64,000 bases of DNA, taken from assembly GCF_037975245.1 (NCBI RefSeq), contig NC_092583.1, positions 6,691,764-6,755,763 of the forward strand, in the 5' to 3' direction. This DNA is from Apostichopus japonicus. Taxonomy: Eukaryota > Echinodermata > Holothuroidea > Aspidochirotida > Stichopodidae. The position numbers were made by a program, and so were the translations under genes. The notes under the pieces were generated by a model. The model worked only from the letters and a program-made list of their open reading frames with translations, ran no database searches and was not told where the DNA came from. Of this stretch, positions 1-64,000 are shown piece by piece (within the stretch, counting starts at the first letter, position 1; each line of letters opens with the position of its first letter).

Positions 1-489
1 ATCATTTCCCTTCTATAAGAAAAATATGATATAATGGAACATTACTTTTACAAAAGGTTTTTTTTTGGGGGGTGGGGGGTGGGGTGTGTTTGTCAATTAT
101 TTCTTTTTCGACTCACCTCGTCAGAAGTGATAATGATGAATAAGGGTGTATATAGTCCTGTGTGATAACCATCAACAGTATTTTCCCTTCCTATACTAAA
201 TTGTACTGCATATAATAGGTCTCTGATCTCAACGGTGTACAAATTCCGTCTTTTGATACCTACATATATATAACGCTGGCAGACATGACCGTTTACATGA
301 AGGAAGAAAATATTCCGTACCGAAAGTTGAAAAAAACAAAACGCATCTCAAAATCTTGTTCCTAACTTTAGACATGGTTGTGTGAATGTAAATTATACTA
401 ATAATAATTAATTTTAAAAATTGTATTTAAAATGTATTAAAAAAAAAATCAAAATGAAATGATCAAAATAGGTGGTACATGTGATGTTG

Positions 490-890
490 TTAGGCGCAGA
501 AGACCGGGGGCTGGGGCTGCAGCCCCCCCCACCAAAACTTTTTGTGAAAATTCGGGTAATATGCTGAAAATTTTTCGGGACACGTACAGAAAGAAAAATA
601 ATTCGCAATGTGTTTTTCAATGATTAAACTAATATTTTTCTTATCATTATCATGTAACGACTTTCCCAATAATTATAACCAATATGGAAGAGTTATAACA
701 CGGAAAATGATTGTATGTTATCGACATATAATGCAATAACTGATGCATGCCTTTATGATATGTACATTAACAGGTGGAATGCGCGCGGAGCGTGCGAAAA
801 ATTTTGGTCATATTTTTCGGGCAAGTCGTTACAGCCCCCCCCCCCCCTTCCACACCCTTAATCAAACTGGGCTCCTACGCCTATGTTTGT
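490..890. repeat. G/C-run repeat pair in inverted orientation
   Basis: A segment starting aggcgcagaaga with a poly-C run at about 520-533 faces a reverse-complement-like segment ending cctacgcctatg with a longer poly-C run at 832-847. Both carry AT-rich text of the kind aaaattttcgg next to the run. This looks like the decayed remains of a high-copy DNA repeat. The boundaries are approximate. Confidence 0.4.
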
Positions 891-2460
891 CATGGTTGGT
901 TTTCTTATTAAAAATGACTTTCCTAATATATATATTCGTTGTTGTTTCACCCTTGGAATTTGATACATTTGGAATAATTACATATAGTTGTCAGTCAGTG
1001 CGTTAACTAGAATTTCTTAACTGAAAGTTCCGTCAAAATGTTAGGATCTTTAAGTCAAGATTATTTAGTTACTGTAAAGCTATTTTCAAACAAACTGATC
1101 AATTGCTAAGTTGATATATTATGATATTAACAATTTGCATCAACAATGACAAATTCATTTGAATCTAGTAAGTGAGCAAGTTTGCTGCAAAATGAAAAGA
1201 AATGATTTTATATCAAATGTGATGAAAATGATAAATTGATCATTCAATCAAATCTCGTGAAATCAATTTTGTAGTAACACACTGACGGTTCGCAGCAAAA
1301 TGATGAATAAGCAGCACAAATTTCAGAAAGAAAAATTAGCATTTTGACAGCACCGTTACGTATCCACACTACGCAATTTCTTCGTAAGATTTGCTTTCCT
1401 CCGTATTATAAGCTGACTTGTTATTTCTAAATTCGCTGACTAATACATTATTTCATAAAAGGGGCTTTCTTTGGGTCTGTAACATTTAAATCATGCATTC
1501 AAGTATTTCAAGTTGACTTTATAATTTGAACAACGATTGGAATTTTGTCGTGTACCTCTCGAATATGACTTTTTTCCCTCAAAATATTAAGCTTCAGTGT
1601 AAACAATTTTCGGTGTAACCGGTGAAAATTAATGATAAAATGTTAAGAATTCGTATGCCCACGTTACTTGTGTGCACTACCATTACAGTATCGTTACTTG
1701 TTTCTATGGTTACTTACCTGCGTTCAGCCGTTTCTACAGACTCTTCTGAACTATCGATCGGTATGGTTGTTTTCGCGTCAACTGTGTTGGTAGCTAACTT
1801 AGCCAGAGTATCGACTGTGTCATAACTAAATGATACAAAAAAAGTATGTACATAAAAATAGGAATTAGTAAAGAGTTGCTCAATTTCATCGAGTTATGGA
1901 ACTGAGTACAGAAACTGAAGTCACATATCCATTATAAAAACTGACGTCATTGTAATTATACTTATCAGCATTAATATATATATTTTTTTAAGTTTTTTTT
2001 TTAGTTTTTAATTTCTTGAATCCTCCCCTCTTGTGTGTTTTCTATACAAATGCTATCTTCTCTATTGAATGATCGGCTTAATCGCACTAAATGAAGAAAA
2101 ATCATTATTATATCAATTCATAATAGTTTAAATGATACGCGAATTAGATGAAACGTACCGGTACATGTACAATAGCTGACAATAAAATACCATTTGAAAA
2201 ATATTTGTCTTACAAACATCAAATAACATGTCCATGCATAGAACAGAGCAAACACGATTTGTTTTTGGTTTGTTGTTTCTTCGAAATGTTTGTCTCGAAA
2301 CTATGACTCAATATCTTGATATCTTCAATTTTATCTTTACTTTTAACAAACAGAAAGGTCGAAATTAAATATTTGGAGTTTTCATTTACGACCGTACGTC
2401 ATACATAAGCTTTCTTGAAAACATATCATATCATTATACTATAAATTCAACCCCAGGAAC

Positions 2461-2750
2461 CAGGGGCGTAGCCATCTTGTGGGGTGGGGACAAAGTCAAA
2501 TTTCAGGCACATAGCGGTGGTTCGCCGTCCTGGGGAGGGGTAAAAGGGAAGGGGTCGCCCTCCACTTTTTGAAAATTTATGTTTTTCGAAAAGGGCTTAG
2601 ATGCAAAATGGTTCCATTTTTTTTAAAACTTCATTTGTGTACTAAAATTTTCCTGTTTTGGTGCAAAAAATTTACTAATTGTTGGGGGAATAAAACGAAA
2701 AAATAATGTGCGCACCTGCACGGTCGTAAACCATCCAGCTATATCATATA
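2461..2750 (+). repeat. Dispersed repeat beginning caggggcgtagcca
   Basis: The start, caggggcgtagccat, closely matches cagtggcgtagccag at 40255 and cagtggcggagctag at 41610. Each is followed by G-rich text. The repetition within one window suggests the terminus of an interspersed DNA element. No transposase is visible. Confidence 0.45.
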
Positions 2751-2755
2751 TTGAA

Positions 2756-2835
2756 AGAAAAATATTATAATAAAAATAATAATTTATTCTTATATAGCGC
2801 TTTACATCAAAAGAATGATCTCAAAGCACTTCACA
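2756..2835 (+). repeat. Repeat remnant with tatagcgctttaca motif
   Basis: The text runs through tatagcgctttacatc and then tctcaaagcacttcacag, two similar half-motifs about 30 bases apart. Sequences of this style recur in many marine invertebrate genomes as interspersed repeats; that is from memory. No second full copy is seen here. Confidence 0.25.
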
Positions 2836-3589
2836 GAATCGCATAATCGTTTAAAAAAATATTACAGCTTAAAAATATTACAGGCTAAACATATTGCATC
2901 CTAAGAATTACAGAAATAAATAACTTAACAATAATTAATATTCAGGATATTAAAGACGAAAGCAATAAAATATGTCAGCATACAATAAAACCAAAATACT
3001 AAACTATTACAGCCGAAAATTAGCAACAATAAAGGAAAAACAGAGAGAACCATTTGGTTTAGCTTTCTTTCTTTTTTTTTCATTTTGTTTTATTAATCTT
3101 ATATTCATGGGCGTCATACCACTCTGAAGTCGCTTCAAAGTTTGAGACAGACTTGGCATCGATTTGAACACTTGGGATGTGACACAAAACCACATGTTAA
3201 CTAGAATTCAAAATGCATTGAGGTTTCTATGACTTCATTGCACTAGACGTCTGCAAGTTTCATAACGGAGCCTGGTCACAACGAAATTAAATCCAACCTG
3301 AAATACGACGGAAAACGTCCAATAGCATCGCTGTACGTACACACAGTACACCTATTTGCACGCAAAGTAAGACTTCCGAGCGGCACGTTGAAGCCTGTGC
3401 AAATGTGTTCGAGTTTTCAGTTTTGAGTTTTAGATTCTAGATTCTACGGATGCCCATAAGCATATTCCCAATTGCCAACAGCCTCCTATTCGGATGAGGC
3501 GTAACGCACATGTTATTGGATAGGCTGGTAGGTGGGAGATACTTTAGCTTATCAAAGAGGTTTTTACATTTTACATTTTGTTTGTTTAA

Positions 3590-3920
3590 ACAAAAGTTTT
3601 ACATTTGGCGTCTGGTGACTCCAAACGACCTTTGACTTTAATAAAAATCAATATACATCTTGTACTGAACGTGTCACAACCACATACTAAATATGAAATT
3701 CTCTTCTTGGGATATCGTGTTTTTAAGGTTTTCACAATTTAACCCATAGTGACCCCAAATGACCTTTGACCTTCACAAAAACTATAGGCTTCCTAAACTG
3801 GTGCTTCTACTCACGATAAATGATATTGGACCAAGCTTCTCTTCTTGAGTGTTTACAAGAGAGGCGTCACACACATACACACCCACGCACACACATCCGC
3901 CAGCATGACTGCATAGGTAC
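3590..3920 (-). repeat. Inverted copy of the DR1-bearing intronic repeat
   Basis: On the minus strand this reads as a (GT)-rich start followed by modules containing gtcaaaggtcatttgggg and gtcacc, the same text as the 145-bp modules at 13.87-14.9 kb. It has a perfect AGGTCAAAGGTCA at 3760-3772 (minus strand) and a degenerate module at about 3610-3640. It belongs to the same dispersed family as the copies at 13.8, 24.7, 27.9 and 34.5 kb. Confidence 0.65.
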
Positions 3921-5910
3921 GATTATCATCGAAAGCAAAACTGGCCTCTGCAAAGAATCGTTACGGTGGTTAACACGTGTCCTTTCAAATGCGATTCTGC
4001 TAACCTTTCGTATGCAGTTGTTTGTAAGAAATATCCGAACCAATCTTACCCGAATGGTAATGTAACTATGTCGCTTTCATGTAACGTTCTTATGCAGTCA
4101 GTGGCATCGTGCCCATTGGGGCCCGGGCGAATATTTTTTAACCCAAACTGAACTGATACTGAAACTATTTCCTCGATTCTGATTGGTTCTCAGCGAGCAC
4201 GTGATATACTTTAGTTTTCAACATGGATCCTCCATAATCTGTCGATATCAGTATGATCAACACGATCAAATTTAAGATATTCACATTAGCAACTTTTGGA
4301 AGGTATATATGAACGAAAGTATATAGTGAATCATCTTTCCCCAACTACTGCGCCCATTATAGGCAGTCCCCGATCGTTGTTTACTCGCTTGACTCCGCTC
4401 TACACAGCACATACATGTAATGTAGCCTATTGTACTGTGTATAGTATACAACACAATAAAACACAGTGCATTTGTAATTGTATACAGGTAGCCGATGTAC
4501 ATATGTACGAGGTGTTTGTGTACATTCGGGGTTGCGATATTTTTAGTTTTATAATCATTAATTCAAAATGTACTCAGTCAATGAATCAAGATAGGCCTAG
4601 TCGAATATGCAGTGGCAGTGGCCATGAAGACGCGCGAGCGAGTGTGTCAGCCATTGAGTGTACCGTCAAACATGGCATTTGACGATATGTTTGTGTCTTT
4701 TGACTTGTTAACTAGTTGTATATAGCCTTATTACCTATACGTACGGAAACACATATGTTTACCGGCACCATTATAGAAGTTCCTGTACATGGTATGGTGA
4801 CCTAGTAGGCCTGCATTAACCTTATATACGTATTCGTATTAGTTCGAGATCTCAAGTTCACTAATATAGGCACTACCGCCCTTACAGTAGCTCTTGATAA
4901 CTGGAAGCCTCACATTGTATCTACATGTAGTCACACTTAGGCCTACATATCTTAATTTAGCCTGTATAAGGCCTACGAACTTATTTTTGACATGATGCGG
5001 CCCACGAGGATTAGGATGATCAACACTAACAGTGTCACATACATTCATTGATAAACGCAGACTACCATTCCGGTTTTGATCAGCCAATCAGAATCGAGGA
5101 AATAATTTCAGTGTCAGTTCAGTTTGGGAAAAAAATATTCGCGGCCCGGGGGCACAGCCCCCCCCCCCCTCCAAATTTTGTCAAAGGTGTCATAAAATGT
5201 TGTCATAATTAAAAAAAAAAAGTGTTTTCGAAATCGAAAAGTAGACTAAATAGTCAATTGCTCTTTGATGGTCATGGCGGATTTTCCACACACCTCAAAG
5301 ACGCGCGGAAGCGTGCAAGCAGACTGCCATTGACTCATTTTGGAACCTAACTCAGCGACGTACGTTGAATGAGAACAGTGTCAGCAACTGATTTTCTTGT
5401 AGGGCCTACGAGAAATGGGGCTTCTGTTGACTGCTTGGTCAATGGTTGTTAATTGCTGATATTCAGTCAATCGACACAGTTTAATAATTACTGGTTACTG
5501 GTAGTCCCAGAGTAAGTGCAACCCGTTACCTTTGCCAAAGTCAGTCAATTTTCCATGAAAAAAAATGGCAATTTTTTTAATTGTTTTCTATGCCAGTAAC
5601 AAAGTTCAGAAAGTTAAGATAAATGTAGTGAACAGAGATTATGGGACTCCACGTGAACTTCTTCCTAAGTAATGCAATAAGTTCGCTAAAAGGTCCACCA
5701 GGATAAATTTTCCTCATGATCTGATAGGTAGTTTCGAAAAAAAGGAATAATAATATTCATTTTAAATACAGTCACAAATTAACCTAAAAAATAATCACTT
5801 CGTTATCGCACGTTTTACCTTTGGTACTTTCGCTTTTTCTGCCCATGTTTTCAAACGGCATAGCTTTTTCTTCACCCAGTCACCACTTCTCACGGGCATG
5901 GGCGGCAATC

Positions 5911-6033
5911 ATGGATCAGCCAACAACAAAAATGTTTCGATTTCTTAAATTTTGGGCGCTTGTGGGAGACGAGGAATTGGTAAACTGGAGAATTAATGGC
6001 GATCACTTCCTTCGAGAATATTTCCCAAAATAA
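5911..6033 (+). CDS. Short ORF weakly resembling an HSF-type DNA-binding domain
   Basis: This ORF of 40 codons from ATG at 5911 contains FLKFWALVGDEELVNW followed by a GDHF segment and a terminal FPK before a TAA. Heat-shock-factor DNA-binding domains begin with a similar pattern: F-L-x-K-L-W-x-L-V, an acidic turn, then W and G-x-x-F. The rest of the fold, including the recognition helix, is absent and no clear splice donor follows the homologous part. It may be a decayed fragment, an exon of an unrecognised gene, or chance. Confidence 0.2.
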   Translation: MDQPTTKMFRFLKFWALVGDEELVNWRINGDHFLREYFPK

Positions 6034-6120
6034 AAAATTGCTGGAAATTGTTATCAATTGCAGGGGTGTTGCTTACTGCCATAAGGCACGGGAAGTGCCG
6101 TTTCCTGCAATCTGGGGGGG

Positions 6121-6200
6121 GGGGGGGGGTCTGCCAGACTAAAAATGTTCTTGTACGCTGCGCGCCAACCTGTGGTGGCGCTCCGCTTAGATAGTTATCA
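6121..6200 (-). repeat. Hairpin repeat (GCGGAGCGCCACC family), minus strand copy
   Basis: The minus strand reads tatctaagcggagcgccacc, then acaggttggcgc and cagcgtacaag. The same text occurs on the plus strand at 41341-41384, 41677-41724 and 42490-42532. GCGCCACC and GGTTGGCGC can pair into a short hairpin. A poly-G run and a gcaggaaacggcac-type segment flank this copy as they do the others. Confidence 0.7.
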
Positions 6201-6308
6201 CCATGCTCACGGGCCTCCCTAAAAGTTATTTTCGCACGCCGCCCCTGTATGCAGTTTAACTACATACATAATGCACATATTTATAATTATTGCTTATCAT
6301 AACTGTAT

Positions 6309-6323
6309 ACACACACACACATA

Positions 6324-6399
<76 letters not shown>
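6309..6399. repeat. (AC)n/(AT)n microsatellite
   Basis: A short (ca)n run at about 6309-6321 passes into an uninterrupted alternating AT tract ending near 6399. The ORFs through it are pure tyrosine-isoleucine repeats and are not genes. On the minus strand the tract sits just downstream of a tRNA-like sequence, so it may be the tail of a SINE. Confidence 0.95.
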
Positions 6400-6402
<3 letters not shown>

Positions 6403-6535
6403 GAAATCGTGATGAGTTGGGAAATCAAAAACAGTGAAAAAACTTCCAGCCTCCACCGGGAATCGAAACGGGAAACCCCTACCTATATAGACACATGATG
6501 TGGAAACTTCGTTGTGAGCTTTCCATAAACGGTGC
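6400..6535 (-). mobile_element. tRNA-derived SINE-like sequence, minus strand
   Basis: On the minus strand there is a B-box-like gtttcgattcccgg (the complement lies around 6455-6475). About 45-50 bases upstream is an A-box-like aaagctcacaacgaag. After the tRNA-like part the minus-strand sequence runs into the AT microsatellite, as a SINE with an AT-rich tail would. No second copy of this family was found in the window, so the call rests on the promoter-like boxes alone. Confidence 0.35.
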
Positions 6536-7904
6536 CATGTGTATAGGGCATTGTGTTAAACATGCTGCATTGGAACAGCAGTGTGTAGGCAATACACTTG
6601 TAGCCCTATAGGCTAAGTATCATCAGCAGTACCCGACTATTCAAATATTTACTTTAAGTGAGAACAATAACGATCTTTTAACACAAAACAAGAATACAAT
6701 ATCAAATTCTTGGTGACGTACATGGACTGTTTGGCTTGAAGTGTTAGATTAAACAACCAGCTCGAGCTGAATTGAAACTACCTTTAGTAGTTGGTTAGTC
6801 AAAGGTGCTAGATTATGTCAGTATTGTCTAGGAACTTTTGAAGTTAAGTATTAAAGCAATAGACTTCATATAAATTTAAGGTTTCTCCTAAACACCGGTA
6901 TACTCTGAACAGGGCTTACTATGTTAATTTTATTTAGAGGCCGGAATTGTGTTTCATTGGGAATGGAAATTAAGGCTGACCCATTTAAGAACGTAGCTCA
7001 TACAGGAAGCTCAGCATCCTTCACATCCATGTGCACTGACAAACACGATGAACCGAATGAACATATTTTCATCCACCCTAGTTACTCCTGTCTGAATCCC
7101 TCAACCACACTCCCTCCCCCACCAGTCCAATATACTCTGATATGAAACACTTCATTTCCTTATTTTGTCAGGTTTCTATATTGAATCGTAACTGAAAAAT
7201 CGTAGAGTTTTCAATATTCCTCTACTATAGAGAAGACTATAGGACCGTTTACCACACAAATCGGCCGCAACTAAATGAAAGACGCTACAACTGTACTCGC
7301 TACTTCCAGACTTATTTTAGACTGGTTAGAGAGACAAATAATAGTGGCCCACTTACTCAATGTTAGAGTTAGATTGAGGGAGAGGGAGGGGGATATCTCA
7401 GGTTACGTGATTATCTCGATGGTCTGTAGACTGTATAGGGTCTGTAGCGATTTTACGACACACTCCCCGCCCTCTCCTTTCCTTTCAGTATTGGAAATCC
7501 CATGTATTGATTAAGTAAGTCATAACATTCAAAATAACACTCAAATAGCCTCAGTAAAACAAAAATGGAAATATCACCGAACTGCTTTAAGTTCAATATT
7601 GACTTAAACATCACGCGATATGGTTTATATCTAAGAGGTCAAGGTTAGTGGGCGTATTTTTTTTTTTTTTTTTGGATTCATTTTTTTTTTATTCATTTGC
7701 TAGATACCAGTTCATATCAAGCCTGTCCTCCTCTTTCACTATAGCATTCAACTCTCTTTCGTGCTCCACATTTCAGCGATTATTATCTAATATTTAGTTG
7801 AGTATTTGTTTTATTCTCTGATCAAAGTCATAGTATTTCATTGTCTTTTGAAGTGATCTCAAAGGGCATTCTGTGTGAAATCTGTGTTATCACTTAACGT
7901 TTGT

Positions 7905-7922
7905 TGACGTGGCAGTGACTCA
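7905..7922 (+). promoter_or_regulatory. Possible promoter sites: TGACGTGG and TGACTCA
   Basis: TGACGTGG at 7905-7912 matches a CRE/UPR-type bZIP site. TGACTCA at 7916-7922 matches the AP-1 consensus. They lie about 110 bases upstream of the splice donor of the proposed first noncoding exon (8033), a plausible promoter position. No TATA box or start site can be fixed. Short motifs occur by chance, so this is only suggestive. Confidence 0.3.
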
Positions 7923-7959
7923 ACGTAAAAAACAAACCGAATTATATCAAGAACAAGTT

Positions 7960-8032
7960 TATATTCAAGACTATTCAAGAAGAATAAAAACTGTACCTCA
8001 CCTATGCCTGACCATCACAGACGTCTGTCATT
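7960..8032 (+). other. Proposed 5' noncoding exon (start unknown)
   Basis: A good splice donor, gtaagt, begins at 8033. The next acceptor is at 8520-8521, preceded by a pyrimidine-rich tract (ttgtttcttcttattctatg). Joining them gives a 5' leader for the exon that contains the start codon. The transcription start is not determined, and 7960 is only an arbitrary left limit. Confidence 0.4.
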
Positions 8033-8521
8033 GTAAGTAACATTTTTATGAATTTTTATGAACAGCATTCCATTGTAGGGAAGAATAGCTTAATTGAACA
8101 ACATGCTTGTACGGGATATTCAAGTTGAATAAAAAATATAGAAAAATGTAAAGAAAATTTCAACTTTTGACCATCGTATATACATGAATTTATCATTTTC
8201 TCGAAATTTTACCTATTTTCTCACGATTTCGTCGTCTTTTTCGCAATTCACCATGAAATAAATTAAACTTTGATGTTAAATTCCTGATTGATCGTAGAAA
8301 TTGTAATTTTAGAATCGGGGATGACCAAAACCATTATTTCATTCATCATATTAAATTCAAGGTTGCTTGTTAAACATTAGAAGAAGGCCACAGGATTCAC
8401 CCTACAGAAGTTTTCTTTCCGTTCTAATGATTTCTGTGGTTATTGCGATATTCTTCTATCAGAATATTCTTTAGAAAGTCATATTTGTTTCTTAATTTGT
8501 TTCTTCTTATTCTATGCACAG

Positions 8522-8599
8522 ATCAGGACTCCAGCTGCTTTAATATATTCTCGTAGAACTAATTAAGCACATATCAAAAATGGCCAGCAAAGTAACCTC
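8522..8599 (+). CDS. Exon with start codon (coding 8580-8599), residues 1-6
   Basis: The acceptor AG at 8520-8521 follows a pyrimidine tract and the donor gtaagt starts at 8600. ATG at 8580 encodes MASKVT plus two bases (TC), which join the first base of the next exon to give serine. An in-frame TAA at 8541-8543 means the frame cannot extend upstream in this exon. The context aaaATGG is favourable. Confidence 0.6.
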
Positions 8600-11500
8600 G
8601 TAAGTATTATATTTTATATATTTTTTATTATTTTTTATAAATGATCCCAATGTATTTCCAGTATATAAGAAAAGTATTTTTCTTTACTTTACATTCACCT
8701 TTGCACAAGCAATGTGTATGCCGAAAATCTTTCATAAACAGATAAAAGACGTTCTCCAAATAACTCCTGAATGTGGGAAAGAGTTCAGTATCGAAGGGGG
8801 GGGGGGGTGGCATACAATTCCAAAGGGTAGTAGGACATCACGGTGTCGATTCTTTGGGGGAGGTAAAGCACAAAGCCATCTAAAATCACCGATAAAATGG
8901 ATCCTCTCTGCATTCTGCGCCACGAATGCCACGAATGCCATTATTTTAATACGACAACGATACAGCACCTTTCGATTGATTACTTTATGTATTAGTAAAG
9001 GAGCACTTCCTGTTTACACTTTTCCTAAATGTCTCCACAAAATGACTTATTTTAATACCAAAATGAAAAAGTCCGGCTATTGTCCAAAATGGGTACATCT
9101 TCTATGAAACAGAGCATTTCTTAACGTCTTTGTTACAAAACAGGAGGAACGTTGCCCCTCGTATCCTAGGCATCGGGTCAATCGCCCCTGGATTTAACAC
9201 AAAAGGTTTATGTCAAAGCTTAGCCTGGTAGACATAGAGGATGACTTTACTTTAGGTGCATAATTAAAGTCGATATGTTGTAGACCTTTAAAACACATAT
9301 GTTATCAGCCCATGTTGGATGTCCCTTTATACAAACGAGGTTCATCCCTTTGAAAGTACTGGACCGTACTTAGACTTATACAAAGTTCAGTTTCTCGGAT
9401 ATAACACAAAACTCACCGTGTAAGACGTTTATGGCCTCAAATGCCATGTTAAGATACATTGCAAATGTTCGATATCATCCAATGGTGCTTTATGTAGATA
9501 AAAGTATATGTTATGGTGGATTTGTTAGAATTTTTAAACAATGGATTAACAATAGATTTAGGATTGCACTGAGGCGCTCACGTCATCGATCCCTTATAAC
9601 TGATCATTCCAAAGTGTTGACATATTTTGAAGGTAAATATTTTGGAAACCTGTGTAGCTATAGAAACATAATCACTAGAAGTGAAACTTGTCCTTTGTTT
9701 TTTGGGACTATAATACGTCAAAAAACTCAAGACTAAAATTCTGTCTGAAGCCCCCCCGTGAAAACTTTAGACCAAGTTGGCTCCCTTTAATAGCGCCATC
9801 AATCATCATTAGCGGTGCCGTTTGACTTTTTTAGCTTTTTGGAATAGCGCCATCATTTACATCTTGTGACCGAGTGTCACTTTCTTTCAGTTTTTGGCGT
9901 TGAATGCGCATGAATTTATGTATGTGGTTAACACACAGGAAGAGTTGAATCAGAACGTTACACCAGTACATGCGTATGATAACGATGAATATTGAAGATA
10001 AATACATCGTGTTCGTGCAAACTAAATAAAGACTATGCAATTTCATCAATTTTACTGAAACTGCCTATTAACAAGGCCTATAGTCGATGTTGTTATATAT
10101 GTAAGACAAATTTGTGAAAGGAATATTTCATAAACACACAGTAATTAATTTCAAATGTTTGTCTATTAATCTCTGATACTTTAATAGGAAAGTATTTTAT
10201 TCGGTCGATTTTCCAATTTCTAGCACTTTTTACTCTGCTCGCCATATATACATGCATGCGGTCGACACGTTTTTCTTTACGTTTATGCGGCAGAGGGTTC
10301 TTAAGGGGAATATGCTATACTTGCTAGAAGTATTCGAAAAGTACTTTTCTGCAGGTCTCTACTCTCCAAATTGTTCTCAAACAGTTTTAAGGAATACACA
10401 AGATGACTAAATGTCCCAGTGAGGACAATTTTTTCGAAGGTCGTAATAAAATCAGTTTTAAAAATTTTGACCAAAGGTGACCATATTTGTGTATCTATCA
10501 TTTTTGGGGCCAATGCAGCATAACTTGAAGTCATGGATCTGCAGGGCCAGTATCCTAATTATTAGGCCTTTGAACGTCTCATTTCTTATATCTTCGAGAT
10601 TACCATGCCGATCAATTTGATGTGTACATTTCGTGCTATTGTGGGTCACGACTTTGTAGTTCCATGTATAAATCAACAGCTTTGAAATAAATAAGTGCCG
10701 TTTGTAAGACCTAGGCTATATAGCTATTTCGCAGGTTGAGAGCTGTTCATCAATATTCCTTCGATCTAAAAATCAACTCTAAATTCTTCGTTACCACGGA
10801 TACAACCTTCCAACCCTGACCTAACTTTTCACTTTTTGCCTTCCACACACACAGAGTGCATACAACGATACCGCGATTCACTGTACAAGATGGTGGTTTC
10901 GAGGTGTCGGCGATGGACGTGCTAGATACAGGCCGTTTGGCTGTCGCTGGATACAATAAGAAGACAAACTGCAGCTTTATTGATCTGTTTATGTTACAAT
11001 TTGATCCTGATTCTCAAGAAAAACCGTTATTATTGACGTCAGAGCCTTACTATTCTGAGGAATTTTTCGAGTTTGGTTCAGAATGGCGGTCTGTTTGTTT
11101 CCTGGATGATCGTCTGTTTTTAACGTGTTGTAAAAATACGATAACATTGTACGATAGTAGCAATGGCGGTCTGGTCAAGCAAGGGAAGTTTAACGGTACA
11201 GCCTGGTGTATGACAACCAGAGATGGGTTAGTCTATGTCGGTTTAGGATCCAATGAGGTGATTGTCTTAGATGCAAGAAAATGGAGAATAAAGAAGACAA
11301 TCACCTTAAAAGGATTAAGAGGTAGAGAATGGCCCGGGGATATAACAGTTAGTAATAATAAACTGTTTATCTGTACAGACTTTAGGAGAGCTTTAGTGTG
11401 TAATAGTGAGGGAGAAATAGAACAGGAATATACAAACACACAGTACAGATATGCATGTAGTATAACAGTCAGTGAAGAGAAAGGATTAATATTTATATTA

Positions 11501-14500
11501 TGGGGTAGTGGTGTGGGTAGACAAGTTGTTGTTTACTCTCTATGTGGGGGTCATTCTTCCATCTCTGGGGGTCATTCTTCCATCTCTGGTGGTCATATCT
11601 TGGCTTCTTTTAATGTTTCTCATAATTCCAGGAGAATCAGGATCAATAATAACATAAACATATTGTTTTTGGTTACTGGAACAACTGGAGAAGTATATGA
11701 ATATCACACAGTAAGTACTAATACAGGATTTATAGGCCTATGGTAAAAATTAGGACTATCACTTTTATTAAAGCAATCCTTTGATTGAAGCTTAACAAAT
11801 TGGGTAACATTCTATGCGAAAAAGTTAGGAGAAGATACTTTTACATGTTTTGAGATCTGCTTTGCAAAATTTAAAGAAAATTGAGAACATTTTTTTCCAT
11901 GTGATTTGCTGATTCTGATAAGGTTGTCTTGGAAGTGTTTCTGTCAATGTACAAATGGGAAATTTGTTTTCCTTATTATCTCAGCCTTCATGCTTCAAAT
12001 ATTGACAAAATTGGTACTAGGGAATGCGGAATTTTATTAAGAACACAACTTTTACTTGTTTGTTAAGAGAGAGATCAAAATGGTGGAAAATAGAGTGCAA
12101 AATTTTAGGAAAAATTAGGCCAGTGGATGCTTCTTACACTTTGCAATACTAAAGCAACACAATAAATTTGGCAAATATTTGTTCTTATTTTCTGAGCTTA
12201 TAAGCTGCTAATTTTTACAAATTTGGTATCAGTGAATGCGGAATTTCATTAAGAACATAACTATTACTTGTTTGTTACGAGGGAGATCAAAATGGTGGAA
12301 AAGTGAGTGCAAATTTTTTTTTCTTCAAAGTTTTAGACCATAGGATGCTTATTGCAAAGTGCAATAATACAGCAACACACAAAATTTGGCAAATATTTGT
12401 TCTTATTTTCTGAGCTTATAAGCTGCTAATTATTACAAATTTGGTATCAGTGAATGCGGAATTTTATGAAGAACACAACTATTACTGGTTTGTACAGAGG
12501 GAGATCAAAATGGTGGAAAAATGAGTGCACAATTTTATGAAAGTTTAGGCCATTGGATGCTCGTTGCACTTTGCAATATTAGGGCTACACACTAAACTTG
12601 GAAAAAAATTCTTATTTTCTGAGCTTACAACTTACAAGCTGTCAAAATTGGTATTACTGTAGTGAATGCAATCATATATAGTCTCAATAGTGCAATAAGT
12701 GAAATTTTGTTTGGCAATGATGTCTATATAATGAAAATCTAGGCCAACAATTCTATGAAAAGGGATGCGAGATGAATGGTGCATGGCATACAGCTCTGAC
12801 AATAAAGTATTTGTTTCTTTATCAATACTTTTGGTTGTCAAATATACAAATGTGACATAAATCAATGTAAAATGTTGTTAAAAACACCAGAGGTGCAATT
12901 TTCCATGATATGAGATAAATTTCAAGAAAAAGTAAGGGCAATATTTTTATCTTAATTTAGGCCATGGTGATTAGCTTGGCACTAGTTCACATGTATAGCA
13001 AATACTGCAGTGATAATACACGTCTTGATTTGATGACAGTATTAAAGTCTTGATAAAATGATATGACACAAGCTTGCTTCTATTTTGGGATGTAGTGCAG
13101 TTTATTTTGGTGCAAATAAGTCAAAATTGCAGATAAAGAAGGGAAAATTTGATTTTAGCCCGTGGTGCTAATTTTCACATGGTCAACAGAGTTAAGACTG
13201 CAAAATTCACAAAGCCATTGATATCATTTTTCATTACTTTTGAGGAGAGAAAGTTGTAGTTAAGTACAGGCTTTACTTTAATATGGATTGTATTGAGTCA
13301 GTTGGCAGTCTTATTTCAGTTCTATTCGAATTAGTTCATTTCACTGATGGCCAATGATTTCCAGTAATGCACAGTGTAATGTAGTCCTTATAAGTAACAA
13401 TATATAAGTAACAAATTTCGGATTAATTCCTGAGAAATTCCAAGTAGGTACAATTTAGTTGTACTACACTCATAATGAAGACCATATAGGAATAAGCAGG
13501 AAAATGGTGGCAAAAATGGAAAATGGACTGTGCAGTGTATTCCTGTCAATTTTGTGACAGTAACGATTATAGACATCACTTTGTGCAAGTGACGATACAC
13601 AATATCCTGCTCGATCGTCTAAATGTGCAGTACATTACTTAATTGTAGTGACCAAGCATACAGTGTAATGTATGCAATTGTTATGAACATGGATTAAACA
13701 TGATCATTACTATCCATTGCATAGGAGAGCATTTATACCACATGTCAACCAGTGTAAGAACAATGGTCTTCATGTAAGGCCTTTTTTGGTTTCGATGAAT
13801 ATCGTAACCTATACAGTATGCATTCATAATGGCGTATGTGTGTGTACGGGTGGGTGCGTGTGTGCGTTTGTGACCCCCAGCTTGTAAACACAATATCTCA
13901 AGAAGGGAAAGCGGGACCAACTTCATGTTTGGTGTGTGGATGTACCACATTGAGCACAAGTAGCCTATTGATTTCTGTGGAGGTCAAAGGTCAGTTGAGG
14001 TCACCAGGGGTCAAAATGTGGAAACCTTGTAAACACAATATCTCAAGAAGGGAGGCTTAGGCAGACCTCATATTTGGTGTGTAAATGTACCACATTGAGC
14101 ACAAGAAGCCTATTGTTTTCTGTGGATGTCAAAGATCATTTAGGGTCACCAGGGTCAAATTGTGAAAACCTTGTAAACACAATAGCTCAAGAAAGGAAGC
14201 TTGGGCAGACTTCATATATAATGTATAGAAGTACCACATTGAGTACAGGAAGCCTATTGTTTTCTGTGGAGGTCATTTAGGGTCGCTAGGGGTCAAAATG
14301 CCAATACCTTGTAAACACGATATCTCAAGAAAGGAAGTTGGGGCAAACCTCATATTTAATGTGTAGAAGTACCACATTGAGTACACAAAGCCTTTTGTTT
14401 TCTGTGGAAGTCAAAGGTCATTTGGGGTCACCAGAGGTCAAAATTTGAAAACATTGTAAACCCGTTATCTCATGAAGGGAAGCATGGGCTGACCTCATAT

Positions 14501-17500
14501 TTAGTGTTTAGAGGTACAGTACCCCATTGAGTACAACAAGTCTGTTTGTTTTTGGTGGAGGTCAAAGGTCTTTTGGGGTCACCAGAGGTCAAAATTTGAA
14601 AACCTTGAAAACACGATATCTCAAGAAGGGAAGCTCGGACCAACTCTTATTTAGTGTGTAGACGTACCACATTGAGTACAGGAAGGTTAATGTTTTTGGT
14701 GTAGGTCAAAGGTCATTTGGGGACAACAGGTCAAATTGTGAAAATTTTGTAAAATTTTGTAAAATTGATATTGCAAGAAAGGACATATCTCATTGGTTTG
14801 TAGATGTACATACCATATTAACTTTAAGGAGCCTATTATTGCTTTTGGTGGAGTTCAAAGGTCATTTGAAGTCAGCAAATGCCAAACATTTACTTCACTC
14901 CCCTCTTACCTGTCTCTCCACACTAACACATCTTCCTTAACATAATATCCTAAGGGAAGCTTGGACAGATTGCATATTTGGAATGTAATTGTACCACATT
15001 AAGTACAAGAAGCCATGTTGTGGGCGGAGGTCAATGGTTCCCTTACTCAAAATCCATATCTGGCCCATATATGGCAATTTGTATCTGGCCCATATCTGTG
15101 CCATATATGGAATTTATATCTGGCCATATCAAGAATTGGGCAGATATAACTTGATATTAGATAAAGGCCATATCTGCCTCAGATAAAACTTTATGGTTCA
15201 CTTTTTATCTGAACCAGATATGGTCCATATATGGCAAATCCATATCTGGACCATATATGGCAAATCCATATCTGGCCCATATATGGCAAATCCATATCTG
15301 GCCCATATATAGCAGATCCATATGGCTTATATATGGCAAATCCATATCTGGCCCATATATGGCAATTTGTATCTGGCCCATATCTGTGCCATATATGGAA
15401 TTTATATCTGGCCATATCAAGAATTGGGCAGATATAACTTGATATAAGATAAAGGCCATATCTGCCTCAGATAAAACTTTATATGGGTCACTTTTTATCT
15501 GGACCAGATATTGTCCATATATGGCAAATCCATATCTGGCCCATATATGGCAAATCCATATCTGGCCCATATATGGCAAATCCATATCTGGCCCATATAT
15601 GGCAAATCTATATCTGGCCCATATATAGCAGATCCATATATGGCTTATATATGGCAAATCCATATATGGCCCATATATATGGCAAATCCATATCTGGCCC
15701 ATATATGGCAAATCCATATCTGGCTCATATATGCCACATCCATATATATTGCCCTTGGCAAATCCATTACTGCCCCATATTATGATAAATCCAGATTGAA
15801 CTAGTTAAAAAAAAAATGGCTTCATCTGTGCCAGAACTTCATCTGGCGATTGTAAAGAAATATAATTTGAAACCAAATAAGGGCAATATATGACGCATAT
15901 AAAGCAACTCTTTATTTACTGCTTAATTATCTGGCCATTAATTACATTTCCTGTTTGATCCATCAGCAGGTATTTTTCTCTTTCTTGTTTCACTTTACCC
16001 ACAGTATGTCCAAGCCTTTACAAATAATAAACTAATATTAAAAAAGGGTCTTCTGTTCAGACGATTATTGAGGCAATATGACCGTCAGAACAAAAATACA
16101 TGGTTAAGAGAATAAAATATCCTGGCATGATAAAATGCTCCACGAATTAATTGGCACTTGAAAGCTTGCTTCATGACAAAATGCCCATCACTCTGCCGTC
16201 TCTATGCTGTCTTCAGTCTCTGCAAGGTCTGCGAGTCCTTTTCATCGACACAATTTTCAAAACAATGACGAAGACATAAAGTCGGGATTACTTTATTCCC
16301 AGCACATTCCAAACCCAATTGTGTACATAACTTTTTTTTGTGACACATAGTTTTATTTATGACTCACAATGCTTCCAACTAGAAAGAGATTTCAAAATCA
16401 TTTCAAGTTGTGTCTGACAAACCAATCTCCAGACATTTAGACCAAAAAAAGCAGGGCTTAATTGGAGGTAAAGATCAACTTATCTTGGACTTAAGAATCT
16501 GCAGTTTTGGCCTCAAACATATCGCTAAAAAAGCTCCTTGCTGTTACCTAATCCGACTGCTATGGTCATAAAATGACCGCTGTTCAATAAAATACTTGAA
16601 GGTTGAGTTCTTTACTCTTCTGTGGTCCTGTAGAGGTTGATACTAAATTGCAGTGTGCTATTCCCGTATTTGATATACTTGCTTTAGTAAATAAGTTCCA
16701 GGAGGGCGATATATGTTCCATTCAGTATTGAAGATCAGTCCCAAATATGTTGTTTCCATCCATTCCAAAAATATTCTTCCTTACTTCTGACTGTTCAGTT
16801 CACTGTAGAATCCTTTGCCAATGTCCTAACTCAATAGGTTATTTTTTACAAATCTCCATCACCCTTCCAATTCTTTCTATTAAATTTCCTTCTGTTCTCT
16901 ACCCCTACCATGTGTAAACTGTTTTCCTATCTCACTCGATCCCAGAGTATCAATACACATATGTCCTTTGTTCCAAAGAATTCACAATCTTAAATGTATA
17001 TTCAGTTATATCTCGCTATATATGGTTAGATAAAACTTTATCTGCATATCTGGATAGACTCTATGTCCAGTTATATCTGGCTTTATATCTTTATTAGGCC
17101 AGATACAATTTTATATGCCTATCTGGATTGTCTCTATATCCAGTTATATCTGGCTTTATATGGCTATATCAAACCTGTTATAGATATCTGGATTACAAAT
17201 ACAGTATATCCAGATATATCTGGCTTCATATGCATGGCCATATCAAACTTTATATGCATATCTGGCTTACAATTATATCCAGTTATATCTGGCTTTATAT
17301 GGCCATATCAAACTTGATATGGATATCTAGCTAACAATTATATCAAGATATATCTGGCTTTATATGGCCAAATAAACTTAATATGCGTATCTGGATTGAC
17401 TCTATATCCAGTTATATCTGGCTTTATATGGTCATATCAAACTTGATATGGATATCTGGATTACAATTATACCAAGATATATTTGGCTTTATATGGCCAT

Positions 17501-20500
17501 ATCAAACTTTATATGCGTATCTGGATTGACTCTATATCCAGTTGTATCTGGCTTTATATGGCCATATCAAAATGTATATGGATATCTAGCTAACAATTAT
17601 ATCAAGATATATCTGGCTTTATATGGCCAAATAAACTTAATATGCGTATCTGTATCTGGATTGACTCTATATCCAGTTATATCTGGCTTTATATGGCCAT
17701 ATCAAACTTGATATGGATGTATCTGGATTACAATTATATCAAGATATATCTGGCTTTATATGGCCATATCAAACTTTATATGCGTATCTGGATTGACTCT
17801 ATATCCAGTTATATCTGGCTTGAAGTTGATATGGCCATATCAAACTTGATATGGATATCTGGATTACAATTATACCAATATATATCTGGCTTTATATGGC
17901 CATATCAAACTTGATATGGATGTATCTGGAATACAATTATACCAAGATATATCTGGCTTTATATGACCATATCAACCTTTATATGCCTACTGTATCTGAA
18001 TTGACTCTATATCCAGTTATATCTGGCTTTATATGGCCATATCAAACTTTATCTATCCAGATATAGCCAGATATAAAACCAGATATGGAATTTGAGTAAG
18101 GGTTGTTTGAGTTCACCAGGGGTCAGATTGTGAAACCATGTCTTACACAATCTTTCAACAAGGACTGATGTCATACTTACTGTAGTATGTTGATGTATCT
18201 ATCACATTTAGTACAAGAAGCTTGTTGTTGAGGTCAATGGTCATTTCAGGACAGCCTGTGTCATTGTGAATTTATTGTTTGTCACATCCCACTGCTTTTC
18301 ACTTTATTACTAATATCAAGTATGTTGCACATCCTCACTATACATTATGTCAGATTCATGCAAAAAATAGCTGAATGTGACATCATTGAAACCACTATTC
18401 ATTTTGCATTCTGGTTATAAATGTCACCAGGCCATGTACTAGTAAATTATGTCTAACAGGATTAAGTAACCCAGGAAACTTGGTTTAGCATTATAGTTGA
18501 TAACTGCGAACAGTTTTCAATAATTACATGTTTCACATGCATTGTTTGTCATGAAGCTGTGTAAAGCTCATAGTGCAGTAGCTACACATAAAGTTTAGTG
18601 TATACACCAATCTTGAAGAAGTCTTGACAGTGCATATGGACTTTGATTATTCAGGCATTTGTGCTGCAGCACATGTAGTTTAGCTGTGCAACTTACAAGC
18701 ATAAACCATATCTTCCAGCCTATAGTGCTTCCAAGTAAGTTGTGTACTCATTCAGCACATATCTAATGCAAGATTGTAGGCTTAAATAAATGAATCTGTA
18801 AGTAAAAATCTGTGTAAAATACAACACTGCCTCAATGGTTGACATAGTAATTAATATGTTAACTCATGAAAAACAACACTGTTAATAATTAAGGAGAATG
18901 TAAGAGGTAAGAAGGGGTAAGGAAAGGGTGATTTGTGTGTGTTTTAATGTTACTGACCACCTACTGTACATTGCCCAGAGTAGAAGACAATTTAAGTAGT
19001 TCCCTGTCCATGATTACATTCCCATGCAAACATGGGTCACAATGTACATGTAGCTTTATTGGTTAAATTTAAAGAATAATGTTTAGCCCAATCAAGAATA
19101 ATTATAAGTTGGTGGCATCATTAAGGAAATCTACAACAATCTGACTGATACAGCTTCAGTATAGAAGCATTTACATGTACAACTTAACAATCAATCCATC
19201 CAATTGTCAGCTTTATAATACTATTATTTTTTTCTAAAATAAATATTGTAGTTGAAGTAACTCAGGTAAATCACAGTCACATTATCCATACCTTCATCAT
19301 ACTAAAAGAAATCCCTTCTTTGAATGTGTGTTGCTGTCTCAATGCCTCAAATGTCTTCTTCTATTTTGTTTTATGGTCTGCTACCACCAGTATTTTTATT
19401 TAATTTTTTTCCATTTTTGTTTGTAGAGTGACATCTTTACCTTTGATAACCTCCTGATGCGCTCAGAGTCATTGATTGAGAAAGATGATTGTAAGAAGCT
19501 ACTTGACTACTTTGAAGTTCCAGCTAAGAAATCAAAGGACATTACTAAGAGTGATGCACCCTTTTCATCTCTTGTCCACCATCTCAGAGAGGCAGGGAAG
19601 GTTTCTGTTGATGACATCAACTATTTAATGACAGCATGCTCTGACAAAGGACTTAGTAAATTGATGGCAGTATTGACCATCTACCAACAAGCTCAAGGTA
19701 TGTTTATATTAGAGAGCTTCACAAGTTAAACATGTTACACTATGTATGAATCAAAAAACATGCAAAAGCATTGCCAACACTTAGAATAGATGCGATTTGA
19801 GGTAACATGCCATTCATATTTGCTTTCTTTAATAAACCCTTGTGTGATACGAAAATGACCCTCAATTTTAACAATTTGATACAAATATTTTGATAAATAA
19901 GTTGGCAAGAAATTCAATAACTGCAATGGCCTATAAAATACTTCAACCCAGTTAAAGAGAATCCAATTCGGATGTTCAGAAGTGTAAATTATTTCACACT
20001 ACATATTTCATGCAAGTTCAAGGTCTTGCATTATAATCAAATCTTTGTATAAGTCTGTAACTTATGGGACACACTCAAAAGTTTGGATTGGGATATGTTC
20101 AGATGAGATTGTTAAAATATAGGAATTTCCTTTCCTCTTAAAATTTTGTAATTTAATATCCTTGCTATATTGGAAGATCATTGAAGGGCCTTGAATTTGT
20201 TCAATTGCTCAGAAGCAGGGCCAAAATCAACACTAAGGAAAGTAAAAGATTTGAAGTGTCACCTCAAATAACATGCTAAAGTTGGACCAAAATATGAGCT
20301 CACTAAATTTGGTGAAAGATTGTCACAATATTTTCCTGGAAGTTGTACAGCATAAATAATTAAGATACATGACCTGTGTTTATTTAAATAACTAAATCTC
20401 TTGGGTTCAAGACAGTTTTTAACCATGTTTGCATCTTATATGTTTTCTTTTCAGATTCAAAGTTTACCAAAAAAGTACTAAGAGATCAACTAAAGGCATT

Positions 20501-23500
20501 AGAAGACAAAAGGCAGGAACTCTCTCACAAACTAATTGAATCAAAAGAAGAAAAACAGCAGCTCACTAGAAGACTATGGACAACAGAGGAAGAAAGACAA
20601 CAATTGAAAGACACATTGAAAGCAACAGAGGGGGAAAGACAACAACTGTCTCAAAGACTAAAGACAACAGAGCAGGAAAGACAACAATTGAAATATACAT
20701 TGAAGGCAACAGAGGGGGCAAGACAACAGCTGAAAGGAACACTTAAGACAATAGATGAGGAAAAACAACAATTGAAAGATACATTGAAGGCAACAGAGGA
20801 GGAAAGACAACAACTGTCTCAAAGACTCAATACAACAGAGGAGGAAAGACAACAGCTGACTGGGAGACTAGAGACAACAGATGAGGAAAAACAACAGTTG
20901 AAAGATACATTGAAGGCAACAGAGGGAGAAAGACAACAACTGTCTCAAAGGCTCAATACAACAGAGGAGGAAAGACAACAGCTGAAAGGAACACTTAAGA
21001 CAATAGATGAGGAAAAACAACAATTGAAAGATACATTGAAGGCAACAGAGGAGGAAAGACAACAACTGTCTCAAAGACTCAATACAACAGAGGAGGAAAG
21101 ACAACAGCTGACTGGGAGACTAAAGACAACAGAGGAGGAAAAACAACAATTGAAAGATACATTGATGGCAACAGAGGAGGAAAGACAACAACTGTCTCAA
21201 AGACTCAATACAACAGAGGAGGAAAGACAACAGCTGAAAGGAACACTTAAGACAATAGATGAGGAAAAACAACAATTGAAAGATACATTGAAGGCAACAG
21301 AGGAGGAAAGACAACAACTGTCTCAAAGACTCAATACAACAGAGGAGGAAAGGCAACAGCTGACTGGGAGACTAAAGACAACAGAGGAGGAAAAACAACA
21401 ATTGAAAGATACATTGAAGGCAACAGAGGAGGAAAGACAACAACTGTCTCAAAGACTCAATACAACAGAGGAGGAAAGACAACATTTGACTGGGAGACTT
21501 AAGACAATAGATGAGGAAAAACAACAATTGAAAGATACATTGATGGCAACAGAGGAGGAGAGACAACAGCTGACTGGAAGACTTAAGACAACAGAGGATG
21601 AAAGACAACAATTGAAAGATACATTGAAGGCAACAGAGGAGGAAAGAGAGCAACTGTCTCAAAGACTCAATACAACAGAGGAGGAAAGACAACAGCTGAC
21701 TGGGAGACTAGAGACAACAGATGAGGAAAAACAACAATTGAAAGATACATTGATGGCAACAGAGGGAGAAAGACAACAACTGTCTCAAAGGCTCAATGCA
21801 ACAGAGGAGGAAAGACAACATTTGACTGGGAGACTTAAGACAATAGATGAGGAAAAACAACAATTGAAAGATACATTGATGGCATCAGAGGAGGAAAGAC
21901 AACAGCTGACTGGAAGACTTAAGACAACAGAGCAGGAAAGACAACAATTGAAAGATACATTGAAGGCAACAGAGGAGGAAAGAGAGCAACTGTCTCAAAG
22001 ACTCAATTCAACAGAGGAGGAAAGACAACAGCTGACTGGGAGACTAGAGACAACAGAGGAGGAAAAACAACAATTGAAAGATACATTGAAGGCAACAGAG
22101 GGAGAAAGACAACAACTGTCTCAAAGGCTCAATACAACAGAGGAGGAAAGACAACAGCTGACTGGGAGACTAGAGACAACAGAGGAGGAAAGAAAACAAT
22201 TGAAAGATACATTGAAGGCAACAGAGGGAGAAAGACAACAATTAAACGATACATTGAAGGCAACAGAGGGAGAAAGACAACAGCTGAAAGGAACACTAAA
22301 GACAACAGAGGAGGAAAGACAACAATTCAAAGATGCATTGAAGGCAACAGACAAAGACTTCAGACATACATTGAATGCAGCTGAGAACAAACTGAAGACA
22401 TTGAAGGATGAGAAGGAAGAATTACTTCAGCAGCAGAAAGAGGTTAGACTTCGCATAACATGTGATAATAGATATCTGATGACCAAGTTACCTGACTTGG
22501 GTAATGAAAATTTATTATGAATAAGATTAACCATTCAGTTAGATCTAGTGGTGTTAAAGTGAATTTGTAGCTTACCATTTGCAGACACAACATGTATTTT
22601 CAGAAATTAGGGAATGTTTATGTGTTCAACAGCAGAGGTCCAATGATGAACATATTAACAGCTCTTTATCGCAAGATTTTTATACAAGCATGATATTTAG
22701 TTCATGTGATGTACATTAACTCTTTACATATTAATAGAGGTCAAAGGTCATTGAGGTTAAGTGAGGTCAATCAAAACATGTAAAGGTAAGACAATCAAGA
22801 AGTGGAAATTTGACAAAGATCCTTCTAGGCGTGAAACTTTTACATGAAAAGTACAATATCCCTATTGTATTTAAAACTTTGAGTACTATACCTAGCCTAC
22901 AGGTCTCTCTGTTTTCCCACTGTAGGTAAAAATATTTAATCCCTTAATTCATCTAAATGCCAGATCATTCAGAGAGTTTGCAATGCATGGTTGTATGATC
23001 TTGAATCCTTTGTTTATATGCAAGTTCTCTACTAAACTGAAATTACACCACATTATTCTAATTGTTTAGTTACAAGTTACAGTTTAAATTAATTAGCTAA
23101 ATAGAGGAATTCTGCATGTGCTATGGTACAATATGTAGTAGATTAGAGCATAATATAGGACTTATTGACCATCAAAACATAAAATTAATCAAACAAATTG
23201 ATATAATTGAACGGCTGTCTTTCAATGTGATAGGCCTACATTCCTCTTTCTAGAACAGTAATTCCCCAATTCCTGGCCGTTCCCCCTGAAAGAGATCACA
23301 GTTATCTGCACTAATCTACTTTGAACATGTGATTTCTCTGAGCCAGGTAGTAATATTGCAATACACACACCCTCAAGTAAAGATCAAAATCTTATCAGTT
23401 CAGCCTGCCTGGAAATAAATGTGAAGAAATTTGAAAACTTGGTAAATATGTTCCCTTCAGACATGACGTACTTCACTGCTAGTATAAACTTTAATATGTT

Positions 23501-26500
23501 GCAAGTAATCACTGGGAGGTGCATCCCTTTTGTCTCTTTCACTGTGACAGGAGCTGGAAGAGGCTAAATCAAGTCTGAGAGCTACAAAAGATGAACTTGT
23601 GAAGTCTCAACTGGAATATGCCAAAGAATCCATGGCCTTACAAGAGGTCTTGAAACAGACTAGGGAAGCCTTGAATCAACAAGAATTGGTAAAGCCCCTT
23701 TCATTCTTTCCCAGATCGGGTGTGAGTTTTGAATGATCCGTAGCGCAAGGCGATTTTGCGCATCCAGGACGGGTTTATATGGGTCCAGTATGGGTAACTA
23801 CGGCGTTGTTATGGGTTGATAAGGATTGTTACAGATATCTTCCCCGGTCTATCCCGTATATGAACAGAAAACTTAGGGTTCTACTACGGCTTTCTACGGG
23901 CTGTTTATCCTTGACGGGTTATTACCAACCCTTCACAACATGTTCCAACCCATAGCAAGTTGTATCAAGCCGTAGTGCATATGTACCAATACTTGGCGCG
24001 ATCCGTTTCCATATATACCAATACGTACCTATATTAGCACAAACAGATCTACGGGTCCTATACAGGGTATTTTATCTATGACTCTTATTTTTGTAAAGCA
24101 AGTTCAAATATTTGACAACGTATCGGAAGGCCGGATCTGTACGGGTTGCCACAGATTGCTACGGAACATCCCGATTCATGGTAGATCAGACCCACGGATC
24201 ATGTGCCGGATGTACCGAGCAGGCAAGACCGGGTGCGCAATCTGGGAAAGTGTGAAATGTGCTCTAAAAGTATGATTAATTAAGTAGGTGAATTATTACT
24301 TAAGATCAGTGTGTATGTGTGGCCAGTATACCACCAGTAGACAAGAAGTTTGTGTTTATGATGTTAGGATCATATTGTGATTAAACTATTAATGTCTTGA
24401 ATTTATGATAAATATTCCACTGTTGAAGGTATTACAAGGTGACAATATAATCTTGAGCTTTACAGAAAATAGTTCAATGAGTTTAAAAATGTTCTAAATT
24501 CATGCTCGATTTGATTACATTCAGTGTAAAGTGAGTAAGAGTACATTCACCTGTGCTAAAATCAGTTGGTTGAATCAGCTGAAGACATCACTGGTGTAAC
24601 TTGACAGTTGATAGATAGGAAAACTGAGGTTCTTTTGGTTACTTATCATAGGCAGACTATGCAGTCAAGTTGGGTTGTGTGGGTGCGCACGGGTGTGCTG
24701 TGTACATATGACACCCTAGATTGTAAACACAGTATCTCAAGATCGGTAACCTCTGCAGTTGTCATATTTGGCATGTGGCTTCCCCACAATTAGTAAAAAT
24801 AACCCTATTGGTTTGGGTGGAGGTCAAAAAGTCATTTGGGGTCCGCAGAGGACAAAATGTGAAAATCTCAAAAAATCTCCAGAACCCGAGATCAAAGGAG
24901 TTCATATGCACTGTAGGATATAGCCTTATGTAGTTTTTCCTTTACAAGTTGGTGTAGTCGATCAAGAGTTCATTTAAGGTCACCAGGGGTAAAAAGATCT
25001 TCAAAATAGGAAACTTTGTTGGCTGTATGTTGTGGCTTCCTTATAATGAGTACAAGAACCTTATTGCTTGTGTGGAGGTCAAAGGTCATTTGGGGTCATC
25101 AAAGATCATATTCTTTAAAGCCTTATACAAAAGCCTTGTAAACATGATATATCAAAAAAAATAACATAGCTCATATCTGGCAGGTGTCTTCTTTATAGTG
25201 AGTACAAGAACCCTTTTATGTTGGGTGGAGGTCAAGGCAAGTAACCGCTGGGAGGCGTTTCCCTCTGGTCTAAGGTTTCAGTTCATCAAATAAGATATCT
25301 TTTCTATGTATTTATTTGCAGGCTTCATATGCATCTGTTACGGCGGATGAAACCCTCCTTGAAGAATGTGAAACTCCAGACATATCACAGGAATCAAGTT
25401 TGGCAGGTAGTATCATAATGTAAAGATAATTTACTGTTGCTCAATGTGAATTTCAAGCAGCCAGTACAATGTTTCCTTATATCGGTCTGTCTGTTTTTAA
25501 ATAGTCCTACCTGCATATCATCAAAGCTGTCAGGTGAGAAGTAGGAAGAGGGACAGAGGGGGTGGGGGGTGGCTTGAGTCTATTTAATTAGTGTAGATGC
25601 ATTGTCAAACTGTCAATCATGTTGAGATATTGAAAGTCAAGTGAGCTGTACACATGTGTAAATAAATCAAGGGGTATCATGGAACCAAGTTGAATCTGTT
25701 TTAAATGGATAATCGGGGAATTAATTGATTTGTGACATTAAATGCCAATGCGGATTTGATATGGGAATGATTGTACAAGATGCGTAGTCTTCCTTGTTAA
25801 TCTTTTCCTGGTTCTTCTTTCTCACCCGAAGCAAAACACTGTCACTAATTTATCTTAGTCCTTTAATCACCAAACTGCTATGGAACTTCAAATGTTGCAC
25901 TACTCCTCTGGTAGTCATGTGATCATTACCTAATACAAACAAAATATCACATCTAGGTATCTTTTGTATAACTGAAACAAATTTATTGCAATTAAACTAA
26001 GGTCATTTGGGAGTCGATCATAGACACATTAAGGAAGGCTAGACCACTTCAAAATGTCAATTAGGAGATGTTTAAAAATAAACATAACAACCATGGAGGG
26101 TCATGTGATATTGTGCTCCATGGTTACATTTCAAACTGGTATCATATTTATTGTATAAATGTATCCCTTTTACAACTAATGTCATCAGATAACTACCAAA
26201 GTCTTGAGAAAAACTTGAGAAACCTAGAATTTTAGCTAAGTGATGCACATACCAATGTTTACTGCAATTTTTCAATTGCTAAGATGGCTAGTTTCTTTAA
26301 AATGATTGAACTGTGGATGAAACACATGCAGCATATCAGGACTGTATGTGTACAGTGCACATTGACGTAAGTAGCAGACGACAGGATTCACTGTTCCTTA
26401 GCAACACAAGCCTAATTGCCTTAAGTGCACTAACAAGCACAGATTAAAAAAACATACATGGATAGCGTCAGGAGCACATCACAATACCCTGATGGTTGGT

Positions 26501-29500
26501 ATGTTTTCTGAGTGTAAAGTGTGACATATAGATTAATATACATATATACGGGGTAAAAAAAGCATAAAACATAAGGCATATCAACACCTGCAATGTCTTT
26601 CTTGTGAAATATTGTAGAAAATAAAAGCCTCATCTAATTCCTCTTTATTTCCTAATGTTTCTACTTTTTCTGTCATCACACCCCCCTAAAAGCTGAAGAG
26701 TATATTTATGATTTGGAAATCAATTTTCATCTAAAAAGGTGACAGTTAAAGTTGCTATGGTAACACAGATGCTTGTTGTGTACATGAGGAGTTACATCAA
26801 CAGTACTTCAAAAAGGAATTTATTCATATTCAAATTGATTATATCTTCTTCTGCTATTGAACTGATTTTAAAGAAATATACTTTGTTGTTATAGATTAAT
26901 GTGATACAAAGCAATCTAATAATCAAATGAAAAATTGGAAAATGTGATCTCATTGATTATTTAATAATCAGTTTTATCAATTGTTTTGTTGTGCTTAGTA
27001 TTATCTTTAACTATTTGTTATTCTTACTTTGATTTACGTTTCAGCTGATTACGGCAGATTAATGGTCAATGTTGCTGACGATCTTACTCTAGACAGCACC
27101 CTGAAATTAGCAACTCTATTTGGTCTACCACCGGGAGAAACTGATATGCTACGCCGGGTCTCTCAGTATGAGACACCAGGAATCACTCTGATTAACTTCA
27201 TGAAAACACGAAACATCATCAACATGTACGATGTCACTAACCTACAAAAGGGTTTGATTTATATTCAGCTAAACCAAACAAATGAAAATCTTTTAGCTCC
27301 ATATCAGTCTAAAGTTGACCCATTTCAGTTTGAAGAAAACCAATCTCCTGAACTGCTTGACTGGCCAGGTAGGAACGAATGTATGGATGCAATCAGAATA
27401 CATAAAACAAAAATAGTACAGTAAAAACTGTAGAAATGTGTGTGAGTCAGGCATTAACATTTAGCTTTCAGGCAATTTGTCACTTCAAACTACTAATTAT
27501 AATGGTGTATTTATGGTATAAATGATTACAAGTGGATCTTTTGACCAATTATATGTCGCCATTTAGTTTATTTCTTTATTGTACAAAGAATAAAATACAT
27601 AACTTTTCTTTAGTTTAGGTCCAAGGATTAGCTAATATTTCAAGGATCTATGTAAGCCATCTGGTCACACTTAGACACCATGCTAGATTCTTTTGATACA
27701 CCTGTTGTCTGCTGCCAATCATCAAATTCTCTAACATCATATTGCTTGTGTTACATATCTATTATTTTTTTTTCATTTTGATTCCTTCCATAATACCTCA
27801 GCTCTTTCACAAATCAATTGCAAGGCTTTTGTATTGTTGAAGAACGTTTCATTAATGTGGCTCAGTATGGCAAATGATGATAGTCGTAACCTTTGCATTC
27901 ATGATGCCGTATGTGTGGGAGTGTGTGCGTGTAAAAACGATATCTCAAGAAGGGGAAGGTCGGACCAATTCATATTTGGTTTGTAGAAGCCACATTGAGT
28001 ACAAGATGCTTTTTTTTGTGGAGGTCAAAGTCATTTAGGGTCACCAGGGGTCAAATTGTGAAAAACTTGTAAACATGCTATCTCAAGACGGGAAGTATGG
28101 GAAGACCTCATATTTGGTATGAAGGTGTATAACATAAAGCTAAAGAATGCTTTTGATTTTGGTGGAGGTCGAAGGTCATTTGGGGACAAAAGACCAAATC
28201 GTGAAAGCCTTCTAAGCTTGATATTGCAAGAAGAAAACCTTGGACAGATCTCATATTTGGTTTTTAGATGTACCATATCAAATTTAAGGAGCCTATTATT
28301 GCTTTTGGACAAGGTCAACGGTCATTTGAAGTCAACAAATGCCAAACATTTACCTCACTCCCCTCTTACCTGTCTCTTTACACTAACAGGTATTCTTAAA
28401 CATAATATTACAAGGGAAGCCTAGATAGATCGCATTTTGGGGGTATGGTATTGTACCACATTGAGTACAAGAAGCCTAATGTTGTGGGCAGAGTTCAATG
28501 GTCGTTTGAGTTCACCGGGGGACAAATGTCATATTTAGTTTGTTGATGTTCAGTATCTATCACATTTAGTACAAGAAGCCTGTTGTTCAGATCAATGGTC
28601 ATTTCAGGACAGCCTGTGTCATTGTGAAGTTATTGTTGTTACATCACACTGCTTTTCACTGTATTACTAAAAGATCAAGTATGTTGTAGACCCTCACTAC
28701 GTATACATTATGTCAGCTTCAGGAAGAAAACTGCTCATGTAACATCATCGAAACTACAATGCATTTTTGTGTTCTGGTTTTCTATATCAAAGCATTAGTT
28801 ACTGGTGATTGTGTTTCTATTATTCTATTTTTAGTTGAAAATGTCAAACTTGTCCCTGATGATGGATCAACTCCATCACAAGCTTCTGATGAAAGAGAGG
28901 AAGATTATGACCAGAGTAAGGAGAGTTTGATGGAGAGAACAGAGAGAGAAGAACTACCAAAACAAAGAAAAGATTCAACTATACTTGAAATGAGGCACAA
29001 TCACTCATACATTGAACATAGGATAAAATGTGAAGGTGGAACTATTAGCATCATGGGGGTACATCTGACTATTCCTGAAGACACTTTATCCTGTGAAGGT
29101 GTAATTTCTGTTAAAGTGATTTATGATCCTGACATACACCTCCCTGGAAGTGCACGTAGAGGCAGAATGACACCCCTGATCAAACTAGAGCCAGAAGGAC
29201 TCGCCCTCAACAAGCCAGCCCAGCTGACTATTCCTCACTCTGCTATTATCCCTGAGCCAGATCGACATGATGTTATTATCTTCACTGGTCTGAAAAATGA
29301 AGAAAATTTACAAGAAGGTAAAGATGGTGACCAAAGAACACTTTAATTGCATTTGATGTAAGCAGAAGTAAATTGAGTTAAATTCTGAGAATCAGTAAGG
29401 TAAAATATATCTAATTTAATAAGCTCTTCATATTTACTGTATTTAAGATTACCAAGTTAATATATTTTGTATCATATTACTTATTACAGGTGAAATCACT

Positions 29501-32500
29501 TGGACCGAAGAGAAATCTGTTGATTGGAAGCTAGAACCGGAGAGGATCAGTCTTGATATTAACATCCTGAGCTACGTCTTTGTTAATTTAGTCAGCCAAG
29601 AAACAGAACAGAAGCATATATTCCGTATTGTTCCATTTATTGACGGGATACTGGATGCCAAAGATGATGTTTTAATAACTGTTTGTTTCTGTAAGGACAG
29701 TGATGAAGAGTACAAGGTGAGGATAATTTCCTGTTACCGTGGTGATATCTGTAGCAGTTTGAGGTGAATTCTGCATTGTGCTGTGATCTGTAGGTCGGAT
29801 ACTGGGAATCTTGCTTACTTTCATGATTTGTATAAGGAAATGTTATCATGTATTACTGGCAAATTATGAAGTGATTGGTGAAGGGTACATTTGTGTGACA
29901 TATTTATTGATTCATTATGAGAAGAAACACCGTTACATTTGAAATACCAGACATTTACACTTAATTTGCAACAATGATTTTGAGGATCTGATAGAAACAA
30001 GCAACATTATTGGTAATTTTATTAATTTAAGGGAACAGAAGCTGCTGTTACTTGCTACAGCAGTATTGATGAAGAATAGTGAAGCTGCACAACAAATTGC
30101 ATAATTGACTCTGCTTTTTGTTCATTACTTATCCATGTTCTTTTGGTTTAGTTGTTGTTAGAGGACCATAATTCCAAACTGAGTCTAGGAAACTATACAA
30201 CATTTCAAGTTACCCGGACATTGAATGACGGCAGAGATTATGCCTCTTACATTGATCTGATGATGTTATCGCCCGGTGATAGTTACCATCTGATGAAGGA
30301 AGAATCAAGAAAGGTTTGTAATCACCAATGCTATTAAAATTTGTCTTCTAACATTACATGTAAGACTAGTAGTCAAGGATTGGTTACCTGAAGTGGATCA
30401 AAATGTTGTAGTGGTTAGCATTTTGGCCTTACAACTACTACTTTCTGGTTATAAAAATACCCAACAGTGACCATAATCTATGCAAACGTCTGGTGGGCAG
30501 TGTTGTTTAGCAGAATCTTGTGAGGGATGGTATTTTCAGTTGATGAATTAGGAAGTGAAGTTTGGTCCTATATTCTTTCACATGGTTTAATAAAAAGTTT
30601 CACTCACCATGGCTGCACTTTTGTGATCATGAATGGGGGTGTCTTTAATTCACCTCCCTTTGTATTTTTAGTTAGTTTTCAGGTGCTGTGACAAATTTGC
30701 AGGACAATTAGGTGGCTGTCCTATAAGCAGAAATGAGTGAGCCAATTACATGTATTCCCAGTAATTCTCTGAACACTCATCAAAAAGAGTAGGATTGATG
30801 TAAGCCAATATTCATCTACAATCCCATTAACATCTATGGCTCGACTTTATTTCTGTAGGGTTTCTACCCCATGGGACAAAATAAACCTAAATATTGTTAT
30901 GGAATTCTTTGATACAATTACCAGGTTTTCAGTTAGTTCGTTTCTATATATGTATGGAATTGTTTCTTTGAGTACATACTGTATCAAGCATTCTCATCCT
31001 CATTATAACTGATTTTCAATATCTTTAATCCATTAGCGTGTAGACATTGATCACCTCTGTGCTGCCAGTAGAGTCTCTCATCAGTTCAGACTTAAAAGAA
31101 ACAACGATGGAGACACTGACATGGTTGATGTGAAGTTAAAAGTATCACAACATGAGAAGAACCAGACAGCCCTTGTCCTCCAATCAAAGGTGAGTTATGT
31201 CTGCTGTTATTGTCTTTCAGCTGTTTGTGTTCTCATATGACTCTTCATAACATAATTCTCTCTTCTGATCATTTCTTTGCTTAGTAATATCCTGTCTGCT
31301 GGAAGTCTTGCAACTTTTTTTCAGGCTGACTGAATAATGTCAGTGCTGCGACTGAATTATAGTTATTTGTTGGCATATTAAGAGTGTTAGCTCAGTGGTT
31401 AAAGCCGGTGCCTTTCAATCATAAGGTCCCGAGTTCGAGTCACTCCAAGATCAATTTATGTCATCCAGTTACAGAGTTGTTGACAATTCATAATCATGGA
31501 CATTAAAATATGAATGTAAGAGACTGACTTCGGTCAGCTTGCTGCTATTAGAAGCCACTGATGGCTTCTCCGCTAATTCCTGCTTGCAGAAGGATCTAAA
31601 ATACATACATACATGTTCTCTCATGGATCCTTTCCTTTGTAATATTCATAGTGGATGTCAATTGAATTTAATTATATTAGTCTGTTATTCTGTAATTGAT
31701 GAGTAACTCAAAATACAGTGAATTGCTGAAAAAAGGTACATATCATCTGTGGTTTATTTAACGCACCGGTCAACAATTACTGGAAACTTGTTTTGTGGGT
31801 ATCTTAGGTACAAATAAATACACCATAAATGATAGGTATGTTGTCATCAAGATTCCTTTCCTTGGGATTTCACACATTTATTATGTGTTGTTCTATGTCT
31901 GTTTCAGCCCAATTTTTCTACATTACATTTCTTCTTTAATCCTATTCAGTCACAGGGGTGTGATAGATAGTCTGCACTATTGTATGTTAACAATTCTTAC
32001 ATGTAAAGTTTCATTGGTCATATATTTTTCGGTTTGTTTCTTTAGGTGAAGCACATTCTCTTATCTCCGGAAAGCCAAGAAATTCTTTTTAGAGAACAAA
32101 ATCCAGGTGAGTTTTTAAGTGGAATTTGAACAAATGGTTTTACTTAGTTTTAAAATCCACCCTGAACTGCTTATTAGTGAAGTTGAAACAAAAAATGAAT
32201 GCTAATAGTCTTAGACATACACCAGGTAAGTGTGCATTAGTAGAGATGAAAAGGTAAGCATACATACAGAACATGGACCCAGGTGAGTGTCAAAGTAGAG
32301 GCGAAAATGTAATAGCATTTGGTTTTAGAAGTAAACATACCTAAGTGTCACTTATAACAACTAAGTTATTGAGAAACACCAACAACTACTTTGTAGCTCA
32401 AAGCAACTTTTGTAAGTGAAACTGTATACAAGACTAGAATTTATGCACAAAACGAGGGCTAATAGTTGAAAAGTTGCATGCAAGTTGTGGACAGTATAAT

Positions 32501-35500
32501 TAACCAATTTATTGTGTGCACGCACCAACGTTCTCCATGCAAAGGTTGCATGCTTCTTGTGGGCCAGTTGTGTACTTACTTGTGCATGTTAGTTGTGAAC
32601 ATTGCTCATTGTTCAAACCTGGCACACAATTAGCCTGTGATTCATGCAGTCTTAGTGATACATGCGAATCTAGTCTTCTCTCCTTTGAATGTAATGTGGA
32701 TGTTGTTGTCCTCACTTTCAGACTTAGACAAATATGAAAAGTTGAAAGGAGACATTGCAAAGCTTCTGGATAAACAACATTGTAAACAGCTAGGTATGGT
32801 CTTTGGGCTCACGCCAGCAGAAAATGAAACAATTCAGGAAGCAGCAGAATCTGGAAAGACGCTGATGAAAATATTGGATGAAAGAGAGCTCATCATGCCA
32901 GACAGAATGATCGGACTGTATGAAGGATTGAAAGCTATTCACTATAATAAGGTGGCAAGACTGGTGCTGGAGTACATTGATACGTCACAGGAGAAGAATG
33001 GAAAGGAAAACGGAGGAGAGAAAGATGATAAGAAAATGGTTTGTGCTTTGTAAAACATTGTTAAGACTTAACACTTTAAGCGTGAAGCAAAGCAAAAGTC
33101 AATTTGAATAAAATCAAGATCTTACAAGGTTAGAAGGCCTAGTACAGACTGTACTTTCTGATATGAAAAGTATTCTTTTAGCTGTTCTACAAGTCTGTCT
33201 GAAAATTCATCCTTGCACTAATGGTGACAGTTTCTGCTTATACCTAAAGTTACGTTTATATATATCAAATGTACAGGAGGTCTGTGTAGAAATTTACTTA
33301 GCCAAATCAAACACAGTAAATAGTTTTCTATCTTCATAAAGAGTTATAAAAAATGTGAAATTTATAAACAATTTGTACTATATCAACATTATTGTTTCAG
33401 GTAAAAGTTCCAGGGAAACCGGTAGTCATTTCAAAGAGGGAACCACAATTGTCAGTCAATTTCAAAATTTTGATAGAAGAGGGATACAAGAAACTGGATG
33501 TCCAAAGAGCCTTGAAATTGTCTCATGGAAAACTGGACTTGGGAAGACGGCTATTGCTGCTTGCTAAGGAAGAGCATGGTAAAGTACCCATATAGTCAGC
33601 TACATGGGTATATCTTATTTATGTCTTCCTGAATTTAGTAACTTAAATCAATCTAGGACCACATTTCGTTTCCTTAGCTGCTTCAGTGCTCATGGAAGAA
33701 AAAAATATTTTTATTTATATTTTTAGGAATATTACTCACAAATTAGCTCCAAAATAGAAATGTAATCTAGATGCTGTAAATAACCTACTTCTTGTTACTG
33801 TTAATGAAAATTTCTCTTCTACATCTATTTCCATTACTCACATCAAACATGACTTATGTTCACTCTTCCTCCTTTTATTATTGTAATATCTACAAATAGC
33901 CAAAAGATTAAAGCAGATTTGTGTTCAAGAGGCTATTTTCATGATGTGAATTGAAACAGTATATTTAATTAACAGATGTTTAATGATAGTGGCAAAATAC
34001 TTTCCTTTCACATGAAATATATTACTTTTCTCCTCCAGAGAGACTTCCTTTGTTCCCAGGGTCAAATCTTTATAAAGAACAATACTTTGATCAGCGTGGA
34101 GGAGAGATGTTTATCGCAGGTGTTAGCCTGCATGTACCAGCTGGGGCACTACACACTGGAAGGATTGTTAGTCTGTGGGTTTCTACTGAACCTGCCATTA
34201 AAGGACCTTCCTCAAACAAGAGTCTCAGGTTGACACCCTTTGTGAAATTTGGTCCAGAAAGCCTTACTTTACACAAGCCTGTCACATTGATTATTCCACA
34301 CTGTGCTTTCACTACAACTAACCAGATGGGTCTTGATGTGTACTCTGGTGTCTTACAAACAGGTCTGTTGTTTACTTTTGCCGTGTGTTTTTCTACTCCA
34401 GTGAGCGTTATATATAGTCAATAATATTTCTTTTATCACAGAAATATGTCTATGTGCTTGTGTGTACCACCTCTTGACTAGATGATATGCTTCAAAGTGC
34501 ATAATGGTGTTATTTGACACTGGGTGTGTGGTTCCATGTTAAATGAAGAAGAAAAATGCTTCTTCTGTAGAGGTCAAAGTCTGAAACATTGTAAGCAGAA
34601 TGATTCAAGAAAGGTTGTGTGAACTTCATATGTACTATTTAGAGTCACACTTGATATGTGAAACCACCTGAGTATACACACACAATATTGGGAAGAAATT
34701 CAGTAAGCCTTCTGACTCTGTGTAATGTAAAAGTCAATATCTCAAGAAGGAGGTATTTTCCATCTCCATTTCAAGAAACGTTTAGTTGTACTTTGAGAGC
34801 AAACATTTCAAATGAAATAAGCAACATTTCCAAAGGGAAATAATACCCTTGAAGCTGTGTTAAACTTCAGGGTTTTATCTAGTGACCTTGCATCCATGCA
34901 TAGAGTTAGAAAGATAATAGATTACTATTTTGATGTTCTATGTATGCAGTGATGCATTTTCTACCACCAGACTATCCCTTTAAAATCATCTGTGGTATGT
35001 GTTAGGATGGGTGTTCTACCTTCACCATGTTATAAAAACTTACAAGCAAAATGTTTCAAAATTTCCTTCAGATAATTCTGTCAAATGGAGCTTAGAAAGG
35101 AAACACCTCAGCTGCTCTATGAATAGTCAGCACCTTGCAGTTAAAGCTGAGAAACCCTGTCTCATTGGTCTTCATGTCCCTTTCATACCTAAGATGAGGA
35201 AGCGTGTTTGTATTTTACCGATTGTAAACAGAGTCTCTGATTCGGGGGATCAATTGACAATCCATCTTTGGTTTCATAATGATGACACACTCGAACATGA
35301 AGTAAGTAGCAGCTTTTGTCAGCTCAAGTGGTATTGCTAAATAACTTATGGATTCCAGTTGTCTGCCCTTCTGTATGACACATGGTTCATGGTTCATACA
35401 CAGAAGTGTACAGGGTTCATACATTGTTAACCATAGCTATTTAACGATGGAAATGGTAAAGTTCTAGCTTGATGCCCTACAAACTTAAACCTCTCCGACA

Positions 35501-38399
35501 GTCAATAGTGATGATGTAGGTAAGGGAAGGGTCAAGTGAGATAAGCTGGTTAAGGCTATCTGTGGTCATTAATGGTTGTAAATTATAACTTTGCAGTGGT
35601 CAAAAGCACACTGATCAGATGTCCTAAAACAAAATTGAATGTTAATAATTTATTGTTGGTGGTCATTGACAACTGACAACAAGTCAATTGTAAATAAATG
35701 TAATTACAGACACATTTGTAAACACACCTGACCAGGTGTCCAAGATTAGACAGCAAAGATTAATATTCCAGAACATAGGCTGTCAGACTATTAAAGATCT
35801 TTGATAATGCATCCTATCAGACACTCCATTATATTAGATATTCATAGTATCTCCTTTTATTTCTCGAAGAATGACCACACCAGAGAGGGCGATACGGGGG
35901 CGCAGTTATAGCTTCCTGGTCATACATAGGACAACTGAGCAATGTGTGCATTGTTGTTAATATTCAAATTTACATAAATAATCATATAATATTAAATTGT
36001 TTCATTTTTTATATTAATAGAGTCTTATCAATGAAGAAATCTACCAGCAAAAGGGAACCATAATTCATGATCCTGTGTTTGTTCATCTCAAATCTATGGC
36101 TTCAACTTTACATGTTAGCACTAACTCCAGTACCTCACAGTGTAACCCACATCCTAGAAAAGTGGTTAGTAATATTTGTTAAATATTTTTATTTATTTGT
36201 TGGCAACATGAAAAGAATGCAGCTAATTCCTGTTCCATGGGTAATTTGCATTTGTTGGAAGAAAAGTTATATGCATCTATTGAGTGGTATGTATATAATG
36301 TAAGCATATGTTGTTATTGAAATAAAACATTATCTTATTTTAAAATTGCCTCCTGCTGCCATTCCTATGATATTCAATTAATAAAAAGTGGTCAGATGGT
36401 CCCAGCTGCAGTTGTCTATACAGTTGATTTCATTCTGGAGAAGTCCTTCATTCCATCCTCATTGACTATCTATGTATCGATTATATAAGTACTTTGTAAT
36501 GTGTATAACTGTTATATATTTTTTATTTATTTGCTAATACGAATAATCATTCAGTTCAAAGCTTATAAGAGCTGAATAGAATATGAAGATGATAGTTTAT
36601 AGTCTAGCCTGAAGACCAAAGCCTTATCAAATGACTTTACAATCTCAATATGCATAATTGCATTAGTTGGTCATCTGTCAAAATAAAGTACGAAGCTACT
36701 TTACAAATCACTTTGCATTTTCCAATGTTTACACCTGGATGAAGACAGGCAGTTGATGTTAATTCCCCTGCCCAAGGCCAGATCATAACGATACAGTCGA
36801 CCAGTACTGGGACCTGCATTCTTTTAATTGCAAGCCTGGTGCTCTAACAACTTGACCACCATGTTAAAGGCTCTCAAAAGTTTGATAAATTAATAATCAT
36901 CACTTGATTTTTCTCACTTCAAGGATGTCACTATGGAAACCCTATGGTTGAAGAACAGACACAAGGTAGAATTCCATCTTCAAAATAAAGGGCTCAAAGA
37001 AACTGTCAATCTGGAAATAGAAGCAAGATATGGGATGTCAGTGAAGAGTCTATTCCAGTTTAATATTCAGTTGCAGGTAACTTGATTTTGGTTTACATTA
37101 ACACAAAGAAAACTTTGCATACAAGGAATTTAATGTTCACTTTGGATTTATCTTAACTACCGAGACTCCTTTTATATTTATTTATTTTGTTTTTTTACCG
37201 TTATTGCATTCTTTAATTCACTCATGTTTTTATTTCTATTGAAATCTCTACTTTGTTTGCCTAACTTGATGAACTGATTTCCGTAATGCAGGATTAAAAC
37301 ATAATGTATCCTTATTATAAGCCATCTTCATATCACAAATGTAATACATACCAAATATCATAAACAGTTAGTACTAATTAGCATATCTTAACATTATCAC
37401 TTAAAACCACAGTTTTATACACACTGTCAAATGATTAATTTCCTCTTCACAGATTGACAAATTACTACATATTGACCAAATCAAATCTCCATTCCAGCAC
37501 ATCCTACCGGAATGTGAGTATAATTAATTACATGATTAAAATTTAATAGCATGTTAATTAAATGTAGGCGATTGTATATAAAGTGGTGATGTTTGCTTTA
37601 CAGTCCTTTCATATGAGAGTGTACATGTACAGTAATCTTACTTTTCATACTGCCTACAATTCCTTACATATCAGATGTGTGTACCTAATCCTACTTTGCA
37701 TAGAGGAGTCCTGGCTGCAATTGCCATGCCAACTGGTAGACCAACTATCAGCTATTTGCAATATTTGATATTAAGGAAAATCAGTTCTGACACCAAAGCA
37801 ACAAATGTAAAGACTGGATATATAGAATGTATTGAAGTCTCAATGCAGTGTAAACTAACAAATGATGAAATTCAAACACCTGTGTTGAAAATATACATTC
37901 TGGAGTGAAATCAGATTTTATATTTAGCACCATTGAAAACTGAGCTTTTAAAGTTTATTTTGCCAGTGTGTGTAAGAAACACATCACTGTTGTCTCACAA
38001 TTCTGAATGTTTGCATGAAACAGGTTCTGATGAATTAACTGTATGTAGAGTAATGTATTTAATGTATTTCCAATTTCCTTTTCTTTCAACCTCACAGACA
38101 TCATCAAATCTTTTGATCTGCTAAAGCAGAACTTATCAGAACATCTTGATGTAGACCAATCTACCCTGCTGGCAAATATTTTCCAACTTCCCGGGGAAGG
38201 AATTACTGATATCAAGAAGCACAAAACACCAGGAACTCTTTTATTAGAGAAGCTGACCCAGAATTCACTGATATCTCCCACAAACATCACAAAATTGGAA
38301 AATGCCCTAACAGAACAAGGCAAAGAAGAAAGTGCAAAACTGGTCAGAAAATTCAGAAGTAAAAATCCTGTAGTTCAAGCAACAATGTGCCCAGAATAA
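8580..38399 (+). CDS. Propeller-DED-coiled-coil-DED-(ZU5-UPA-DED)x2 protein, 20 coding exons
   Basis: This is one predicted 2158-residue protein. Joining 20 exons at GT/AG sites gives 6477 coding bases with every phase matching; exons are listed separately. Order: beta-propeller (about 10-290), DED-like (296-375), coiled coil (384-1090, with 42 perfect 14-residue units at 425-1012), DED-like (1130-1205), ZU5 (1290-1385), UPA-like (1390-1590), DED-like (1592-1680), UBA-like (1706-1752), ZU5 (1770-1863), UPA-like (1864-2059), DED-like (2062-2140). No signal peptide or membrane segment is seen, so it is probably cytosolic. ZU5-UPA plus death-fold modules are known from UNC5, PIDD and ankyrins. 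I know no named protein with this full order, so the role as an apoptotic or immune scaffold is inferred. The start codon is supported by an in-frame TAA at 8541 and by A at -3 and G at +4. Splitting into two or more transcripts cannot be excluded. Confidence 0.8.
10855..11710 (+). CDS. Coding exon 2: beta-propeller domain, residues 7-292
   Basis: The acceptor cacacacag ends at 10854 and the donor gtaagt is at 11711. The 285 residues show repeated short beta-strand patterns separated by about 40-45 residues, such as GRLAVAGY, RLFLTCC, GLVYVGLGSNEVIVLD, KLFICTD and GLIFILWGSGVGRQVVVYS. This is the pattern of NHL/WD-type propellers seen at the C-terminus of TRIM proteins, but here it is N-terminal and no RING or B-box precedes it. 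A 21-bp direct duplication at 11545-11590 adds a repeated GGHSSIS. The number of blades, perhaps six, cannot be fixed by eye. Confidence 0.8.
11545..11597 (+). repeat. 21-bp tandem duplication inside the propeller exon
   Basis: The unit gggggtcattcttccatctc followed by t occurs twice in a row, and a partial third copy follows (ggtggtcatatctt). It keeps the reading frame and encodes GGHSSIS twice. It probably lengthens a surface loop of the propeller. Confidence 0.85.
11930..12660 (+). repeat. Tandem repeat, unit about 215 bp, roughly 3.5 copies
   Basis: The phrase gaatgcggaatt recurs at 12022, 12234 and 12452 (spacing 212 and 218). Each is followed by aagaacac/ataac, gagatcaaaatggtgga and later ttcttattttctgagctta. 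The copies differ by substitutions and small indels, so the array is not very recent. No protein frame is preserved. Confidence 0.85.
13800..14900 (+). repeat. Dispersed repeat with 145-bp tandem modules carrying DR1 sites
   Basis: It starts with a GT-rich leader (13830-13880), then about seven modules. The phrase atatctcaagaa or its variants recurs at 13892, 14037, 14181, 14319, 14464, 14615 and 14767, giving periods of 138-152. Each full module has taccacattgagtacaagaa, then ggaggtcaaaggtca, ggggtcacc and ggtcaaaa. Perfect AGGTCAAAGGTCA occurs at 13981-13993 and 14703-14715; near-perfect ones occur at 14408-14420, 14559-14571 and 14852-14864. AGGTCA-N-AGGTCA (DR1) is the known binding pattern of HNF4, COUP-TF and RXR heterodimers. 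Confidence 0.9.
15056..15785 (+). repeat. Left subterminal array, unit about 26 bp
   Basis: The unit resembles catatctggcccatatatgg followed by caaatc. A longer block also repeats: tggcccatatatggcaattt occurs at 15061 and again at 15349, a shift of 288 bases. Open frames on both strands, rich in W, I, P and Y, are products of this repeat and not genes. Confidence 0.95.
17000..18085 (+). repeat. Right subterminal array, unit about 65 bp
   Basis: The phrase ggctttatatgg recurs at 17291, 17356, 17420 (with gtcatatc after it), 17485, 17550, 17615 and 17685, spaced 64-70 bases. Two unit versions tend to alternate: one with gattgactctatatccag and one with acaattataccaagata. The core atatggccatat is palindromic and shared in style with the left array. 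Confidence 0.95.
18103..18430 (+). repeat. Right part of intronic segment duplicated at 28.5-28.8 kb
   Basis: From ttgtttgagttcaccagggg onward the text parallels 28504-28780, sharing ctatcacatttagtacaaga, ggtcatttcaggacagcctg and cactgcttttcactttatta with small differences. The left part of the same segment is at 14830-15039. The element at 15040-18102 separates them. Confidence 0.85.
19427..19697 (+). CDS. Coding exon 3: first DED-like domain, residues 293-383
   Basis: The acceptor ttgtag ends at 19426 and the donor is gtatgt at 19698. The sequence has the hydrophobic spacing of a death effector domain: FDNLLMRSESLIEKDDCKKL, then LDYFEVP, FSSLVHHLREAGKVSVDDIN and LSKLMAVLTIYQQA. This six-helix pattern, with an L-x-x-L-R/E-x-x-G-x-V/I turn between helices 3 and 5, fits FADD or caspase-8 type DEDs better than CARDs. 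Assignment is by pattern only. Confidence 0.7.
20455..22442 (+). CDS. Coding exon 4: coiled coil with 42 tandem 14-residue units, residues 383-1045
   Basis: The acceptor tttcag ends at 20454 and the donor gttaga is at 22443. After a 41-residue charged lead-in, positions 20580-22343 (1764 bases) contain exactly 42 units of 42 bases. Typical units are TTEEERQQLTGRLK, TTEEEKQQLKDTLK and ATEEERQQLSQRLN. Fourteen residues make two heptads, with leucines placed for a continuous coiled coil. No unit is broken by an indel or a stop. The last part (from ATDKDF) is a non-repetitive coiled coil. Minus-strand open frames rich in Leu and Cys are shadows of the repeat. Confidence 0.92.
20580..22343 (+). 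repeat. Coding minisatellite, 42-bp unit x 42
   Basis: Units are nearly identical at the DNA level, including synonymous positions. A higher-order period of 252 bases (six units) is visible between about 20868 and 21372. This pattern indicates recent expansion by unequal exchange or slippage, with selection keeping the frame. Copy number is likely to vary between individuals and is easily mis-assembled. Confidence 0.95.
22738..22750 (+). promoter_or_regulatory. Perfect DR1 element in intron (repeat fragment)
   Basis: AGGTCAAAGGTCA is followed by ttgaggttaagtgaggtcaa, a short degraded fragment of the module repeat found at 13.9-14.9 kb. It is a sequence match to the nuclear receptor DR1 pattern; function is not shown. 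Confidence 0.4.
23551..23688 (+). CDS. Coding exon 5: end of coiled coil, residues 1046-1091
   Basis: The acceptor gtgacag ends at 23550 and the donor gtaaag is at 23689. The 46 codons in phase 0 read ELEEAKSSLRATKDELVKSQ and continue as charged helix ending in REALNQQEL. It extends the coiled coil without the 14-residue repeat. Confidence 0.85.
23706..24250. mobile_element. Possible 545-bp inverted-terminal element in intron
   Basis: The left edge ctttcccagat (23706-23716) is matched by atctgggaaag (24240-24250), an 11-base perfect inverted repeat. The interior is noticeably richer in GC and CpG than the surrounding intron and has internal variants of acgggttgttac and its complement. No clear target duplication was found. 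It could be a MITE-like insertion. Confidence 0.4.
24640..25250 (+). repeat. Third copy of the DR1-bearing repeat family
   Basis: A leader gggtgcgcacgggtgtg is followed by ttgtaaacacagtatctcaa and modules with gtcatttggggtc. A perfect AGGTCAAAGGTCA is at 25076-25088. Other modules are degraded, for example aggtcaaaaagtca near 24823 and a broken copy at about 25227. Confidence 0.8.
25322..25406 (+). CDS. Coding exon 6: linker, residues 1092-1120
   Basis: The acceptor tttgcag ends at 25321 and the donor gtagta is at 25407. The 85 bases encode an acidic linker beginning ASYASVTADETLLEECETPD, leaving one base that completes an alanine with the next exon. No domain is recognised. Confidence 0.75.
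27045..27368 (+). CDS. Coding exon 7: second DED-like domain, residues 1120-1228
   Basis: The acceptor cgtttcag ends at 27044 and the donor gtagga is at 27369. Helical text runs LDSTLKLATLFGLPPGETDM, then RRVSQYETPGITLINFMKTR and VTNLQKGLIYIQL. The motif LAxxFGLPxxE followed by TPGxxL recurs in the domains of exon 13 and exon 20, so these three are more like each other than like the exon 3 domain. A death-fold of DED type is the best reading. Confidence 0.7.
27870..28790 (+). repeat. Repeat copy and duplicated segment abutting exon 8
   Basis: It starts like the 13.8 kb copy (cgtaacctttgcattcatga and a GT-rich leader), has two to three DR1-type modules (aggtcgaaggtca at 28166-28178), then a segment from 28287 that parallels 14830-15039 and 18103-18430 as one continuous run. 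It ends about 45 bases before exon 8. It carries the apparent empty site of the inverted-terminal element near 28501-28504. Confidence 0.85.
28835..29317 (+). CDS. Coding exon 8: acidic linker and first ZU5 domain, residues 1228-1389
   Basis: The acceptor tttttag ends at 28834 and the donor gtaaag is at 29318. A charged linker of about 60 residues precedes a ZU5 domain. Typical ZU5 text is seen: GGTISIMGVHLTIPEDTL, then ISVKVIYDPD, MTPLIKLEPEGLALNKPAQL and TIPHSA. ZU5 domains form a beta-sandwich in UNC5, PIDD, ankyrin and ZO-1. The autoproteolytic HF-S type site of PIDD and FIIND proteins is not visible. Confidence 0.85.
29490..29716 (+). CDS. Coding exon 9: UPA-like part 1, residues 1389-1464
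   Basis: The acceptor attacag ends at 29489 and the donor gtgagg is at 29717. It encodes TWTEEKSVDWKLEPERISL and beta-rich text ending CFCKDSDEEYK. The position after ZU5 and the pattern W-x-L-E then S-x-x-V-x-V suit the UPA domain of UNC5/PIDD/ankyrin. It corresponds to exon 16 in length (227 versus 230 bases) and phase. Confidence 0.75.
30152..30313 (+). CDS. Coding exon 10: UPA-like part 2, residues 1465-1518
   Basis: The acceptor ggtttag ends at 30151 and the donor gtttgt is at 30314. The 54 codons in phase 0 run from LLLEDHNSKLSLGNYTTF to HLMKEESRK. This corresponds to exon 17 (144 bases, same phase). The donor is a weaker GT but the frame closes. Confidence 0.7.
31037..31189 (+). CDS. 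Coding exon 11: UPA-like part 3, residues 1519-1569
   Basis: The acceptor cattag ends at 31036 and the donor gtgagt is at 31190. The 51 codons include VSHQFRLKRNNDGDTDMVDV followed by KLKVSQHEKNQTALVLQSK. Exon 18 has the identical length (153 bases) and phase, and the matching pattern HKVEFHLQNKG. Confidence 0.75.
31384..31614 (+). mobile_element. tRNA-derived SINE, full-length-looking copy in intron
   Basis: The A box tagctcagtggtta is at about 31389-31402 and the B box gagttcgagtca at about 31431-31442. A body shared with the 56.3 kb copy follows (caatttatgtcatccagtta and cagagttgttgacaatt), then a non-tRNA 3' part and a short (atac)n tail. This is the structure of a Pol III-transcribed SINE moved by a LINE. 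No clear target duplication was found. Confidence 0.8.
32046..32106 (+). CDS. Coding exon 12: UPA-like end, residues 1570-1590
   Basis: The acceptor ctttag ends at 32045 and the donor gtgagt is at 32107. The 61 bases encode VKHILLSPESQEILFREQNP plus one base. Exon 19 is also exactly 61 bases in the same phase, which supports cassette duplication. Confidence 0.75.
32722..33038 (+). CDS. Coding exon 13: third DED-like domain, residues 1590-1695
   Basis: The acceptor actttcag ends at 32721 and the donor gtttgt is at 33039. The domain runs from YEKLKGDIAKLLDKQHCKQL through GMVFGLTPAENETIQEAAES to a final helix ARLVLEYI, then a charged tail rich in K, E and G. It matches exon 7 and exon 20 in helix spacing. 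The tail may be a flexible linker to the UBA-like exon. Confidence 0.75.
33401..33578 (+). CDS. Coding exon 14: UBA-like domain, residues 1696-1755
   Basis: The acceptor tttcag ends at 33400 and the donor gtaaag is at 33579. The core reads FKILIEEGYKKLDVQRALKL followed by SHGKLDLGRRLLLLAKEEH. Ubiquitin-associated domains have the same three-helix layout: a short helix, a G-[FY] turn, an x-x-A-L helix and an N/D-L-x-x-A-x-x-L-L helix. The usual hydrophobic-G-F loop is here E-G-Y. The function as a ubiquitin binder is inferred. The other cassette has no counterpart of this exon. Confidence 0.55.
34039..34362 (+). CDS. Coding exon 15: second ZU5 domain, residues 1755-1863
   Basis: The acceptor ctccag ends at 34038 and the donor gtctgt is at 34363. 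ZU5 text is clear: FDQRGGEMFIAGVSLHVPAG, IVSLWVSTEP, LTPFVKFGPESLTLHKPVTL and IIPHCAF. It shares the TPxxKxxPExLxLxKPxxLxIPH motif with exon 8 and the same entry and exit phase, but lacks the long acidic linker of exon 8. Confidence 0.85.
34540..34850 (+). repeat. Degraded copy of the DR1-type repeat
   Basis: The sequence gtagaggtcaaagtctgaaa is followed by cattgtaagcagaatgattc and, near 34738, atctcaagaagg. These match the module text of the 145-bp repeat in a worn form. No perfect DR1 remains. Confidence 0.5.
35072..35301 (+). CDS. Coding exon 16: UPA-like part 1 of cassette two, residues 1863-1939
   Basis: The acceptor ccttcag ends at 35071 and the donor gtaagt is at 35302. The text DNSVKWSLERKHLSCSMNSQ and then LIGLHVPFIPKMRKRVCIL parallels exon 9 (VDWKLEPERISLDINI). 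The phase is 1 in and 0 out, as in exon 9. Confidence 0.75.
36021..36164 (+). CDS. Coding exon 17: UPA-like part 2 of cassette two, residues 1940-1987
   Basis: The acceptor taatag ends at 36020 and the donor gttagt is at 36165. The 48 codons in phase 0 include EEIYQQKGTIIHDPVFVHL. It is the counterpart of exon 10 by position and phase; sequence similarity is weak. Confidence 0.65.
36924..37076 (+). CDS. Coding exon 18: UPA-like part 3 of cassette two, residues 1988-2038
   Basis: The acceptor cttcaag ends at 36923 and the donor gtaact is at 37077. The 51 codons contain LKNRHKVEFHLQNKGLKETV. It is the same length and phase as exon 11. Confidence 0.75.
37453..37513 (+). CDS. Coding exon 19: UPA-like end of cassette two, residues 2039-2059
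   Basis: The acceptor ttcacag ends at 37452 and the donor gtgagt is at 37514. The 61 bases encode IDKLLHIDQIKSPFQHILPE plus one base. The length equals exon 12. Confidence 0.75.
38098..38399 (+). CDS. Coding exon 20: fourth DED-like domain and stop, residues 2059-2158
   Basis: The acceptor ctcacag ends at 38097 and TAA is at 38397-38399. The domain is SFDLLKQNLSEHLDVDQSTL, then LANIFQLPGEGITDIKKHKT, PGTLLLEKL and a last helix ESAKLVRKF, followed by a short basic tail. It is close to the domains of exons 7 and 13. A candidate AATAAA lies at 38972-38977, but the 3' end is not established. Confidence 0.8.
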
Positions 38400-40254
38400 T
38401 GACTGAGATCATAATGTGGTTAATTGTAACCAAATAATGATGAATACGAACATCATATCACCAGTGGAGCTGTACCCAGGAATTTATTCACTTGGGGGGG
38501 GGGGGGGAGTCGGTGAGACATTTTGTACAAACTATTTTTTACAGTTGGAGCTTATAAACACAGGACTATATATAAGTATAATTACACCTGTAGGAGTTAC
38601 ATGAATATTCTCTTCCCTTGTCTAACACTGTTATGTATGTATATACTCTATGTGACTTCGTCCATATTGGTAAACTTGCCTTTAATAGGCAAACAATTAC
38701 AGTAACATATACAGACATGTCAGCATGTGTGTGTGCGTGTATGTGGCCCAAACCTGATCATATGGATGTATAGCTTGTCTATTGTGAGCAAGGGGGTAGG
38801 AAGCTTCCAAAAAGTGGGGGGGGGGGGGGAACACAGCATCAAAGGGGCACTTTCTCATTCCACAACCACCACTCGTTATGCTTAAAACCGATACACACCG
38901 GCCATATCACTTAAATATATACGATGTGTTGGTATGCTATCAATACTACTATGGTGCACGTGCATAATTAAAATAAAATATTAAAATTAACAAAGGCTTA
39001 AGATATTCAAAAGACAGTTCTTCATCAAAGGGGCACATTTTATTTGCCAGTAGTGCACATTTGCTATTTTGGAAAATAGTTATGAAAATAGAAAATAGCC
39101 AAATGGCTCCAACCCCCTGATTGTGAGTACAAGGTTGTGATTGCTTTGGTGGCACTTAAAGGTCATGTAAATTCAGCAGATGGCAAAATGTGAACTCCTT
39201 CTATATAAGAACAACAGTAACCTGACAGAATTTTCATATGGAAGATGCATTGTTCTTAGAATCTCTATCAGTTTTGTTTTATGAAGGTATGCTGAGGTCA
39301 ACAGATGTTGAAACCTGACAAATTTTGTAAACATTGTGTCTTATGAAGTGCAAAAGTTTCCAATTTCTAGACCCCTTTTGCATATTTCTTTGTCATTTGA
39401 TAATGTTGGACATCCTCATAGTCTTTTTTTTTTGTGGGAAGATATGAATTTGTCAAATTTGATCATAGTAAGTTGTGATTGCATCTGTCATTAACAGAAT
39501 GAATGTCATCATGGTAATTGAGCTGAAAGTGTTTCTGTTTTTCTTCATAGTATCTTTATCATGTATGTATAGAAGTATAAAAATCTTCATGAAAAGTTGA
39601 GAGCTGATGAACTATCTGGCTTTCAAAGAAATGTAAATATTCACTTTATTTCATTGGCAATACAGATACAATCTCAGTAATCATTCATTATGCATATATA
39701 GTTGTTATTACCTGTGAGTTGAGGGTGATGGGAGAGGGACTATGCCAATGCCAAATGTATCTCTGGATAAAGTTGAGGCAACAGATTCAAAATACATTAC
39801 AACAGACCTCTCAATACTCATTTAAGTACAGAGATCATACGGTTCTCATGAAGACCTTGATTATAGCTTTTACTTTGGCAGACCTATTCGTTCATGACCC
39901 CCTTTGAGGAAAATCACAACCCTTGCGTATACCTTTGTGGGAACAGAATGAATGATTTAGGTAGGGGCACGAACCTTTATGTAAGGAAGAGATGTTAATC
40001 GAGGATTTCATAAAGCAGGTGTTTTTCCTTGGATCATTAAGAGAGGAGGGGGGATCCTAGAACCAAATTATTTAAACTTCAAATGGTTTATTCTGAGGTA
40101 TATTCAGACTGTATACTCGGTCTATATAAGTAGCTGTAAACGCAATGTCATGCAAATAAATACTTTGTTTCTGCCCCCCCCCCCCCCCGTAAACTCCAAA
40201 CAAGATGGCTCATATAATTCAAACTTGGTATTACAATGTGCACACGCAGTGATT

Positions 40255-40390
40255 CAGTGGCGTAGCCAGATGGGGTGGGGGAGGGGTGCAGGGAAAACCC
40301 CAAGAAATTGTTGAAGACGAAAAGTGGAGGGCAATAAAAAAAAAAATTCCACAAGAAAAATAAATAGCCATGATATAATATGATGCTGGT
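40255..40390 (+). repeat. Dispersed repeat beginning cagtggcgtagccag
   Basis: The start cagtggcgtagccagatggg is followed by a G-rich stretch and then an A-rich stretch. It matches the 2461 copy at its first 15 bases with one or two differences. It is probably an end of a DNA transposon family. Confidence 0.5.
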
Positions 40391-41259
40391 TAAGCTACTT
40401 TTCTCTATAGCACGGTGTGATCTACATGTCATAAGGTTGTCCTCATTAGCAATTCTATGAAGAACGAGATTTCTCTGAACGAATTAACTAAGATTCAGTT
40501 ATTGACACTTTAATCAAAGTTCCTTGATTGCCGTCTTTAATAGAAACAAAACATCTCCATTTGGGTCAATATAATATTGAGATATGAGATACCTGCGTGC
40601 ACATACCCACACGTATTATTATGTTAAATATTTTCGTTAATGTACAAAGGGTCGTTGTCACTGGGGGCATGGGTGAACGTGCCTTATTCCATCCCCTATC
40701 GCATTAATCGAATTAAATTGTATACGAAAGAAAATTCTCAAAAAGGAGGGAACTTAGACCCCTCCCCCTAACATTCAAAATCTTAACAGAGGGTAGAGCC
40801 TATATGGTTACATGAAAAGTCAATCAATTAAAGCGTTAATTATCCTCAATTTTCTGACCCTTAAAATGGGGACAAAACTTTGGCCACCTCGCACCACGAA
40901 TGCTGACTAAGCGCTTGCAGTGATGATATCATGTTACTCATTTGAAACCCAAATTTGGGATGAGATGTGTAACTCCATGGATTGCCAACTTGTCATTTTA
41001 TCTTCTGGGGTGGGATGGTGGGGTTCCCGCTGGTTGGTTTTCTCCATGTCACCTTCACGGTTTCGAACATATGATGACATCTTATATCAAAACTGCTTGT
41101 GACCTTTAGCCCTATCAATCACTACCATATCAATGATCGGGGGCGGTTACATCTTTGGTATGTGTTTATGCATGTTAACACTACGAGAGACTGTGTTAAG
41201 TTGATTGCTTTTCTTTACGGTCTCCATACAAAGAGAGTTTGTCGCTGTACCTGTGTCCA

Positions 41260-41780
41260 GGGCGTCACTTTCGGGGGGGGGAGGGGGGTTGTGCAGGCGC
41301 GGCGGAACGGAAAAATTATTGGGGGGGCTAATGTGTGGAGACTATCTAAGCGGAGCGCCACCATCGGTTGGCGCGGAGCGTACAAGAAAATTTTGGGTTT
41401 TTTCAAACCCCCAGATTGCCGGAAACGGCACTTCCCGAGTGTTTTATGCTGCGAATACCTAGCCCTAAAATATGGGCCTCAAGCCTGCAATTTCTCAGAT
41501 TGCACGTAAAAGTCTGTAAAAACATTGTAATTTGTATATTCGATGGTGTTTTAAGAATAGCTATTACTCGTAGTGTACTCGCAAAGACGTTTTTGAGTGT
41601 AGTAAGGGCAGTGGCGGAGCTAGGGGTATTGGTCAGAGGGGGGGGGGCAAGAATTGTCTGTAGGGGCGCTTTCGACACTATCTAAGCGGAGCGCCACCAC
41701 AGGTTGGCGCGGAGCGTACAGAAAATTTTTGAGTAAAGTTACTCCCTAGATTGCAGGAAATGACCTTTTCCGGGCCTTGC
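41260..41780 (+). repeat. Two tandemly placed copies of the GCGGAGCG hairpin repeat
   Basis: Each copy runs: G-run, gacactatctaagcggagcg or a near match, ccaccannggttggcgcgga, gcgtaca, a-rich text, then cagattgc-like text and a gaaa-acggcacttcc or gaaatgaccttttcc end. Copies are at about 41270-41440 and 41610-41785. The second starts with cagtggcggagctagg, linking this family to the cagtggcg repeats. Confidence 0.7.
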
Positions 41781-42239
41781 TAATTTGCAGATAAACGGAG
41801 AATAAATAGGTGTCGTCGCCATTTTGTCGGAAAATTACACCAACAGAATATGACAAATGTCAATAGGTATATGAGAGCGCAATAAAATAGTCGATAATCT
41901 CGAACAAGTTAAAAGTAGTGAAAAGCTGAAAAGGGCGCCAGCAGTCCATTTGAGTCCGTCAGGAGGGGGGGGGGGTCCGCCCCCTGACTGTATATATGGA
42001 CGCTGGCTGAAATGAGGCAAGCCATTGGCCTAAGACGAAGTTGTGTTACGCTTACCGGTACTCACACTCACTGCTTCCACTTTTCACGGGACGTGAAGAC
42101 GCGGTTGGGGTGACAATGTGGTCTATAGCCAGGGAACGGGCCGAGGGACCAGGGTCCCCCAGCAATTACTAAAATTAATACACCTATATAGTATAAGTGT
42201 GCATCGGACAGATCGACAAGTATGCATTGAAAAATAGGC

Positions 42240-42540
42240 AGATTCACGTTTCGGAGCCTTGGTAAATATTGGGGGGGCTTATCATGCATTTGCCCCCTCA
42301 ACTTTTTCATTGGGGGGGCTGAGCCCCCAAGCCCCCCCGGTTCCGCCGCCACTGGGTTTGTGAGTAGAAAAGCTTCTTCCTTCCCCGAAATTACTTTCCT
42401 ATAGGGGTTGTACCTCAACGGTTGTCTACAGGGGCGGCGATTTGTTTCAAATATTGGGGGGGGGGGACATTTGCTTGGGAGCAGGCACATTACTATCAAA
42501 GCGGGGCGCCACCATTGGTTGGCGCTAAGCAACTTCATAC
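42240..42540. repeat. G-run repeats in opposite orientations
   Basis: A minus-strand copy ends near 42356 (its complement begins cagtggcggcggaacc) and a plus-strand copy starts at about 42428 (caggggcggcgatttg) and includes a hairpin motif at 42490-42532. The two look head to head. Confidence 0.5.
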
Positions 42541-45001
42541 CACTAAATATAATACCAGTGACTTTCAAACCATTTTACCGATTTAGTTTTATGAAATTTA
42601 AAGGGGGGATTTTGAAAACCTCGAATAATTTCAAAATAAGATATAGATGCATTTGCAGTTATCATCATGCAAATATTGGGATTATCAACTGCATTGATTG
42701 CCTTCTTGTTGTAACCATGATTGGTCAATTGTGTCAGCAGCCAGTGTCTTTATCGTCTGTACTATATCAAACTGATTCGAAAATCATCTGCAGAGGTTTT
42801 ACCTAAACTTTAATATAATCATGCTTTCCGGGATTTTGTTTAGGCAAACGTTGACAGCATTTACAACCTGATCTTTAATCTTTAACTTCAGCTTGAATGT
42901 CTGTCCTACAGATACAATGGAAATTAGATCGACTTATTGCTCGGCGGTTTTTATTTAATTTTTTTGTTATAAGTTTAAAGACAAGAGGTGGGTGGTAACG
43001 TTACATACAGACACGCCCTACGTGTTATTTGCTCAAATCGTCGGGGATAAAATGAATGGCATCTATCATCGATGATACATGTGTGTGTTATAAGGTATAT
43101 ATAAACTCACTGCAAGTAATCAATAATAAAGACAGAGCGATTGTATTGGCCATCTGTATAGAGCAAATGTACTAAACACAGTCGTTAGAGGTCGAATTTA
43201 AAAGAGGAGAATGAACCAAAATATGACGTAAGAATTATTCAGACAACCATAAGCGTGTGGATCGTGAACCACGAAGGTTCAACGTTACATAAAAACATAA
43301 AGTCCATCACAAAAGCTCAAGCGTTCGAAGCATTTCCGTTTTATGGTAATGACTTTGCAGCACACTTTTCTGCACGAGTTTGACCAATTCTATATATAGC
43401 CTACTACAATCGCGTGCCGGTTATTCTACGGGAACGACGGAGAAGGGGGAGCTGAGGTGTGGATTTATCTGTCATTTTTAGTATTGCCATGTCTAAACAT
43501 GTATAATAATAACCCAGGCAGATGTAATCATTGAAAATTCGAGTCAATGTTAAACGTATGACTGCATAGCACATTGGTATACAAACGTAAAAGCTGTACC
43601 CGGTTTCATTTCTATACGAGGAAATTGACAGCTATAGCTAACCGTCAAATTATCATTCTTTGTTTTGTCATAGGCCTATACCAAAGTCCGTGGAAGTTTT
43701 GGCTTTTTCCTTTAACATTTCGAAATGTCGAAAAGGTCGAAAGATTGAGGGAAACACCGAAATCATTTAACAGTTTATTTGGACCTTTCGTTGTACCCTC
43801 ATACACTCTCCTTCTTTATAAAGTACCACCTAACTATGTAATTATCCCGAATTTTCAAGAAAAGTTGATATTTTGAGATTAAAATAGTCTGTTGACCATT
43901 TTGAGATAAAACGTTACTATTTCAAGGAATAAATCGAAATATTTTTCTAAGATATCAGGACTTAAATTTGTGTCATGAGTGTGTCATTTTGTCAGGTCAT
44001 GATGACAAAGTGTTGCCAGGAGGTGGAAACATGGCTCTTCCCGTAGCTATTCTTTGTTCTCTCTTCATTTTGCCTTCTTTCATTTCAAGCTGAATTAACA
44101 CACTTGACACTGAAGAATGAAAGCATAACTTATTAGGTACATGCTCAGAAATTCAACATGTTCGATCCACCATTATTTTGTGAAGCCCAACTTTATAACG
44201 GAAAATAGGTACTGCAATAAATAATAAGTCTATAAAAATCAAAGCAAATGTGAGTCGGTCTGTAATATTTTGATTTGTTTAAGCCATCACCTTTGTCTGT
44301 CAAAGAACTTTTAAGTTTAAACTATTTCCCTGCAGAGTGGAATAAACATGTTCTTACCTTTTGGGGGAATGTCGTTCATCTCTATCACATAGACACCTGA
44401 TAATGGTTGGGTGTACTTCTGCTACCTTAACTAAGACTCTTCTAAGCTAGATGGGTATGTAAAGATATTATTAGAGAATTACTTGTAAACAAGCATCAAC
44501 AGATGCCAGTAGCAGCGGGGAATTAGGTATAGGAGGCTGAAATTTTATGGAAAAAGCCAGATGCGATTGAATGATCTTGTGGAAGAGGGGGCATTCCCGC
44601 CCTCCATCATTGTGCACGCCTTTGGACTTTAGTGCTGTAGCCAGATAATGGTACCGTTTGGAACCACATCGTGACCGGGTTTGCGTTACTTTGACCAAAC
44701 AGCGTAATACAAAAACATAACTGGATCAGTCTTCTATTTTGCCCATTTGGAACCAATGAAAGGGGTTTTCTTATATAATCGTCCCTGGTCTTACCGAGGG
44801 GATACCATTACACGGTGCTTTTTCAGGGACTTTTAAGTTTTCTTGAAGAGGTCGAGTTTGATTTCCCAGATTGCGAGAAATATGCTACCAAAGTTGATTT
44901 TGCAGCAAATGATAATAACGAAAGCAAATGAGTCCACGGACGTACCTCAAGTAAAAGTAAATTAATGTCCATATGCTTAATGTCTTTTCGTCGTTATATA
45001 T

Positions 45002-45016
45002 ACATCAATTGAATGT
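45002..45016 (+). repeat. Target-site duplication, left copy
   Basis: acatcaattgaatgt, identical over 15 bases to 49948-49962. The neighbouring bases differ on both sides. Confidence 0.92.
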
Positions 45017-45177
45017 GCTTTTTACGTGACCCGTCATACGGGATACAAAACGTCACGGCCAAACGGCACTACCAAACCATCCCATTCTTACAAACGAACC
45101 TCAGGTCAAGCGAGCCAAAAAAAGTACATACGCTCACCGACCTGCAGAGACAAAACGCCCAACCCCCCACTGAAATT

Positions 45178-48100
45178 TTAAAAAACTACAAAAGGACGAC
45201 CAGCACGCAGCGAAACAAAACACCCTTCCCCAGCACACCACCGTCCAAAAAAGGCAGCCCTAGATAGACGGCGAAAATCGCCTTCAACCTGAAGGCGAAT
45301 GTCAGACTTCACCGCCTCCAGGACTGCCTGCCAACTGGCAAATTTCCCCCTAAAAACAACATCACATCTATTCCTCCAAATAAGTTTTTTTACAACAGAA
45401 CAAACATAAATAATACGCTGCAACACAGCAACGGAACAAACTGGAGGATCTAATCCATACAAAACAAAACCCTGTCCTACCGACCAGGAACGGTCTCCCG
45501 TTAAACGGTCGGTCCAGGACTGAAACCACTCCCACAAGTTCAAAACAAAGGGGCAATGCCAAAAAACATGGGCAGTACTCTCTAAGCTGTCACAGCCGGT
45601 CCTCGGGCACAGTCCATCACCCAATCGCCAGTGATACCTTTTCAGATTGGTCACCAAGGCACCGTGTGCAATTCTCCATGCAAGGTCACGGAGCCTGCAA
45701 CCATTCAGCCTTGAATGCACCGAACGCCATACTTCGACAGGATGACGTCCCTGTACAAAAATTGCATTCAAGGCCCTATCCCGCAACGAACTGTGAACGA
45801 GGGCCGGCTGTGACAGGTCAACAGGGTGCAACTCAATCAGAGCGGAGCAAATGACACGCACCGCCCTGTTTGGAGTACTACTATGCGGTTCTCTGTTGCT
45901 AAACAGCGCCGGGACCCATCGACGCAGGTGCAAACCGCCCCAAAAACGTACAAAATATGAACAAGGCAACCCTGGGTCAGTTACCGCTACAAACAACTGC
46001 TTAAATAACAAGCAAGTTAACTTACTTCCCAGATGAACCACCCCTAACCCACCCTTCTCCAGTTTTTGGTACATTACCGCCCTTTTGACAAGCTCTGTAC
46101 CACCCGACCAAATAAATGAAAATATCGCTCTCTCCAACCGCACCAGGACGCGACGAGGAATTGGATACACCGCGCCCGGGTACCACAAGATGGGCGAAAC
46201 AAAACGATTAACTACGGTGACTTTCCCTAGGATCGAAAGCCAGCGGGTGCCAAAGGTTTCGAGCCTGCTCTCAAATACCTCAGCCCTCTCGCTCCAGGTG
46301 ACATCACCAGGTGCATCGTAGCCGAACCATATACCATTAATTTTGATATTCTGATCCGACCACGACGCACCGAATGGTAAGTCTCTGTATCTCCAGCTAC
46401 CAAGACGAAGGCCCTTTGTCTTTTCTGGATTCAACTTCGCCCCGGTAGCTCTCTCAAAAATAGATAAATCCTGCGAGAGTGCGCGAAAGGAGCCCAGACT
46501 CGAAACAACACATGTCACGTCATCTGCATATTGAGCGCATTTCACTTTGGCACCCCCTGGCACAACGAATGGAACAAGTCTGGAGTCCCTTTCCAAAAGA
46601 CGAGAGAGGGACTCGCTAAACAAAACATAAAGTAATGGAGACAGAGGGCACCCCTGGCGCACCCCCCTCTCTACGTTAAAAACCTCCGAACAAAACCCAT
46701 TTACGATAACAGAACTGAAACTTTCTTCATACAAAACAGAAATCCATTTACGAAAATTTGGGTGCAACTGAAACGTCTCCAATACGTTCATTAAAAAACC
46801 GCGATCCACCATGTCAAAGGCCTTCTGCTGGTCCAGAGACACCAATGCACATGGCAGATCACGCTCAATAACAAAGTCGGTCAAGTCGCGCATCAACCAC
46901 AAGTTCTGCTGGATGCAATGACCCTTCACTGCACAGGTCTGGAGATCACCCACAAGATGCGGCATAGCCAGTGCAAGGCGGTTGCACAAAGCCTTAGCCA
47001 GCAACTTGTAGTCCACATTTAACAAGGTGATCGGACGCTTGTTACGGGGATCCAAGGAGTCCCCAGACTTGGGCAGCAAAGTAATCATGCCCATACGTTG
47101 ACTTTGGTTTAACAGTCCGTTTTGGAAGGCGTCTTCGAAGACGGCTCTGATGTCGGGTCCTATTATTGCCCAGAAGGTTCGGTAGAACTCCCTCGGAAGC
47201 CCGTCCGAACCCGGGGACTTGCCATTCTTCATCTTCGAAAGCGCCTTCCAAAGCTCAACAGTGGTTATTCCGCCCCCAAAATATCATTGACATCGTGGGG
47301 AACGGTTTTTGAGATTCCCCTCAATAATTTAGCCTGTGCCGACAAGTCGACATTGCCACGCGTAAACAAACTCGAATAATACTCTTTATATACGCGGACA
47401 ATGCCGTGAGGGTCACTAACCACGGTCCCATCAGTAGCGCGCACAGACGGGACGCGTCTGTCACCTGCCGATGAGCTAACGGACTGGTAAAACTTCAGTG
47501 AAGGGCGCTCCTCGGCTTCCACCGCTTCGACACGGGCCCTGACGCGGGCACCGTGGTACTTTTCATCGAGATAAGTCTGCAAAGCGGTGACAGCCGAAGG
47601 GTCGCCAAACTTCACCTCCGCGCACAGCTTGGAGAATTTTTCTCTTCGACGCCGTGCGCGGGTCACGCAATACTGAATTGCGTAGCGTTTGATGCGCAAC
47701 TTGACATCATCCCACCATTGGGATGTAGAAGCAAAGGCCGGCTTCAATGTTTGCCATCCTTTGTACCTGGTCTCGAAACCCTGGCGGAACTCTGCCTCGC
47801 CAAGAATCCGACAGTTAAGCTTCCATAGGCCCGCCCGATGGGGAAAATGGAAGGCAAAACAAAACGTGCTACCACAGTGTCATGGTCAGAGAGCGGACAG
47901 CTGAGCGTCTCGCAACCCGAAAATGTAAAACTTACGGGCGCATACACTCGATCTATCCTGGAGGCATCTTCTCCGTTAGGCCTCACCCACGTATACACCG
48001 TACAACACGGGTGCATATGCCTCCAGACATCGGCTAAAAGGTGTGCCGAAGTGAATCTTTCCAATTCTGTGATCCCAGCGTCAAGACTAGCAGACACAGA

Positions 48101-48568
48101 AGCCCCGAGTCTGTCAAGACCCGAGTCTGGGACACAGTTAAAGTCTCCGACCATGACACATGGTGCACTACCAGGAACAAAGGAAGGCAGCGTGTTAAAA
48201 AATTCTCGTCTAGCAGAAGGCCGATTGGGAGCATACACATTGCAGAGGGAGATGTTACCCTGTGGATACTTGAAAAGAATGCAAACCAATCGGCCCTCGT
48301 GATCCGTCTCCACCCTAGGGGCACAACCCGCCTGACGAGGTGACAGAAGGATGACAGTGCCACAGGATGAAGACGAACCAAACGAAGCATGCAGCCCACC
48401 ACCCCACTCATAAGCCCATAGAGGGACATCTTCTTCCAAAATATGTGTTTCTTGCAGGCAAACGCAGTCGACCTCCATTGAAATACAATATTGGAAAATG
48501 CGACTGCGCTTGCGATGATCCCTCATGCCATTCACGTTCAAAGTGGCAACTGAAAATGTATGGGCCAT
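45178..48568 (-). pseudogene. LINE ORF2, endonuclease-reverse transcriptase, two frameshifts
   Basis: The likely start is ATG at 48568 (MAHTFSVATLNVNG); the upstream in-frame TTG at 48586 is less likely. The APE-type endonuclease shows LNVNG, QETH, GDFNC, RIDRVY and PLSDHD. Reverse transcriptase shows GKSPGSDGLP, LLPKSGD, RGVRQGCPLSPLLY and the catalytic YADD (near 46530), then a C-terminal zinc knuckle with GCDSLESTAHVFWHC. Two one-base frame changes split it into three open frames: one at a four-base homopolymer at 47840-47843 and one at a five-base homopolymer at 47273-47277. All recognisable catalytic motifs are present, so the breaks are either recent mutations or sequence errors. Confidence 0.88.
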
Positions 48569-48588
48569 GAGAGGGCAATGGGGCAAAA

Positions 48589-49731
48589 CTACGCCGACGA
48601 CGATTCTGTAAGCTTCAAGCGCGCTCTAGACGACATATCGTCGTCCGAGTCGTCACTTGAGGCCGACCTTTTTAGAGAGGGTTCCCCCATCTCGTCGTAC
48701 CAGCTCGTCCCAGTGGCACGTTTTGGCTCGACGATCACCGAGCCCCCAGAGTCGCTGTCAGACAGAGCCTCCGGAGACCCGATGACCACCGAGTCCCCGG
48801 AGTCGCCGTCGGACAGAACCTCCGGAGAATCGATGACCACCGATTCTCCGTCAGACAAAGCCTCCGGATCTGGCGATACCGGCGGCGGACTGGGGACGGA
48901 ACTGGACGAGTTGATGGGGGAAGCTGGTGGAGACTTTCTCGGTGCGGGCACGGGGTTGGGGTCTGCAACGACGGGGGAGGGTGAACCAGGTGCAGGGGAG
49001 GGTAAAACCCCACCAGATTCCCCCTCCTCTCGTGAAGTACTAGGTGCGTCGGAACTTGACATAGCCCCACTCTTAGTCCTAGAGACATAAGAGGAGGGAC
49101 AAGCTCGAAAGACATGTCCCTCCTTCCCACATAGTGAACACACAACCTCGTTTGGGCAAGCGGTGCTATCATGCCCAAGACGAAGGCAGCGCCCACATTT
49201 CTTGTTTGGGCAGCCCTTGGCTTCGTGCCCGGTCTCCCCACACCTGAAGCAGGTACGGGGCTGACCGGGATACCGCACGTGGGCTTTGTGCCCTGCTATA
49301 AACAGGAAGGAGGGAATGTCCTGTTTCAGGTCGATCCGAACCTGTCGGTGCCCGTTCAACACCCCAGGGGCTTGTGCATAGGAGCACATTTTGGCAGCCT
49401 TGACAGCCCCGAACCGACCCAAAACCGTTACGACAAGTTCCTGCCGCACCTCTAGTCCTACGTGGATGATAGTTACCCATACGGATCGCTCGTATGGAGT
49501 AACTGTCATCCCCTCGACGTTACTCAGCAACGTGACCCCTTTCTGACGGGCCACGTCACTGGTAAAACGTAAATCGTACGTATTACGACCCTGGAGAGCT
49601 TGCAAAGCATCAATCTCTCCAGGCACAACAACACCCTTGCTCTTCAAAATACTAAAAACTTGCACCGGTGGAACAGCTTGTTCACCGGTGAACGACAACT
49701 TAACTATCCGAGAATCACGGCGCGATGCCAT
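48589..49731 (-). CDS. LINE ORF1, gag-like protein with three CCHC knuckles
   Basis: About 380 residues from ATG at 49731 (MASRRDSRIVKLSFTGEQAV). The open frame continues upstream to 49941 with no ATG before this one and a hydrophobic, low-complexity reading, so the ATG is the likely start. Three C-x2-C-x4-H-x4-C knuckles follow each other: CFRCGETGHEAKGC, CGRCLRLGHDSTAC and CSLCGKEGHVFRAC. The C-terminal third is rich in Ser, Pro and Asp with imperfect repeats around SPEALSDGDS. Such proteins bind the element RNA. The stop is at 48589-48591. The frame is intact. Confidence 0.88.
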   Translation of the reverse strand: MASRRDSRIVKLSFTGEQAVPPVQVFSILKSKGVVVPGEIDALQALQGRNTYDLRFTSDVARQKGVTLLSNVEGMTVTPYERSVWVTIIHVGLEVRQELVVTVLGRFGAVKAAKMCSYAQAPGVLNGHRQVRIDLKQDIPSFLFIAGHKAHVRYPGQPRTCFRCGETGHEAKGCPNKKCGRCLRLGHDSTACPNEVVCSLCGKEGHVFRACPSSYVSRTKSGAMSSSDAPSTSREEGESGGVLPSPAPGSPSPVVADPNPVPAPRKSPPASPINSSSSVPSPPPVSPDPEALSDGESVVIDSPEVLSDGDSGDSVVIGSPEALSDSDSGGSVIVEPKRATGTSWYDEMGEPSLKRSASSDDSDDDMSSRARLKLTESSSA

Positions 49732-49947
49732 GATACCGAAGGTGGCTAGGCCACAGGGGAGTAACACAAAACAAACAAAGGACCGGATAGTGAAACAACA
49801 AACGATATACGAACTGAGGAAAACACACGAACACAAGCTATCACACCCGCCTGGCGGGAAGTATAGCACAGCACAGTACAAAAACAGCTGTAACAGATGA
49901 AGAGCGAGAGCGAAAACACGTCCGCACTCCACGAAAGCCAACTGCCA

Positions 49948-49962
49948 ACATCAATTGAATGT
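49948..49962 (+). repeat. Target-site duplication, right copy
   Basis: acatcaattgaatgt, identical to 45002-45016. It lies at the 5' end of the minus-strand LINE. Confidence 0.92.
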
Positions 49963-52900
49963 TTGATACGTGTTACCGGAAGCCGATTAAAGCGCTAAAC
50001 GTTCACTGTGAATTCTAGACTGCTCATATAGTGTAAACATCTTGTCGTACAGGTTTGAGAAGTATGAAAGCAAATGGACCACTTGAAGGGAAATTGTTAT
50101 AAACTATTTTTTTTCAAATAAGGCAGATGTGGTTTGTCATTGAGTATCGATAAAGTCCATTTAGTGAGTTACGTGTTCGACATAACTGGGACTACTTGGT
50201 ATTCCAGAAATGGCAGTTATCTTCATCTGTTCATTGTTCATCAGAATGCAGTTCATTGACTTATAAAACAAACAGAATAAAGAACAGGGGATCGGATAAC
50301 ATTCTTCCGAGATCAAACTAGTTTTACCCTGAGACGTGTACAACGAACAGATAGACCGAAGAGTTGAAGACATCCCCGAAGCTCATGTGTAGTATCTGTT
50401 CCCTTTCGAGGGGAATGGTTATACACACCTGACGATGATGACACAGTCACAGTTTCGATGCAAGGGGACTGGGGTTGAGAGCGGATCAGTCGTTCGGTAG
50501 TTTGGTTGTCGTACCCAGTTTGTTAATCCCAATGTTAATCCGTTGTTTTTGAGGTCAACCAGAATATGTTCGTTAAACTTCATATAAGCAACAGAGCACC
50601 CTTGGATGGCATTCAACACCATTTGTCCTTAACAAATTTGTAATAAATTATAAACATGTGATATGAGACCATATAATCTTAATTTTTCCAATTGAGTTTT
50701 GAAGTGCAACCGAGGAACTAGTCCGATGGGCTGTGTACTAAACTTAATGGTCCAGTCACTTTAACTAGTGAACCTCTACTGTTTAAAGGGTCAATCAAAA
50801 AACAAAAACAAAACTAATTAATTGTGCTATATGAATACAACCCTAGCTAGATGAGAGCAGTGGTTTTTAACGGTCCACGGCATATCAAAGTTTATTTTTT
50901 TATTTTTTTATCAAAACACAATATTGGGTATTTTTTTTTGGGGGGGGGGGAATCTCAAACAAAGTTCTTAAGAATCACTGTTTTCGAAACTACCTTCTAT
51001 CCGGTATGAGAATTTGTTACAACACTGTGGCTTAGAATGGAACCATATTGACACTTTTGTTGTCTTGAAAAGTGATATAGATTGCAATTTATGTATATTA
51101 AAATTTAATGTCATGGGCTTGCTGGCTTGTATGTCTCTGGTATTGCAACGAATGTAATGCTTGTTTTGGTGTAGGTAGTCTACATCTTTGCCAACACATT
51201 TATGTCAACAATGAGTTTAATTAAGTCCCTGCAAACCCTTGTGAACCGCATGACTGTGAATGTTTTGCTTGGCTTACCACAAATAACCCATTACAATAAA
51301 ATTCATTCCACCTTCAGTGTGACAAGAAAAAAAAAAACGCCTTTTAAGGAATTCGATGGCGCTAGTTTGAAACAGGGTGTTTCTTAATATAAAATAATTA
51401 AATGGCTCTTAAAGGCATCCGTAGACTCAATTTTAGGAGAATAGCGCCTCATCAGGCCACGTATTCAGTGGACGGTGGCTGCAAGCATACCGGTCGCAGA
51501 GATGTCACCACCTCTGGCCAAAGGCAAGGATTCACGCACGCCACCTAGCACGCTTCTGGTCGATTGACCGACCTTCTGCGCATCCTCCCGGGTTCTTTTG
51601 CGACAACAAGGGAGACATGGTACGGGATCCTAGGCCACAAAAAGTACCATGCCACAGCCAAAGGTATTATTGCCAGAGGCCTGTCTTGAACCCTAGCCAC
51701 GATTTACACGACCGACGAGGAATGAGTCTTTCGTCACCCTCTTAACAGCATCGGCCACCACATCAGCTGGTAAATTATATGGTTGAATTAATATATCAAG
51801 GCTTCAGCGTGGACTGCTGAAGAGAAAAAAGAATTTTTAAACGTGTATAATCATTGATGGAGTCGAACTCAGTTTCATCAGGTTACCAGTCCACTGCTCT
51901 ACCCTCTGAACCATTTGACGAGTTAACTTTTAACGAGCTTGAATTGGTATTGTTGGTTGGACACAATATATTGGTAACAGTGAACGACACTGCCTTCAAC
52001 GAAATCTCTATTCATCCTGTTTTACTATCATTAGAACAACGGATCTGAATATCTTTATTAACAAGAAGCTCACGCTTGTCTTTGTTTACATTGCAGCAAG
52101 CAGTAAGAATGTCGCTTCCTTCCAAGACGTAAATGTACAATAGGCTTATGCCCGATATATCGATGACTTCGAAGCAAGCAGTAACAGACAAACGGATTCA
52201 GTAAAATCTTCTTATTCACAAAAGGTTACTTAAGATTATGCTCGCAAGAGAGGTCTTGCTGTAAGTTGTGTCCTTTTACAACTATATTCTATGCAGACGA
52301 TCATGAATTGGAGTAAGCCTGAAATTTCAACAAACAATACCTATTCACATTTCAGTACCGTTTTGAACGAGGAAGGGACAATACTAATTAAGTCAAACCG
52401 TTAACTTCATGTGACTAATCTTATTTAGGGATCTGAATGGCTGGAATTAGCACGGTTATTCGAAACCCGAAACAGGATTCATTTTGAGTTTATGCTAGTA
52501 GATTTTCGAAACACGGGGATCGGGAATTCGTCAACTATGAGACTTTGTTCAAGAAGTCCGCAGTGACTTGATATGCTTATTGATCCTCTGGAACTGCAGG
52601 ATTTGCGTGGATAGGTCCCCCCCCCCCGCCTCAAATGACTGTGTTCCACACACATATAAAAGTGTGTATTTAGCTTAATACAAAATATTAGAATCATCGT
52701 TATAAATATCAAATTTGGATCTATTAGCACCCAACTTGATCACGTCGTTTACAATTGTTGCATTTTGAAAGACTGAATGGTAATGAGGAAGGGACGGGGA
52801 CGGTGACGAGGAATGGGTTTGGATGTTTTATAGCTTTTTTATGTGCAATACAAGTCAACACTCTGACATGGTCGACTACATCAATAGCTATAATCACTCA

Positions 52901-55900
52901 TATAAAACATAAGTTATAGGAGGCAATAGCCGCCCTTTCATGGTCATAGTCCCTTCACCGCCGCCCTCCTTCCCATACCATTTTCCGGTACGTTACTGAA
53001 CCATGAACATTGTATATTAGATCTCTATGACAATGAAATATTCAATTGCATAAGTTTCCGATGAACAGAATAAAGATAAAGTTTCCTCCTTCTTCTGCTG
53101 ATTTGAAAAGAGGTATTTGAATCGCCTCTCATATAGAGTATGGGTTTTGAAATTGAATCCAAAACGCATCCAGAACTCTATATTACTTTCACTTCATCAC
53201 CTGACCAAATTTATTCATGCAACTTATTTAATCTTGAAAAAACATCATGTTACAAAGTATTCTTTGAGCTGTTGTAAGCCTGAAGCAAAAGGAAGGAATA
53301 AACCAATTAGAACATGTGAACTATAAAAACATTCTTTGCATTTCCTTGCAAGTCATTGGAGGATTAGAGATTACGTTTATCGAAGAATTATACTCCATGA
53401 AATGGGAGGAATGCTAAAAGGGAAATCATTCTTGTAAGAAATTCCAATTGAAAATAAACACTCTATATTCTCTCTATGGATTTAAAACTAACGACATTAG
53501 ATCGAAAGAAAGTGAATTATACAACCGTGGCCCACCTCTTTTCAATCTTTCAATCACGTGAACTACGATTGGCAGAGACTCACTAGTAGGGGATTCTCCC
53601 TAGCAGGGATTCTCCCATTGTGCGAATGAGTGAGGGGTAAACTAATGTACGTAACCTTGGTATTAGGAACTGGTATTACCATTGGGTAACAAGCAAATGT
53701 GTCACGCTCACTCCAATGCATGATAAGCAATTATTGGCTTGTTATCAACTTGAATCGTACTATTGTTCCAAATTAGTTGACAAAGAAATAGAGAATTCTT
53801 GTAGCTAAGATTACAATTGAAATTTAACAGATAGTATTATACTTTGCATATGTAAGACAAGATCCCGCCAGAAAGAATTCAAATCACCGAAATATTTATC
53901 CTAACACACCGACACACACTCAGACAACACATGCACGCACACAAATTATTTGTGTATAACGAATTTAATGTTTTTTTGGTTTACTGTTTGAATGGGTAAA
54001 TCTTTGATAATATTACCTCTCGTTTCAATCTGCCCGACGTTTCACTGAGTGACGTCACGCATTAAATTGTTATCAGGTACCTTATTTTTTTGAGTAACCT
54101 TTCAATGTGTTTCTGTCAGGATGTTTAGAATTCAACGCAAAAAAAATGCAGTTTTCACATATACCACGTGTGATTGAACAATCTGATAGAAATTTTACCA
54201 GAAAATTTCACTCTCTGTCAAAGCCGACATAATTGTAAATAAACAAACTTTTATCATCAGAAAATCAGTTTCCATATCTGGGCTTAATTTGACATAACTT
54301 CGTTATGTAACTAACCAGGCTGTACATTTCGAAGCGGTTATAGATATATCATCTATAAAGGAGGTCGAGTCATCTTCAAGATATTTGTTAAAAAAAACAT
54401 CTCAATAACATAGCAAACGTTTTTGAATAACAGTTGGGAGAGGTTAGGTTGGCAGACGTTCTCTAATATCTTCTCCCCCCCCCCATACACATCTCTTCCC
54501 CTCCCCGTCTCCTCTCTCTGTACAACTATTCATGTCAGTAGGCAAAAAGTATATCTTAAATGTGAACTAACGGAAATATGGTTGTTGTTGGTTTGTTGCT
54601 TTCTCTGAGATATAATGACAGCTTGTATCATTCTGGCCCCTTCTTCTTCTCAGAAAATTGCTCGTCTCTGAAATCAGACATGGATACAGGTACTTAGTAC
54701 CACCCTAGGGAACCGGTCATGACTTGGATACTTTCGCCGAGTTGATAGATAAAAACCAGCAAATTGTATATCAGCAGCTAATATATTCAGACCCTACGTA
54801 CTTATGTCAGCATGTTTATATATAGGACGTATCAGAACCTCGTGTTAATACACTACTGACGAAAGCGTAGGCAGTAAAAAGCAAATGGTGTGGGTGTTTG
54901 GTATTTTATATATAGTAGATAACACCCACGCATCATATTTCCATACGATAGTAATATACTATGGAATTGTGGAGTAAATTACAGCATGGGTTACACATGG
55001 GGCCATTTTCACAGTAGTTTATAGAATACAGATGGGCTGTGTAGAAATATATTTTTAACTGTGGGTATCAGCTCATGAATACACCATATTACTAAGTCTG
55101 TTAGTTCGTAACAAAAGAACGTGCTATTATAGCAATTAACCCGTCCGTGCTAATGGATATTATTTAGGGTTTTTTCAATTTTTTTCAAGCATGTTGTCAC
55201 AAAATGCTTGAAAAACTAAGTAAAATCCAATCTAAAACATATAGTATTGTCTGTTTTTGTTTACGTTTTTATCTTTTCTCAGTTTAAGCAAGTGTTGATT
55301 CTGGAAAATCATTTTGGGTCATGTTTAAAGGATTATTGTAACCTACAAAATTGAGAAATAGAGCACCATTTTGCATCTTAACTTCAAAAAACTTTCAATG
55401 GGGAGGGGGAAAGCCACTCCCATTAGACCCCTCCCCCTGCAGGACGGCGATCACTATGTAAGTAACATATCAATGAATAATGGGCCGGTCTAGGTGGAAA
55501 ATGCCCGGGCCGGTTTTACGCCCCTGCTGTCACCACTTTACTTCACGTTATTACGACACAAGTCTGTGTGTTCATTACATTATTTATTCCGGTCACATAA
55601 CATTTCCCTTTTCGCGATCATACACTCATGCAAAGTGACTGTTGCAGTGGAGGCCTTGACAGGTCGTATCGTGAATCTGCTTTGCCGGACATTAGGCCTT
55701 AAAGATGGCGGTAAAGACAAACCGTTTTTCTCATAGTAAAGATACAGAACTGTGTAACAGGAAGACATACAAGAATTCAGCCACAAAGTATTACATTTCG
55801 AGTTTATGCTAATTATACAGGAATATCCCAACCTGTTGGTAAGTAAGATGTCCCGTATCTGTTATACAGAAATCCTCCACTCACCCGACCCCCTCCCCCC

Positions 55901-56303
55901 TGCACCTCAAATGTGATAAAGGAGTGACGCTGGTGTGATATATCTAGTCAGTATCTCCTATTTCCATATATTATTATAATTTATATGATATATTAATTGA
56001 TATTGTTTATTCATTTCCCTTTCATGATTAATGGCTCGTGGAGACAGCTTTCCCTTGTACAAACGCTTCTCTCTTAATCTTCTTGCATAACCAGGCTTTC
56101 TTAGATAGTTTGAGCCGCGTAACAGCATCAGGAGTTAAGGTTTTTCGATTCATGGTCCGCTTGTATGTTAACTCTATCTATCAATATTCTTCTATAGATT
56201 TGCCAGGTGGTTGTTTTGTTTTCTCAGGCTTGAGGATTTCTTTCTGTCAGTTGTTGGTCTGCCTGTTCTTCTCGTATAATGTTTTATCTTCTTCTGAAAG
56301 TAA

Positions 56304-56447
56304 TAGTGTTAGCTCAGTGGCTCTTGGTGTGTTAGCTCAGTGGTTAACGCCGGTGCCTTTCAATGATAAGGTCCCCGATTCGAGTCACTCCCAGATTAAT
56401 TTATGTCGTCCAGTTTCAGAGTTGTTGACAATTGACTACATACATAG
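56304..56447 (+). mobile_element. SINE copy, truncated, with duplicated A box
   Basis: It is homologous to 31384-31614: gttagctcagtggttaacgc, ccggtgcctttcaat, ataaggtccc, cgattcgagtcactc, then cagagttgttgacaatt. The 3' part is missing and a short catac-type tail follows directly. The first 16 bases or so occur twice (56306-56320 and 56329-56343), so the A box is repeated. Confidence 0.8.
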
Positions 56448-56982
56448 TAGTATGAATTTCAAAATCTCCCTGTTTCACACCATCCCACTACTTTTACATC
56501 CTACCCTTCCATTACCTTCCCATTTGCGTTAACAATAACTTAACCTGAAGGCAGGTATATAGACGAGGAATAATACGAATCCTGTCTCTTTTAATGTTTG
56601 TTATGTTCGACAATCTACACTTCGCCAACCAAACTATTACAAGCATGCAGCCCAGTTATTCGAGACGTTAATTTCTCCATCGATTTCATCCATACATTTC
56701 CCGCATCCTTTCTCATCGATTCTTGGCTCAGTTTAAACTTCTTCCATATGATTACAAGCACGATTGGGACCTCATTAATGCTGCATGAATTTCAATTGTC
56801 ATCACTTCTCGGATAAGGACATTTATCGCTATAAATGTGGGACTGTGAAAACTGAGATGTCAACCAAACCACATTATGACTGGCATCGTGGTGAGAATAA
56901 TAGATTGGACCTAAAGTTTGATTTTGACTCACAAATAACGAAAAATCATTGTTCTTGTCTTTAAAATACATTTATAACAAAA

Positions 56983-57035
56983 CAGAGAGAGAGAAGGGTA
57001 GAGGTGGAGAGAGAAGGGTAGAGGTGGAGAGAGAG
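56983..57035 (+). repeat. Short tandem repeat, 20-bp unit
   Basis: agagaagggtagaggtggag occurs twice in a row and is followed by an AG-rich and G-rich run. It is a simple low-complexity tract. Confidence 0.85.
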
Positions 57036-57532
57036 GGGGGGTCGATATGAATACTTTATATGCAACAGCAATGAAGTTGTTAGAGAACTACGGAAAAGAC
57101 TAAGATTATGGACATTTATCATTTGCTGTTTGTATCATTAATAATCGTTACATTAAGTTTATTTCTGGGTGGCAAAATATCAGAATCGGAAGGCATTTTA
57201 CAATAACTAATTATCATTGTGTGGCTGCACCCGATGCTCATGGCTCGTACAGTAACTACTGTCAAGTCCTCTGATACATTTTACACATGTTACGAACACA
57301 AAGTAGTTATTACTGATGCACGGTTGCGGGACATTAACAGCAGTTGCTGTACCAACTATTGAGTGCGAGTTCTAAAATGAAGTCGTATCTAGTCATTTTA
57401 TGCTATAAGTATAGGCATATGGATATACCCGAACATGGCATTTCTTCGTTCTCGGCATGACGAATTGGCGTAATTTAAAGAGAGGTATGAACTGGATTCA
57501 AGCGGTACCGTACCTTCTTTATACTTGAAACA

Positions 57533-57687
57533 CATAGCTAGTAGTAGTACAGTAACTACTGGTGCCACCTGTAACACATGTTACTACTGTTCATGTCCCA
57601 CAACCTTGCATCTGCAATCACTGCGTTGTGTTTGTAACACGGTAACATGTCTTACAGGTGAAACCAGTAGTTACTGTACTAGCTATG
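57533..57687. repeat. Imperfect inverted repeat, arms about 45-50 bases
   Basis: The left arm 57533-57584 runs catagctagtagtagtacag, taactactgg, ccacctgtaa and cacatgttac. The right arm 57642-57687, read on the minus strand, gives catagctagtacagtaacta, ctggtttcac and ctgtaagacatgttac. The spacer is about 57 bases. A further gtacagtaactact stands alone near 57248. It could fold as a long hairpin and may be a MITE or small-RNA source. Confidence 0.75.
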
Positions 57688-58776
57688 AGTATCGGCTGGT
57701 TGGTGATATAGGCATATTCAATCGTAAGATCGTGGATGATCAATTGTAGTCCAAATTAAAGTGAGTTGGGTAAACTTATCAGAAATTGACGAATTTAATG
57801 CCAAAAGCTACTTCTTGAATTGATTTGATTAATTTCCATCTGGCTACAGGTTTCTACAATCGAATAACAATTAACGTAAGCAATTAACTGGACTTGCCAA
57901 GTTTCATTTAAGAAAAAATGAAGCGAATCCTGGAAAACACTGAGGTAGGACCAAATTCATTCATTACTAATCGTTATTAATAATAACTTGGTAGAAAATA
58001 AAGAAAGGTGTCTTATCGATCGCAATTTTGGATAGTATACTAATAGCCAGGGGCGGTTTCAATTTTGGCAAGGAGATCGTTGAATGCGACGCCTATGTGT
58101 AGAGGGGGCCTCCCCAAGAAAAGAAACAGATTTCTGACGTGAACTGGCTCATTCCGCTTTAAAGTTATGCTAGTAACTATGTTTAATTTTTGTGTAGGAT
58201 TGTGAAGGGGAAGTTGTTTACACCCCAAATCCCGTGGATCCGTGCCCGATTGATAAATGTGTTAACCAGAAACTAGGTGTTAAGTGAACGTCTATGCGTC
58301 TATAAGAGTAAGAAGGTACCCTTTGCCTAACAAAACTTTTTATCTTTTTACGATAAGTCTACCACTCAAGTTCGTTCAATAAATTATTTATAATTGGTCT
58401 TGTTTCTCTTTCACAGTTTTAAGCACAATAAAACTAACAGCCAAACATAAGAAATAAAAAAAAGGTGAGAAAAATATTATTTATTTTTTTAAATGTAATA
58501 TTGATCAAATATGCAAGTTTGGACACAAGAAGACACATTATCATGTATATGCAATGAACAGTCACACACGATGTCTTCCTAAATTATTTGTAATAAAATA
58601 TTGCAGATTCACTAGAATTGTTTTACTTTTAGATAAAATATAATTCGTTTTAATTGTTCTGGTTCAAATAGGTATATATCGTATATAATATTAACTACAA
58701 TGTTCAATATAAAATTATAATATTTGTTAATCGTCTATACTCTGATATAATCTCTAATCCTTAACATGACACATAC

Positions 58777-58778
<2 letters not shown>

Positions 58779-58829
<51 letters not shown>

Positions 58830-58832
58830 TAT
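58779..58832. repeat. (TA)n microsatellite
   Basis: An alternating TA tract with one catat interruption near its end. Confidence 0.95.
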
Positions 58833-59963
58833 GGATACTAATATACATATGTAATTAAACTGTTAGAAGCAATCAGTATTCCTTAGTACAAGTAATTATG
58901 GTAAACATAAGCTGTCCGATCTTATACCGGTACCTACGTAATATGTATGATCTGTATACATATTTTCGTTCCCGCACAACTTAAAGGTGCCAGGTCGTCG
59001 GCTGATGCGTGTTTGAGAGAGCAACGTTTATTTTATGTTCTAGACTAATTAATGATCATGGCAAATCCCCTGAGATTTAAGAACTCATTGAGGTAGTAGA
59101 ATACACAGCAGTGCATCAGACATTACACGGTGTGACTTTGTTAAGACATCAAGGTCATTACCATTGCGGGTCCCAAATATACTAGAGAAGGAAAATAAGT
59201 TTCACTCATGCTCTAACTAAAACGAGCATTTTGAGGCTGCTCCTACAAAGTAATTGCTCTCTCCACCTACACATTGAGTTGAATAATTTAGCACTCCTCA
59301 ATGTGTGGAAATAATGTGGAGAATCGCTACAACCAGGAAGGTACTTTTCCAAGATGTTTAGCAATTTTGAGCTTACTTAAACTTCTAGTCTGTAGTGATA
59401 AACGTTTGAAAAGTTCGGTTGAGCTCAATGAGGTATATAGTACAACATAATATTGCAGAAGGAAGTGTACCGTCATAATTTGAAACCTTTAGTTGGAAGG
59501 TGTTGGTAGAGGTTGTGAGTATGTTTGATGTTGTGGTTTTGGTGAGGATCTTTTTGAAGTTTAATGTGAAGTTTTTGTGCGTGACTATTTGGTTCTGCTG
59601 ATAGGGTCACCTGGTCACATGAAAAAGTAATATTTGATTGGCGACACTTCAGAACGACTTAACTAGCCTTAGCGTAATATGGTATAGTTCAATACAAGTG
59701 CATTATTCGTTGAACACTTCAATGGCTGATTCTTGAGCAAGGTAAAACTAATGACAAGAAGTCAATATTCTAATGGCATATCTTGATAAATCTTAACAAC
59801 TAAGTAGAAAAACAGAATACCATAAATGGTTGGTTAAAATCTGCATAGGTTATAACTTATATTATTAACTTATATTATTATTTGTATTTAATCCTCTAAA
59901 ATATACAATAATCACAAATGTATTATTTCACCATTGATTTTACACACATATCTCCATTTCCAA

Positions 59964-59964
<1 letters not shown>

Positions 59965-60009
<45 letters not shown>
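59965..60009. repeat. (TA)n microsatellite
   Basis: An uninterrupted alternating TA tract. Confidence 0.95.
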
Positions 60010-60010
<1 letters not shown>

Positions 60011-60503
60011 TACTTAGCCCACCTTATTCTTAAGTAATAATGTAAGATTACTAATAAATTATATTAAATGTACCGATATTGATATCTAACATATATACTT
60101 TTGTTTACCCGTTACAAGTAGATATTCTGTGAGTGAATACAAAAAAATTATCTGATACTCTTTACCTTCTTTCGACATAGAAATATACAACAATACACAT
60201 ACAGTGTATTATTACAGTTTGCTTAAATAACAATATTGTAGTTTATGCGGCAAGTTCTGCTAGTTCTATAAGTTAACATGACTTTTTATCCCCTGCTGAT
60301 AAACAACGGGAAATATTACCCAAAGACAAAGCATTGTACAAAGTAAATTAACGAGCAACGCAAATTAATGAGCCATCTGCAAAAACTTGTATACTTGATC
60401 CCTCGCAACGAAACCATCATTGATGTCACTCAATAAACAATGCTGCCATATAACATACAAACAACACTTAACTGTTTCTGTAGGATGGTACTTCTGAGAC
60501 TCC

Positions 60504-60561
60504 TTACACAAACTCATGTCTTCTTGTTGCTTTCATTTCAATGCCAGTGTCTATGCTCTTC
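60504..60561 (-). CDS. SLC4 last exon with stop codon
   Basis: On the minus strand the acceptor atttacag precedes 60561. One base completes Arg, then [18 protein letters not shown] and TAA at 60504-60506. The frame closes with the previous exon. The final E-F-V could serve as a PDZ ligand of the E-x-hydrophobic kind; this is speculative. Confidence 0.8.
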
Positions 60562-63500
60562 CTGTAAATAACATTAAAAATCATAGAAAGATTATATTTA
60601 TATTTCTGACATTTATATATTTTATATATACAGTGTTTAATAAATAACTCCATAACTCTATAACTCCATTTTATATATAAACACGAATCAATATTTACCT
60701 TTCTGCTTCAACGTAAGCATTATTGCTATACGCCTCTCCGAGGCCTTTACCAATACTCTCATGGGGAGTAAAGTAAGCTTTGTCAGCCGGGAACGACAAA
60801 GAGGCACCATTTTCTAGAGGGATGGTCAAAGTTCCACTTCGTCCTCGAATTTCCTAGAATAAATAAAACAATGAGACAAACAATAAAGTCATATTATGAA
60901 CCACTCAGACAGGAAGGAGCTATAGTATCCGCAATAAACATTGTAAGACCAACGAAAATGAAGGTAAAGAGAGAAAGATAGAAAAACATTATTTGAGGTC
61001 GATTCGTAGAAATGACTCGATAAGAACTTATTTGGTCAAACCTTGCGATGTGTGTTTGTATTTTTGCCTCTTTGAAGTATAGACTTCTTTTTCAATAACG
61101 ATTTGGAAACAGAGAACTCCTTAAACATTGATTAAAAAACGATCAAACTCTCCACCAAACATTAAATTTATCTTTCACTCCTGTCAAAGATGACGGACAG
61201 CTTTACAATGCAACTTCTCTCAGTGATGTCATATGTGACCCGTCATCTAGACTTACCTCGTCTCTCTTTTCCACGCTCTTTTGCTCCATGTCATCCTTTT
61301 CACGTTTCTGAGATTCAGGGATGACGTCATCCAAAAAGCTCAATTCGTACTGGGTGAAGAAGACTTCCATGAGTTTCCGAATAAAGACGACCGCTAAAAC
61401 CTGGAAAGCGAAAGTAAAAAAACACAGACGAGGATTTAAGAATTAGCTATCTTGTTGCGTATATGGAGACGACAAGAAATATCAAATTTACTCAATTTCC
61501 TTAATATTTCTTTCTTATGAAGAGTAAATAACCTTTGATATTATACACTCTGCTATTTTAGAAACGTAATACACAGACAGTCATTTTTGGATACTTTAAT
61601 AACAAATGTTGAAAATTGTAATAGAAAATTACAAATGTTGAATGTTGAAATAGAAAATTACAAATGTTGAAATTAGGAAAGAAAGTTCAAACACTTTAAA
61701 TTTGGTCTTTACCTTAATTAATATTACACAGTTATATCGAGAGCCATGTAGAATGGCACGGCACCGATGGCGCATGCTTTTATTGTTATAAAATGTCCTT
61801 GTTTGGTTTTACTCACCATTAGAGGGAAAACAATGGCAGCTTTGGATGTCTTAATGAGCCAAAGAAGGATCAAGCAAATTAATTGTACTAATGTAAAGAT
61901 GTGGACCCTCCATAGCTTGACGTGGCGAAGATAAGTGTAGTCCGGTTGATGTTTGGTAGGGATAATATATAGCAGGATTCGATGAAAGAACTGAAAGTTG
62001 ATAGTTGATATTTATTAAAGGCTCGAATATCTATAATATTACTCAGAATAAACACACACATGACTAACACTACTGGTCTCATTGTTATACGAGAACAGAC
62101 AATAGTAATGTTCTTGCAAACGTCATCTCTGATTGTTCCCAAGTTTCTTTTCTTTTTGGTCTATTTTTTCCTTCGCCAGTAACATGTATACATTAATAAC
62201 ATTATTACATACAGTATACTTTCCTGGGTGCCCCCCCCCCTCCCTCCACGCCAACAAATGCTATATTAACAACATTAAGATGTTTGTGCTATAGATTGAA
62301 TTATCATATTTAATGCGACATCAACTATTTCGGTAAATGACTCCATATGTATATATGCATGCACAGGTAACGTGGGATAAGAAGCAGTGGTGCGAAGGTT
62401 TCCAAATGGGGGGGGGGTGGAGGGGTATCCATCATTTCAACTAACTGATTAAGGTAAGGGGGCATGATCCTTTCTAGGTGTATTCTGAGGCATATTTAGA
62501 CTACAAATATAGTGTATACCAGTAGTTCTAAACGCAAGGTTGTATTAATATTTACTTTGTGTAAGGTTGACAAAAAGAAGGGGAAGGGGTGTACACTGCC
62601 CATAATACTGGTCTAATCCTTCCCCGCTACATGCAAGAATGAAGACTGAAGCATTTTCCTACAAGCCCCGCCCCGATCCCCCTCACCACTGCTAAGGAAC
62701 CTTGCTCTACTACATCCTAGCCAACTCGATTTCTTCGAGCAAAACGTTAGAAATCGAGCAACTGTGTCCACCCTGTAAGATTCCTTTTCCTATTTCGATC
62801 AACATCTTCTTGCAATAAATGTTGACTCCATCGACATGGAGAACTATGTTTTAGTCAATTAAGTTAACACTTTTTCTATGTAATGTATATAGAACTGACC
62901 TGAACCCCACGAAGAGACGACACACCCATGTACAGGAACACTCCATACAGCACCGGCATTGGTACAAACTAGTAAAACAATAAATAAATAAATATGAAGA
63001 ATGAATGAAATACGTAGAATGATGAAATGATTTGGTAGTATAGGCTATAGGAACTGTGTGGGCCTATACGAAATACCGGTATGATGAAATATGCTTATTT
63101 TCATATTCTATGATGAAATATGTATTATGATGAAATATGTATAATGATGATATAGATATATTGATGAAATATGTATTATGATGAAATACGTATTATGATG
63201 AAATATGTATATTGATCAAATATGTAGTATCGTGGAATATGTATTATGTAAAATGTGTAGACTCATGAAATATGTAATATTCATAAGATATGAAATAAAG
63301 TTACTCAAACAACTATAACAATCTATGTATTTATTTATTTTCTTTCATTGTAATATTAGCAGATGTGTCATAATTCTAATGTCAGCAAATATGACGACCT
63401 TTGCTGTTTTCATCTTGCAAAGAACGAACAATTAATTTTTTCGAATACATTTTCTAGAGCGCATTCTGTAAGAAAAACATCTTTGGCCTCTTTGTATCTC

Positions 63501-63825
63501 TTGTCTGTTTTACAATTATTAATCAAAGGAAGAGATAAACTCTTCAAATTAATTAACTGCACATGCAGTGAATCTGCAATTAATCACTTTATAGCGCTTG
63601 CGTTTATGTTTAGGGTTTCAAAACATGTAAGTAGAAAAACAAAAGAAAAATTAAGGGCACTAGGGTAACGAGAACAAATGATGTTATGATATTGTATTAA
63701 TTCAATACGCGCAGAAAGATGGATATCAATCATAAAATTTATGTGTACATACCCTTAATATTCCAGTCAATAAAGTGGAAGCACCTACAATGAGGAACAC
63801 CACACAGCCGGTCACTCGTTGTTCT
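60504..63825 (-). CDS. SLC4-family bicarbonate transporter, C-terminal six exons (partial)
   Basis: Six minus-strand exons join in frame (673 bases) to give about 224 C-terminal residues of an SLC4 transporter; the rest lies beyond the right edge. Diagnostic family text: [65 protein letters not shown] and [14 protein letters not shown]4 proteins move bicarbonate with sodium or in exchange for chloride across the plasma membrane and control pH. The [10 protein letters not shown] segment recalls electrogenic NBCe-type members more than the LSWLDDLMPE of NBCn types, but the paralog is not settled. The tail after the last membrane segment is cytosolic and ends RRHEFV. Confidence 0.9.
60699..60853 (-). 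CDS. SLC4 exon: cytosolic C-terminal tail
   Basis: On the minus strand the acceptor attctag precedes 60853 and the donor gtaaat follows 60699. The 155 bases encode [20 protein letters not shown] and continue to [11 protein letters not shown] plus two bases. The TLTIPLENG part resembles the QLPLEG or KIPMD tract in tails of NBC members. Confidence 0.85.
61257..61400 (-). CDS. SLC4 exon: last membrane segment and start of C-terminal tail
   Basis: On the minus strand the acceptor tttccag precedes 61400 and the donor gtaagt follows 61257. The 48 codons run [30 protein letters not shown] and a highly charged [18 protein letters not shown]. The D-D-x-x-P-E stretch is the region linked to carbonic anhydrase binding in some SLC4 proteins; that link is debated. 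Confidence 0.93.
61817..61990 (-). CDS. SLC4 exon: YLRHV loop and next membrane segment
   Basis: On the minus strand the acceptor ctttcag precedes 61990 and the donor gtgagt follows 61817. The 58 codons include [20 protein letters not shown], then [20 protein letters not shown] and [12 protein letters not shown]. The hydrophobic [12 protein letters not shown] forms a membrane helix. Confidence 0.93.
62900..62968 (-). CDS. SLC4 exon: [13 protein letters not shown] segment
   Basis: On the minus strand the acceptor tttactag precedes 62968 and the donor gtcagt follows 62900. The 23 codons in phase 0 begin [20 protein letters not shown] and end GVQ. This is one of the most conserved SLC4 stretches. 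Confidence 0.92.
63078..63295. repeat. Degenerate tandem repeat in SLC4 intron, unit about 20 bp
   Basis: The unit resembles atgatgaaatatgtatt and is repeated about ten times with substitutions (for example near 63111, 63129, 63179 and 63196). It lies in the intron between the two most upstream SLC4 exons seen here. Confidence 0.8.
63753..63825 (-). CDS. SLC4 exon: REQRVTG membrane segment
   Basis: On the minus strand the acceptor ttcgacag precedes 63825 and the donor gtatgt follows 63753. The 73 bases begin with one base that completes an Arg codon, then [20 protein letters not shown] and GILR. The EQRVTG motif is characteristic of SLC4 members. Confidence 0.88.
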
Positions 63826-64000
63826 CTGTCGAAATATGAAGTAAAGACATGAATGTTCCTATCTTAGCAGATATGTTTAATATGAACATGCTCCTTGAAA
63901 CTGAAAGAAGCCGTAAGAAAACAACAGCGAAAAAACTGATTTAAATAAATAATTTAGAGAACCACAATAATGCCAAACGTTCTTGTTTAAGCACTACCCC

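Follow-up and report, generated by a model that had tools for sequence, protein, structure and literature searches.

A family of propeller and death-fold proteins in the sea cucumber Apostichopus japonicus: candidate non-self receptors with one hypervariable propeller face

NLR receptors form large, clustered and variable gene families. UNC5B, UNC5CL and the ankyrins have in common a block consisting of ZU5, UPA and a death fold, and in UNC5b the ZU5-UPA part holds the death fold closed. A ZU5-UPA unit (equivalent to the FIIND) followed by a death fold is also described for PIDD1, NLRP1 and CARD8, with sensor repeats coming first in PIDD and NLRP1 (PMC3210808). Amphioxus and bivalves possess expanded DED-TRADD-N-WD40 families, which are defined by TRADD-N and combine DEDs with variable propellers at the C-terminus; fusions with ZU5-UPA are mentioned as well (PMC8195603). 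In the fungus Podospora anserina, HET-D, HET-E and HNWD are death-inducing recognition proteins with WD40 propellers, in which positive selection acts on residues of the d-a loop and the b-c turn at the propeller top, paired around constrained sites (PMC1805685). These fungal proteins carry a NACHT domain and near-identical repeats in concerted evolution (PMC1805685).

The window analysed here, a stretch of 64,000 nucleotides of A. japonicus DNA (C23:6691764-6755763), contains a gene for a protein with an N-terminal propeller, followed by DED1, a repeat rod, DED2, a first ZU5-UPA unit with DED3, a UBA-like domain and a second ZU5-UPA unit with DED4. The fungal HET-D/E proteins are closest in evolutionary behaviour, with the same face and the same loops of the propeller under selection (PMC1805685). 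The window protein differs from them in that no NACHT was found in the Pfam scans, that its six dissimilar blades lie in a single exon and that DED, ZU5-UPA and UBA parts follow the propeller. The DED-TRADD-N-WD40 expansions, likewise families of marine invertebrates with DEDs and variable propellers, are the closest animal precedent. TRADD-N was undetected in Pfam scans of the window protein, and divergent forms of this domain exist that Pfam may miss (PMC8195603); moreover, the propeller of the window protein is N-terminal, and it is accompanied by four DEDs and two ZU5-UPA units. In contrast to PIDD1, NLRP1 and CARD8, the window protein has no HF/S or SF/S motif, a DED replaces the DD or CARD, a propeller replaces the LRRs, and two separate ZU5-UPA-DED units are present. 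UNC5B and the ankyrins gave the top fold matches of the ZU5-UPA-death-fold block (obtained with a weak model), whereas neither a membrane receptor part nor ankyrin repeats were found in the window protein, which adds DEDs, propeller, UBA and a long rod to the block and belongs to a family of very large copy number. Size, clustering and variability are shared with the NLRs, and a Holothuria leucospilota model (P0043), which may be fused, joins DED-NACHT to rod end, DED2, ZU5, UPA and DED3. Unlike NLRs, the window protein gave no Pfam match to NACHT or LRR in residues 1-382 and 1120-2158 or in exons 4-5 (exon 6, 28 residues, lay outside the scan).

Since HET-D/E and the DED-TRADD-N-WD40 proteins are precedents, and since PIDD, NLRP1 and UNC5 share the ZU5-UPA-death-fold core, we regard the family as diversified intracellular death-fold receptors and not as something categorically new. 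With a probability of roughly 0.7, it represents a sea cucumber family of intracellular receptors for non-self, serving immunity or allorecognition, that recognise ligands by the top face of the propeller and signal via their DEDs. A family with the order propeller-DED-ZU5-UPA was not found described in the open-access literature searched. The portion of PMC8195603 considered here does not describe the propeller-DED-ZU5-UPA protein of the window, and neither 'ZU5' nor 'propeller' occurs in the available main text of a preprint on gene-family expansion in sea cucumbers (PMC13228809).

Exon 2 (10855-11710; all exons of the gene lie on the + strand) encodes a predicted six-bladed WD40-like beta-propeller with a hypervariable top face. 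AlphaFold2 on 18 propellers gave a pLDDT of 86.5 and 24 strands, which in our reading of the model would form six blades closed by the N-terminal strand. Foldseek returned 1620 PDB matches at E ≤ 0.001. The best 50 of these are WD40 or designed propellers judging by their titles (query TM 0.50-0.64), and the best fold matches include ATG16L1, COP1 and G-beta, all of them WD40 propellers. The pLDDT fell below 50 at residues 232-244. This is the GGHSSIS repeat region in the C-D loop of blade 5, encoded by an in-frame 21-nt repeat (11545-11601, + strand) that was detected by TRF and also occurs in close paralogs. The initial annotation had associated the propeller with NHL. Model quality and Foldseek matches bear out a beta-propeller, but NHL was dropped as its type: the fold is WD40-like, and the NHL repeat profile matched only 1 of the 18 propellers, not the one in the window, with several other propeller families matching equally weakly. 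Propeller-based sensing, suggested at the same time, is strengthened by the hypervariable face.

The D-A and B-C loops of a propeller share one face. This arrangement has also been described for HET-E (PMC1805685). To compare faces, strand limits were taken unadjusted from the AlphaFold2 model, and the comparison was chosen after the alignment had been inspected. Selection was assessed by a counting method on 12-13 paralogs (not alleles) from tandemly arrayed genes, where gene conversion probably occurs; sequences with an in-frame stop (L043) or a broken frame (the C19 propeller) were kept and stop codons skipped. Over all pairs of 12 close paralogs, pN/pS was 1.92 in the top loops (61 codons), 0.36 in the bottom loops and 0.73 in the strands. 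Both top loops contributed (D-A 1.81, B-C 2.03), and both bottom loops were low (A-B 0.25, C-D 0.42). Among single strands, strand A reached 1.22 and strand D 2.32, the latter on a pS of only 0.027. None of 5000 codon permutations reached the observed difference in pN between top and rest.

Disjoint pairs gave the same picture. Six such pairs were drawn from 13 sequences, with L056 left unpaired. In the top loops, 171.3 nonsynonymous and 26.7 synonymous differences corresponded to a ratio of 1.76 (Fisher test of N versus S, p 0.002), while the rest of the propeller had a ratio of 0.76 (p 0.06); top and rest differed with p 0.0013, and the top ratio exceeded the rest ratio in all six pairs. Entropy was calculated for the propeller of the window together with those of 25 of the 36 public models, 26 A. 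japonicus propellers in all, and revealed an alternating pattern within strand A. Position 2 reached 2.85, 0.97, 2.25, 3.38, 2.80 and 2.52 bits in blades 1 to 6, whereas positions 1 and 3 had at most 0.52 bits in every blade. In blade 1, positions 4 and 5 of strand A were variable as well.

The face contrast recurs in Holothuria and in a second A. japonicus clade. Among three H. leucospilota propellers (from 3 of 8 models), pairwise differences amounted to 53 of 172 at top sites and 75 of 594 elsewhere. For the clade on contig C12, the top set was widened by strand A position 2, picked after the entropy result. With this set, 36% of the top sites and 9% of the others differed between L051 and L052 (ratios 3.20 and 1.09). 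The contrast was kept in the more distant pairs L051/L053, L052/L053 and L049/L050, with top ratios of 0.94, 0.87 and 1.01 and rest ratios of 0.56-0.64. By these counting tests on paralogs, there is an excess of amino-acid change on one face of the propeller. The face contrast was examined in the propeller domain alone. Ratios of the other exons were mostly below 1, with exceptions in single pairs of the six for DED1 (1.21, 1.34), DED3 (1.16), exon 6 (1.60, 1.71) and exon 12 (1.36).

The selection pattern of the propeller matches that of the fungal allorecognition propellers. It is conceivable, if doubtful, that the same architecture serves allorecognition or self-marking, as in HET-D/E, and is not directed at pathogens. 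It is unlikely that the genes encode a UNC5- or ankyrin-like protein with a conserved adaptor or scaffold role in apoptosis or development, one that has merely multiplied in copy number and whose propeller varies under relaxed constraint. Such a role would fit the ZU5-UPA-death-fold block, which is nearest in fold to UNC5b and ankyrin, the name 'Netrin receptor UNC5' carried by some public family members, and the pN/pS of the whole propeller, which is only 0.59-0.72. However, relaxation would not lift pN over pS on one face only, and it would not leave positions 1 and 3 of strand A almost unchanged in six blades where position 2 is hypervariable. Nor was a transmembrane-like stretch found, the highest 19-residue hydropathy window being 1.42, under the usual threshold of about 1.6. 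Membership among the UNC5 receptors, as implied by the public names and the ZU5-UPA block, was rejected, with neither a transmembrane-like window nor any Pfam match to extracellular Ig or TSP domains in the window protein.

Very unlikely, in our judgement, is an origin of the face-specific variation mainly in gene conversion or recombination among propellers instead of selection on amino acids. The genes lie in tandem arrays, the propellers of amphioxus DED-TRADD-N-WD40 proteins are said to diversify by recombination (PMC8195603), and synonymous divergence in the disjoint pairs was somewhat higher on the top (0.116 versus 0.080). Over all pairs, however, pS was alike in top loops and strands (0.123 and 0.111) while pN differed about threefold (0.235 and 0.081), so that the ratio differs and not just the level.

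The receptor reading places the signalling parts behind the propeller. Both ZU5 domains that the initial annotation had recognised score above the curated Pfam cut-off of 21 bits. The first, preceded by a linker, is encoded by exon 8 (28835-29317; 33.5 bits, E 5e-8) and the second by exon 15 (34039-34362; 50.5 bits, E 2.5e-13), which also matched a UNC5B chain at E 3.2e-10. Pfam UPA had no match in residues 1-382 and 1120-2158 of the window protein. Exons 9 (29490-29716), 10 (30152-30313) and 11 (31037-31189) are assigned to UPA 1, exon 9 spanning ZU5 and UPA, on the basis of paralogs and of the fold of the homologous block in a related protein, P0046. The ZU5-UPA-DED model of P0046 matched the UNC5b cytoplasmic domain best (Foldseek E 3e-14, 434 columns, TM only 0.27/0.36), followed by ZU5-ZU5-UPA-DD of ankyrin-B (E 4e-10, TM only 0.20/0.21). 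The public P0046 model begins inside DED2 and, by eye, appears mis-spliced in UPA. Because TM-scores are low and the structure model is weak (mean pLDDT 57), the UNC5b match lends support to the fold of the block but is not proof. Exons 16 (35072-35301), 17 (36021-36164) and 18 (36924-37076) have counterparts in paralogs and are named UPA 2 from their position, analogous to the first unit.

The autoproteolysis motif of PIDD, CARD8 and NLRP1 is HF/S or SF/S after ZU5 (PMC3210808). The pattern [HS]F[ST] occurs nowhere in the window model; HFS is present in a few other family members, as a pattern match unaligned to the cleavage site. With this motif absent, FIIND-type autoproteolysis was rejected, and the window protein is unlikely to be processed in the way of PIDD, CARD8 and NLRP1.

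The four death folds are encoded by exons 3 (DED1, 19427-19697), 7 (DED2, 27045-27368; 72-91% identity in paralogs), 13 (DED3, 32722-33038) and 20 (DED4 and the stop codon, 38098-38399). They align as one family, which also takes in the N-terminal domain of an NLR model from a holothurian. A profile of 10 death-fold sequences, which includes all four exons (profile A5), found five cFLIP chains as its only matches below E 0.001, the best at 2.1e-4 for the whole chain and 0.0081 for a single domain. The other four matches up to E 1 were two vFLIPs (0.65 and 0.74), a SusD homolog (0.62) and carbonic anhydrase XIV (0.89). Pfam DED was matched by 4 of the 10 profile members, at best with 2.1e-4. 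Taken alone, all window exons fall beneath the Pfam DED cut-off: DED1 with E 0.025, DED3 with E 0.0058, and DED2 and DED4 with no Pfam match at all. For none of the helical domains was a family outside the death folds convincing; the CHMP7 winged-helix match of DED1 (E 0.028) is about as weak as its DED match. Thus, the four DED-like domains named in the initial annotation have moderate support as death folds related by sequence to the DED and not to other death folds.

The UBA-like domain is encoded by exon 14 (33401-33578), which had no Pfam match. Profile A2, consisting of only two sequences over this part, matched six UBA chains of CBL and CBL-B with a best E of 5.2e-4. In the same search, a ribosomal protein S25 chain was matched to the UPA2 part with an E-value of 1.3e-4, which is lower than that of the UBA match. 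The S25 match is probably due to chance and indicates that E-values of the size of the UBA match can arise by chance.

Exon 4 (20455-22442) encodes a rod of 44 units of exactly 14 residues each in perfect register. The 42 units given in the initial annotation agree with the 13.9 copies of 126 nt (about 42 units) found by TRF; 44 result when the rod is read in exact 14-residue units. Of the four core positions expected, two are occupied by leucine, and the rod could be either a single charged helix or a coiled coil. Measured from DED1 to exon 5, its length spans 60 to 893 residues across 33 sequences, which are mostly automated models and include some isoforms of the same gene. Exon 5 (23551-23688) is the conserved rod end, 93-96% identical in three close paralogs and absent from the matches in a fourth locus. 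It is followed by a 28-residue acidic linker in exon 6 (25322-25406), present in four paralogous loci. Two short joining exons precede DED3 and DED4, exon 12 (32046-32106), present in four paralogous loci, and exon 19 (37453-37513), also found in paralogs.

A rebuild by hand assembly yielded a gene model identical to the initial one, with 20 exons (8580-38399, + strand), 6477 nt, 2158 residues, closing phases and a single terminal stop. Exon 1 (8580-8599) consists of the start codon and the sequence for MASKVTS, ends in phase 2 and is followed by a GT donor. The in-frame stop reported ahead of the ATG is a TAA at 8541-8543, 13 codons upstream. Of the 36 public A. japonicus models, 26 have a counterpart of exactly seven residues before the VHTTIPRF-like propeller start. 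Only exon 6 required a dedicated search during assembly; it was located in four paralogous loci. Exons 2, 3 and 5-20 are collinear on one strand at three loci that hold close paralogs (C15:21.26 Mb, C15:27.39 Mb and C19:3.95 Mb), and a fourth locus, which has diverged further (C23:3.75 Mb), has all compared exons except exon 5; exon 1 was excluded as too short and exon 4 as too repetitive. AG and GT occurred at the exact predicted positions in 49 of 51 exons (exons 2, 3 and 5-19 of the three close loci), compared with a background frequency of 0.057 for each dinucleotide. Both misses lie in the C19 locus, at the donor of exon 2, where the reading frame is broken, and at the acceptor of exon 6.

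Public A. japonicus proteins match the window protein at up to 94% identity. Eleven parts were compared (propeller, DED1, rod end, DED2, ZU5, UPA, DED3, UBA, ZU5, UPA and DED4). All of them occur in order in 22 of the 36 public models, two of these with a partial propeller; the remaining 14 are partial, among them P0006 and P0019 without propeller and P0032 and P0033 without the second cassette. Transcripts ending between exons 2 and 3 or between exons 6 and 7 were not seen, and public models join both halves. As exon order, splice sites and public models agree across paralogs, the gene model is judged right and the gene is real, not a product of chance. The overall layout thus holds, with domain types upheld to differing degrees: ZU5 and propeller are strongly supported, the DEDs moderately, and UPA and UBA less well. 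The wrong joining of two adjacent genes (propeller-DED-rod and ZU5-UPA-DED), to which the 7.7-kb intron between exons 2 and 3, the introns of about 1.6 kb flanking exon 6 and public models of one half only (P0006, P0019) might point, is scarcely credible and was ruled out by phase-consistent joins with splice sites kept in paralogs, by the 22 of 36 public models that cover all parts, by the co-orientation of propeller and ZU5 exons (at least 91 versus 0 among the best 150 of 204 ZU5 candidates) and by H. leucospilota P0041, which runs from propeller through DED4.

Exon lengths would permit in-frame skipping of exons 12-13 (378 nt) and of exons 15-19 (912 nt). DED3 is missing from public model P0024 and the second ZU5-UPA from P0034-P0036, and all four carry isoform names. 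Lengths and models together suggest isoforms with fewer effector units. Within the 7.7-kb intron between propeller and DED1, dense tandem arrays occupy 15214-15745 and 17120-18052 (26/52-bp and 65/203/259-bp periods), the first with near-palindromic CCATATATGG units. Downstream of the gene, a LINE-type retrotransposon lies on the minus strand (45181-49950), with RVT_1 (E 4e-31), an endonuclease (E 2e-20), a first ORF with zinc knuckle and a GC content higher than its surroundings.

The A. japonicus genome (671.6 Mb, 35 contigs) was searched for further copies; all whole-genome counts are lower bounds. The propeller exon occurs at no fewer than 110 distinct places (126 rows minus 16 second fragments and weak matches): 52 on C12, 22 on C15, 15 on C23, 10 on C19, 5 each on C16 and C11, and 1 on C7. 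At 18 of the 110 places a stop lies inside the match; these were not called pseudogenes because the query held intronic residues at both ends. Among the best 150 of 204 ZU5 candidates, at least 91 of the 110 propellers have a ZU5 exon downstream on the same strand, no more than 45 kb away and with no other propeller in between, and none has a downstream ZU5 on the opposite strand within 45 kb. Near-complete DED4 exons were found at 48 or more places (70 rows minus 22 fragments and weak matches, from the best 150 of 279 candidates). Outside C12 and C7, at least 42 of 57 propellers have a DED4 downstream on the same strand (median 25.5 kb), with none on the opposite strand among the matches listed.

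On C12, 51 of the 52 propeller exons lie at 23.4-34.2 Mb and are 35-47% identical to that of the window; they probably constitute a second sub-family. Only a single weak DED4 match (28 bits) falls on C12 among the best 150 of 279 candidates, and the C-terminus of the C12 genes may or may not differ. A further region of this contig (19.4-20.0 Mb) contains 15 of the best 150 ZU5 exons with no propeller place close by; these may use another N-terminal domain. In the A. japonicus paralogs P0032 and P0033, precomputed Pfam annotation lists a Death domain, and no second ZU5-UPA-DED4 cassette follows the UBA.

In H. leucospilota, which belongs to another family of the same order (NCBI taxonomy), eight proteins cover 55-100% of the query region at 36-40% identity. 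A second protein search listed 14 entries of this species, counting the query and one short match. P0041 displays the order propeller, rod end, DED2, ZU5, UPA, DED3, ZU5, UPA and DED4; DED1 and UBA were not detected in it by BLASTP. Domain order is nearly the same, and its conservation extends over public models from two families of sea cucumbers. No species beyond these two appeared among the matches listed, in a search that needs shared 5-residue words and is length-limited. P0043, in which a DED-NACHT (NLR) part continues into the rod end-DED2-ZU5-UPA-DED3 portion of the propeller family, may represent a sensor swap or a fused annotation.

For the proposed receptors we infer that they recognise ligands, reside in the cytosol, are autoinhibited, assemble through their DEDs and produce a signalling output. 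The six-bladed propeller would bind, with its top face, a ligand that differs from gene to gene, and a helical stalk of 14-residue repeats, variable in length, would carry or oligomerise the propeller. The two ZU5-UPA units may keep the adjacent DEDs closed, as in UNC5b. On ligand binding and clustering, the four DEDs would become free and might then seed a DED assembly, either of the FADD/caspase-8 type or together with DED-bearing NLRs. The latter partnership is suggested by P0043, whose DED-NACHT stands ahead of the same block, possibly through fused annotation. Such an assembly could lead to cell death or NF-kB signalling, and the UBA domain might couple the output to ubiquitin.

A little less confidently than the receptor function itself, but still as the probable case, we consider the family a previously undescribed animal receptor system of about 100 genes, without LRR or NACHT, in which a diversified propeller face is wired via DED, ZU5-UPA and UBA to a death-type assembly, and whose variable surface arose independently at the positions used by HET-E. 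If this is right, echinoderm immunity would gain a large and directly testable recognition repertoire. The variable sites, the signalling parts and the gene arrays have already been mapped, in a farmed species prone to infectious disease. Furthermore, animals and fungi would have converged on the same solution, diversifying the top loops of a propeller and wiring them to cell death.
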